The translations under genes were made by a program, and so were the position numbers. Below are positions 1-64,000 of a DNA stretch of 64,000 nucleotides, in pieces (position 1 is the first letter of the stretch; every line of letters begins with the position of its first letter). The stretch is from assembly GCF_964355755.1 (NCBI RefSeq), contig NC_092675.1, forward strand, positions 26,018,412 through 26,082,411, written 5' to 3'. The DNA is from Antedon mediterranea (Eukaryota; Echinodermata; Crinoidea; Comatulida; Antedonidae). The notes below the pieces were generated by a model. The model made no database searches, had not been told where the DNA came from, and saw only the letters and a program-made list of their open reading frames with translations.

Positions 1-525
1 TTGTACTTCCAGTTGAAAAAAAACCAGAAATTATAATTATTTTATACATGTGTTCTATACCGTTCGGATATGACATTCAATAAAGGTACGCAACTGTAAT
101 TTTTCTAAAACCTCGTTTTATTAGCTTTTTTCCTCTTTTATTGAAAGTGCGACTAATTTTATTTTCATATCTTCGCATGTTTACAACGCACAATCAATTT
201 TTTTCCCTGCCGTTCACTAAATTGTAGACGGTACTTTTAAATTATGTTACGGTATACGACACAAAACTGTGGGACAAGCTTTTTCCAAACAAAAACTTTA
301 AAAGTTTGAGATTTATATGTATGTAGAGATGTATTTTGAATAATAAAATCGCATGAAATCATGATTAACTAACTTTTTACAATATTTTCATTAACAAAAA
401 TGCTGTTATCAAATATATACGGCGATCATAAAATTGAAGATCTGATGAGGTTTTCTGAAACATATTTATAAAAATTAACAATATTAATGTTATTATCTTT
501 TTTGGTTTATGTAATTAAATAGGCC
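1..525. other. AT-rich stretch, no gene seen
   Basis: No open frame with recognisable protein similarity, no RNA gene and no clear repeat was seen before the outer edge of the foldback element near 530. Confidence 0.5.
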
Positions 526-529
526 TATT

Positions 530-3500
530 ACTCTAGTAGCTAGATCAACTTTCGTATGCACTTTGAGGTCCAGAGAATTTGACTTCAGAAATTGGTTTAG
601 GGTGGTCAAACAATCATTTTTGGCTTGGTTACACATTTTGAAAATGTGGCGAAAGGTCAAAAGGTCAGGGTGAAAGGTCATAAGACCAAACACCAATATG
701 TCCTTAAATCTCAACAACCACTGGTCACAGCGAAGTAATTTTGGTCTCAAATTGATCAGAAGGTATACATTCAGTCTAATGGGACATTTTAGTCAAAAAT
801 GACCGGAAATGCCATTTCTGACCTTTGACCCACACCTCAGGGCATGTATGTATCTCCGTAACTACTGATCGTAGACACTTAAATTTGGTCTTAAATTGTT
901 TGAAATAAATATTTATTATTTGTAGCAAATTTTTAAAAATGTTACAAAAGGTCAAAGGGTCAAGGTCAAAGGTTATATGAACAAATAAAAATAGATACTT
1001 GTATCTCGGCAACCACTCGCAGCAAGTCAACTTTAGTCTCAAAATGTTCAGAAGGCATGCTTTCATATTCAATCTAATGGGACATTTTAGTCAAAAATTA
1101 TCAGAAATGCCATTTCTGACCTTTGACCCACATATCATGGCATCTTCATATCTCTGTAAGTACTGGTCGTAGAAACTTAAATTTGGTATCAAATTGTTCG
1201 AAATATACATATTTACATTCAATGTAATAGAAAATGTGGTTAAAAGATGAACAGAAATACTATTACTAATGTTTCAAACAAAAAACATATCTCTACATAA
1301 CTTATCCTTAGACAGTAATGTTATGCAATAACTGATACTTTAAATTGTTTCAATTTCAAGTACTAGTTATTGCTGTCCCCAAGAACATTTTGATAGAAAC
1401 GTCAAGCTCAACAGTTCTTTTCAGAATGCTAGAAGTAACTTGCCATGTGTATCCGATTAAACTCCCCGGGCATTTATTGTTCAAAGGGTTTTTAGGGGCA
1501 GGGGAGGCATCTTTATTTGTGGTATAATATGGTAATATGTATAATCAAATAAATACCATCTAGATGTAAAAAAAAATACAGCACAATTAATATCAAAAAG
1601 TGAAAAAAATGCTTGGTAAATTGTAGGTTATGGTAGTTAATGTAATGTGTTGTGATACAATTATTGTGTAAATGCATGTGGCGGGCGTATTCCACATGGT
1701 GTTCTATTAGAGGGAATGGTGGCGTTTATTTGAGAGAGGCTTTTATTCAAAGCGGGTGTTAATTCGAATAATTACTCTAATTTTAATAATTATAATTCGT
1801 TTCTCAGCTGATAAAAGGTACTTTACATGATTCGTTTTCTTCTTTATGCTTTTTAACGAAATGTTTCTGTCTTTTAGAATAAAAGTGACACTGTCATAGA
1901 TAACATTAAATGAATCTTCTCTTCCAGGTGCCAGTATAATGATTATAAAACAATGACATATCATTATCCTGACACAATTGCACTCATAATGGATCTTCAT
2001 TCTATCATCTGTTTGTTTGTGACTACAATTTGACAACAATCTTTTGCATATTTTTAAATGCCAATACATAGCTTCATTACTATTGTACAATATGTCCAGC
2101 TTTCCTGAAAACACCCTTGTGTACTGTAGTACAGTGTTGTAGTATGATTTTATCATGATAACTTCTGATGCTTTTATTGTCAATGAATTCAGTACCTAAA
2201 ACATGTCAAAGTTTCTAGTGGTATTGATAATAAATCTCCAGAAACATATATTGTTTTATTATCTACACTGGGAACAGACGTGTATAATAATATACACCGA
2301 CAAAACTTCGTAACATTCAAAAATATTATGCAACAGTGTTACGGAATAATGACAATGAATTGGTCTATTATAGTTGTCTCTGATACCTTTTATTACATGA
2401 TTGTACTTGCAACAGGATAGAATGAGGTTTAATCCAGTTATTATTCTTATTATATTAATTTTTTTTTTTTTATCTGAGGTGTATTTATTTGATTATACAT
2501 GTTACCATTATTACACCCAAACAAAATAAACGCCTTCCCTGAATAACTAAATGCCAGGACCTTTTATTCGGGTAACTATAGTAAGTTACTTCTAGCATTC
2601 TTAACTGTTGAGCTCGAGTATTTATTCGAATTAACACCCGCTTTGAATAAAAGCCTCTATTCCCTTCAATAGAACATCATGTGGAATAAACGCTCCGCCA
2701 CATGCATTTACAAAATAATTGTATCACAACACATTTCATTAATTACCATAATCTACAATTTACCAAGCATTTTGACATAATGTTATCATTTTTTTATATT
2801 AATTTTACTGTATTTTTTTACATCTAGGTGGTATTTATTTGATTATACATGTTACCATATTATACCCCAAATAAAGATGCCTCCCCTCCCCCTAAAAACC
2901 CTTTTGAACAATAAATGCCTGGGGCGTTTAATCGGATACACATGGCAAGTTACTTCTAGCATTCTGAAAAGAACTGTTGAGCTTGACGTTTATATCAAAA
3001 TGTTCTCGTGGACAGCAATAACTAGTAGGCCTACTTGAAATTGAAACAATTTAAAGTATCATATTGCATAACATTACTGTCTAAAGATAAGTTGTGTAGA
3101 GATATGTTTTTTGTTTGAAACATTAGTAATAGTATTTTCTGTTCATCTTTTAACCACATTTTCTATTACAATGAATGTAAATATGTATATTTCGAACAAT
3201 TTGATACCAAATTTAAATTTCTACGACCAGTACTTACAGAGATATGAAGATGCCCTGGTATATGGGTCAAAGGTCAGAAATGGCATTTCTGATCATTTTT
3301 TACTAAAATGTCCCATTAGACGGAATATAAATGCATGCCTTCTGAACATTTTGAGACCAAAATTGACTTGCTGCGACCAGTGGTTGCCGAGATACAAGTA
3401 CCTTTATTTATTTGTTTATATAACCCTTGACCCTGACCCTTTGACCTTTTGTAACATTTTTCAAAATGTTTTTCAAATAACAAAATATATATTTCGAACA

Positions 3501-3872
3501 ATTTAAAACCAAATTCAAGTGTCTACCACCAGTAGTTACGGAGATAAATACATGCCCTGGGTTGTGGGTCAAAGGTCAGAATTGGCATTTCCGGTCATTT
3601 TAAACTAAAATGTCCCATTAGACTGAATATAAATGTATACCTTCTGATCAATTTGAGACCAAAATTACTTCGCTGTGACCAGTGGTTGTTCAGATTTAAG
3701 GACATATTGGTGTTTGGTCTTTCACCCTGACCTTTTGACCTTTCGCCACATTTTCAAAATGTGTAACCAAGCCAAAAATGATTGTTTGACCACCCTAAAC
3801 CAATTTCTGAAGTCAAATTCTCTGGACCTCAAAGTGCATACGAAAGTTGATCTAGCTACTAGAGTATATTAC
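530..3872. mobile_element. Long inverted-repeat (foldback) element
   Basis: Two arms of about 1.25 kb are reverse complements with scattered changes: left about 530-1765, right about 2620-3872. Anchors include the outer end (GTAGCTAGATCAACTTTCG against CGAAAGTTGATCTAGCTAC), a middle block around 1320-1560 against 2810-3080, and the inner end (CTTTTATTCAAAGCGGGTGT against its complement near 2640). The loop, about 1766-2619, holds a partial direct copy (2474-2615) of a block found again at 2817-2960. The arms are non-coding; conceptual peptides in them are shadows of repeated DNA. Foldback or long-TIR transposons have this shape, but no transposase is inside and no target-site duplication was identified. 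Confidence 0.8.
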
Positions 3873-4109
3873 GTTAATTATGATATAAGTCAAGAATTTT
3901 TATTTATTAATGATGAATTTTCAGTCTCTATCCGACACTTATTGAAGAATGATCCATTACAAAAATATATGGGTAGTAGATGGGCCTCTATGTATGTCGA
4001 TGATGTGTTGTCCAACTTTCCAACAGGATCTTCCCCAATAAAATAATTTGGTTGAATCTTTCAATTCGAAGCTAGGCCATACAAAAGGCAGCCCAGAACT
4101 CCTACACTA

Positions 4110-4440
4110 GGGTAGGCCTAGCTACTACTACTACAAACAACAACTCCCTGCTACTAAGTAGGGATCCGTAAGTAGTAGTAGTAGGGCCTAGCTCCTTTCG
4201 TTAGTTAGCTCTAGCTCTAGGCCTACTATAGGCCTAGTAGTATAGTAGTAGGCTAGTAGGTAGTAGGGCCTAGGCCCTAGAAGTAGAGAGTAGAAGGGCC
4301 TAGCTAGGCTAGGCCCTAGGCCTACTACTACTGGACGAGGCCTAGCTAGTATTTTAGTAGGCCCTAGATAGCTACTAAAAGTAGCCTAGAGAAAGTAATA
4401 GCAATTAGGTTGGCAGAAAGTAGGCCTAGCCTAGGTAGGC
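4110..4440. repeat. Low-complexity TAG / TAGGCCTA tract
   Basis: Dense irregular array of TAGTAG and AGGCCTAG words, for example around 4165-4340. The palindromic word TAGGCCTA is scattered through the whole window but is concentrated here. No coding content. Confidence 0.75.
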
Positions 4441-4560
4441 TCGGTCCGCCTAAAAACCGGAAAAAACCAAAAAACACCGGAAAAACCAAAAAATACCGGG
4501 AAAAAACAAAAAAATACCAAAAGAAACCGGAAAATACCAAAAAAAAAATGACTATTTACC
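4441..4560. repeat. Short-period ACCGGAAAA repeat
   Basis: Degenerate tandem units of about 13-16 bases built on ACCGGAAAAAACCAAAAA, with strong purine bias on the plus strand. The complementary strand reads as a Phe-rich peptide that is an artefact of the repeat. Confidence 0.7.
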
Positions 4561-5150
4561 GGAAAAACAACAGATAGGCTAGTAACAAATAAATTAAATG
4601 TGATTTTTGTGTCAAAGTCGATCGTCAAACGCCACAAGTAAACATCTTTGTATAGAGGGCGCAGTCAGATTATGGTTAAAATTATAATAAATAATATAGG
4701 CGGCCATTCTTGCTGTAGTTAATCGAGGTCTAAAAAAATAAATATTTACAATACTGTAATATTATAATTAATTTTAATCAATATATTTTTTTTGTAGGCA
4801 CGTACGCACCAAGTCACCCCTTTTGGCCAATTTATCCCATTACACTATTTTCATAAATTATACATATATAAAAAAAAAAACACCGCATTATCTGTTTCAG
4901 AACATTTAAATTGTCCATTTATTTGACACAGAGCATTCCAATCCAAAATACTCGTTCATGCTTATTTTTCATGATAACATTAATATTATATACTGTACTG
5001 TATAAATAAATAAAAATAAATTGATATAATTATATCTATATAAACACAACAGACAAAGAACATTTATTTTAAACCGCCCGGTGATATACTTACATTTAAT
5101 TAATTAATTAATTTGACACGATAAGATGAGGACATCTGTGATAATGAAAA
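4561..5150. other. AT-rich spacer
   Basis: No gene or clear repeat seen apart from short TAAT runs near 5097-5115. Confidence 0.4.
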
Positions 5151-5154
5151 AAAA

Positions 5155-5228
5155 AAGATTCGAACCCGGAACCTTCTGCTTCATATGCAGATGTCCTAAA
5201 CATTCGAGCACTGGGGCTTTCATGTTCA
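5155..5228 (-). pseudogene. tRNA-like sequence (tRNA pseudogene or SINE head)
   Basis: On the minus strand there is a perfect B box, GGTTCGAATC-type (complement of 5157-5173), preceded by an anticodon-arm-like hairpin TCTGC-ATATGAA-GCAGA (loop anticodon ATG, His-like) and a degenerate A box. The T stem does not close, and the 3' side runs into a T tract instead of pairing with the 5' acceptor strand, so a functional tRNA is unlikely. A tRNA-derived SINE head or a dead tRNA copy fits best. Confidence 0.45.
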
Positions 5229-5934
5229 AACTGGATAGCGACTTTTTATCACTCTGGGCCTGGTACAGCGGAACAGCACTCCCTCAATTTATATATAATT
5301 AATTATAGGCTAATTATAATTATTAACGTTTAGACCGTAAGTATACGGTACTTTCTACAATAACCAACAATAAATGATACAAAATAACAGTAACAACAAA
5401 GACCGTGCCAACCCTCAGCACTAACATTTCTACAAATTAATCAAATTCAAGAAAATCAAATAATTATGTTTAACACTACAGTAAGGCCTACAACTAATAC
5501 TAGCCTTACAGATTGTATCAATATCAATGAAAAAAATTGTAAAAGGTATACAGTAAGAACGCGCCAATATTTTAGATTTTTAAATTAAAATTGTAAAATT
5601 GTGTTGCTTTTTTCATATACAATGAAGTTGAAATCAATAACACTAAAAATAACTACAGTGATAAATAACATTAATTATTTTGTTTATATACTTGTATTGT
5701 TATTTAAATATTAAAACGTGTTCAGTATTATAATTAGTTTAGACCGTGTAGGACCACCTATAGAATATCATATCATCACATTATCGTTACATTGTATCAT
5801 ATCTATAGTACATTATTACCGGCAGTACAGTTTAACTGATCTCCTATGGTATTTAAATCAAGAAAAGAATAGTTATTTATAATATATGAAATATGGTTAT
5901 ATAACTAAATAAATCATTGCCTTCCTTTTTACTG
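5229..5934. other. AT-rich spacer
   Basis: Nothing recognisable as a gene or repeat. Confidence 0.4.
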
Positions 5935-5936
5935 TT

Positions 5937-6260
5937 AAATGGAAGAAATTCCTAATCCTAGGGACATGAAGCAGATACGAAATATAAAGTAAGGAATATC
6001 ATGGAAAAAAGAAAAGGGACATCCGGGACAAAATACAGAAGACAAACAATGCGTGGAACACCCGATATTTATTGCACTGAGATGGGTTATGAGAGACCTT
6101 TCTAGATTTCTTAAAGGGAAGATAAGAGAGATTTTGAGTCTGAAGTGCATCTGACCGATGATGTAATTAAATGAATTAAAATTAAGATTAATAAAAACGA
6201 TTATTAATTTGGAATAAAAGCAATAGCGAAAATGACAGAGAATTGAAGAGAATTATGCAC
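5937..6260 (+). pseudogene. Decayed, inverted MULE transposase fragment
   Basis: Plus-strand pieces match the minus-strand transposase at 6377-8369. The stretch about 5950-6050 corresponds to its NPRDMKQIRNIKYSM and GHHAGQNTAD region, 6055-6075 to EHPIFIG, 6080-6125 to WDGLYETFLDF, 6130-6165 to DFESEVHLADD, and 6220-6245 to LNSENDREFE. Large internal segments, including the first catalytic Asp block, are deleted, and stops and frameshifts interrupt the rest. It is a dead copy in opposite orientation to its neighbour. Confidence 0.75.
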
Positions 6261-6376
6261 AAAATAATATAATATGTAAATGGTAAGGCTGTAATCAAAT
6301 ACTAATTACTCTTTCCGATTTTCGAACGAGTCTTGCTTGATCGCGGTCGTTTTCTTTGGCCTGGTTTTTTTGCTGT

Positions 6377-8369
6377 TCAAGATGATTTTTTTTTAATTTT
6401 CAATTTTCCGTCAGTGGATGATATTGAAGTTTTTGAAATGTTTGCGTTTAGTTGAACTCTCATGAACTTGGAGTATAGACGATTTCTTTCGTCATCTTGT
6501 TTCCCAGCCCATATCGCATGCGCTACCACGATTTTTTTGTCTACAACATAATAATTCCCGGCCCTGTCCGTGTAGTGCTTGTCGAACATCAGCGTACTGC
6601 AGCTGTACCACTTTGTGCAGGATGTCAACAAGTTCCGGTAGTTTTTTTGGTTGCCAATTAATTGCCAATTTCAATATGTGATTAATACTTTCACAATTAT
6701 TGTTTGTCCATTTTTTTGGAATTACCGTTTCTTTTCGGCGCGGAGAGAACACTTTTTCTTTTATAGTGGGTAGAAGTGTATTTCTAAAATGGTTTAAGAA
6801 ACCAGGGGCTAATTGGTTTAAGTAGATTTCTATATCTAGGGCTTTCGCCTCAAATTCTCTGTCATTTTCGCTATTGAGTAATTCTCCGCAAATCATATTC
6901 ACTATCCTATTTCGTTGTTCTTTGCTAACCCCTTCTTTGTCCCTCAGGAATTGTATGATGTTTTCTTTTATATGCCGTGTGCATAATATGTGATGGGACG
7001 AAGGAAAACAAAACTTTATTGCCTTTACCAGCGCTTTCTCTTGGTCAGAACCAATAATTATGTCATCGGCCAGATGCACTTCAGACTCAAAATCTCTTGA
7101 ATTTAACTTCCCTTTTAGATGCACAAAGAAATCTAGAAAGGTCTCATATAACCCATCCCAGTGCAAGAACATAGGTCCAATAAATATCGGGTGTTCATTA
7201 GTGGTTGTTCGACGCATTAACCGGTGTTTGAATACAGTTAAGGTTAGAAAACAACCACCCAGGTTGAAAGTCCGGTCTACTCCAACAATAGATTTTTCTA
7301 CCGGCCCACAACAAAATCTCTTCATGTCACTTATTTGATCTTCTGTATAAAGAACTACACTTGGTGGTTTGTCACCTACAGCGTATACTTTCTTGACAAA
7401 TTCATTGTCAGTAAGCTTCGTCAAGATCGTTTGTAATTCGTCTGCTGTATTCTGTCCTGCATGATGTCCCCTTTCTTTCCTTTTCATACTATATTTTATA
7501 TTTCGTATCTGTTTCATGTCTCTAGGATTAGCGTTGCTTTCATTTAACAAGAGATCAGTATAAACGTCTCTTGGGGCTTGCGTGGCAGAAAGTCTATGTT
7601 TTGCTGCCATCATTGTACTTTTTGCGGTTCTTATATATTCGGTTCCGGGTGTATTTCTGTTTCCGTGACTTCTCTTTGTTTTAGGAAATTTGCCTAGGTA
7701 TTCCACCAACGCTAGATTTGTTGACTCGTCGGGAAAAGATTTATCTATCCACGTGACCCTTTTTCGGAAAGAAGGGTCACGTTTAAGAGTCATGTAACAT
7801 CGGCACACTAACATTATGTTTTCAGGTTGTGGGTTCATTGGTGTCCAGGCACCTTTTACCTTTGTACAGTACACACCATCCCGTTTAACCACAGTTATCA
7901 TAACGCCATTCATCATAGCAATTATTGTTCGAGGTGTTGTAGTTTGAGATGAATGCCAAGTACCACAGTCATCGTAAAAAATACTGCGTTTACCATCTGC
8001 CCTGAGTGCAAAGTTTTCTCCATTGTCTACAACAAATGCAACGTTTTCTTTTATGCCACAAGGAACCTCATTGATAACTTCACTAATTGGGGTGTGTACC
8101 AAAATTTGTCTCACGCGACTGATTCCAAGAAATCTACCTGTCAATTTGATACCCTGTCCTTGACATGGTTGTACAACTTCTGCAGCATTTTGAAGCGACT
8201 CTAAGTCCGAGGATACCGAGGGTGGATGTGATCTGTAGAATGTATTCCTCCATTTGAAATCTTCAATCGATTCTGGGTCAGAGGATGATACCGTCCTACA
8301 TGGTTCAGCATCCATTGATGTGGGAATTTCGGACCATTTTTGTTCATCCTTCCAGTAAAATTCGGGCAC
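6377..8369 (-). CDS. MULE (Mutator-like) DNA transposase, partly broken
   Basis: Main open frame 8369-6492, about 600 residues; first in-frame ATG at 8315. The DDE core is visible: VGVDRTFNLG (first Asp), a middle block with HWDGLYETFLDF, IIIGSDQEKAL (second Asp), a CxxxH pair in ILCTRHIKEN, and NNNCESINHILK (likely third acidic residue). These are MULE-family hallmarks; such enzymes cut and paste DNA in the nucleus. The C-terminal 60-80 residues continue in another frame (VVDKKIVVAHAIW, about 6377-6560), implying a one-base frameshift near 6555. The 5' side also looks shifted near 8405 compared with the duplicated exon at 8739-9008. Probably an inactive or misassembled copy; no flanking terminal repeats were found. 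Confidence 0.75.
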
Positions 8370-8738
8370 TGAATCTAGGTCAGATGATGAACATACATCT
8401 TCATTTTATGTTGTTTTGCATTAGACGATGGTACACCTATTATAAAAAAAGAAATGGATTAAACAAGTTCAAAGATTTCGTCAATTGTTTGAGATTTGCT
8501 ACTTTTTATTAATTAATTTAGGCAGGCGTCATCTTATTTTGCAAAACATTTAATAATCTTAATGGGGGAAAAACAAAATGTCGAGAAATAAGTAGCCGTC
8601 TGTTTCTGTATTTTTGTTTTGATCTATTTTTCTTTTGCCGTATTATTGTGGGTTTTTTAAATTTCCGTCTGCAGCGTTGGTTCGGCTGATTATTTAGTTT
8701 TTATTAAAAGATGTGTTTTTTAACATGTTTGACCTTAC

Positions 8739-9008
8739 CTTTTGTTTGTTTATTTTTCTTGTATTTTGTTTTCCTGCTTTTCTCCTTTTCCGGCTTGTTT
8801 CCCTGTCTGTTTGGTGTCTGTGAATGCTGATCTTCAATCGACTCTGGGTCAGAGGACGATACGGCCCTTGGTGGTTCAGCATCCATTGATGTGGGAATTT
8901 CGGTCCATTTTGGTTCATCCTTCCACTAAAATTCTGGCACTGAATCTATGTCAGATGATGAACATACATCTTCATTGTTAAGTTGTTTTGCATTAGACGA
9001 TGGTACAC
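8739..9008 (-). pseudogene. Duplicated 5' exon of the MULE gene with an in-frame stop
   Basis: Minus-strand exon-like unit, acceptor before 9008 and donor after 8739, 270 nt, phase 1 at both ends. It starts GVPSSNAKQL, contains CSSSDIDSVPEF then TAG where the sister copy in the transposase exon (about 8290-8440) has Tyr-Trp, continues PTSMDAEPPRAVSSSD, and ends in a Lys/Arg-rich stretch. It is a tandem duplicate of the N-terminal part of the transposase exon. The TAG argues that this copy is dead or skipped. Confidence 0.6.
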
Positions 9009-9193
9009 CTATTGTACAAGAAATATAACTGTTACTAACGGTCGAGTTTATCATTGGAACATAACTTTGTTACCACTTCTTATTTATTGCGTAAGATATG
9101 CGTTTTAAATGTATGCAAACATTTAATAATTTAGAGTATAAGTAAACAAGGTAGATAAAAGAGAAAAATATTTTGTAGGAAAAAGTAAGTCAC

Positions 9194-9307
9194 CTTTCGT
9201 TTCTGCATTTTTTTGTTCTCTCTCCGTTTTCCGTTTTTCCGGCTTTGAATCCGTGTGCAGCGGTGCTTCGTCTGATTCCGATGAAATTATGATCGGGGAC
9301 AACGACC
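9194..9307 (-). CDS. Small phase-1 exon, acidic head and basic tail
   Basis: Acceptor AG just before 9307 (minus) and donor GTGACT after 9194; 114 nt, phase 1 to phase 1. It encodes a GSLSPIIISSESDE head and a Lys/Arg/Glu-rich tail. The head is shared with the exons at 10040-10135 and 9747-9851. Function unknown; probably part of the 5' end of the transposon-encoded transcript. Confidence 0.45.
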
Positions 9308-9519
9308 CTGAATTACATAGAAAAAATAAGACCATACTTTTAATATAGTTGTAAATGGGCCGCTGTTTCACGATTTTTTTGTGTGTTTTTGACCTTATAC
9401 GAAATGTTTTTATGTCATCAAACGCTTTCAAAATTCAACGCAACTCAACGCAACTCGCCGTAACGTTACGTCGACAGGAAAACAAGCTTAACGCTTGTTA
9501 ACAGTATGCGGTTTCTTAC

Positions 9520-9641
9520 CTTTTGGTTGTTGATTTTGCTTGTAATTTGTTTTCTTGTCTTTCTCTTTTTCCAGCTTAGGCCTATTTGCACGAGGCAATG
9601 ATTCGTAACTTCTGTTGGAATTGTTTTGCGGAATTTAGAAC
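9520..9641 (-). pseudogene. Exon-like unit of the same family, frame-shifted
   Basis: Acceptor TTCTCTTAG before 9641 and donor GTAAG after 9520. The basic tail matches the tail of the unit at 8739-9008 closely, but the 122-nt length breaks the phase-1 symmetry of its sisters and puts the tail in another frame. A TAGGCCTA-like insertion near 9580 is one possible cause. Confidence 0.4.
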
Positions 9642-9746
9642 CTAAGAGAAACCCAAACAATCTAAATCAATTAATTCTGAATTTTTACTTGTACATTATT
9701 TTGAAAATTTGTTCAAGTTTATATTTCAAATATTAATTTTTTTTAC

Positions 9747-9851
9747 CCTTTCTTTGTTTTTGTTTTCTTTTTGTTTTGTTTTCTTTCGTCACATTTTTCG
9801 CTTTGAACGTCATGTCATCGGATTCTATTTCTGGCATGGAGAACAACGATT
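9747..9851 (-). CDS. Small phase-1 exon, acidic head and basic tail
   Basis: Acceptor GTTTAG before 9851, donor GTAAAA after 9747; 105 nt, phase 1 to phase 1. The head ESLFSMPEIESDD resembles GSLSPIIISSESDE of the neighbouring unit, and the tail is almost pure Lys/Arg/Gln/Asn/Thr. No known domain. Confidence 0.4.
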
Positions 9852-10039
9852 CTAAACAGACGAAAATAGCAAAAAAATATAAAAGCACTGGTAATTATGA
9901 CAGTAATTATCTGTGTTCAGGGGCAACTGTTTTTGAATTAAACAAGTTAGGCCTAAATGTTTTTTATGGAGTTAAATTGTTTACAGTATTGTATTATGAA
10001 ATTATGACATCAATACCTCATTGGCTTAATTATTCTTAC

Positions 10040-10135
10040 CATCTAGCTTTTCGTGCCCTTTGCGTTGTCTTGACTTGTCAATGCTTTCGTCTGATTCGGA
10101 TGAGCTTATCATAATTATGGGAGATGTTTTTAAAC
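10040..10135 (-). CDS. Small phase-1 exon, acidic head and basic tail
   Basis: Acceptor AAATCAG before 10135, donor GTAAGA after 10040; 96 nt, phase 1 to phase 1. It encodes GLKTSPIIMISSSESDES followed by a Lys/Arg-rich segment. It is the farthest upstream unit recognised and lies just downstream of the PHD-OTU frame on the same strand. Confidence 0.45.
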
Positions 10136-10339
10136 CTGATTTGAAATACAAAGAGCAAACCATTAGATGCCAGAAACTTAAAATAAAAAATTAACTTAAT
10201 GAATAAAGTTGTTAAATTTAATATAATAGACCTAAAGTTATACCTTCAGATTTGTCTTGGCATTTCTTTAAATTTATTTTAAGACCAATTCTGATCTTGC
10301 CTTTGTATTTTCTGTTTGCTGTCAAATGCGGAACATCCA

Positions 10340-11233
10340 TTAGCGGCACAAAGTGATTTGGTGTCTAAATGTGTTTCTCTTCTTTCGGATCCAAGATTTG
10401 TGTGCTCGTCCACATGATAAAAATTGGCTGACTACCTGCCTTTTGTTTACACGGTTAAAACTTCTATTCAGAATTCGATACACCTTGTCCATCATGCCAT
10501 TCAATGGTGGGTATATTGAAACTATTTCGTGACCTATGACAGTGGCTAACGCTTGAATTTGCCATGAAGACGAATATCCACTTTCACGACTACAATCCAT
10601 ACAAGCCGTGTCATAATCAGGGCTCACAAGGCCGATTTTTGAGTACTGGTGCATCTCTATATAGAAATCTTTCTTCGAAACCATTTCAATAAATGTTCGG
10701 ACGCGCAATTCAATAGATAGTGTGTCATCCCCGGTCAGCGCCATGGACACGGCATTGAAAAGGCAGCTTCCGTCACCAGAGACTGATATGGGTTTCAATT
10801 CTCTGACATTACCACATCTTCTCAGTAGTGCCATTGAAACTTCATCAATTTGAAAATTCCCAGTCAACTGAGATGTTAGAACATTAAAATGTGTATCTCT
10901 TAGCAAAAAATCTTCCATCTTGGCCACTTCCTTTATATCTACATCATTTCCAATTGCTGATGACATTCTGAATAGTGACTGAAAGTAGTCAAACGTTCCG
11001 TCGTATAAGCAACAACATTGTTTACAACTGTAAGCCAAACTAGTATTTGAGAGGTACTTAAGGTTTTCTTTGGTTACATTTTCACATTTTATATGAAACC
11101 ATCGTTGACATAAATCGCAATAAATTGAATCGCCTGCACAACTGATGTTGCAAACGCCACACAACCATTTCCTCCCGGCATTGCTGCAGCTCTGACAAGA
11201 CTTTCTGGATTTCTTTCTCCTTTTACTTTCCAT
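10340..11233 (-). CDS. PHD-finger plus OTU-like protein
   Basis: Start chosen at the ATG at 11233 because a good splice acceptor (polypyrimidine then CTGCAG) lies eight bases upstream; this gives 297 residues. Residues about 10-85 form a Cys-rich zinc finger of PHD type: CQSC, CGVC, CDLCQRWFHIKC, CKQC. Residues about 145-270 are OTU-like, with the Asp-Gly-x-Cys motif in SGDGSCLFNAVSMALTGDD, then ELRVRTFIEMV. OTU enzymes are cysteine proteases, often deubiquitinases; I could not place the catalytic His with certainty. Vertnin-like and transposon-encoded OTU proteins share the ELRVRT-type segment. The same strand and nearness to the MULE suggest transposon origin, but a separate host gene is possible. 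Confidence 0.65.
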   Translation of the reverse strand: MESKRRKKSRKSCQSCSNAGRKWLCGVCNISCAGDSIYCDLCQRWFHIKCENVTKENLKYLSNTSLAYSCKQCCCLYDGTFDYFQSLFRMSSAIGNDVDIKEVAKMEDFLLRDTHFNVLTSQLTGNFQIDEVSMALLRRCGNVRELKPISVSGDGSCLFNAVSMALTGDDTLSIELRVRTFIEMVSKKDFYIEMHQYSKIGLVSPDYDTACMDCSRESGYSSSWQIQALATVIGHEIVSIYPPLNGMMDKVYRILNRSFNRVNKRQVVSQFLSCGRAHKSWIRKKRNTFRHQITLCR

Positions 11234-11309
11234 CACCTTATCTGCAGTAAAAGGAACTAAAAGAAATATTTCTTGAACGGACTCAGTTTCAGGAAAGTCA
11301 CTCAATCCA

Positions 11310-13540
11310 ATGCTTTATGTCGGATCACCTAAAAAAAAAAAGTTTGCCTGTAAGCGAAAAGTCTTCAATTAACTATGGAATTGATAAAGTTCACGTTAGA
11401 TTATTTGAATTTAAATTTCTAAATATAATTTTTATTATATTGTTGAATAACCATAACGGATCATTCGTCGTAATAACAAAAGTTAACATTTTGATATTGT
11501 TATTGTTATTTAGGCATATTATTAACAGAAAATTGAAACATGTCATAAAAAATTAATTGAATCAAATGCCCAGTATTTGGTGCGGCATTAAAATATCATA
11601 CTCATTGTTTAAAATAGGCCTAATTTATTTTCAGTTGGACAATTAGACCGTACCTTTACTATAACTTACTAAGTCTACCTAATATCTGAAGACATTAAAA
11701 ACAGCTTATTTATTCAATACTTCCAAACGACAATTACCAACTACAACTTTATTCTACTGAATAAATAGGACAGGGGTAGTGACCTACTTTTTAAAACTAT
11801 CCCACGTACAAATAATCTTACTCTTCACACATACCATAATAATTTTAATCGACGTTTGTCCTATAATTGAAATTGATTCAATTTCAATTTATTTCTATAA
11901 TATAACATACATAATAATATAAAATAACATAATGTTAATTATTAATAAATAAAATTGCATATACATATAATGAAAAGTAGTTCAGTCATGTGGGGTGAGA
12001 GTCATATAAATCATAAATACTTGATATTAAATAGACAATTATAAAATCATATAACTCTTTAATTTTGATAATAATCAGACTTGACGACCTAGGAAGGACG
12101 AAGTTGGACTATTCTTATCTTCGTGTGTCAAACACGTGTAAACAAATTACTTCCTTGATCGACGTCAGGCTTGTTAACTTGATTTATCGCGAGTTAACTT
12201 TTCAGGTTTACTGATTGTTACATTGCACGCGACGGATACACTCATGGGCTGTGTTTGACCTAAACATAATTCCATGTGATGAATAATCATTATGATACAC
12301 ACAGTACCCGCGAATGGAATTCCATTTTTTAAACTACAAATATTGCTGATGTATTGTATTGGCTAAACTTAATTTTTGGTAGTATTTATATCGTCATTGT
12401 TACTGTCAAATCAAATACTGTTAAAATAGAAAAACACGCTCTTAGAAAAGAATGTTATAAATGCGCAAATGTAATGTTTATTATTCATCACACGTGGAAA
12501 TATGTTTATATCAATTTAGATTTGATAGATTGTATTTTAAGCAATTAAAAACTTTAAAAAATTGTAATGTGACGAATCCGCGATCTGTAAATAATATTAA
12601 GTATCAACGCTTAAAGCAAAAAAATCAAAACCAGACAACAATGTAATTACAAAACTAGCAAAATAGATACCAAACCTCACACAATTGCAAAGTATAAAAA
12701 CCCATTGAAAAAAAAAATAAATTGTCTGATTCTGATGCATATCCAGTATTGCTTTTATTTTGTAGCATACATATATTTCAAAGTAAAGGAATCCTTTGTG
12801 TATAACAAAATCAATGGCCGTAAATGGTTCCGAATTTTATTATTGGTAAAACATGAAAAACGAAGATTATTTAAATCTTTGAATATGTTATTTTGTAGTT
12901 TTAATAAAGTTAATCACTTCCATTGTTTGCTTTAAATTACATTTTTTTCAGGTAAATACATTTTTTTCGATCCAATTTTTGGTCCTAATTGATAACTATT
13001 ACGTTACACTAAAATGGAATATTCAACAAAAAAATGTTTAAGAATTATTTTTTCAGGGCGACAATACATCTTTAATAGTTTGTCAGGGGCCGGAAGAGTG
13101 CACTTTTATTACACTTAGCCATCCCATTGCAACATATCAAACCATCAAAATAACAAAATGTGAATGAATAAATATGAACACACAACAAACAAAGCGATTC
13201 CAAATGGTTTGATTGTCGAACATGAAATCATGGAGGTGTATATACCTCCATGATGAAACCAACTTAACCATTTGTGTTTCCGCAGCAATGTGTCGATTTA
13301 GCTATGTATCAAATAATTAGTATACCTGGAAAACACCGGAAATACTGGCCTATAGTTTGATATTTTATACTTTCGTTTCGCCCATCATCTAATTCACACA
13401 GCACGATTTTTCTTTAGCGTCTTTATTTTCGTTAAATTCAGAACAGTCAAAAGAAAAGGTATAAAGTTCCATATCCAGTAATGCTTTCATTTTTTATCTT
13501 ACATATTTCTACTTGTGTTAAACCAAACTCTGGCAGACTG
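11310..13540. other. AT-rich gene-poor stretch with a diverged duplication
   Basis: No gene recognised. Segments near 12405-12560 and 12735-12860 reappear, diverged, near 14015-14205 and 13480-13510 (for example GTTTATATCAATTTAGAT at 12503 and 14159), so part of this spacer is an old dispersed repeat. Confidence 0.45.
13227..13254. repeat. 28-bp near-perfect palindrome
   Basis: ATCATGGAGGT and its complement ACCTCCATGAT flank a TATA-centred core; 13 of 14 base pairs match. It shares the CATGGAGGT arm with the palindrome at 62779-62804. Confidence 0.8.
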
Positions 13541-13544
13541 AGAG

Positions 13545-14010
13545 ATTGGGATGTTCCATTCATCATAAATCAATACATTTGTATAATCGTATATTAAATC
13601 TATCAAAATAGTATTTTTTTAAGAAAATCGGCCTGTCTTCAACATTATGATGCTGTACTCTAGCTGTTCAAACAGTTTTCAGCTATTAAAAACAATCATC
13701 GTAGGAGGAGATAGGAAAATGCGAAGCCTCCTCGCATTTTTGTGGCGGGTATTTTTCAAGATGGACATCCATTAGACAGTGTATACAACGATCGGAAAAC
13801 ACCCCTATTTGGGGCAAATCGTTGAACCTAAATTCGTTTTAATCGTCAATAACTAATTATCTAACTTAATTTAATTAGTAAACAGGGTTACATCAGGTGG
13901 TTAAAATCAGTACCGAAAGTACGAACCAACTTTATATACCATCGAGTAAAAATTCTAGAAGTAAGGCGCGATTTATCGAATTTTGCCCTTACGTAAATTT
14001 ATATATAGAT
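13545..14010 (+). repeat. Dispersed repeat, copy 1 of 3
   Basis: About 460 bp that reappear inverted at 36371-36840 and 37818-38282. Shared landmarks are CACCCCTATTTGGGGCAAAT, the AGGAGGAGATAGGAAAATGC block and TTACGTAAATTTATATATAG. The short open frame starting MVKISTESTNQLYIPSS occurs in more than one copy only because the DNA is repeated. Confidence 0.8.
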
Positions 14011-14271
14011 ATAATAAAATCAATGGCCATAAATAGTTTATCAAATGCTGTTATAATAAACTACACGCTCTCAGGGGAAAATCTTGCAATGCGCAAATGT
14101 AGTACGTTATATTTTTATTGTGTGGAATTAATAATTATTATTCATCATAGGGAATTATGTTTATATCAATTTAGATAAGATAAAGTATATTTAAAGCAAT
14201 TACACGTTTTACATAAAAAAACGAAAAATCCTGTAAATGCGTACCTATAAATATATTGTTATTAAGTCCCC

Positions 14272-14760
14272 GGGTGTCACGAAACCTAAGACCACGAAAG
14301 CTAAGACCCCCTAAGACCTAAGATCACGAAAGCTAAGACCCAAGACCTAATCTAATAAGATTACAAATATTTATCTTTCGCACCTGCCTTGTATTTTAAC
14401 TCCCAACATTTATTCTGAATATCACACCTTAGAATTGGCACTTTTTTTTATGAAAAAGAATCACATAAAAAGTAACGGCGCTAGTTCCGTTTCGCACCTG
14501 TCGTTTATTTCGACTCAAAATTGATTAAGTAACTTTATCGTGACTACCACACCTTAGAATTAGGCCTCAAAAATATTTTTACGAAGGAGATCACACAAAA
14601 AGTAAAAAATAAATCCTTTAAATTGATGAATTTACAGACGTGCTTCTCGCACATCGGTTCGTGAATTTCGCATACTCCATGTTCAATGTTGTTGTTTCTA
14701 TGGAGCGCCAAAAGAGCAATCATAATAGAGGGCTAAAAACTATATATATAATATTGGGTA
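14272..14760 (+). mobile_element. Left arm of a long-TIR element (GGGTGTCACGAAAC family)
   Basis: Begins GGGTGTCACGAAACCTAAG followed by repeated CACGAAAGCTAAGACC words, then CGCACCTGCCTTGTATTTT and the GGAGCGCCAAAAGAGCAA block. The last block recurs in reverse complement at 17535-17630, so this is probably the left arm of an element whose right arm was cut off by the copy starting at 17637. Confidence 0.7.
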
Positions 14761-14951
14761 TATTTAATGCATTTATTGGATGAAAATTACGTTCAATTTT
14801 ATCATATTTTGTCAATGTCAATGCAACAAAAATATTACTGTTGATACTGTACATGGTTTTTGCAGGAACTTTTAGGAATGAAAATCGACAAATTCATCAT
14901 CATATTACATGTACTGTAGGGGTATACCTGATCTAAATAATATTCCTCTTA

Positions 14952-15780
14952 AGCCCCTTTCTCACAGAGTTGTGTGCCAGGAATATTGCGGGAATATACC
15001 ATTACCATGCCGGTATGGTTTTCTGTGAGAACGGGTCGTCTTGGCATCATGCCGGCACCATGCCGGCATCGACATGACCTGCTTTAGACCTAGTAATATT
15101 CTAGGGATATTCCCCGCAATGCCAGACGGGCATTCTGTGAGAACGTATTGCCGTTATATTCCGGGGTTCCCCGTCGAGGCTTTGACACCTTGCGCAGTCA
15201 AGTGTATCACTTTGGCGCCTATTCAATTCAATTAACAATAATAATGTCGAACTGGAGGGATAATGAGATAAGAGAGCTGCTTAAAATAAGGGGACAAGAA
15301 GAAATTTGTAGCATAATCTATATAGGCCGCTAGGCTAGGCCAGCCATAGCTCTTTGTTTGTTGGTGCCTGACCTTTCGTCGCCTTGTAAATTGTAGGCCT
15401 ACAGCCTTCTAAGGTGTTTTACAGATTGCCGATGACGGCAAATTAATTGCTATACCTGTATAATATATGCACAATATACTGTACATAGCATGTATTGCAT
15501 AAATATGCTATAAAGGAAGATAATAATCTGTAACTTAACATTCGCCGCCATATCATCGCTAGACAAAAATAATAACAATAAAGGACGCCCTCAATAATTA
15601 TTTTGTCAGAGACTTTTTATTGGCCGAATATGCCCGACTCCTTTCTCACAGAAAGCCGGTATATACCGGTTATATTTCCGGCACGATAGTCCGATGAGAA
15701 TGGGTATATGCCGGTAACGATACCGGCACGACGCCAGCACTGTACCGGTATATTGCAGGCACATCTGTGAGAAAGGGGCT
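14952..15780. mobile_element. Harbinger-like non-autonomous element with TTA duplication
   Basis: Terminal inverted repeats of 17 identical bases, AGCCCCTTTCTCACAGA at 14952 and its complement ending at 15780. Similarity continues inward (GTGCC...ATATACC). Both sides are flanked by TTA (14949-14951 and 15781-15783), the usual PIF/Harbinger target duplication. The 829-bp interior is rich in CCGGTAT/ATGCCGG words and carries no transposase. Confidence 0.85.
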
Positions 15781-15783
15781 TTA

Positions 15784-17449
15784 GTCTTAGTCTTACTCTT
15801 AGGTCTAGGGTTGGTTGCTATTTGAAAACAGCAAATTATTAGCAGTAAAATGTTACAGCATTTTTATTGACAAAATATATTAAAACTAGACATGAAACTC
15901 GTCACTTTGACGAGTTAGTTATCCGCACCACGACAAACGCCACGTGCACGTCTTACGTTGGAATATTGCACACAGATAAAGATTATGGCATTATGACAAG
16001 AACTGAAGAATATGATATGCTGTTAGTGCTGAATTCTGTCAATTTTGTGTCATATAGTATATACATGCAAACAGTATAATCTGTATACATATTACATACA
16101 GTGTAGAATAGGTGAAATTACGGGACCCGCCATTTATTCCAATTTTTAACATGGCGACGGTATCAAAATGAAACACTTAGATAGCAATTTCAGAAGGAAA
16201 TTATCTCAGGAACAACATATTAACGTGTAGAAGAAATTTGAATACGTAAAATATAGATGCGCACCCTTTTAAATGTGATGAACTATTACGCAAAATATGA
16301 AAATACGACTTTTTTTATTCAACTGGCCATATGATGACGTCACAACATCCGATTGGCAAAATGTTTACATGAATTCGTATCTACAATCCAATAGCTTCCA
16401 TAAAACGTTTTAATCGTGATTATCACATTTTATTCTTACGAGCTATTACAGATTAAAATTTACTGTAAAGATGAAATTAATGACCCACGTAATTAAAATT
16501 TTTTGGCATGATGACGTCATAAAAATTAAAATATTTTTATCTCATGCTAAAGAAAGTTGATTGACCTACACAATATATAAATGTAAGAGAAAAAGGAATA
16601 CAGATAAGCGTGATGCGCTCCATTGAATGTGATGAACAATAACGAAAGAGACAAAAATCCTATATTTTACATTCGTGTGGCCATACGATGACGTCACAAT
16701 GTTTTTTTAGCTTTATCGATGCATGATCCGATATCTACAACTCATCAACTTCTAGATTTTGTAATAAAAATAAACGGTTCACGGTTTACTTTAGAAACTA
16801 TGACTGTTTAAAAAAAGACATAATTTTGACGATTTTTTAAGCTTTTTCATAAAAAACGCGCATGAAATGTTTAATTCAACGTGTTCGTATGGCGTTATTT
16901 AAATTGGAAAAGGTCTAAATTGTTTTCAAAATTACTAGGAAAGGCTTGAAAAATATGATTCAAGGGAAAAAAATATGTTTTTAACGCTACGTGCGCACCG
17001 CGTGCGTAAAAAATTGCGCGCCCGTGGGAATTTTTGACATGCTCAAAATGACAAGAAACGCATAAAAAGTTGATTAGAAATTAATTTTGCGCATTTTGAA
17101 ATTTTAAATGCGCGTGCGCGCGTAACTTCTTGTGAAACATGCCATTTTTAATCCGTAGAAAGTTTGCCCCTGATATGACTTAAATTTTGTCAAAGTGTCA
17201 ATACTAAATGACTTTTAGTTTTTAATCTATGATCAATCATTGAAATTCATAAAATTGCGCGTAAGTTACGTTGCGCAACTATGACGTCATTCAAAAATAG
17301 GAGGTGCACAACTTCACGTAAATGCCCATATGTTGTCAAAGTTATGAAATGTTATGTTTACACATTTTAGAGAAACGCGATCCACAAAAAGGAAGGATGG
17401 AAAGAAGAATAATACAGAAAAAAACTGTTGATCTCATACAATAACAAGG
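15784..17449. other. Non-coding stretch with an imperfect direct repeat of about 355 bp
   Basis: GGCCATATGATGACGTCACAA near 16325 recurs as GGCCATACGATGACGTCACAA near 16680, with similar flanks (CGTATCTACAA against CGATATCTACAA). Further ATGACGTCA words occur at about 16509 and 17280. No gene recognised. GC-rich CGCGTGCG words cluster at 16980-17120. Confidence 0.5.
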
Positions 17450-17481
17450 AGTTATCCGCTTGGTATACCAAGCGGATAACT
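17450..17481. repeat. Perfect 32-bp palindrome
   Basis: AGTTATCCGCTTGGTA is followed directly by its exact reverse complement, giving a centre GGTATACC without a spacer. Confidence 0.95.
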
Positions 17482-17534
17482 AATTAAACGTGTATTTCAA
17501 TAATAAATGCATTAAAAGAAGACGCATTCCACTG

Positions 17535-17635
17535 AGTTTTTAACCATCTATTGTTGTTGCTCTTTTGGCGCTCCATAGAAACGAAAATATTGAACTTCGA
17601 GTATGCTAAATTCGCGAATGGTATGCGAGAAACAT
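17535..17635. mobile_element. Truncated right arm of the element starting at 14272
   Basis: Reverse complement of about 14640-14750 (TGCTCTTTTGGCGCTCCATA and following). It ends abruptly where GGGTGTCAC of the next element begins at 17637. Confidence 0.6.
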
Positions 17636-17636
17636 G

Positions 17637-18598
17637 GGGTGTCACGAAACCTAAGACCACGAAAGCTAAGACCCCCTAAGATCTAAGATCACGAAAGCTA
17701 AGACCCAAGAACTAAGATTACAAATATTTATCTTTCGCACCTGCCTTGTATTTTAACTCCCAGCATTTATTCTGAATACCACACCTTAGACTTAGCACTT
17801 TTATGAAAAAGAATCACATAAAAAGTAACAAATACATTTTTAAATTGATGATTTTACAGACGTTTTTCTCGCACACATACTGTTTGCGAATTTCGCATGA
17901 CTAGCCTAACAGTATACAGTAGGCCTACCCCATGTTCAATGTTTTTGTTTCTATGGAATGTCAAAAGAGCAAAAATTATATAGAGGGCTGAAAACTCTGT
18001 GGAGTCCATCTACAGTGTGGATGAAACAATGTAAAATTAAAATTGTAACGATAATAGTATAATCATGCTAGTATGAAGAAATAAATACTCGCAAATAAAT
18101 TTTAATTTAAAAATCATGATAATTTCGTTTTCTTTGTGTTTTTAAACTTGTACTATTATTGTTGCTCTTTTGGCGCTCCATAGAAACAAAAACATTGAGC
18201 ATGATGGGAGGAGTTACAGTATACAAAGAAACACGTCTGTAAAATCATCAATTCAAAGGATTTATTTATTTGTTTTTTTGTTTTTTTTGTTTTTTGTTTG
18301 TTTTTTTTTTAGGTGTGAAAGAAAAAACATCCTCTGAACCAACACAATGGAGTAAATATATACCAACAAACAACCCGTCAAGTTTGTTTGTTGTAAAGAA
18401 AAAAATATACATTTACTCAACGGGCGAAAATAATGTGAGTTTATCTATGTTTTGCGGTAGTATTTAATTATATTTATGGTAATAAATGAAACCTACTGTG
18501 TTTAAAATTATGTATGGATAAACAAGTATTGTTTTTAAGCTGTATAGTATATCTTAGAATTTGTAATCTTAGGTCTTGGGTCTTAGCTTTCGTGGTCT
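17637..18598 (+). mobile_element. GGGTGTCACGAAAC element, copy 2, right terminus truncated
   Basis: The left terminus GGGTGTCACGAAACCTAAG is at 17637. The interior 18300-18560 is the reverse complement of 46260-46480 in copy 3. The right end shows only TCTTGGGTCTTAGCTTTCGTGGTCT (split by position at about 18574-18598) and lacks the last 35 or so bases of the inverted repeat. No transposase gene. Confidence 0.75.
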
Positions 18599-18877
18599 AT
18601 ATATCAGATCTGACGAATGCAAAGAGTTTTACAAATTTAAAATAAAGTTGGTTGACCTTATTCCTAAATAAAAGAATAATTATTTTGTTTCCCGTGGTCC
18701 CGCTCCTGGTACAACATTTTAGACCTTTTTGTCGTGTCGATGCATTTCCACCTAAATATTGTCTTAGATAGGACGATAGGCTATCATATTAATGTTCCAT
18801 TTGCATTAGTATTTAAAAGTAGTGTTTTATTTCGTGTTATTGAAGAAATAAAATAATTGTCATTGTCGGGCGGTTTA
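18599..18877. other. Spacer upstream of the DNase gene
   Basis: No gene or repeat recognised. Confidence 0.4.
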
Positions 18878-19060
18878 TTCAATAAAACAACATCGATTTA
18901 GTCACCACTTCATTGGATTCAATAGCATTAATTCAATATTGTCTTACTCGAGGGTGACAACAAATGTCTTCAATCGATTCCCTTTTTTCTACAATGTTGC
19001 CACCCAAGGCTATATTGAATTTAATGAAGGTGTGGTAAACTAAATCGATGTTTTATTGTA
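18878..19060. repeat. Inverted repeat at the DNase promoter
   Basis: The left arm from about 18878 (CAATAAAACAACATCGATT, then ATTCAATA and GGGTGACAACA) is complementary, with gaps, to about 18983-19058. Arms are roughly 70-80 bp around a short loop. It looks like a small MITE-type palindrome. The putative TATA box lies at its outer right end. Confidence 0.6.
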
Positions 19061-19066
19061 TAAAAG
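19059..19066 (+). promoter_or_regulatory. Putative TATA box of the DNase gene
   Basis: TATAAAAG, 103 bases upstream of the start codon at 19169, with the initiator-like CATTGTTTCACTC about 25-30 bases downstream. This is an inference from sequence and spacing only. Confidence 0.4.
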
Positions 19067-19168
19067 TTGGCTGTTTCCCAGCAACATTGTTTCACTCTGC
19101 TCCGCCTGGCCGTGGTGTCCATTAAGTTAACAACTTCCGAACGGGATAGTCAGATATTCAATTTTATA

Positions 19169-22100
19169 ATGGCTGTAAGACCACAAATTCTTCTGGCTAC
19201 ATTCTGCCTCATAACTCTCACTCAAGTGTACTCAATAAAGATTGGGTCCTTCAATATTCAACTTTTCGGGCAATCTAAAGTTGCTAAAGATGACGTCGTA
19301 GATGTTTTGGTACAGGTATGCTTAAGTATTTTCTTTTTAGTTTTAAACAAAGACATATACATGGCTGCAGTCGCGTGCTTAAGTTAGTGTTTACCGACCA
19401 ACCGACCGACATATAGTGAGCTGTAGAGTCGCGTTGCACTCTACTAAAGATAAATTAAATAGAACAGAATGGTAAGATAAGTAAGACAAACATAATGTTC
19501 TACTTAAATACAAAGATTGCTTTAAAAAAGCTAAATCTAGCAATTATATTTGTTCTGTTCAATTTATGTAACCTCTTCAGCTAGTAGGCCTTCAATCTAA
19601 TGTATATAGATAAGAATTATAATCAGAATTCTGAACTCTGGTCATACCATAATTGAATGCATTTTGTATTCGTTTGTTTAAGATTTTAAACCGCTATGAC
19701 TTATTGCTTATCATGGAAATTCGTGATAAAGCCGGTACTGCAATAGTGGAACTATTGGATGCACTCAATAAGTAAGTATAGTGACGTAGTTAGAATGTAT
19801 ACATCAAAATAAATAAATGTAGAATAAAGCCAACAGAAATGGGTTTATTATTCTTTTAAACGAAACCATGTCTGCTAAACTGTAATAAACAATGTTTTTA
19901 CACAGCTGGTTTAAAAATAGGCGTTATTACAATAATTTTAATATATCAATAATTTATTTTGTAGTAAAATATTTATTTTGATTTGTATATAAATGTGACC
20001 CAAACAATTAATATTAAACATTGTAAAAACAGTTAGGCCTAAACAATGCATCACAGAGCTAATACTAATTTACATTCATCTGTCACTACTACTAAATTTA
20101 TATTAGTGTTTTGATCCAAAGTTTAGTGTTTTTACGACTATTAACACAGATGAACATGTTAATAAATGTTGATAAACTTACCTTAATTTCAGTGTTTCAT
20201 CAGAAAATTATAAGATGGTCATAAGTAGCAGGACTGGTAGATCAACATCAAAGGAACAATATACATTCTTTTATAAGTAAGTGATTCTACACTGAACATA
20301 CACAATTTATAATACTTATCTTTAAGAAGTAGTGCCAGAAAATGATTGTGATTTTAATTCCAACTATTTCGATACGATCTTTTATTTTCACGATTTGCAT
20401 TTTCTATAATTTGCCCAACAAAATTGGTTGTCCTCATCGTCAAATTGGTGATTGTATTTCGCCTCCCCTCTGGACGTCAAACAATTGATCATGAAAACGG
20501 CGATGATTTAATCAAGGTTTATCAAATGAGTGCTCTTTATAATAAGTTTTTTTCTGGAAAAATGCTTTAGGCCTAATTTTTTATATTTTTTTGATCTATT
20601 AAGGCCTGAACTTTTTGAGGTGACAGACCAATATGAATACGACGATGGTGATGAGGAATTAAAGGAAGATACATTTGAACGGGAACCTTTTATAGTTCGC
20701 TTCAGTTCTCCATCAACATGTAGGTTGTTTTTGTTTTCTCTTTTGTGGCGTACATACCACTTGTATTTACATTAGTATCATCATAGTCATGCCATCACCA
20801 CATATTATTTTCATTATATACATAGTATCACATTGTTTTTTTCTAATGTTTTTTTTGTATCAGTGATCAACTTCATCAGTGGTATAACATTTTAAATTTT
20901 GTAAATTCACTTTATATTACATATTACCTCTTTAAGTTAAGTTGTTACTAACAATATTATATTCTAATCAAAGGGCCTACACAATACATCTGTTTTTATA
21001 AGTAGGTTTGTTAATTATGGCTTGTTCCATGAAAGGTTTAATATAGGCCTACTTTGCACATTTATACTCAACAACAAAAAAAGTACAAAAATGCAACAGT
21101 GGAACAATTTAGTTAATAATTAATTATTGTCTTCTATTGTTTCAATTTTAATTGCTACTGCAGTGGTGAAAGATTTTGCAATGGTTGGTATACATACTAA
21201 ACCTGATGATGCCTTTAATGAAATTGACACTCTGGCTGACGTGTATGATGACATAACAGAGAAGTGGAACATCGAGGTAAAAGAACAGATTGTCTAACAA
21301 CTTTAATTAACTATGCACGTGGCATGCCAACATATATCGATTTTTGTATAAATAAGTAGTATTTATTTTCTGCTTTAAAATTCATCAATATTACTTTTAA
21401 CAGGATGTCATTATAGCTGGAGATTTCAATGCAGGTTGTTCGTATGTTAAAGATTGGACTGGTAATCGACTGAGACAAGATAGATTCAAGTGGCTGGTAA
21501 AAGATGATGCAGACACTAATGTTGCTCACAAGCAATGTCCATATGACAGGTAAGATTTCTAAGACTCTGTCTACACTATCAAACTTTATGTGACAACAAA
21601 TGTGATGTGCTCATATATTTTTTATTTTATTTTTATTAAACTTTGTTTAATTGTTTAATGAGCCGGAGCTGACATGCATGAGGTGATCAACACAAAAACG
21701 GGAACATAAATACAAAAAGACGAGAAAAAGGAAAACAAAAGGAGTGACCAACAAAAATATAAATAATATATATGGACATGATGATGTCATATCACTACCA
21801 TATTTAGGCATATCACTACCTTATTTGAACATATCACACTTTTTTGTCAAACTAAGTTTGATATTGTAAACATAGCTTAACAATAGGATAAAGGAATGAT
21901 GAATGAAATGTCAAATATCCCGATATCATCATCACCATCATCATCATCATCATTCCAGTAGAATTCATAATAAGGTGACACCTTTCTCATTAGTGTAAGT
22001 GTTAAAACACATATTTCCATTCTTTCCCCTGAATAGGGTGTGATGCAGTGATGTGTTGTCAGTGCTTCAGACAAGCAATTATTAAACCAGCACGGCATGA

Positions 22101-23739
22101 ACATGAGCTACATTTAAACAAACTATAATAACAAGAAACAGTGACGAGTACTTTGAATTAACCTTGCAATGGTTTTGTTTGCTATTTCACAATTTCACAG
22201 ATTTGTTATTGGTGGAACAGTCTTTTTGAAGGAGTGAAACCACAGTCAACACAAGTGTTTAATTTTAGTGCTAAATATGGGCTGGATGAAGAATTTGTAA
22301 GTATAGTATTTAAAAATGTAATTTTATTGGTAGGCTTATTGCATTTAATTGAAAATCGATATCACTGTTGTCGCTCCCAATTATGACTATTTAATATTAA
22401 TAAATTACTATTAATTATTAATACCAGATACAGGTATTCCCTGGTAGGGTCGAATTAATTCCGTCTTGTTTGAAGTTTTGATTTAAGTTAATTTGTTAGT
22501 TATTGAATCAATTGAATGTTTGCTACTTTAAACATTTATATAAAGTTCCATTGATTTCCAACAGTTAATATTATTGTAAATAATGACACAATGCTGATAC
22601 AGGTATATAGTTGGAAATTACTATAATATTGTACGGTTCACTAAAATAATTAAAAAGTGAATTGTTAGATATTAAATACAAAGAAACTAAATTATAGATT
22701 TATGTGCTGATTGAAAAAGGAAATGTTAATGGAATTTATGAAGAGGTCATAGTTAGACATCAACAGTGTTACTCACCATGCAAATATGAATGTTGAGAAT
22801 AAATGCAGGATACACTCAATAAAGAAAACAAATTACAAAATTATAACCATTGCAGATATATTTTTATATAGGCCCTAATAATATTTTTGTCTTCATATCA
22901 AATATTAACCTTGTTTCAATTTTGTAGACAAAGACAGTTAGCGACCACTATCCAATCGAATTCCAGCTTTTAGAGATTCAAAGGTAAATATGTAGAATAT
23001 TATAGATTAAAGCCTGGTTTCCATTAAAATCGCTACACGCGCAGATGTCGCCGACGCAATCGGGAAGGCTCCCCGATTCATCGCAGTCAAATCGGCAAAG
23101 TTCAACCATGTTCAACTTTGCCGATTTTGTCGGCGATGAATCGTATACGCGTACTAGATCCCCGATAAACTCTAGCGTTTCCATAGAATCGCTACGCTCT
23201 GTCATGTAGCGATTTTATGGAAACCAGGCTTAACATTCTGTGTATTAATAACAAGTGACATTTGTTATTAAACATGTATGACCAATAAGGTTAATTATGA
23301 AGACGATACCGTACAGTATATATTCTATTCTATACTCGCTTTAAAAAAAATTTCTCTCCCGAATAAATGCCCCCACCCATAGAACGTTTATTTTCTTGAA
23401 TAAACGTCCGCCACATGAATACGATATTGTATTATAACACATTTATGTTTTTTATGTTTATTAGTAGAATTCATCACTTTCATGATCTACAATACTACTG
23501 TATTTTATCAGTTCTTGATATAATAAATCTGTTGTTTTTTTTCGTATCCTGGGCAAATTGATTTGATTATGTTACCATATTAAAATAAACGCTTCCCTCG
23601 AATAAGCGTCCCCCACCCCGAGCAATAAACGCCTTGGGGCATTTATTCGTATGTAATATGTTTCTGTTTTTATTTAAGCCCCGAAGTCCTACATAATGTA
23701 GAAGAAGAGATGACACGTTTAGTACTCGACGAATTGTAG
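19169..23739 (+). CDS. Secreted deoxyribonuclease I family gene, nine exons, one frameshift
   Basis: Exons 19169-19315, 19683-19771, 20193-20276, 20604-20719, 21164-21276, 21404-21549, 22201-22296, 22928-22983, 23679-23739, all with GT..AG borders and matching phases; about 302 residues, close to the family's usual 280-300. A signal peptide (MAVRPQILLATFCLITLTQV) is followed by KIGSFNIQLFG, IMEIRD (catalytic Glu), GIHTKP (first His), IIAGDFNAGCSY (Asp), CPYDR and VSDHYPIEF (second His). The family makes endonucleolytic cuts in DNA with Ca/Mg, usually outside the cell. Odd point: in exon 7 the frame changes at the T5 run at 22223-22227, so translation would stop at 22235-22237 although the following frame matches the family to the end. 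Either a homopolymer sequencing error or a recent null allele. Confidence 0.85.
19371..19449. repeat. CCGA-containing mini-TIR repeat, copy 1
   Basis: Begins AGTCGCGTGCTTAAG, has an ACCGACCAACCGACCGACAT core and TAGTGAGCTGTAGAGTCGCG, and ends in a degenerate version of GCACGCGACTAAA. It lies in intron 1 of the DNase gene. Relatives are at 24131-24216 and 51014-51150. Confidence 0.6.
23011..23230. mobile_element. 220-bp MITE with TAA duplication
   Basis: The left end AGCCTGGTTTCCATTAAAA is matched by its complement ending at 23230, over about 27 bases with one indel. TAA flanks both sides (23008-23010 and 23231-23233), so PIF/Harbinger type. The interior holds CGATTCATCGC/GCGATGAATCG complementary segments, so the whole element can fold. 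It sits in the last intron of the DNase gene. Confidence 0.85.
23365..23660. repeat. Dispersed AATAAACGCC repeat
   Basis: Words such as GAATAAACG, CCCTCGAATAAGCG and GCCTTGGGGCATTTATTCG match blocks in the foldback element (1460-1560, 2474-2615, 2620-2960). Shorter relatives occur near 35470-35545 and 62540-62610 downstream of receptor genes A and C. Confidence 0.6.
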
Positions 23740-24014
23740 ATAGATTACTTGGATAGTACCAAGTGACCTAGGCCACTTATTGCACGTGAGAAATAAAACA
23801 TGGAACTCAGCAACAGATCCAATAGAAGCGTAAACAATGCAGTAATAATTAATGTGCATCACCTCAACAGTTATTCATAGATAGAGTGTGCAAAAAAAAA
23901 AAGACCATAGGAAGACCATAGATTAATGAACCAAATAAAAAAATATTTAAAAGGGAAAAATGTAGATATTAACACAATAACAAACCATTCTGCACTAAAC
24001 TGAACAAGGTCATT

Positions 24015-24216
24015 TACTGACCGACCGACCAACCGACCAACCGAAATTGCTGGAAATGTTTAAAACATTTATATTTTCCTCCAAGTAGTAATATCTACTG
24101 TCAAAATAACGAAAAAATATGAATATGAGGTAGTGTTTACCGATCAACCGAAGTTGCTGAAAATGCTAAAAAATGACATAGTGAGCTATAGAGTCGCGTT
24201 TGCACGCGACTAAAAA
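24015..24216. repeat. CCGA-containing mini-TIR repeat, copy 2 and a partial copy
   Basis: A partial unit (ACCGACCGACCAACCGACC at about 24020) is followed by a fuller unit ending CATAGTGAGCTATAGAGTCG then CGTTTGCACGCGACTAAAA. No coding content. Confidence 0.55.
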
Positions 24217-25147
24217 TGGAAACAAATCGTGGATCGTGTTTGAATGACGTAAAACATTTTTAAGAAAAAGAGAAACATCTAATTTCAATCCAAATTATAT
24301 ATATATAACTTTATTCACGATCTCAGATTAATACAAAGTACATACACAATTAATTGAAGTTGTAGTTACAAATTCATTAATTTTTTTCAGGCAAAATATA
24401 GTGAGGAACTATAACTAGACTAGTTATAGCAACATTTTAGGTGCGATGATCTTGTAACTCACCAACAATGAGAATATAATATTTGTCTCATCAATAAACA
24501 TGCGTTATGTTAATGCCTTTCCCATCCAAAAATAGTTTAAGTAGACATGTCACGTTTGTTTGCAGTTAAAGTATAGGGCCTAATATATTGTCGAGTATGT
24601 TTGCAGTTAAAGTATATGTTGTCAATTATGTTTGCAGTTAAATTAGTTTTCTTTATAATTAATGTATTAAGATTGTTGTAGTACGGTAGATTGTTATGCG
24701 GTGTGTACTGATGTGTTATTTAATATTGTACTCTATGGTATGGCCTAATAAATTATATTTCTTACGATTTTGTATGATGTGTTCATTATTAAAAAATATT
24801 TAATTTACCACGTAAGACATTCCTGGTACTGTATCTAGTTTTCTCCAGTATCATAGAAATTTAGTAATACATCATATGTATCTCCTAGCATTATACCATA
24901 ACCCTTGAACTTACAAAATACAGGCATCCCATATGATATCAATATGATAATATGATATCAATGAGATGCTGTATTTACAAGGAAGAGTGAATTCATTCTT
25001 CCCTGGTATTACCATATTCCTATGATAGGCCTAATGGGACAATATTATAGTACAGTATGTAGAGATACAGCACTGTATAAGTACAAAGAGGCTGGGTACC
25101 AGGTACAAAAAGTTATGCAATTATATTCGCTTAAATTGCCTTATTAG
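24217..25147. other. Spacer with an imperfect hairpin
   Basis: Segments ATACAGGCATCCCATATGAT (about 24920) and ATCAATGAGATGCTGTAT (about 24956) are complementary around a short TGATATCA-rich loop, with weaker complementarity continuing to about 24890 and 25010. No gene seen. Confidence 0.45.
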
Positions 25148-25652
25148 AGAGGTTTCGCAATCTTACGAATACGATAACGAAAACGGACACGTCACGCACA
25201 CGTATTCGTTTTCGTAAGCCATAAACAAATCTGTTTCGGATGGCAACGAAATATCGAGGCGCGTCCAAAATATGACTGCGGTAAATTTGAGCGAAGCGCA
25301 GGTACGTGTTGCTTGGTGCTTGGCTGCCTAGGCCAAGCGTAACATCAAAGCGAGTGAGGACTTTAAAAACTGCTATTTATCTAAATTGACCTGGCATTTT
25401 AGTAAATTACTTTAGTAAATTACTTTCAATAAATCTATAATTATATTATAATCATGAATCATTCCTAATTCAATTGCAAAATGTGCAAAATAGATCAAAA
25501 ACTATACTCGTTTTGTAGTTACGAATATGACTGGTGATATTCGTCAACACGAATACGCTTTACGAATATGAAATGTGGATCAGCTCAAAAGTTTCACAAA
25601 TGTATGACGTATCCGTTTTCGTTATCGTATTCGTAAGGTTGCGAAACCTCCC
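25148..25652. mobile_element. Non-autonomous TIR element of about 500 bp
   Basis: About 45-bp terminal inverted repeats: GAGGTTTCGCAATCTTACG at the left against its complement at 25606-25650, continuing through ATACGATAACGAAAACGG. An internal CGTATTCGTTTTCGTAAG echoes the ends. A possible imperfect 8-bp flank (CTTATTAG / CCTATTGT) is too weak to assign a superfamily. Confidence 0.75.
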
Positions 25653-25689
25653 TATTGTTAAAGATTATACGACAAAAACACATTTGTAA

Positions 25690-25822
25690 CCTTTGTGTGT
25701 TTTATACAATACGGTTGTTATCGAAACTGTTTTCAATTCACTTCCTCATTCTGTTCAGCAGAGCAAAGATAAGTTAAACGATTTTACAAGTTTGTTGCTA
25801 AAACTAAATTCAGAAACTAATC
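25690..25822 (+). other. Putative 5' noncoding exon of receptor gene A
   Basis: Ends at a strong donor (ACTAATC|GTAAGTATT). The block containing CTGTTCAGCAGAGCAAAG and the donor recurs at 35930-36039 and 63140-63260, each time upstream of a receptor gene or of the expected next one. Its 5' limit is unknown. Confidence 0.4.
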
Positions 25823-26899
25823 GTAAGTATTCTTTATTCTTACATGGCATCTTTCATGGTGTATGCATTTTCTTGAGCAAAGAGCCGATCTCTTCTTCGT
25901 CAATTTAAGTTTCAATTGAGTTTATTCCCGAGTTTATTGTACAAAGATGGGTTCCAGGTTAGTATAGATTGGATCATGTTTGACACTGTCGGTTCCCAGT
26001 TCTAAATTTGTAATCGTAATCAGTACCCACCGACAAAGGTATGTTTTTATTAGTTGCCTAAACACTATTTAACGACGCAACGAATCATCAACGACTGTAT
26101 TAAACAAAATTGTATCACTTGAATTTTAAATTATACTAGGCGTACTGAATTATTACGACATTTCCAATGCTTCCAACTGGTCTATTTAAATTGTATATCA
26201 ACAGATAAAAAGAAAGCAGTCAGTCAGACAGACAAACAGACAATATTTATATTATTTTTCTATGAAAAATGGGTATCCATACTTTTCTTTTTCGTTTATT
26301 AGACCATATGCCTACTTCCACAAGTACACTGGGTTTAGGACCACATTGATTTCCTTCCGGACTCGAAGCTCCGTAAGTATTATTATTAGGTATTTCAGGA
26401 AGTTCGACAAAGTGTGCCTAGATAGAGGAAAGCTATGCAGTAATTTTTAAAACACACCTGCAGATGATAAGAGATCAAGTTAAGTTTTTAATATTAAATA
26501 GAATAGTAGGCCTATTATACATGTCTTGTAATTATAATATTTGTTTTAAAGTGTGGTGATCTATACGGAGGTCTTATATAAGATATTAAAAGAATGGTTA
26601 TATTTAGATGGTTAAAACAACCAGAACGAATAATTGTTTTACTGGGCGGTTGTCTTTATGGAGAGATTCTTATCATAAACTCTCAGTATTAGCACAACAT
26701 TCAGCACTTAATAAATGTTACATTGTTTGAACACAGTATCAAAACGCAATATGATAATACTCATTATTTAATTTATTTCACATGCAATTTTATATTTTTT
26801 TTACAGTATTGTTTTTATTTGTAATTAATAATTAATTAATCAATATCGAATGAGGTAACACATAAATAAGTTTTTATAACTTTTATAATTTAGAAAAGT

Positions 26900-29800
26900 A
26901 TGGTTGTCATAGTTGTAATCTTGCTTCAAGTTATAACTTCATGTCTGGGTAAGTTTTTAAATGTTTCCATGAAAAACTAGCATGCAATTATTCCTTTAGT
27001 TAATTAACTTGTCAAAGTTTAAAAATGCTGACCCCCTGCGTTTGGTAACCATTCTATGTGGAAAATAATTACTATGTCATAGTTTAAAATTAAATTTCTT
27101 TAGGAATTATTTGTGCACAGGCCAGTTATCTAAAATAATCTAAATTTAATATTTTCTGCCTTAATTTATCATCGCCGAAATGCATTTTAGGTATAAGAAA
27201 AGATCTCAAACCCATTTAAATATATTAATCTTCTATAAGTCACAAAATAAACTAATTCTATTTTTATCTTGGAATTTTCAAATGGCGCCCCTTTTAATTT
27301 TTATGTCATGATTTGATATCTTAAAACGTACAACTTACTGTTTTTAATTAAAAATGTAAATTATTGCTTACATGCATTTCAAACTTAGGCATACTTTTGC
27401 TGATTGAATACGAGTCTTAAATTATTTCGGTTAATTCACTCTTTTTTTCTGTATTGATGTGTCATTCTTGCCATTTTTAAATAGGGATGGATTCAGCACA
27501 ATTCACTGCTTTGTCCGACGTTTGTCATGCATAGTCTTAAAAATTTACCACTCCAGAGTTCGCTTCCATATATTGGTAGCAGGCCTTTTTCTTTAGTAAT
27601 TTTTTTAACATGATATCGTGTGAAAATGATTTGCTGCCTGCCTGCCTGAACGAATGATGAATTGCAACATTAATCAAATATGGTAAATCATATACGTCTT
27701 TTCTGCTCTAGGAAATGAAGAATATATAACAGTTCTGAATCAAAATCCACAAAGCAATGTTGACACGTATTATCAATGTTATACTCCTACTGGTTATACT
27801 GATTATATTTTGAGTTACGGGAGATCATTTTCAGTAGCGAATGATGAAAGTTTAGATGAAAAATCGTGGACCGACGTGCCGCGTGATAATCCGCGTAGAT
27901 ATGTTGTAGAAGATCCAGTAGGCATGGGAGTATACTATTGGAAGATAGTAAACAATGATGACACCACAGTGGTTCAAACTATTAAAATAAGAGACGATGG
28001 TAAGTAAGTAAGTAAGTAATATTGTATTGTTCCAAGAACAGTACAATTTATAAAACAGCATAAAATATGAATGAAAATAAATACATAGAGTAATACAACA
28101 AAGACTTGGAAAGAAAAAGAAAACATGGAAAGCAGGAGATAACCCTGGTATTTTGTTATTTATTTTATTTTATTTTCAATCTTTCAAAAATCAGAAACAA
28201 TTAACGGGCTGTCTAGGTAAAGCAAAAGTTTAAAAAACTGTCATCAAATTAGAAACTGAATAAACGTTTTATAAAGAAACGACTATAAAAAAAAAATAGT
28301 ATAGGCCTGAAAAGATTATTTGTATTTCTACTTACTGTTTGCTTAAACGTGTTAACGTTGGTGTAGCTTGTGATCTAGCCATTTTCACCAACCTCATTGT
28401 TTTTTTTCTTTTTAGTTTTAGTATTTCTGTATCTTAAAAAGCTTAATATTCATTGTATTTCATTGTTAGTGACGTGATTATTTTAAATAAATACGGAATT
28501 AAAATGTTTGTTAAAATATACTTAATTACGCAACTATTTGTATACATTAGAGATGACGTCACAATCAATTGGTTATTCCTATTTAACTGTTAGTAAACGT
28601 AAGTATTTTTTTTTATCAAAATGCTACGATAAATGTTCTTTTCTACAACCAACAGCCTTAATAACGCCTGGTAATTCTAAAAACACAGTAACTGTAAACG
28701 TTGGAGATGACGTCACAATTAGATTTAACACTCATTTGAACAGTAATTTAGCCTGGAATAAAGATGGCTTCAATAACATACAGGTTGGAACGGAAAAGAG
28801 CATGACCTTTGACCAGGTAGAGACCAGTAATGCTGGTGTTTACGAGATGTATGAGGATGGAAACCGTGATCATCGTAGACATGCGTTTATCAAGTTGATT
28901 GTACGAGGTAATATGTCATGCCATAAACGGTAATAACGATGATTGCTTTGTCAGTTGAGGCGCCGGTTATGAACTCCTGAATATAGGCCCCTATACATAA
29001 TTAACTCACCATCGGATATTTTACGGCGGTCGAAATGAACGTGACTGTGACGTAATGGTCTAGACCTAAAATGAAGAAAGAATCAATATTTCATGTATGT
29101 AGGCCTAATGTACATGAAATGTATGTATGTAATGTATACATAATACATTAACAAATACATTACATAATCAGTGACAACATGACGATGATAATATATGTTG
29201 TAACATGACTGACATTTTGTGACATTATGTTTTCGATTTTCTACTTGATTTTCCCCCCTTTTATAGCTTGTCCACATCAAAAATGGGGTCCACCTGACTG
29301 CACTGGTGAATGTGAATACTGCTATAATGGAGGTGTATGTGATGATAAAACAGGATTTTGTATCTGTGCACCTGGATTTAGTGGATCTACATGTGAAACA
29401 GGTGAGACTGTGCTAAATGAAGACCATCAATCAACAGCACAAACAAATAAATTTTATTGACACACAATTAGGCCTACCTTACGGTGCGTATTCCTAAATT
29501 TTAGATATAGATTTATTTGAATGATCTATCAGCTAGATAGATTGAACTAAATTGTATGCAAATTAACCAGCCCTGAAGAAAAGTAATGTACAATATTTAA
29601 TTTGTATATAGGTTTAGCGAATAACCATGATTTAAATGTGTGTGTATTGGTGTGCACGTGAGGATTTAGTAAATATTCAAAATAATTGTGTGTTAAATAT
29701 TATATAAATTGTATGTATTGTATGTTAAAAAAATAATTTAGTTTTTGCAGTTTCATTAAATGGCTTATACTATTGATTCCCACTCGTAAGTTCGGTGGTA

Positions 29801-32800
29801 TGGTACATGCTAAGCTATATTGAAACTAGCGAAAGGCAGTATATTTATACCAACTCTTGTGCATGGTTTTATTTAAACAAAACTTTATTATTGTAATTAT
29901 CTATTTATAAATTGCTCTCGTCTTCTCTTCACTGGATTAAAAATATTGTCTACCTGTGTGCGACGCTTAACACTACGCGATCATTATAAACCCAGGTCGA
30001 CTTTCATGGCTTTCTGTTAAGTAACGATCTTCAAAATCCAGATTTAAACTTTTAAATCTTATTATTTTTCCAATCTGGGTATTTTACATCACTAAATTAA
30101 GAAAACAATATAAATAAAACTGCCTCCGACTTTGCTACGAAGAACTTTGTCAAGCATTCACTCAATTTCATTTACTTTTTTCTTTTTAATATTAATTTAA
30201 AAATTCAGTTTACAATGTGCATTTTTATTTGAGAAAAAACAAAACCATATGCTACATAGATAGTGATAGATGTGACAGTGTAGTAAACTGTGTTTAAATT
30301 TAAACATATAGTTTCTAGTAGTATAGTTTTTTTATCCATTTTCTATTTTAGAATGCGGTGGAAATAAACATGGTTGGAATTGTGAACATTTTTGTACCCA
30401 ACACGATGATCTTACTGCATGTAAAGATAAACAGTTCTGTTTACCTGATCCATATGGATGTAGCTGTGTTACCGGTTACAAAGGATTAAAATGTAACACA
30501 GGTAACAAAAAAAGTTTTTATCTGAGCGTTAGGCCTACTGAATATACGACTCGCGGTAGCCTAACTAATATAAGTAATACGGATTATTGCAGTGGTCTTT
30601 AACATAATTATTTAATTGAATTATGTTATGTTATTAATATTGCATCCAGAATGTTCGTCGGGTACATTTGGTGCAGATTGTGCCCAAACTTGTCATTGTA
30701 AACAAGGTGGTTGTAATCGATATACAGGAATATGCACTGACACTCAAGACTCATCTTGTGCATTTCCATGGAAAGGAACTAACTGTCAAGGTAAACCAAT
30801 ATTGTACAATTACATAGACATACTAATATAACTACTAAAATGAAAGTAGGATGAACCAACAAAAAGACTAAAAAGAAGATGTTACACTCCTGACGAGGAC
30901 GCTGAATAAATTAGTATTTTATGTTTTATAATTTATTTTTTTTTAGTAATGAATTGGACGAATCCACAGAATACAATATTTGGTTTTAAATGAATGACAT
31001 AAGATAAGATAAGATAACTTTTATTGATCCTCAAAAAGGAAATTCATTGCTCGTCATAATAACAAAGAAAACACAATAAAAACAAATATAGCATAAAACT
31101 ATTCATATCAAAACATCTAAAAAATTACAAGATAAAATTATCTTCTTGACTTCCTGTTGTACTGGATGATACCGGAGGGAATAAAGGATTTAGCAAATCG
31201 ATTGGTTTTCACACTGAGGAGCCTCAATCTACCACTTGGATTACCGTTGGTCTATGATCACTTTGTGGAGAGGATGAGAGGCATCCGACTCAATGCATTC
31301 GAAATCTTTCTGTAGGTGTTCTAGGTGCACATCGGTAAAGGAAGGCAGTTCCAGACCAATCATTTTACCAGCCCGACGGATGAAAGTTTCAAGGCGTCCT
31401 TTATTCCCTCCGGTAACATTACCAGCCCAACAGGCAGAGAGGCAGTACGTCCAAACACTACATATAACGGATCTATAGAACGAAAGGAACATCAAATCAC
31501 AGGAGTTAAATTTATATAAAGTTGTCATACAATACATTCTGGGATTTAATTTTTTGCTGATGAAGTCTATATGGTCTCCCCAACTCAGTTTATCATTGAA
31601 AACAATTCCTAGATACTTGTACTGGTCAACAATTTCAATTTCTTTACCTTTGATAGTGATTGGTTGAAAATTAAATTTATGTTTAGTCCTAAAATCAATG
31701 ATCATCTCCTTTGTTTTTGATGCATTTATTTGGAGATAATTATCGTCACAAAATTTAACAAATCTTTTACATACAAAGTTTTCTAATGTTTTGAAAGAAA
31801 TTTCTAGGAATTCACTCCGATTTAGGTGATTATCAAAAACCTCGTATATACCATTCTATATCTCGTATGTAGCTACTTAAGCAATACGTGTTCCGATTAA
31901 CATTTTCTGCTTTCTGATCGGTTATTTATCAAAATATTAGGTATATGCCTAAAATTCCATTTGAGAAAAACCCGGAAACACGAAGTTTTGTTAGTATAGT
32001 GATGATGTACTGTAGTATTGGCATCATGCAATAAAGATTATTGTATCTCACTCATGTTTCTAAAAATGAAATATATACATTTGTGGGCAAACTTTTTTGT
32101 AGAATGTCAGTCTAAACGGTTTGGAGAAAACTGTGACATTGATTGTACCAAACCATGTGAATGTCACCGACTAAATGGAAAGTGCATCCAAGGGACATGT
32201 TTTTCTGGTTTTCTTGAACCAAATTGTGTACCTACATATGACGGAAGCTTGATAGCTAATGCTTCAAGTTCTTCTATCACTATTGAATGGACGCCGTGGA
32301 GTACTGATAATGGAGAGGAAGACCTGGTTATTGGATACTTTTTATATCACAAACTAAGCAATACTGATGACTGGAAAAAGGAATTCTTCAATACTTCCTT
32401 ATCAGGTACTGTTACAAGGTTAATAGTGGACACACACTATACTTTAGGTGTTTCAGCTATGAGAGCTGGCGAAGAAGGTGAAGGACCAATTGGAGGGATA
32501 ATCACAGTAACAACACTTTGCGGAAGTAAGTATCTAATTATAAATGATATATTATATATGTAATTTGGCGCAAATTTAATTAGTGAGTAGAAATAAAACC
32601 ATGAAAGAACATAATTTATTATTGAGAGTTTATGTTATTCATACTTGTGAATCATGGAATAAATATATCCATACAATCTTATGTATCAACTGTGGCAAAC
32701 TAACATTGTTACTAGGCTTCTTCAAATAACAAAAAAATAAACAACAATTTTTTAACAGAACCTTCTCCAGTTGAGAACGTAAAACTCCAAACACCTTCAA

Positions 32801-34639
32801 ACACTGGTATTATTGTTACATGGATAGTAAGTACAATTCTAGAGATTTGTTGTTAATACTCATTTCGTCGTTTTATACGAAATATATTCTGTGGATTCTC
32901 ATACTTTACTGAACGCGTCGAATGAGTTAATCGGTTACATACTGTAAATCGGTTGACAGAAGGAACTTTCCAAATGTAAAATTGTCCCAAACAATCATTT
33001 ATGTTTCGTACTATCACATATTTATTACAATTATAACGTTTTCTATACATTGCGTTCTTTCCGTTCGTTTTTTAGGGAAAACTTGACGCTGAGTCATTGA
33101 AATGCTCAACTGCGGTATTTGACTATAGAGTATACCTAAAAGTAATCAACAATAAAGGATATCGGGAAGAGGTTTACCAGACAAAAACAAATCAATTTAA
33201 AATTGAAAATGTTGAAGTAGATGACACTTATGCTATCTTAGTCACTGTGTCTAATAAAGACAGTGAGAGTGAACCAGTTAGCATTTTAAACGTACCAGAA
33301 CAAGGTAATGCTGAACAAGGTACTACTGAACAAGATACTGCTGAACAAGGTACTGCTGAACAATGTCTACTGCTAAACCTAAACTAAAACCTTTATGCAT
33401 TTGATTATAATAATAATTGTCTAATTGATTGATTTTGAATAAACTGAGATGAAGTTGAATTCCTCTCAAAACCCTTACAAATTCAACATTCAAAGTTTAA
33501 GATCTAGGTCTACCTCATCTGTTTTGTTTCAATTCAATGATACAGAACTCACAATTATGTGACACATAAGTAACGTTAAATCACGAATTTTGTCTATAAA
33601 ATTGGACAGATATTTGTAAGGAGAATCGGATACATTCCTAAAGTCAAATTAATATTTTATTTTCTACCTTTTCGTTTGTTTTGAAGCTGCCATATCACGT
33701 TCATATCTATTCTGCTTTAGCTTCATATTTAACCCATTTTGACTCACCTAATTAAGCATTTCCTTTTACGTCATTATGTATTACATCACATCTTAAACAT
33801 CCACATGATTTGTTTGTATTATTTGTTTCTAAGAAAATGCAAACGGAATCATTGCTGGAGGTGCTGCGGCAGCAGGGGTGTGTTTTGGAGTCATCATTAC
33901 TATTATGGTTACGATCTGGTAATTTATCCAATATCAATTTTATATTTTAAAATATTTAGAATATTAGATAAAATTTGTTATTATGTATTTTAATTGTTTG
34001 TTTGTGAGCCATTCTAAGTTTCAAAACCATTGTAGGCAGAATGTTAAAGTTTAAAAGTGATGATCTATCTTGCTTGTTTCTAAAGTAAACAAAGACTTCG
34101 GAAGAATGTGAGTAAACCTGATGCAGCAAATGATCCACAAGTCTACTATAACACTGCAAGTAACAATTACAACAATTTTGCACCAGGGTAAATTTGTTTT
34201 CTTATACATTTTTTTACATGTTTTATGTTTCTTATATGTTATCTTCTATCGTTTTGATTTAGCTTTTTATTTATTCAGTCACTGATGCCCACTAAGCATT
34301 GTCAATTTTCAGCTATAGGCCTAATACGATAATACGATATATAGACGATAAATGGATGGATATAGCGAACAAACAAATATAGGCCTACAAACAGTAATAC
34401 GTAACTATCTATAATAAAGGCCTATAACATTTTTTTATAGAAAGATAAATGTGAATATGAAAGAATTTGACATATTTCAAATTAATGATTAATAATTTTT
34501 TCCTTCATTTCTTAATTCAAGACAAAACCAAGACAGATTGTATGACGTAACTGATGCTGATTATGCTACAGTCACTGGTCGTCCTGTTTACAGTAACACA
34601 GCACAGACATCAGAAATGAGAGAAGACCAACACAGATAA
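26900..34639 (+). CDS. Receptor gene A: kinase-less Tie-like transmembrane receptor
   Basis: Twelve exons: 26900-26948, 27712-27999, 28656-28907, 29267-29401, 30352-30501, 30650-30790, 32103-32525, 32759-32826, 33076-33304, 33834-33918, 34086-34187, 34522-34639. All borders are GT..AG and the sum is 2040 nt, giving 679 residues with no frame break. Order: signal peptide MVVIVVILLQVITSCLG, Ig 1 (about 18-112), cysteine-less Ig 2 (113-196), four EGF-like units (197-375, the second with FCLPDPYGCSC), two FN3 domains (to about 578), transmembrane segment AAAAGVCFGVIITIMVTIW, then a 70-residue tail. Order, EGF signature and GVY..LIVRG..C..QKWGP junction match vertebrate TIE1/TIE2, but there is no kinase: the tail ends in Tyr motifs (VYYNTAS, NYNNF, LYDVTDADYATV, VYSNTA). 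In Ig 1 the second conserved Cys is Trp (VYYWKI). Confidence 0.85.
31001..31785 (-). mobile_element. 5'-truncated non-LTR retrotransposon (LINE) in intron 6 of gene A
   Basis: On the minus strand the frame 31705-31241 reads MIIDFRTKH, QYKYLGIVFNDKLSW and later RRAGKMIGL, the region just after the reverse transcriptase domain in Jockey/CR1-type LINEs. The 3' end lies at 31001-31020 with a short (ATCTT)n-type tail (AAGATAAGAT on plus). The corresponding intron of gene C lacks it: C reads straight from AAATGAATGACAT to TTCTAGGAATTCACTC. Confidence 0.8.
33297..33372 (+). repeat. 15-bp tandem repeat with repeated splice donors at the end of exon 9
   Basis: Five degenerate copies of GAACAAGGTACTGCT. 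Read through, they encode EQG(N/T)(A/T) units. Each unit with CAAG|GTA offers a donor in the same phase, so exon 9 could end at 33304 or 5-15 residues later. Gene C has a single unit (60379-60403). Confidence 0.75.
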
Positions 34640-35929
34640 AATCAAGAACTGAAATCCTTTATCGAAACTATATTATTCTTTGATAAATAACAAAATAATG
34701 AATGATTATACTAAACTGTTCATTGATGGAATCACTATTTGTTGACATCTTATTGGGGTTGAGCATCATTCGTTATTGATAATAAATATTATATTAATCC
34801 AACATATTAAAATGTATACTAATGATTAATGGTGTTGATATTAGTTATATAAAATAACGTTATGTTGTAATCTAAACTTATTTAATGTATGTCAATGAAA
34901 TGGTGTATTTTATTCATTTATATATAACTTGTATTATTCATTATTTTTATTGTATAATAGAGCTCCATGTTTGTTATGATTGGTTATTACATTTTGCATT
35001 AATATTATACATTTTCAACGTTTGTAATACCGTATTTAGGTATTCTTAAGTTGGCTTCGTTTCAAGGTAGTCTTCTTTTCTGAATGGGCTTTTTTTCGAG
35101 ATTACTTTTGCAAACTAAAGAGGGTTGAAATACTTATTTATCAACCTTAAATCATCTGGGATATTTTTTCACAGCTTTGCATCAGAATACCTGATAGAGA
35201 CGTGGTGTCCCATGTTTGTTCGATATTTTGGTATATACACATTTTTCTAGTCTGTGACCTTGTTGAATAATGAAAATTAATCAATAACAAATATTTATGA
35301 ATTGTCTCCGGAAGTTTACCATGTATAATATCATGAACAAATAAAATATTTTAATACTGATAAATAAAGAAGCGACCTCTATTTGTAGTAGTATTTATTT
35401 ATTGACAATTTTTATTTACCATGCATTTGTATACAATTTTTTACTGTATTTTATCACTTGTCGATGTAATACATGTTACCGTATTACACACACTCCTTCG
35501 AGTAAAGCCCCACCCCCTCCCGCTTATTCGAATAAATACGGGAGCCATTTTTTAAAGAATGAATGACTTGATATTTTATTTAAAACAAAAATGAATATCG
35601 TATTTTACCAATTACCAGTAATCACTCAAACCGGTAGGCCTATTATAGATCGTGTTTATTTATTTTAATTACACTGTATCATGTTTAATAGCAACAATAA
35701 ACAGCCTGCAGTATCGGCGACAGTCATCGAATAACGATGTAGGAAAAGAGGCTACTGTATTAGTATCAGAAGACACAACTATGAATATATAATCAAAAAC
35801 GAAACACCTTTATAATTCCTTTGTGTGTTTTGTTGATTTTGAAAACAAGCTAGTACGATAGCTTTTTCATCAACAATATGTCTGAAATGTTTTGACAAAC
35901 AGTTCTGGAAGACTTTTGAAAATACTTTC
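34640..35929 (+). other. 3' UTR and flank of gene A, duplicated after gene C
   Basis: Several AATAAA signals follow the stop (for example about 34782). The block to about 35930 aligns with 61691-63140 downstream of gene C at high identity, including CCTGATAGAGACGTGGTGTC and the AATAAACGCC-type remnant. No separate gene is visible. Confidence 0.6.
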
Positions 35930-36039
35930 TGCTCTGTTGAACAACAGAACGAGGAAGTTCCATGAGGAAGTTCCTTGTCTAGTTCAGCAAATCAGAGAGA
36001 ACGTAAGTTTAGGACAAGCATTAAATTAAGAAACAAATT
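35930..36039 (+). other. Putative 5' noncoding exon of receptor gene B
   Basis: Matches 25690-25822 and 63140-63260. It holds GAGGAAGTTCC words, GTTCAGCAAATCAGAGAGAA and the donor AAATT|GTAAGTATTCG. If used, the first intron would span about 3.4 kb to the signal-peptide exon at 39458. Confidence 0.4.
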
Positions 36040-36370
36040 GTAAGTATTCGAAATTTATTATTTATTTACAGCTCTTTTTTGTCAGTTGAGAGCTTAAGTT
36101 TAATCGAGGTTATTGTTAAGAGATGAGTTCTAAGTTAGTATAGAATGGTTGGTCATCGTATCTTTTGATGTAGGCCTATAATGTCTTTATAATTTGAAAT
36201 CAATAACCAGTACCCGTCGCTTTCACCACAATGCTTGGTATTAAGAGATCGTTTGAAACAAATTCAATAATAATTTTACTTTCATATACAGATATTATAC
36301 AACAAAGGTCAGTTACACGTGATAAATATCTCAAATAATAATGTGGTAAACAAATTGGTTGTAGTAGCCT

Positions 36371-38990
36371 ATCTATATATAAATTTACGTAAGGGCAAAA
36401 TTCGGTAAATCGCGCGTTATTTCTAGAATGTTTACTCGATGGTATATAAAGTTGGTTCGTACTTTCGGTACTGATTTTAACCACCTGGTGTAACCCTGTT
36501 TACTAATTAAATTGAGTTCGATAATTAGTTATTGACGATTAAAACGAATTTAGGTTCAACAATTTGCCCCAAATAGGGGTGTTTTTCGATGGTGGTATAC
36601 ACTGTCTAATGGATGTCCGTCTTGAAAAATACCCGCAGACAATAATACGAGGATGCTTCGCATTTTCCTATCTCCTCCTACGATAATTGTTTTTAATGGC
36701 TGAAAACAGGTTGAACAGCTCGATTATAGCATCATAATGTTGAAGACAGGCCGATTTTCTTTAAAAAATACTATTTTGATAGATTTAATATACGTTTATA
36801 CAAATGTATTGATTTGCGATGAATGGAACATTCCAATCTCTGTTCCACAAGTGTCTATTCCCTCAGGCGTCGTAAAGGCAAGTACAGGTACTGTATACTC
36901 ATAACAGAAATTCGATCCATTATTTTTTCAATCTGTGCTGCAGAGGTTGGATATAAATTTTTTTTAAACGGATAATGAGCTAGCGTTTTCACTCGCCGTA
37001 TATTATGTACACATCTTTATTATTGCAGTTAAACCACCCACATCATCACCCTTCCCTCACTGGCATGAGTAGCGTTGTAAAACCAGTAGAGGATAGGCCT
37101 ACGGTACATCACATGCCCTAAACGCAGAACAACTTTGGTGGTGGGTAGGGTAGGAACCAACTTAAGTATGAATTGGCTCTAAGAAACAATTGAAAACCAT
37201 TAGGCCTACTAATTAAGTTGAGTTAGATAATTTAATATTTATTGACGATTAAATCAAATTTATGATTTTCCCCGAATAGAGGTGGTTTTCACAAATTGTT
37301 TTACATTATATAAACATATACACGTCGTAGTGATGTATCGTTACATGTACTGTACTATTTCAATCGACTATGACGGTGATAGTTTCAACAAAGTATTAAA
37401 TCGCAATGTTTTACTGTGTGTATTATTTGTAAAACAAGAAAACAATTAATATTTCGTTACTAAATGGATAAAGAATATATTTAAAAATTGTTCCTCTTTG
37501 CACCCATCCTCTTCCCCATCCCTCAACCCTAATGTTACATACAAAACACAAATTAAGTTTGTTTAAATTTGACTTAAACAATGGTCTCATTTTGTGACAA
37601 GTTCCTCTTTCGGAAGTAATTCCCAGGGTGCCAATTTTAGTTGAGTACATAAATCACAGTGTCTATTTATTCATTCCTGTAAACGACATGTATTATTGTC
37701 CTGCGGTACGTAAATTTGAAATCGCCAGTTTTTTAACGCTGAAATTATTATGTATTCGAGAACCATCTGTTGGCACGACCTAGATGGTACGCTCGCTTCG
37801 CTCGCGTACCATCTAGTCTATATATAAATTTACGTAAGGGCAAAATTCGATAAATCGCGGTTTATTTCTAGAATTTTTACTCGATGGTATATAAAGTTGG
37901 TTCATACTTTCGGTACTGATTTTAACCGCCTGATGTAACCCTGTTTACTAATTAAATTGAGTTAGATAATTAGTTATTGACGATTAAAACGAATTTAGGT
38001 TCAACGATTTGCCCCAAATAGGGGTGTTTTCTGACCGTGATATACACTGTCTAATGGATGTCCAACTTGAAAAATACCCGCACACAATAATACGAGGACG
38101 CTTCGCATTTTCCTATCTCCTCCTACGATAATTGTTTTTATTGGCTGAAAACTGGTTGAACAGCTAGAGTAGAGCATCATAATGTTGAAGACAGGCCGAT
38201 TTTCTTTAAAAAATATTATTTTGATAGATTTAATATACGTTTATAGAAATGTATTGATTTGCAATGAATGGAACGTTCCAAATTATTGCATACCTCTATG
38301 GTTTAACACAAGTAGGTAAATTTATAGACCCTTGGAGAATAAACAGAAATAGTATTGTAATGCTATACAATACTGCAAATAGGTATTAACCACTTTTGAT
38401 CGCCATTTAAATCAAAAGTGTGTTGGTACTGTTAGATATAATATAAACAAATATACTAATAAACTTTATCACTGTGAGTGTGGGTAGCCCCTACTTTTAG
38501 ATTATAAACACATAATAATATAATACTTTATTACCGTCAGTTGTTTCTCAACGTTTGTATTAATTAATAATTACAAAAATATAAACGTATTAGTGGTCTT
38601 TAAATGTACTTTACTATTTCAATCGACCATGAGACAGTGACAGTTTTAATAAAGTATTAAATCAGAAATGTTTTACTCTATTTAGTGGTATATTATTTAT
38701 AGGCCTATAAAAAAAAACATTTCGTTAATGATTGGATAATAAAGAAATATAAAGAATAATTTAATAAAATTGGGTTTGTTTAAATGAGTCCAAATAACAA
38801 ATTTCGACTAATTTTGTGACAAGTTTCTAGGTGCTAATTTTGGTTGACTACATAAATCATTGTGTCTACTTATTTGTTTCTGTAAACGACAATGTTTTAT
38901 AGTCCTGCCGTACGTACATTTGAAATCGCCAGTTTTTTTACGCTGAAATTACTATGTATTCGAGAACCATCTGTGGGCACGATCTAGTAC
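36371..38990 (-). repeat. Tandem duplication carrying dispersed-repeat copies 2 and 3
   Basis: Two head-to-tail units, about 36371-37779 and 37818-38990. Each starts with an inverted copy of the 13545-14010 repeat (36371-36840; 37818-38282), then shares TACTATTTCAATCGAC (37357; 38608), TTTTGTGACAAGTT and GTATTCGAGAACCATCTGT (37753; 38953). It fills the presumed first intron of gene B. No gene in it. Confidence 0.7.
37780..37816. repeat. Hairpin at the junction of the tandem units
   Basis: CTAGATGGTACGC and its exact complement GCGTACCATCTAG flank an 11-base loop, TCGCTTCGCTC. It sits exactly between the two tandem units. Confidence 0.9.
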
Positions 38991-38994
38991 AATA

Positions 38995-39120
38995 CAATTA
39001 TACTAATTGACGACACTACGCTACACTTTATAAACACCATTAATCGACGCAACGATTTTTTTTAGAAAGTTAAACTACGGTACAGTATTTATAAAACAAT
39101 TGGATTTTATTTGTGTGCGT
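38995..39120 (+). promoter_or_regulatory. Conserved block upstream of gene B
   Basis: The stretch with GACGACACTACGC, TATAAACACCATT (TATAAA at 39029), TCGACGCAACGA and AAGTTAAACTACGGTACAGT recurs at 63650-63770 and partly upstream of gene A (about 26050-26100). Conservation in non-coding sequence suggests a promoter, an enhancer or just duplicated DNA. Confidence 0.35.
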
Positions 39121-39463
39121 GTGTGTGTATATTTTATTTCAGGACTCAAATGATTGGTTATTGTGGTTATTCTGGTAAAATCATAAAATCTGTAGTTTTT
39201 CTACTTGTAATGTTTATTCAAAACCTTTCTTGTATATTGTTATTGGAATTGATTTTAACCAATTAAATAAATTAATTTATACAACGTGTTCTCATTTAAG
39301 ATTAAACAGTTTAAATTTAATTGCAATTTTAAAAGTTCGGTCCAGTTGGTAAGATAATAACTTTTCTTGATTAAATTCAAGATGCTTTCTATGTAGGCTT
39401 ACAGTCTGTGACACAAGCTGGAGATACACTGTCTAATATCATTATCTTTTTCTCCAGGAAAAT

Positions 39464-39683
39464 ATGATTATTACTTTACTAGCTTTGGTTCAAGGAATTG
39501 TTTCCTGTTCCGGTAAGTTAACTTTTAAATACCAATAAAAATAACTTAAAACTCTATAATGTTTTTTTAGATATATTAATACCAACAACACAATCTCATC
39601 GGCGATTATTCAAATCAAGTATGCTGCCAAAAAGCGTCTTCGTATATTGGGCGCATATTGTTTCTAAATTGGTTTTGCTTACA

Positions 39684-39738
<55 letters not shown>

Positions 39739-42700
39739 ACTCAGTTAATAATAATCCAATTGGTATGACTATAATAAGTAATTTGAAATTCTTGATGTAA
39801 TCGAAAATTTTACAAAAATTGTAAGACAGAATTGAACATATTTAATATCATTATTATTTTTTGTAGTTTGAATGATAAAAATGTAGTCTGTGATTTATGG
39901 AATTGTCAATCATACAATTCATTGTATTTATATTCAGGAAATGATGGATATGTAACAGTTCTGAATTTGTCTCCACAAAGCAACGGTAACACAGGGTACC
40001 AATGTTACATTCCTACTACATTCACTGGTTATAATTTGAGTTACGGTAGATCTTTTAGAGTAGCAGATGATGAAAGCTTGAATGAAACATCGTGGAACGT
40101 GCCACGTGATGATCGTAGATATGTCGTATATGATCCAGTAGGAATGGGAGTATACTATTGCAAGATAGTAAAAGATGGCCTCACTACAATCGTTCAAACT
40201 ACTAAAATAGGAGATGATGGTAAGATTATATTAATATCCTGTTAAAACATAATCAATTGAAAACTAATTTCATGAAATGTAAGATGCACGCATCCACACA
40301 CCCGGCCGACACTAGCTATTTCATATTAATTTTTTTTTTTAGAATTTCACCAACATGTACATTATAATATTAGCAGTTTTAATTTAATTGTAAACATACA
40401 TATTTATTATTTATGAAACAGCCTTAATCACGCCAGGTAAAACTAAGAACACAGTAACAGTAAATGTTGGAGATGACGTCACAATTAGTTTCAACACTGA
40501 TTTGAACGGTGATTTAGAGTGGAGGAAAGATGGTTCTCCTCCATTTAAAAATGGGATAGACAAGAGAATGGCATTTAACTCAGTAGAGATCAGTGATTCT
40601 GGAGTCTACGAGATGTATAAGAGTGGTAATCGGTCTCAGCGTCTACATTCGTTTATCAAGTTGATTGTACGAGGTAACATTATTATAGATAGAGTCGTGA
40701 GTGGCGGATGTCAGTGCCATATCTGAACCTTTGACAATATTTTTGCCCAGTATTATAAAAGAAAAGTCTGTAATACAGCATTTAATGTGTACCACATGTG
40801 GTGGATGTATTATGCAAGGTTGGAATAATGGTTAGATTATGATCGTTGGTACTTGGTGATACATTATGAGACACATGTGATCATGTACAGAATCGGCTAT
40901 ATTATTAGTTCTCCTTGTCAAAACATATTTAACATATTGTAGTACAGTAGTTTTTAAGGTCTAAATCCTATTAAGTCAACATTTAAATAAGTAATAATTT
41001 CTTTAATTAAATAAACAAAATAAAAGATTAATTGTATGCTTAATCTGTTTGTAGAGTGTCCACGTCACAAATGGGGTCCAACTGACTGCACTGGTGACTG
41101 TGAATACTGCTATAATGGAGGTGTATGTGATGATAAAACAGGATTCTGTATCTGTGCACCTGGATTTAGTGGATCCACCTGTGAAATTGGTAAGAGAGTC
41201 TTTAGATAATGCAAACTATAACTGAAAATGTCCTTAATATCATCCTAAATTATTATACTTACTTAAAGCTCAGATACAGGCATGAATTTTAAATATAATA
41301 TCTGGTTAATTGTACATAAATCAAATATATATTTGTAACAGAAATCAAGACGAAAAAGCATGAATTTCCCTTAAATATGGTCAAATACAAAATTTGACAA
41401 AAATTTGCCATAAAAACCAGGAAGACTTTTTTTCAGTAGTTAGGTAGTTTAAACCTATGTAATAACATGTCTGGTGACTCCCTAGAAGGTGAAAAAAGAT
41501 GGTGGATATACGGTGAATAATTTTTGCTTTAGCATGAAAATAAAAATCTGAAGTTGAATAAAAATACTAGAAATGTAAAATTCAAGTTATATTACCTATA
41601 TTTAGTCATTTGATAACATTTTTTACCACACCGTTTATTTTTCATAGCTTTTTAAAATGCCTCTCTATTTACAAAATTTGTGTATAAAAAAATAGAGATT
41701 TTACTGTGTAAGTTGAACTATCCCCCCACTGATAAGAAAGTGCTTATTTTCAACAAGCTCGTGTAACACAAATAAAATCCCAAAAATTATGAAACATAGG
41801 GGAAACTATAGATCGATAATTATTGGAATGTATGATCAATAGAAATGTTTTGCCCGCACCTGGCCTTTAAGATTAATAACATGTCCAATAGAGATTTTTC
41901 AAATGGGAAACATTATTAGATTCAAGATTCAAGATTCAAGAAATTTTATTTGTCCATAAAAATGGAAATTCACTTTGCTTGGTAGATTAAAACAACAATA
42001 TTGCAACAATTTAAAACGTGCAGTATTATAACAGATTAAAAATACAAGATAAAAAGTTAAAAATACTGTTAAAAATGTAAAACTATTTAAAAATTGCATT
42101 ATCGTCTTACATTAGAATTGAAAATATGAATGCTATTTACAACGAAGGATTTTCTAGTTCTACAGAGATTTGCTCTTGGAAGTCGTAGCCTACTGTAATA
42201 CCTGATCTATCTAAGTTATAACAGTAATGTAACGGATGAGTGGGGTCTTTCATAATATTGTTTACTTTTTTTTAAATACTTTTTTCATAGATAAATGAAC
42301 ACGGCGTTAGATCAGCTTTAATAATACGTTGTGCAATTTTACGTGGTTTCTCAATATTTTTCTTATCATTTTCAGTAAAGTTATCATAAAAACATCCAAT
42401 GCTAAAAGATAAAATACTTTGAATAATACTTTGATAAAATAGAATTAAAATAGTGTTATCAACTCTAATTTGCTTGAGTTTTCAGAGAAAGTAGAGCCTT
42501 TGAGATGCCTTCTTTGAAATCATGAGAGAGTTTGACTCCCATTTTAATTTGTTGTCAATTATAGTACCTAAGTATTTGTATTGGGTTACTCTTTCAACCT
42601 CGGTTTCTTTAATAGTTATTACATTATGTTCAACTGCGGTTTTACGAAAATCTATTATCATCTCTTTGGTTTTAAGTTCATATCCTCACACCAATTAACA

Positions 42701-45700
42701 AATCTTCCAACTTTATTAACAAATACATTTACATTATGCTTACTATCGCAAAGAAACCCTCTAATTACAGTATCGTCAGCGTATTTTACAATATTGCAAT
42801 CTTTACTTAAAATATTAAAACTACTTGAATAAAAATAGAACAAAATTGGAGAAACACATCCTTAAGGAGCTCCAACACTGATATATTCTTTGTTGGATAG
42901 GATACCATTGCACTTAACCATCTGCGGTCTATTAATCAAAAAACTATATATAACTTTGGCGAGCTGAGGTGGGACATTAAAACTTAATAACCTATCAATT
43001 AAAACATGTGGTAAAATAGTATTAAAAGCACTGGAGAAATCGAAAAAAATAGACCGTACATAATTTCTTTTTGAATCAAGGTGATGATATGTATCATGGA
43101 GATAAGAATTAACAGCATCGTCAACCCCTCTATTTTTCTTGTATGCAAATTGATTCTTATCTGCATTACCAATATTTTCCTTAAGTCTAGAAACAATCAA
43201 CCTAAGCATTTTATTAAATTTGAAGTAATTGCAATTGGTCTAAAATCTTTTGGATATAAACATTCAATAAATAGTTTATTAAAAAACCTAAACGAAAAAG
43301 ATGAGTGTAGCTATTATTGTTAAATGGGAAAATATTACATTAAACACGTTTGTTTTTAAATGTTCTTATTTAATACACAGAATGTGGAGGCAATAAACAT
43401 GGTTGGAATTGTGAAAATTCTTGTACCAGACACACAAGGAACAATGCATGTAAAAACTTTCAGTTCTGCTTACCTGATCCATATGGATGTAGCTGTGTTA
43501 CTGGTTACACAGGGTTGAAATGTGATACAGGTAGGTGTAACCCATTACTAAAATATAATAGGCATATCGTAACTTCGTTTTTAGTTACTTGAAATTTGTA
43601 TTTTATTTTGAATTTTGACCTTATACAATATAAATATATAGATACTTTTATTTACAAACGATGGTCATGAATACATATTTTTTTTTTTAATGATTAACAG
43701 AATGTCCGTTGGGTACATTTGGTGCAGACTGTGCGCAAACTTGTCACTGTAAACAAGGTGGTTGTGTTCGATATACAGGAAGATGCAGTAACTCATCTTG
43801 TGAATTTCCATGGAGGGGAACTAACTGTCAAAGTAAGACCGAATTAAAATGTTTTCCTAATTGATATGGTAAAATATAGTCCATTTGCATTGGCGTAATT
43901 GAACTGTCAAAACAAGGGGTTTAATGATAATTTAATAATAATCAAAATATAACATTTATAAGGTTCTTTTTTTAAATATCGATCGAAAATATTGAGCTAC
44001 ATATAATACAATTATTAAATGTATTCCATGTTGAAAAAGTTAATTCCTAATTCTTTTAGAATGTCAACCTCAATTTTATGGAGAAAATTGTGAAATTGAA
44101 TGTAATAAGCCATGTGAATGTCACAGAGTAACTGGAAGATGCATGGAAGGAACATGCTTTTCAAATTGGCTTGAACCTGATTGTAAAGTTGGTAAGTTCC
44201 TTGTTATGAACACAAAAAAAATCGGTTGCGCAAGCGTGGCGTTTATAACTGAACTGCAGAATCGAATTGAATTAGGCCTCCTCTTTACCGAGCGACATTA
44301 CGTTTTTTCTGAATTTGAATTGTTTCAAACCCATTAATTGTAGAAGAACCAGCAGGGATAGCCAGTTGCTTTAGGTAACTTAGTGGTATAGTATGTATGC
44401 GCGAGAACGTTCTTTTATGTAATGTTAACACGATTAAGAAAAGAACGAAATATAATAACAATAACTAATATTCTATGTATGAGTGATTATAAGGTACAAG
44501 TATACATAACTGTCACATAAATTAATGAGTAGAGTATATATCTCGTTTTCATAAAGATTTCAGTAAGTATAACATACCTAAAAACCATAATTATAAATAA
44601 CGATATTATTTTTATTATCAGAAATAATTGATACCGCATTTGTACCGGCAAATAACAATCAGAACACGACTGCATCATGTTTAGTAAAACATTATAGTAC
44701 AAACAACTTTGCAACAATGATTATGGTGACCAACAAACATTTCACTGAAAACATTACAAAACTGGTAGAAATAGAACAAGATGGTGAGAATATAACAACA
44801 TACACATTTTCTGTGACATCAAATGTTGATTCAACTTACAAATGTGTAATTGTGCATGAAGGATTTTCTGCTCAACGTGAAATCGTTGCTCAAATATTTC
44901 GTAAGTTTAACCAACAAATCTGCATTTACCTGTATTTATAATGTTGTATTTTCCTTGTAAGTATAGAATAATCACAATTCAGATTTAGTTTACACTTAAT
45001 ATGTATATGTGTGTATTTAAATCTCAGCTTATATTGGCTCATAATATCCATGTCGCGTGGAATAAAGTATTTGAAAAGCAATAGATTTGCGTGACCAAGG
45101 CTACTGAAAATAGCCGAAACGTAGCAAGTAAGTACTTGAAAAATGATTTAACAAAAAAGTTAACATTTATTTTTAAATATCCATTTGAAACCTGATGAAA
45201 TTTTTTTACAATAGAGATAGGTATACCACAATATCGTTTTTGTTTTAAAACCTTGTTTAGGGTTACCTTTATATACTGGAAGTATGACGGTACTTACTAT
45301 TTCAAGCTCCTTTATCACCATTGAATGGACGGTATGGAACAGCAATACTGACGATGGAGATGGTCCAGTTGTTGGATACTTTTTATACCACAAACTGAGC
45401 AATACAATTGATTGGAAGAGGACATTATACAATAATTCTTTATCAGGCACTGTTGATGGGTTGATGTGGGATACAGAATACACTTTTGGTGTTTCAGCTT
45501 TAAGACCTGGTGAAGGAGGAGAAGGACCAATTGGAGAAACAACATTCACTGCAAAAACACTTTGCGGAAGTAAGTTTAATCTATTATTATGAATTGTATT
45601 TATTTATTTTAGAGTTTGTAAAAAAAAATTCTGCTATTAGATTTAGATTTAAACATTTCTCAACTTGAATTGTGTAGTTAAGTCATTTACGTGGACCTGA

Positions 45701-48700
45701 TTTAATATTTCACGTAACGGATATGTTGTTTTTCAGGGCCTCCTCCGGTTCAGAACGCAAAACACAGAATGTCAACCTGGGACCCAAACAGTATCCAAGT
45801 AACATGGATAGTACCGGTACGTAAGTTTACAATTAATGATGACATCATGTTCTACTCTTCTAATCTAATGCAACATATTTACAACAAAACCTCAATTCCA
45901 ATTTGTGATAACAGTTCAAAGCAAGTCACACAGTGTTTTCTGCGCAATGTCAGTACAACGCCAAGAATTTATGATTATCATTCGCAATATTGCTTTCACC
46001 ATCAGCTATTTTAAAGCAATGATTGAAATTATTTAAAATTATTAATTAAAATTGGTAAAAATCTCAAGCCCGTAGCCAGGGGAGTTCGTAAGGTTCGAAC
46101 GAACCCCCTTTTTCCTGAAGTGCCCTTTCAAACCAGACTAGCCTAGGCATAGGCCTAGCCCATAGGGTGTCACGAAACCTAAGACCACGAAAGCTAAGAC
46201 CCCCTAAGACCTAAGATCACAAAAGCTAAGACCCAAGACCTAAGATTAATAATTCTAAGATATAATACAGCTTAAAAACAATACTTGTTTATCCATACAT
46301 AATTTTAAACACAGTAGGTTTCATTTATTACCATAAATATAATTTAATACTACCGCAAAACATAGATAAACTCACATTATTTTCGCCCGTTGAGTAAATG
46401 TATATTTTTTTTACAACAAACAAACGGGTTGTTTGTTGGTATATATTTACTCCAATGTGTTGGTTCAGAGGATGTTTTTCTTACGCACCTGCCTTTCTTG
46501 TATTTTGACTCCAAATTTGTTGACTAACTTTATCCTGAATACCACACTTTAAAATTAGGACTTATAAGTACTTTCAGAAGGAGAAACACATAATAACAAA
46601 TAAATAAATCCTTTAAATTTATGATTTTACAGACGTTTCTTTGTATACTGTAATGTAACTCCTCGAGCTCCCCATGCTCAATGTTTTTGTTTCTATGGAG
46701 CGCCAAAAGAGCAACAATAATAGTACAAGTATAAAAACAGAAAGAAAACGAAACAAAAAAACTTATCATGATTTTTAAGTTAAAATTTATTTGCCAGTAT
46801 TTATTTCTTCGTACTTGCATGATTATACTATTATCATTACAATTTTAATTTTACATTGTTCCATCCACACTGTAGATGGATAGAGTTTTCAGCCCTCTAT
46901 ATAATTTTTGATCTTTTGACGTTCCATAGAAACAAAAACATTGAGCATGGGGAGCTCGAGGAGTTACATTACAGTATACTGCTACTAGTGTACTATAGGC
47001 TAGTCATTTTGTGTGCGAGAAAACGTCTGTAAAATCATCAATTTAAAAATGTATTTGTTACTTTTTATGTGATTCTTTTTCATGAAAGTGCCAATTCTAA
47101 GGTGTGGTATTCAGAATAAATGTTGGGAGTTAAAATACAAGGCAGGTGCGAAAGATAAATATTTGTAATCTTAGGTCTTGGGTCTTAGCTTTCGTGATCT
47201 TAGGTCTTAGGGGGTCTTAGCTTTCGTGGTCTTAGTTTTCGTGACACCCCTAGCCGGTATGATGATTTTTTTTTGCATTTTCTGTAGTATAGCCAGCAGG
47301 CAAATGTTACTTTTATTACTAAATAGCAAGATCGTATCATAAAATAGCTAGGCTAGTAATCCCGCCGTTTCCAGTGTATTTTCAATTTTCAATTTATTTT
47401 ACAAAGAAAATTCGTGATTTTACATCATTTGCCGTCTCTTACTTTAGTATTAGCCCCGCAAAAAAACTTAGTTCATTTTAGTTACACTGCGCACGTGTTG
47501 CTTTTCGTAGGGGACGTTCGCCACTTGTGGTGTGTGGTTATTCTAGGCCTGCTTACATAGGGAGTTCTAATTAAGAACTCCTTGCTTCATCACTTGATCC
47601 TTCTTGCGTAGTTATAGGTCTCCTCTTTGTGACCATCACTCTTTTTACACAATAAAAGGAAATTTCCGAAAGCGATCAGTCCGTCATTTTTACGGATCGC
47701 CTGCGCGATCGCGCTCCTCAAACCAGCAATTAACGTCGCTAAACCAAATGGTGTCTTTTATTAAACAAATCAATTTTTATGTAAAAAAATATTGTTAATA
47801 AAAAAACAATATTTAATAGTAGGCCTAAATAATGTGTAATGGAGAAAGAGATTCTTCACTTCTGTCTTTGATGATTCTTTTCCCCGAAAAATGTCAACCA
47901 TTTTGGTTACTAAAATACAGTGGAAAAACATGTGCTGTCATCTTTCCAGCTGCTGCTCTTCTAGTATAGCCAAAGAATATGGTATAGCCATAGCGTGTGT
48001 GGCAGCCCTTTGTAAACACAGCCAATTGACAATCAAATAACCCCTTTTAAGGCACAATATTAACTTTAAAATGATTGTATTTTATTATAAATATTTTGTT
48101 GACTATTTTGCTATATTTTGTTATATTTGTACTGTATTAGTCAAATACATGTAAATAACTCCACATTTTCTGTCCGATTTTTTAGGCCTAGCTAGGTTAT
48201 CCCCTACCTACTTTAGCTAGCCCAGCCAGGTCAAGTAGACCTAGTTGTCCAATGACTCCCAGCCAAGTTAGGCCATGGCCTTATCTCTTGTTTTATACTG
48301 TTGGACTGTATCCTGCAGCCCCCGGGTGGGGGTTGGGGGTCATTATTTCCTCGAAAACACAAGGAGACGTGATGGACTGAAACATGCCGCAGGTGTGTGT
48401 AGGGCACAGTCATGTCGGACAGCAACAGTTTGGTATGGTGCCGCGGTGCGGTGTACAGTATCAGGCATATTTTCTACCAAACATCCTGATATTTTCAATA
48501 ACACTAATTTCCAAGCATCTAGCGCAGGGGCGGACCCAGGGGTGTTGCCTTAGTGGCCCGGGCAACACCCTAATTTCATACTAAATGTTGTTTCTGCCAC
48601 TAAATTAAAATTGAGTCCCATTTCTTCGTATACAATATCCATATTCATACGTTATAGAAGTCCAGTCTGAAAGAGAATATTTGTAAATTGGCACAGCAGT

Positions 48701-51700
48701 CACCAATAGGCCTACTATACCGCGCACAGATAAAAGTAGATAAGTTTCTGAGCATACGCAGAACAAATTTCTGATTGACTAGTTTCTTGTGGTGCGCGCG
48801 TCAGAGAGCAGGGAGATGTATCCCTCTCTTGATGAGAGGTACGAAAGGAAGCCAACACACACTGTGTTCGGGAAAAAACCCGTCATATGGGTCGTCAATT
48901 TGTTCATAATTATTGCCATAATTTAAGGCCAAATCATAGTTTTGCGTATAGTATTATTTTTCCGTGTAGTACCCAGTTTATCTTCATTTCCGTATACGTC
49001 CGTAATATTAGGCCGAATTTCAGAATTAACAGAGAATTATACCGCATCGGTAGCTGAGCAAACTCGGAACTTGATAGACTTAGTCATAAATTAGTTACAG
49101 AGTTTTACGGCATTTTATCATTGTTCAATGTTTTGTTGTTAGCTTATTGTTAAAATTGGTAAAAGAAGTAAGTCTGGCGCCAACAAATTTAGCGACCTTC
49201 ACAACCAAAATATTTCTTTGTAACAAAAATTATTTTAAATGGAACGCTACAAAAACAATCCTCTGCTTCATCATTGCATAAATACCAGACAAGATCTTAT
49301 CTTTGTTACGTTTTACATCAATCCATTTTGATATCACGCAATCCATTTTTCAACAATATAGTAGTATAATAATAACATTTTGATTGAATAGTGAGGGATT
49401 AGTTACAGTGTTGACCTTAAATAAACCATTGGTAATTTACTGAAAATCCAAAATGAACTTGTGTTATATAATACAAGCAATAAAAACTATCACAGATTAC
49501 CTCTAATAGATCAAGCATTCACATACGAACTTTTCGACAAAACATAGCTTATATTCATTCCTTTTAAATATTAGGCATATTACCAAGGCTGATAATCGAT
49601 TTGTCCATAATAATTATTGCGTTTTGCCGGGGGGTTTCCATAATCTAAGGCCAATTTTTAGGCCAAATCATAATTGTGCGTATAGTTTTTTCCGATGCGC
49701 GTAGTATCCTATTTATCTTAAAATGATTAATTGCTAATAAATTTACAATAATTGAGTACAGTTATTAGAATGTAATACCGTACCAGAAGTACCTTCATCG
49801 GGAACTTCCCCGTGACGTTCGCATTGAACGAAAACAAAAATGTTATCCTATAGGCCTATTGTTAGTCGCGTATGTTTTATTACCGGTGTCGAATAACATT
49901 ATGCTACGATCCCGTGTTTGTTAGCGCACTATAGAGTGAGTGACATTTCCGTCGAACTAGAGGTGCAATTTATTATGAATTTTACGTGCGAGAGTACCAT
50001 GTAGGGGTGTCATTTAACAATTTTCTTGCTCAAATACTCATTGTCTACAGCACTGGAGTCTTTGGGCAATCCTCTTAAAATAGTCCTGCGAGTCTGCGAC
50101 CGCCCCTGTAGCGCTCTATCTTTTCCAATTTTTCTTACCTCAGCCCCAACCATGATGAGGCCAAAGAAGATCCTGGGGCAGGAAACTCTTAAGAGAAGGG
50201 GTGCTCTTGCGGCTGGTAACCAATATCATTGGTGGTTTGATCGTTTGATATTAAATCATATAAGCTGGTTACACCGGGGGTAATTCCCATAAGAGGGGCC
50301 TTTTGGGAAAAAAGAACCCCCCTGTAAAAATCATGGCCGGCTACGGGCTTGAATCTAGCCATGTAAAACATCTTTTAAATCAAAACTAGTATTCATTTTA
50401 ATCATAATGATCTTGCACTATTGATTGATTTTGAAGGACAATTTAGACGTTGATTTACTAAAATGTTACAATACCAATTCGGGTATGTACACAGTTTATT
50501 TCAAAACGATTGACATCAAAGAATGCAGTGAGAAGGTTTACCATACCAATGCTAGTCAACTTACTATCGAAAATATTACAGTAGATGACCCTTATCTCAT
50601 CTTGGTCAGTCTATCAAATAAAGACAGCGAGAGTGAATTAGTTAGAAGTTCAAATGATATAGAAAACGGTAGGTATACTGCGTCAATAATACATTTCGTA
50701 AAGTATTGTACCTTCATCAAAGAGATAACAAATTAGGCCTATTGTATTGTTTACATTATTTGTTATGACGGTAAAGATTGAGAGACAAAATCAAAAGAAA
50801 CCGATCAGAAATTGCCACCAATGTCATCGTTAAATAAATTAAGTCTTAATATTTATGCAAATTTCAATTTCGAATATTTTTAAGAATGTATGCCTACAAA
50901 TAGATCAAATTCTGGTAGCATCATTGGTGGTTCTGTGGCAGGCGGCATTTGTGCTGGTTTTATCACCTTCATCATAATATCAATTTGGTAAGTTAACAAG
51001 GCCAACAGCCATTAAGTCGCGTGCTACAATGCATAGTGATACCGGACCGACAGACAGACCGACAGACCGACAGACAGACAGACCAACAGACAGACCGACA
51101 GACCGACCGACCGACATAGTGAACTATAGAGTCGCTTCCACGCGACTAAAAATATAGTCCCAATTTTGAAACAAAATAGAATATCGACACGTTGTTTTGC
51201 AATGACATTTTACAACCATAGTCAAATACGATAGGCCTACCTTAAAACTATACTTATTTATTATTAGTATTTTTCATTATTACAGTTGTGTTTTTCTTTA
51301 AGCCCACAAAAAATACGGAAATATGTTAGTAAATCTGACGGTGAGGAAAGCAATATTTATCAGGAATACGCAGCAGCTAGTAATAATTCAGAATATTCAT
51401 CATGGTAATTATGAGTTTCTATTCTTGTTGCCAACTAATATTGACACCTCCTATATTTAGGCCTAATTATCACATCACATTAGGTTTAATCATTGCATTC
51501 ATTTGTTATTGTGTTTAGTATTCAGTCGGTGATTATAACATTAGAAATGTTTCGAGTAGTCAATGTAGTGCAACTTGACTAATTTAGCAACAGACATCGC
51601 GCAAATCTGCTGTTAGTTGTGTGCTGTCCTTACTGTTCTGGTTGTATCTGTACTAATCTTGTAATTTTTAAATGATAAGTTGTTATACTATTGGTGCTAC

Positions 51701-52264
51701 ATTTTATTTAAGTATTATTGTTATGATATTATGATGCCCGTTGAAATCAATACTGAGGTCTATAACATTATATTTTGTGTTTGTCTAGTAACCCAAAAAT
51801 AGTGACAAGTTTTAACAATGATGATTCAACTGATCAACACGTGTATCAGAATTGTGCAAGTTACAATTCTTCACCAGAGTGAGTATGGCATTCAAGATTT
51901 AATCATTAAGTACATTTGACAATAAAACAAAGGTTTATTTTCATATTTATAATAAATAAAGGAATAATGGCTACATAAATGTATACTGTTAATACAATAT
52001 TAAGAAGGCTTTTTTTCCTTGTAGACATGTACAAAGGTGGTGAGCAGTTACATACATCTCTCACTACTACTATAACATTTTAATGTATTTTCTATTTTTA
52101 TAATTCATTAAAAACGTTATTTTAACTCGAAAATTCGATGGAATCATTCATGATTGAAAGATATGTGTATATTTTATATTTCAAGCAATTATGAAAATCC
52201 AGACATTGTTAAAATGCCTGAAAATCAACCATATGAGATTGTAAACTTGTTCAAGTTAAAGTAA
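39464..52264 (+). CDS. Receptor gene B: kinase-less Tie-like receptor with third Ig domain
   Basis: Exons: 39464-39512, 39938-40219, 40422-40673, 41055-41189, 43381-43530, 43701-43832, 44060-44191, 44622-44900, 45261-45569, 45737-45816 (or -45810), 50437-50668, 50885-50987, 51303-51404, 51789-51878, 52186-52264; 2406 nt, 801 residues in one frame. Order: signal peptide MIITLLALVQGIVSC, Ig 1 with both Cys (YQCY, VYYCKI), cysteine-less Ig 2, four EGF units (FCLPDPYGCSC in the second), a third Ig (TASCLVKH to STYKCVIV), two FN3, transmembrane segment near SVAGGICAGFITFIIISIW, tail. This is the full TIE2-like order except that TIE has three EGF and three FN3 units and a kinase. The tail has IYQEY, VYQNCAS, NYENP and PYEIV. 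Intron 10 holds a 4.3-kb transposon, intron 4 a LINE. Confidence 0.82.
39687..39735. repeat. (CT)n microsatellite
   Basis: About 24 uninterrupted CT units in intron 1 of gene B, well upstream of the acceptor at 39937. Confidence 0.98.
41263..41870 (-). mobile_element. TTAA-flanked non-autonomous element, copy 1
   Basis: TTAA at both ends (41263-41266, 41867-41870) and imperfect terminal repeats (AGCTCAGATACAGG against AGGCCAGGTGCGGG). The same 600-bp sequence lies inverted at 56761-57361 in an intron of gene C. TTAA targets are typical of piggyBac and Kolobok types. No coding capacity. Confidence 0.75.
41929..43215 (-). mobile_element. Degenerate LINE reverse transcriptase in intron 4 of gene B
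   Basis: Minus strand 43209-42862 holds FAYKKNRGVDDAV and the catalytic block FFDFSSAFNTI; 42843-42658 holds KYADDTVIRG (YADD); 42680-42550 reads MIIDFRKTAVEH and QYKYLGTIIDNKLKW. The 3' end near 41929 has an (ATTCAAG)n tail. Stops and frame changes make it inactive. Same clade as the fragment in gene A. Confidence 0.85.
44622..44900 (+). other. Gene B exon 8: third Ig domain, absent from A and C
   Basis: A 279-nt exon, phase 1 to phase 1, so it can be skipped or lost without shifting the frame. It encodes an Ig-like fold with the Cys pair in TASCLVKH and STYKCVIV and several N-glycosylation sequons (NNT-type, NIT). It corresponds in position to the Ig domain between EGF and FN3 units of TIE receptors. 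Confidence 0.7.
46065..50351. mobile_element. 4.3-kb transposon with CCCGTAGCC termini, 5-bp target duplication
   Basis: The left end CAAGCCCGTAGCC at 46065 and its complement ending at 50351 are flanked by AATCT on both sides (46060-46064, 50352-50356). It lies in intron 10 of gene B, splitting the second FN3 domain's two exons. The interior has a nested element (46165-47249), an unpaired end of another element near 48522 (GGGGCGGACCCAGGGGTG) and a repeated AAGGCCAAATCATA block (about 48928, 49660). No transposase frame was recognised. Confidence 0.8.
46165..47249 (-). mobile_element. GGGTGTCACGAAAC long-TIR element, complete copy 3
   Basis: Starts GGGTGTCACGAAACCTAAG and ends in the complement (TTCGTGACACCC). 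The arms each carry CACGAAAGCTAAGACC words, CGCACCTGCCTT-type, GGCGCTCCATAGAAAC-type and CATTGAGCAT blocks, so the 1085-bp element can fold over most of its length. Interior identical in kind to 17637-18598, opposite orientation. Nested in the 46065-50351 transposon. No clear target duplication. Confidence 0.85.
51014..51150. repeat. CCGA-containing mini-TIR repeat, copy 3
   Basis: Begins TTAAGTCGCGTG and ends CACGCGACTAAAAA, an inverted pair, around an expanded (ACCGACAG)n core and CATAGTGAACTATAGAGTCG. It lies in the intron after the transmembrane exon of gene B. Confidence 0.75.
52025..52039 (+). other. Possible 15-nt microexon of gene B
   Basis: A strong acceptor (TTTTTTTCCTTGTAG) and a strong donor (GTGAGC) enclose 15 bases in phase 2 to phase 2, compatible with both neighbouring exons. 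Inclusion would add five residues to the tail. Only RNA can decide. Confidence 0.35.
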
Positions 52265-53998
52265 ATTGTCATCGATTACGAAAGCGAAAGATGCAACCAA
52301 CATTTGGTTAATGAGAAGACTTTCAACAGTACGGAAATCGTTAACAAAGAATTGATTCAATGATGCTTGACCCACAAATATTGCATAAACAAAATAGAGT
52401 ACCGACGGTACCGTATATCTGTATTAGCACATTTTAAACATTATTAGTAATTAAACATTGTTCAAATGGTTGTATGTAAATATGTTACCTTTGTGAATAT
52501 GTAAATTTCTATTTGATAATTCAAAAGTTATTGTCAAATAATAATTGTGGTCATTGTTACAGTAACACGGCACATACACCAGAAGAAAAGACCAACAATT
52601 ATAAATCAAACCTTAAAACTGATTAGATTATATTATGATTTGATAAATGTTATTAGGCCTAATGTAAAACTGCTGAAGTTGATTTTAGCATGTTCGTTTT
52701 ATTTTATGCTTTTCAGCTTTTATTTTAGTAATTCAGTATAAAAATAAATAACAAATGAATAAAAAAAAGTAACTTGTTTTATTTTTACTAATTGTATATC
52801 TCGATCTTGTGGAAATTTGTAATCGAACACGTTATCTGTACTTTGATGTACTTATACTATCCAATTGTTATAGGATATACACATGGTAGGCCTAATGGTA
52901 GGCCTAATTAGGTTCCGTTATTATTACAAACTGGAAAATTTTCTTTTTTGTTGAACCAAAAAGTGTAAATAATTTAGTGACGTGTCAACTAAACTTCACT
53001 ATGGTATTTATACTTATTGTGTTTGTCTGTTGGTTTAACAAATAAAGAAAACTTTCCAGTTTGTATTGAATTCATAGTTATGAATTTATTTAATAGTTAG
53101 GTTATTATTGGAACGGATTGTTAGTACATAATTACGAATTTCTTGAAACTCGTATAAAATCACTTTCCAACTTGATTTGAAGGCTCTATTATTTATACAT
53201 TTAAATGACGATTGAAAACTCTTATTTATACATTTAGATTATGAAGTTGTTGAAATAGAAAAGACCCCAAATGATGGCTTATTACTATGTTTTCATTTAA
53301 ATAATGTACACACCTATATATTATACTGTACAATGCCATTGTTGAACAAATAAATGTTTTTTGAACTTGAACTTGAAAAATAGCAAACAGCAATAGTAAT
53401 AATACCCTTTTCACAGTTCACTACCTCAACTAGTTCAATTTCACGTTATTTTGTTTCTGTTGTTTACTAAGTTAGCTCCAGTCAAATTAACACAATGTGA
53501 TTGAACAGCATCGATGAAAGTATTGATATTACAAGTTTACTTCCTTATACCGTTTTAGTTAAGGCATACGATATATTAGCAGCATTTCTATTTGAAGTAC
53601 CTATCTTATGTAAGTATTCATAACTTTATTTAAGTAAGTCAAAATAGAATAATAATTTTTAAATAATTGTGATTTAGATAACTTGACTCTTCCTTTTTAT
53701 TCTAGGCCTAATTTAAAATGACAAATCAAGAGTGACACTCAACAGGTTGAAACTGATTTTTAGGACAGAACCATTATCTTAAATTACGCAATAATATGTT
53801 TAGTTTGTTTTATCTATAGATTGTTTAATATGTTTAAATATTTTTGTTATACAATCAGTAAAAAAGATGTGAAATAATTTTTTATTTTGTTGAACCATGT
53901 TTTGTTACTTATTTTTATATACGAAGAAAATGATGTTTAGTTTAGGCCTATTTAGGCCTACCGAGCTTAGCAGGATTTACACGTTATTAGACACAAGT
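52265..53998 (+). other. 3' flank of gene B with a relic of the ancestral last exon
   Basis: At 52563-52626, after TTGTTACAG, the sequence AACACGGCACATACACCAGA parallels the end of the last exon of A and C (AGTAACACAGCACAGACATC) and stays open to TAG at 52624. It is either an alternative terminal exon or a relic; compared with A one T is missing just before it. Beyond it no gene is recognised; weak TAGGCCTA clusters lie near 52890 and 53945. Confidence 0.5.
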
Positions 53999-54003
53999 AC
54001 TAC

Positions 54004-55054
54004 CAGGGCCGTAGCCAGGATCTGTCAAGGGGGGTTCGGACACTAAATATTTGGGTCACCCCCCCCTGGGGGTGGGGCCTGATGCGAGGCGAATTTTGTT
54101 AAATGACACCCCTAGATGGCCGGAAAAGACACTCTCGTACAGCATGCTACCAATGAGCAAAAAGATCGTACTTTTTTCCTCCTTCTCAAACACGTCGATA
54201 ATTTAAAGGACGATAACTATTTGTTGCCGTATGTTAGATGCGCGTGCTCTGTGCGGAACCGCCGATTGTTTGATCATTTACTCCGTATTTTGTTTTGCGT
54301 TCAAGTTCAATGCGAACGTACATCTAGGAGCAGCCCCGAAAAAAGCACACTGGTTGAAGGCAAATGCTATTTGCTAGCTCTATCTATAATATTTATTTAC
54401 AGCAATTTGTTGAGGAATATAAATATTTAAATAGGTGATATTGATACATTTTAGTACGTATCGGCTGGTGGTCTAGAAAAAAAAAATCGGATGCCATAAT
54501 GTGAACTACAGTACTTGATACCATAGATATTATAGTGTAAAATATTAATATTCACTATAATCCTCTATGATACATTATACTTCATAGTCACACATAAATA
54601 CTGAAAGTGTACGTCGGAAGGCTACTTTATGCATGCTGCCTGACTGCCAGTGATCTAAACAATAATATTATAGGTACGCAGTTGTCTGGCGGTGTCCTTT
54701 GTACGAATCGTTCGTGCCCCAGTTCGCTATGAGACGCGTCAATATCATGTTACATGCAGGGACCAAACATTTATTTTTCAGGTTAAATCGGCAATTCATT
54801 TGCAGCTTTTAGAAATTTATAGACACGTATCACTAGTTGACGCTCATACAGAGAAGAAGGTTCACGAACAAGTTTACGAATTTTTCAATTTACAAACAAC
54901 TTTTTGTACTGTGGGGCACGTATTTGGAGGATTTTTGGAGATGAGGGTGAGGTATTGGGCATGTCGGAGATGGGGGTTCGCAGTCGGTTAAGGGGGTTCG
55001 ATGTAAAGGGGGGGTTCGCCCGAACCATAAAAACCCCCCCTGGCTACGGGCCTG
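54004..55054. mobile_element. 1.05-kb transposon with CCGTAGCC termini, 5-bp target duplication
   Basis: Left end CAGGGCCGTAGCC at 54004, right end GGCTACGGGCCTG at 55054, flanked by ACTAC on both sides (53999-54003, 55055-55059). Same family as 46065-50351. The next internal bases (GGGGGGTTCG) are also inverted at the right end. Two open stretches of about 100 codons inside (54116-54430, 54692-54991) match no family I know. Confidence 0.85.
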
Positions 55055-55227
55055 ACTACTAACAGGTCTGTTCTGATTTTTAAAGTTGTGTGCTCTGCAT
55101 TTTATTCGAATTATTGAAATAAAAAAGCAGTGATATATCGATGACGCTGATAGTCAACATAACATTGTTTTTTTTTCATTACGAACATTTATTTAGAAAA
55201 TAGCTAAATGTATACTTTTATTTTAGT

Positions 55228-58200
55228 ATGATTTTTCCAGTTTTAATCTTGCTTCAAGTTATTTCCTGCCTGGGTAAGTAAAATATTCAAAATATATTCA
55301 AAATGTTGGTTTGTAGGCTAGATCTAAATAATGTTCAATCTTAATATCCTTCTATTCCGACAAACTCCCATAGATATTTTTGGTAAAACCCAGCGTCGTC
55401 GGAATAACAGCTTAAATTAGAAACTTTTAATGTGTAAATACAGAAAAATCTTTTTCACAGTCACAACATTTTAAATCACCCGGTGATATACTAAACACGT
55501 ATTAATATTTAACCTTTAATATTCTACTTTAGGAAATAATGGCTATATAACGGTTTTAAATAAAAATCCACAAAACAACAATAATTGGGAATACCAATGT
55601 TACACTCCTAGTATATTTGCTGGTTACAGTTTGAGTTACGGTAGATCATCTGCTGTCAGAAGTAACGATAGTTTACAGGAAACATCATGGAACGTTCCGA
55701 CTGATGATCGGTATGGAAGGTATATCACCGATCCAGTAGGCATGGGAGTATACTTTTGTAAGATTGTGAAATATGGTGTCACCACAGTCGTTCAAACTAC
55801 TAAAATAAGGGATAATGGTAAGATAATAATGTTATCATCATGTGTATAAAAACATTTTTGTATTCAAATAACTAAAATTGTATTTTAAATAAAATTATGG
55901 TCCTAGTAATGTACCGTACTAGGCACAGGGATATACCATAATATAAAACTAATAATAAAACTAACAATATAATTCAAAATTTTTTGAAGCTAAAATGAGA
56001 TTCATAAATGTTTAGTTATTAATAGTATGGATCGCTAATGAGTAAGTTAATATTACTGATTTTAGTATCCTATTTTCAGCCTTAATAACGCCTGTAAATT
56101 CTAAAAACACTGTAACTATGAATGTTGGAGATGACGTCACAATTAGATTCAACACGCATTTAAGAAGTGAGTTAGTGTGGAAGAAAGATGGATCTACTAC
56201 ATTAAAGATTGGAACAGAAACGAGCATGACCTTTGACCCAGTAGAGACCAGTGATGCTGGCGTTTACGAGATATATGTGGATGGTCACCGAGAAGATCGT
56301 AGACATTCATTTATCAAGTTGATTGTACGAGGTAAATAATTATGGTGTTTGCTGATTGCCCTCTCCGTCCAGGCGGTGGTTATGAACTCCTAAATGTATA
56401 CATAATTAAACCGCAATCAGCATTGTCTAGAAGGATGTATTGTTTTAAGTACGGCGGTCGAAATGAATGGCGGCCGATAATAACTGTGGTGTATTGGCCT
56501 GGACCAATGAAGAATCAATTATTTCAAGCAACAATGTAACCTGGCCAGACTTAGGTTGTTTATAACAACGTTTTAGAAGAATTTGAAGCGAAAAAGTATG
56601 CTCGAAATTAAATTAAAACATAATGTGAAAACGAAACCACACGGACAGTAACGTTTAAAATACATAATTATGACGATGATAGTATAAGTTGACATCGATA
56701 TTATGTCATCACTACAATGAGAGTACTAGAGAGGTTACGGCAGGTCAAAAGAAGTTTAGATTAAAGGCCAGGTGCGGGAAAAAAATTTCTATTGATCATA
56801 CATTCCAATAATTATCGATCTATAGTTTCTATGTTTCTTATTTTTTGGGATTTTATTTGTGTTACACGAGCTTGTTGAAAATAAGCACTTTCTTATCAGT
56901 GGGGGGATAGTTCAAATTACACAGTAAAATCTCTATTCTTTTGTACACAATTTTTTTAAATAGAGAGGCCATTTAAAAAGCTATGAAAAATAATTGGTGT
57001 GGTAAAAAATGTTGTCAGATGACTAAATATAGGTAATATAACTTGAATATTACATTTCTGGTATTTTTATTCAACTTCAGATTTTTATTTTTATGCTATA
57101 GCAAACATTATCCACCGTATATCCACCATCTTTTTTCACCTTCTAGGGAGTCACCAGACATGTTATTACATTAGGTTAAACTACCTAACTACTGAAAAAA
57201 GTCTTCCTGGATTTTTTATGGCAGAATTTTGACAAATTTTGTATTTTACCATATTAAGGGAAATTCATGTTTTTTCGTCTTGATTTCTGTTACAAATATT
57301 TTATCTATGTACACTTAACCAGATATTATATTTAAAATTTATGCCTGTACCTGAGCTTTAACTAATGTAAACCTGATTTGTTCTTCTGTTATAGCATGTC
57401 CACGTCATAAATGGGGTCCACCTGATTGCACTGGTGACTGTGAATACTGCTATAATGGAGGTGTATGTGATGACAAAATAGGATTTTGTATCTGTGCACC
57501 TGGATTTATGGGATCTACGTGTGAAACTGGTAAGAATGTTCTAAATGAAGACCATCAATCAACAACACAAAAGTTAACTGTTCTTGACACATCCTAATTA
57601 TTACCTTATGACTAAATTTTTGGTATGGCTATCTTTCTAGCTATAATTGAGCTAAACTTAACCAGCCATGAAGTCATATACAATATACTCAGATTTAATT
57701 GCTTCAAATCAAGCGAATCACTTTGATTTAAATTTATGTGTATTGATTACTGGTGGGTAGGCTCCTACGTGAGGATTTAGTCAATATTCAAAGTCATAGA
57801 AGTGTGTTAAATATTTTATAAAATTATACCATTAGTTTAGTTTAATTTATAAGCTATATGAAGACTCTTATGCATGCTTATATTTAACCAAACAAAACTT
57901 CATTATTTTAATTATCTTTTTATAAATTTCTCTCTCCTTATTTTCACCGGAAAAAAAACCCGTCTACATGTGTGCGACGCTTGACACCACGCGGTCATCA
58001 TAACCAGCAAGAAATTTGTGACTCACCGTTAAACAATTACCTATCATTCACATTTTAACTTTACATTTTTGTCATTTTTTACATTAGCCAATTAAAGAGA
58101 AAATATAAAATAAAACTTCCTCTGACAAATCATTGCTATCTGATGATTGATGTCTCCGGTGAACACCTTGGAAAGGTCTTCCCTGGGTTGACGCACTTGT

Positions 58201-61200
58201 TTTGTTCATCCTCTCTATAGGAAAGACCTTTTTCAAACATTCACTCAATTTCCTTTCTTTGAAAAATAAAATTGTACAATGCACAGTTTGACTTTAAAAT
58301 ATAAAAATAAAACCAGATCCTACATAGATAGTGATAGAAGTGAAAGTGTAGTAAACTATTATTTTAAACATAGTTTCAATTCTAAACTTTCATTTTTCAC
58401 CTTTAACTATTTTAGAATGCGGTGGAAACAAACATGGTTGGAATTGTGAAAATCCTTGTACCCAACAAAATGATCTTACTGCATGTAAAAATTGCCAGTT
58501 CTGCCTACCTGATCCATATAGATGTAGCTGTGTTACCGGTTACAAAGGATTAAAATGCAACACAGGTAACAAAAACAGTTTTATCTGAGAGTTGCTGAAT
58601 ATACGACGCGCAGTAACTTATATAGGTTATGATTATATTGTAGTGGTCTTTAATAACATTTTATGTTTTTGAATGTTGTATTGGTGCAGTATGTTCATCG
58701 GGTACATTCGGTGCAGACTGTGCTCAAACTTGTCATTGTACACAAGGTGGTTGTGACCGATATACAGGAAGATGCACTGACACCCAAAACTCCTCTTGTG
58801 CATTTCCATGGAAAGGAACTAATTGTCAAGGTAAAACCAATATTGTTTTAAGACTGACAAAAACTAAATAATAATGAATACAATTTTGTTTTTAAATGAA
58901 TGACATTTTGTTTTGGTTTTGGAAGAAATTTCTAGGAATTCACTCGTATATACCATTCTGAACCTCGTACACTAGTAGTATTTACGTTTTCCGACAAAAA
59001 AATGTTCAGCTTTTTGATTTTCTGTTTTACGTATAAAATTACATTTCAGAAAAACAAAAATGGAAACACAAGGTTTTGTTTTAGTATATTGACTATGTAG
59101 TATTGACATCATGGAATAACGATTGTTATCTCATTCATATTTCTAAAATGAAATAATATACATTTTCGGGCAACAATTTTTGTAGAATGTCAGCCTAAAC
59201 GGTTTGGAGAAAACTGTGACATTGATTGCAACAAACCATGTGAATGTCACCGACTATCTGGAAAGTGCATTCAAGGAACATGTTTGTCTAATTTTCTTGA
59301 ACCAAATTGTGTACCTACATATGACGGAAGCTTGATAGCTAATGCTTCAAGTACCTCTATCACTATTGAATGGACGCCGTGGAATACTGAGAATGGAGAG
59401 GAAGATCTTGTTATTGGATACTTTTTATATCACAAACTGAGCAATACTAATGACTGGAAGATGGAATTCTACAATACTTCCTTATCAGGTACTGTTACAG
59501 GGTTAATAGTGGACACAGACTATACTGTTGGTGTTTCAGCTATGAGAGCTGGCGAAGAAGGTGAAGGACCAATTGGAGGGATAATCACAGTAACAACACT
59601 TTGCGGAAGTATGTATCTAATTTTAAATAATATATTATAATTATGTAATTCGGTGACGGCACCAATTTAAATAGTTAGTAGAAATAAAACCATGAGAGAA
59701 CTAATTTATTATTGAGAGTTTATGTTATTTATACGTGTGAATCTAAACATGGAATAAATATATCCATACAATCTTATGTATCAACTGTAGCAAACTAACA
59801 TTGTTACTAGGCTTCTTCAAATAACAAAAAAATAAAGAAACATAATTTTGTTAACAGAACCTTCTCCAGTTGAGAATGTAAAACTTCAAACTCCTTCAAA
59901 CACTGGTATTATTGTTACATGGATAGTAAGTACACTTCTAGAGATTTGTTAATACTCATTTCGTCGTTTTATACGAAATATATTCTGTGGATTCTCATAC
60001 TTACGCGTCGAATGAGTTAATCAGTTACATACTGTAACGGATGACAGAAGGAACTTGCCACATGTAAAATTATTCCAAACAATCATTTATGTTTCGTACC
60101 ATCACATATTACAATTATAACGTTTTCTATACATTGCGTTCTTTCCGTTCATTTTTTAGGGAAAACTTGACGCTGGGTCATTGAAATGCTCAACTGCGGT
60201 ATTTGACTATAGAGTATACCTAAAAGTAATCAACAATAAAGGATATCGGGAAGAGGTTTATCTGACAAAAACAAATCAATTTAAAATTGAAAATGTTGAA
60301 GTACATGACACTTATGCTATCTTAGTCACTGTGTCTAATAAAGACAGTGAGAGTGAACCAGTTAGCATTTTAAACGTACCAGAACAAGGTACTGCTGGAC
60401 AATGTTTACTGCTAAACCTAAACTAAAAAGTTTATGCATTTGATTATAATTATAATTGTCTAATTGTAAATTACGATTTGTATTGAATAAACTGAGATGA
60501 AATTCCTCTCACAACCCTTACAAATTTAACATTCAAAGTTTAAGATCTAGGCCTACCTCATCTGTTTTGTTTCAATTCAATGATACAGAACTCACAATTA
60601 TGTGACACATAAGTAACGCTAAATCACGAAGTTTGTCTATAAAACTGGACTGATATTTGTAAGGAAAATCGGATACATTCCTAAAATCAAATTAATATTT
60701 TATTTTCCACCTTTTTGTTTTTTTTAAGCTGCCACATCACGTTCATATCTATTCTGCTTTAACTTCATATTTAACGCATTTTGACCCACCTAATTAAGCA
60801 TTTCCTTTTATGTCATTATGTATTACACATCTTAAACATCCACATGATTTTTTTGTATTATTTGTTTCTAAGAAAATGCAAACGGAATCATTGCTGGAGG
60901 TGCTGCGGCAGCAGGAGTGTGTTTTGGTGTCATCATTACTATTATGATTACGATCTGGTAATTTATCCAATATAAATTTTATATTTTAAAATATTTAGAA
61001 TATTAGATAAAATTTGTTATTATGTATTTTAATTTTTTGTTTGTGAGCCATTCTAAGTTTCAAAACCATTGTAGGCAGAATGTTAAAGTTTAAAAGTAAT
61101 GATCTATCTTGCTTGTTTCTAAAGTAAACAAAGACTTCGGAAGAATGTGAGTAAACCTGATGCAGCAAATGATCCACAAGTCTACTATAACACTGCAAGT

Positions 61201-61690
61201 AACAATTACAATAATTTTGCACCAGGGTAAATTTGTTTTCTTATACATTTTTTTACATGTTTTATGTTTCTTATATGTTATCTTCTATCGTTTTGATTTA
61301 GCTTTTTATTTATTCAGTCACTGATGCCCACTAAGCATTGTCAATTTTCAGCTATAGGCCTAATACGATAATACGATATATAGACGACAAATGGATAGAT
61401 ATAGCGAACAAACAAATATAGGCCTACAAACAGTAATACGTAATTATCTATAATAAAGGCCTATAACATTTTTTTTAATGGAAAGATAAATGTGAATATG
61501 AAAGATTTTAATCATCATTGACATATTTCAAATTAATGAATAATAATTTTTCCCTTCATTTCTTAATTCAAGACAAAATCAAGACAGAGTGTATGACGTA
61601 ACTGATGCTGATTATGCTACAGTAATTGGTCGTCCTGTTTACAGTAACACAGCACAGGTATCAGAAGTTAGAGAAGACCAACACAGATAA
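55228..61690 (+). CDS. Receptor gene C: kinase-less Tie-like transmembrane receptor
   Basis: Twelve exons: 55228-55273, 55533-55817, 56080-56331, 57395-57529, 58416-58565, 58690-58830, 59186-59608, 59858-59925, 60160-60388, 60873-60957, 61125-61226, 61573-61690; 2034 nt, 677 residues without a frame break. The domain order equals gene A: signal peptide MIFPVLILLQVISCLG, Ig 1 with both Cys (YQCY, VYFCKI), cysteine-less Ig 2, four EGF, two FN3, transmembrane segment, Tyr-rich tail (VYYNTAS, NYNNF, VYDVTDADYATV, VYSNTA). The exon joining EGF 4 to FN3 is fused as in A. EGF 2 reads FCLPDPYRCSC (Gly to Arg) and has an extra Cys (KNCQFC), giving an odd cysteine count. Introns and flanks match A from exon 5 on. 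Confidence 0.85.
56761..57361 (+). mobile_element. TTAA-flanked non-autonomous element, copy 2
   Basis: Reverse complement of 41263-41870, bounded by TTAA at 56761-56764 and 57358-57361. It lies in intron 3 of gene C, ending 34 bases before the EGF 1 exon. Confidence 0.75.
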
Positions 61691-63139
61691 AATCAAGAAC
61701 TGAAATCCTTTATCGAAACGATATTATTCTTTAATAAATGACAAAATAATGAATGATTATACTAAACTGTTCATTGATGGAATCACTATTTGTTTACATC
61801 TTATTGCGGTTGAGCATCATTCGTTATTGGTAATAAATATTATAATGTATACTAATGAAAGGGTGTTGTTGATATTAATTTAAAAAAAATAACGTTATAT
61901 AATTGTAACCTAAACTTATTTAATGTATGTCAATGAAATGGTGTATTTTATTTATTTATTTTATATAATTATAATTTGTATTATTTATTCTTTTTATTGT
62001 ATAATAGAGCTCCATGATTGGTTTGATTTGTTATAGAATATTTTGAATTATTATACATTTACAACGTTAGTAATACGTAAAATGGGCTTCTTCTTATTTA
62101 GGTACTCTTGGGTTGGCTTCGTTTCAAGGTAGTATTCTTTTATGATGAACTTTTTTTCGAGATTACTTTTGCAAACTAAAGAGGGGTGAAATACTTATTT
62201 AACAACCTTAAATCATCTGGGATATTTTTTCACAGCTTTCCATCAGAATACCTGATAGAGACGTGGTGTCCCATATTTGTTCGATATTTTGGTATGTACA
62301 CATTTTTCTAGTCTGTGACCTTGTTGAATAATAAAAATTAATCAATAAAAAATATTGAGGAGTTGTCTCTGGAAGTTTACCATGTATAATATCATGAACA
62401 AATAAAATATTTAAATACTGATAAATAAAGAAGCGCCCTCTATATGTAGTAGAATTTATTTATTGACAATTTTTATTTAACATGCATTTTTATACAATTT
62501 TTTACTGTATTTTATCACTTGTCGATTTAATACATGTTACCGTATTACAAACACTCCCCCGAGTAAAGCTCCACCCCTCCCGCTTATTCGAATAAATACG
62601 GTAGCCGTATTTTAAAGAATGAATGAATGACTTGATATTTTATTTGAAAGAAAATGGATATCGTATATTACCAATTACCAGTAATCACTCAAACCGGTAT
62701 TTTAGATCGTGTTGATTTATTTTAAATACACTGTATCATGTTTAACCAATAATATACAGTATATTTCCTCCACGGTTTAACCATGGAGGTATACCTCCAT
62801 GGTTTAACAGCGACAATAAACACCATGCATGGATGCACCATGCAGTATCGAGGACAGGCATCGAAATAACGATGTAGGAAAAGAGGCTACTGTATAGTAT
62901 CAGAAGACACAATCCAGTATGGTATGAAGTTTGCTACAGAATATGGGTGGATTGTTATTGCTGCTAGTCACCAGGGGACATCAGGTGATTTGATCACCCT
63001 CCACTATGAATATATAATGAACTAACTGCATGCATATCACAAAAATGAAACACCTTTATAACACCTTTGTGTGTTTTGTTGATTTTGAAAACAAGCTAGT
63101 ACGATAGCTTTTTTTCAACAATTATGACTTTTGAATATA
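61691..63139 (+). other. 3' UTR and flank of gene C, duplicate of the gene A flank
   Basis: Aligns with 34640-35930. Compared with A, C has two extra blocks: about 58 bp with a palindrome (about 62745-62802) and about 92 bp (about 62913-63004). No other gene seen. Confidence 0.6.
62779..62804. repeat. Perfect 26-bp palindrome
   Basis: AACCATGGAGGTA joined directly to its complement, centre GGTATACC; flanking TTTAA words extend the symmetry with one mismatch. It is missing at the matching site after gene A. Confidence 0.9.
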
Positions 63140-63260
63140 CTTTCTGCTCTGCTGAATAACAGAATAAGGAAGTTCCACGAGGAAGTTGCTTGTCTAGTTC
63201 AGCAAAGCAAAGAGAACGATTTCGTAAGTTTATGACAAGCATTAAATTAAGAAACTAATT
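63140..63260 (+). other. Putative 5' noncoding exon of a fourth receptor gene
   Basis: Matches 35930-36039 closely (GAGGAAGTTGCTTGTCTAGT, donor CTAATT|GTAAGTATTC). With the conserved block at 63650-63770 it implies a further paralogue just beyond the window. Confidence 0.4.
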
Positions 63261-63639
63261 GTAAGTATTCTAATTCTATTTACAGCCGATATCTTCTTTG
63301 TCACTTGAGAGCTTAAGTTTAATCGAGGTTGTTAAGAGATGAGTGCTAAGTTAGTATAGAATAGTTGGTCGTCTTATCTTTTGATATAGGCCTATAATGT
63401 CTTTAAAATTTTAAATCAATAACCAGTACCCGTCGCTTTTCACCACAATGTTTGGTATAAAGAGATGTTTTGAAACCAATTTAATAACGATTTTACTTTC
63501 CTATACAGGTATTACATAACAAAGGTCAATTTTTAAAAGATTCTTTCACAGGGTCAGTCACACGTGATAGATAAAATATCTCAAAGGAGTACAAATAATA
63601 ATGTTGTTAAAAGAATTGGTTGTCGTATACAGTAATATC

Positions 63640-64000
63640 ATAATAATTGACGACACTACGCACACTTCCAATAAAAGTATAAACACCATTTATTCTTATC
63701 GACGCAACGAAATTTTTTTGGAAAGTTAAACTACGGTACAGTATTATTTTATAAAACAATTGGATTTTAATTGGTAATTGTGGTTATTCTGGTAAAATCA
63801 TAAAATCTCAAGTTTGTCTACTTGTAGGCCTAATGCTTATGTTGCCCAATGTTCTTCAGAGAACAGGAGGAACTAAGTCTAAGTAAGTAAGTTACTTATT
63901 AATATTGAAGTTTTATATGACAATTTTAGGCCAATGCGATTTCTATAGTGTTCTTGTTCTTGTAATTTTTCTTGTATATTGATTTTGACCAAATGAATGA
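63640..64000 (+). promoter_or_regulatory. Upstream block of the next array member
   Basis: TTGACGACACTACGC, TATAAACACCATT (TATAAA at 63678), TCGACGCAACGA, AACTACGGTACAGT and GGTTATTCTGGTAAAATCAT repeat 38995-39190 in the same order. In gene B the signal-peptide exon follows about 270 bases later; here the window ends before a matching exon is seen. Confidence 0.4.

Follow-up and report, generated by a model that had tools for sequence, protein, structure and literature searches.

The three adjacent genes found in a 64,000-nucleotide stretch of Antedon mediterranea DNA (referred to here as the window) raise the question of how a receptor might use a TIE-type head when it ends shortly after the membrane without a kinase. 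TIE receptors are kinases of blood-vessel biology, and the three genes, G1–G3, could be fragments of such kinases or members of something different. The account we lean towards is that each is a receptor crossing the membrane once, with a TIE2-type head that binds a ligand and a short tail serving as a phosphorylation-dependent adaptor, and that they are the proximal members of an array of Tie-headed receptors with tandem phosphatase (PTP) tails at the distal end. The evidence for this is the anatomy of the genes, the array itself, the lack of any kinase match in our searches, intact motifs in the first PTP domain (D1), an enrichment of YxN in the tails, dN/dS values below 1, and the grouping of the heads with those of Tie-type receptor phosphatases (RPTPs).

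Complete exon models were obtained for all three genes on the + strand, with G1 at 26900–34639 of the window (12 exons, 679 aa), G2 at 39464–52264 (15 exons, 799 aa) and G3 at 55228–61690 (12 exons, 677 aa), the 3′ half of G3 being closely similar to that of G1. The first ATG of G1 at 26900 and the final stop of G3 at 61690 fit the limits given by the first-pass annotation, which had described three neighbouring genes with clean frames and GT..AG introns, and this is confirmed by the exon joins, as the reading frame stays unbroken across 36 introns, each of them GT..AG (it should be noted that GT..AG was imposed as a condition on the models and an unbroken frame was not). All three begin with a pair of Ig-like exons at the N-terminal end (IgA and IgB), the second without cysteine, and have four EGF units and a single transmembrane (TM) exon, and the order in G1 and G3 is signal peptide, IgA, IgB, EGF1–3, EGF4, two FN3 domains, TM and tail. 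The proposed order of Ig, cysteine-less Ig, EGF, FN3 and one TM is found in all three, with a post-EGF Ig exon (Ig2) placed between EGF4 and FN3 only in G2.

The IgA exon of G1 (27712–27999, +) has Trp in place of the second Ig cysteine and its IgB exon (28656–28907, +) has zero cysteine; these are followed on the same strand by EGF1 (29267–29401), EGF2 with the motif FCLPDPYGCSC (30352–30501) and EGF3 (30650–30790), a single exon for EGF4 and FN3-1 (32103–32525), FN3-2 over two exons (32759–32826 and 33076–33304), and the TM exon (33834–33918). G2 has the fullest TIE2 order of the three (Ig, Ig, EGF, Ig, FN3), with the EGF2 exon at 43381–43530, the third Ig exon at 44622–44900, where it occupies the position of the third Ig of TIE2 and has a predicted Ig fold of moderate confidence, and the TM exon at 50885–50987 (all +). 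The corresponding EGF2 and TM exons of G3 are at 58416–58565 and 60873–60957 (+), and the TM exons of all three genes run from phase 1 to phase 2. The FCLPDPYGCSC signature attributed to the three genes is exact in G1 and G2, but reads FCLPDPYRCSC in G3 (Gly to Arg). We also note that the window is rich in AGGCCTA/TAGGCCT, a motif linked to echinoderms, with 101 occurrences compared to 3.4 expected from composition. A search for COX1 found no copy.

The assignment of a TIE-type ectodomain was upheld by searches of solved structures (PDB), in which the G1 head from IgA to EGF4 matched TIE2 ectodomain entries with an E value of 1.6e-42 and all three distinct sequences listed at E ≤ 0.001 were TIE2, while full-length G2 matched TIE2 at 1e-45 over residues 50–334, followed by weaker FN3-type matches (titin and receptor PTPs) and one match to an EGF protein. 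The TIE2 stretch aligned to IgB likewise has no cysteine. Profile searches of the predicted proteins, which had been proposed as a check, recovered part of this architecture, with Pfam FN3 above cut-off in G1 (31.1 bits) and G3 (32.5 bits) but below the cut-off of 25 in G2 (20.9 bits). None of the EGF or Ig models passed in G1–G3, where the EGF matches and the single I-set match all fell short of their cut-offs. The Ig_Tie2_1 model (PF10430) had no match in G1–G3 at E 1 and only two sub-cut-off matches in the genome, and we consider it neutral on Tie identity for this reason. The predicted structure of Ig2 (pLDDT 70.3) matched a single PDB entry at E ≤ 0.001, which was an IgM-Fc complex, and that of the IgA exon (pLDDT 53.8) was too poor for use. 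G1–G3 have in sum an Ig-Ig-EGF-Ig-FN3 ectodomain homologous to that of TIE2, with the third Ig in G2 only and two FN3 domains.

The claim that these genes end without a kinase exon also held, with stops after 72 residues in G1 (tail exons 34086–34187 and 34522–34639, +; 6 Tyr and 3 YxN), 89 residues in G2 (51303–51404, 51789–51878 and 52186–52264, +; 8 Tyr and 2 YxN) and 72 residues in G3 (61125–61226 and 61573–61690, +; 6 Tyr and 3 YxN). YxN is the consensus for Grb2-type SH2 docking, and we counted it in eleven tails assembled from the window and from the array described below, each with 6–8 tyrosines (g04, a near copy of G2, was excluded from this test, as were g06–g09 and g17–g21). YxN occurs 28 times compared to a shuffled mean of 9.9, with 0/3000 shuffles as high, and when one tail is taken from each of five types it occurs 13 times compared to 4.73 expected (0/3000 shuffles). 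YxN is thus present beyond chance, as expected of SH2-docking tails, though the choice of tail exons may favour Tyr: the tails of G1–G3 were modelled by between-copy similarity, for those beyond the window the exons were selected among scored splice candidates, in part for their tyrosines, so that their YxN count may lean upward, and in g10 and g12 the acceptor of the middle tail exon is weak (1.1 and 2.0). The tail paralogues furthermore lack independence, YxN is by itself a weak motif, and these proteins are generally rich in asparagine. YxLP was also enriched (4 compared to 0.10, 0/3000; by type 2 compared to 0.05, 5/3000), Yxx[ILV] was not (6 compared to 8.18 expected), and the ITIM pattern [ILVS]xYxx[ILV] had no match in the eleven tails (1.76 expected).

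The three genes are real and complete but are not the whole family, as tblastn searches with G2 and the EGF block placed them at the proximal end of a tandem array of ~340 kb which extends far past the window on the same contig (C6:26.047–26.378 Mb). At least 21 EGF1 exons are listed between C6:26047680 and 26373298, the first three of them in the window, and this is a lower bound because the search scores the best candidates only; the expanded family suggested by the first-pass annotation is thus evident. We read 234,557 of the 341,645 bases of the array, window included, and exon maps of the units read have a common basic order with variations (IgA and IgB were frequently outside the stretches read). 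Ig2 is missing from G1, G3, g05 and g16; in the stretches mapped, the second FN3 was undetected in g06–g11 and g19, and EGF4 in g13; g11 has two EGF2 exons, g15 has a split or partial EGF2 match, and the EGF1 given to g19 by position lies ~10.7 kb before its EGF2. Ig2 is repeated in units g06–g09, with 10 Ig2 and 9 FN3 exons in g08 (these are from the exon map and were not joined into a gene model).

Short tyrosine tails are found in 12 units (G1–G3, g04, g05 and g10–g16, with the tail class of g04 resting on matches to the G2 tail exons) and PTP tails in five units at the distal end (g17–g21). TM exons but no clear tail type were found in g08 and g09, and gag-like frames were noticed by eye beside the g08 tail. 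No TM was found in the stretches read of g06 and its near copy g07, and these may be broken units. Beyond G1–G3, a TM exon candidate was found in all 16 array stretches scanned, with 14/16 leaving in phase 2 and those of stretches L031 and L032 in another phase.

The phosphatase tails, which had not been foreseen, emerged as PTP peptides in a juxtamembrane search of the distal genes. Among the PF00102 candidates scored (150 of 278), matches in the array are listed only at C6:26.293–26.386 Mb and none nearer the proximal end, with the two of five distal genes scanned by Pfam giving 3e-47 and 1.2e-48. All five of g17–g21 have the WPDKGVP loop and the HC|SAGVGRTG signature in D1, and so combine the head common to the array with a PTP domain carrying the WPD loop and HCSAGxGR; G1–G3 have no such domain and there was no PTP match in the window. 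The best PDB matches of the g20 D1 are RPTP epsilon, alpha and LAR. A second domain (D2) was read in g20 and g21, and in g20 this has WPV for WPD. The inactive D2 domains of known RPTPs likewise have WPV in this position. A candidate C-terminal exon past D2 ends YVNNR in g21, and none of this type was found for g20 within the stretch read.

Given that TM exons of G1–G3 and 14/16 of the candidates scanned leave in phase 2, array TM exons could be interchangeable, and the short tails might be an artefact if these exons were spliced over long range to the distal PTP exons, as in clusters with shared constant exons. We regard this as very improbable, since all five PTP genes own their PTP exons and the short-tail genes own stop exons with repeated motifs and dN/dS below 1 where finite.

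Tie-headed phosphatases also appear to lie outside the array, with Tie-type EGF1 clusters amid PTP matches at C5:7.66–8.07, 12.03–12.14 and 25.2–25.3 Mb and at C6:7.19–7.24 Mb. PTP exons were read at one C5 locus (L044) and one locus at C6:7.17 Mb (L042), near the heads L043 and L014 and on the same strand, so that the link is by nearness and strand and not by gene model. The L042 signature taken for D1 is SAGVGSTG, in which the catalytic Arg is replaced, and to judge by this residue the L042 D1 may be inactive.

A further possibility is that G1–G3 descend from a true Tie kinase whose kinase exons were lost, and now act as decoys or co-receptors for a Tie ligand. The head does match TIE2, and Tie-type kinase exons, which were to be sought elsewhere in the genome, were located, as a human TIE2 kinase query found multi-exon kinase loci at C6:15.10, 4.27 and 27.48 Mb on the same contig, the last ~1.1 Mb from the array. 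The C6:15.10 Mb kinase matches TIE2 in the PDB at 2e-122, followed by an EGFR entry at 1.6e-83 and FGFR1 at 3.4e-72, and two of the three loci have Tie-type EGF exons upstream of the kinase on its own strand (stretches L009 and L037), although here too head and kinase are linked by nearness and strand and not by gene model, L009 and L010 lying 17.5 kb apart. Kinase matches in stretches L002–L008, first taken as Tie candidates, looked Eph-, Trk- and Src-like on inspection by eye and were dropped. In the array itself, the kinase-family profile had no match among those listed (133 of 774 candidates scored), the TIE2 kinase query had none listed in C6:26.04–26.39 Mb (131 of 378 candidates scored), and the C6:15.10 Mb kinase exons, which recover the 4.27 and 27.48 Mb loci when used as the query, found nothing in the window or array stretches L015–L036; neither kinase nor PTP exons were matched in the window or array stretches L015–L030. 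By these searches of the window and array, with the best candidates scored, G1–G3 have no intracellular tyrosine kinase.

A loss of kinase exons sits poorly with the relationships among the heads. A tree of EGF1–3 with 27 rows (g07 was omitted as a near copy of g06, C5_12M has EGF1–2 only and g15 a partial EGF2) separates human TIE2 and two kinase Ties from all others with 98/98 support, and places the array genes, a C11 copy, the C6:7.2 Mb pair and the C5 locus on the opposite side of this split. The EGF block of the array is thus set apart from the kinase Ties and falls with the Tie-headed phosphatase loci; the trees are unrooted, the EGF tree having no outgroup, and we therefore claim a grouping and not a direction of change. 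Short-tail and PTP-tail genes are intermixed in the EGF tree, with 15 of the 24 inner branches open. The Ig2 tree loosely groups short-tail g10–g15 with PTP genes g17, g18, g20 and g21 (87/80) and places g19 beside proximal units, and the FN3 tree has little resolution (g06, g08 and g09 entered the Ig2 and F1 trees as selected copies). EGF1–3 identity between G1–G3 and the C6:7.2 Mb RPTP-type heads is 59–64%, compared to 46–56% for the kinase Ties and 48–51% for human TIE2, but the C5 head at 56–58%, compared over two EGFs, is hardly nearer than one kinase Tie at 52–56%. The split and the presence of PTP tails within the same array both speak against descent from a Tie kinase, which we consider quite unlikely, and because of the five PTP genes and the 98/98 split the description of these genes as Tie receptors that lost the kinase is probably the wrong history. 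Membership of a Tie-headed phosphatase lineage is more likely for G1–G3 than an origin as truncated Tie kinases.

Comparisons between copies gave 49 finite dN/dS values for exons, every one below 1 and 31 at 0.2–0.5, though these are point estimates which rest on few changes. Tail exons ranged from 0 to 0.93, and one g10/g12 tail comparison, with 7 nonsynonymous changes but 0 synonymous ones, gives no defined ratio. Some features might suggest decaying duplicates without function, including the near copies g06 and g07 with no TM found, the split EGF2 match in g15 and the gag-like frames beside the g08 tail, but the frames of G1–G3 stay open across 36 introns and every exon with a finite dN/dS has a value below 1, and we give general decay hardly any weight.

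Along G1 and G3 the dS between the two genes drops, being 0.56 in IgA and 0.02 in the final FN3 exon, which is the kind of mosaic that gene conversion or a partial duplication would leave. Such divergence could also be in keeping with a paired-receptor recognition system for immunity or self/non-self, in which differently tailed members bind related or variable ligands, as could the number of units (about 21) with short and PTP tails and the further EGF1 clusters amid PTP matches on C5 and C6. Sea urchin SpTie1/2, described as a Tie2 orthologue, is reported to have raised expression in the axial organ and coelomocytes (PMC12113024), and a Tie-2-like kinase is reported in starfish coelomocytes together with a receptor phosphatase (PMC13409769). 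However, there is no sign of diversifying selection, with dN/dS below 1 in every finite comparison including the Ig exons, and no ITIM in eleven tails, which leaves a dedicated recognition system rather unlikely.

We return to the short-tailed adaptor account, under which the Ig-Ig-EGF head would bind a ligand or a protein on an adjacent cell, and clustering of the receptors would allow a cellular tyrosine kinase to phosphorylate the YxN sites of the tail, which might then dock SH2 adaptors of the Grb2 type. PTP-tailed paralogues with the common head would be drawn to the same ligand and strip these phosphates, and the short tails may derive from the loss or replacement of PTP exons. We infer each of these steps, from ligand binding and phosphorylation to Grb2-type docking, the antagonism between paralogues and the origin of the tails. 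Of the roles suggested by the first-pass annotation, signalling adaptors fit the YxN tails of the window genes better than decoys. The tails of R3 RPTPs are also reported to carry YxN sites (PMC5336234).

A wider proposal, which we put forward tentatively as possible, is that in this animal the TIE head became detached from the kinase and was reused on a kinase, a tandem phosphatase and a tyrosine-docking tail, with phosphatase and docking members in one array, and that receptors which activate, relay and oppose may all respond at once to one ligand family, possibly as a coelomocyte recognition system. If true, the same head on phosphatases and short docking tails would make it an independent recognition module, and the array would offer a testable case of receptor and counter-receptor evolution inside one gene array. 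In vertebrates the phosphatase acting on TIE2, VE-PTP, is a protein of its own, whereas in the array phosphatase and Tie head would share one gene.

Neither Tie-headed phosphatases nor a family of Ties without kinases was found described in the accessible portion of the literature on Tie receptors and receptor phosphatases, most subscription papers being outside the reach of the search, and a word search of the main text of a 2024 review of RPTP extracellular regions found neither 'EGF' nor 'Tie2' (PMC10815196). Compared to known receptor PTPs with tandem domains of the LAR, alpha and epsilon type, g17–g21 are alike in the intact D1 motifs and, for g20 and g21, in having D2, and the distal array genes differ in the Tie-type EGF head, with no PTP in the window genes. 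The resemblance of G1–G3 to TIE2/TEK and TIE1, the angiopoietin receptors, and to SpTie1/2 extends over the Ig, cysteine-less Ig, the EGF block with FCLPDPYGCSC, the post-EGF Ig (in G2), FN3 and one TM, and they differ from TIE2 and TIE1 in the missing kinase, the short tyrosine tail and the tandem arrangement. TIE2 has three FN3 domains, and unlike TIE2 these genes have two, as well as one extra EGF before the third Ig. Enzyme-less receptors with phosphotyrosine-docking tails and paired receptors are a known class, from which the short-tail genes differ in their Tie-type head and in the absence of ITIM matches from the eleven tails, and which they would appear to resemble, at the level of motifs, in short tails with 6–8 tyrosines each lying beside phosphatase-tailed paralogues.

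Exons encoding the first EGF unit of the Tie-type head (EGF1) form clusters intermingled with PTP matches on contig C5 of the same genome (7.66–8.07 Mb, 12.03–12.14 Mb and 25.2–25.3 Mb), and because the cluster at C5:7.66–8.07 Mb includes at least 21 EGF1 exons among the matches listed, a further large array, made up of Tie-headed phosphatases, likely occupies this region. EGF1 clusters are also found at C3:13.15–13.24 Mb, C4:1.78–1.80 Mb and C8:15.76–15.79 Mb, where no adjoining kinase or PTP was found among the matches listed, and these are possibly further short-tail receptors.

On C6, the contig carrying the main array, the PTP exons of one Tie-headed phosphatase (L042; C6:7171700–7175299, minus strand) include an exon taken for D1 in which the PTP signature reads SAGVGSTG, and since Ser replaces the catalytic Arg here, this D1 may be inactive. 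At C6:26.107–26.125 Mb there are three nearly identical 5' units spaced approximately 7.7 kb apart (L017, L018 and L019), the last of which runs into a series of ten exons for the third, post-EGF Ig (Ig2) and nine FN3 exons; these units represent incomplete duplicates, or else they are alternative 5' ends. An array-type head also stands alone on C11 (L001; 15398500–15408490, minus strand), comprising the Cys-less Ig and EGF1–4; one more EGF comes after it, with neither a third Ig nor an FN3 match within the stretch read.

Within the window, reverse transcriptase fragments lie on the minus strand in introns of gene 2 (42862–43239; Pfam RVT_1, 7.4e-09) and gene 1 (31241–31855; judged by eye, with no match from Pfam). 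Two further minus-strand frames are probably mobile elements, one MULE transposase-like (6492–8405; 1.2e-05, slightly below the cut-off) and the other with matches to a PHD finger (at its cut-off) and an OTU-like protease (below cut-off) (10340–11314). AGGCCTA/TAGGCCT occurs 101 times across the window versus 3.4 expected from base composition.

We also note an open frame at 19064–19387 (plus strand) that contains KIGSFNIQLFGQ as well as a signal-like stretch; it had no Pfam match, and by eye it resembles exon 1 of a DNase I-type gene. Finally, a single stretch of C2 (12.65–12.69 Mb) contains dozens of FN3 exons, and is perhaps a titin-like giant gene.
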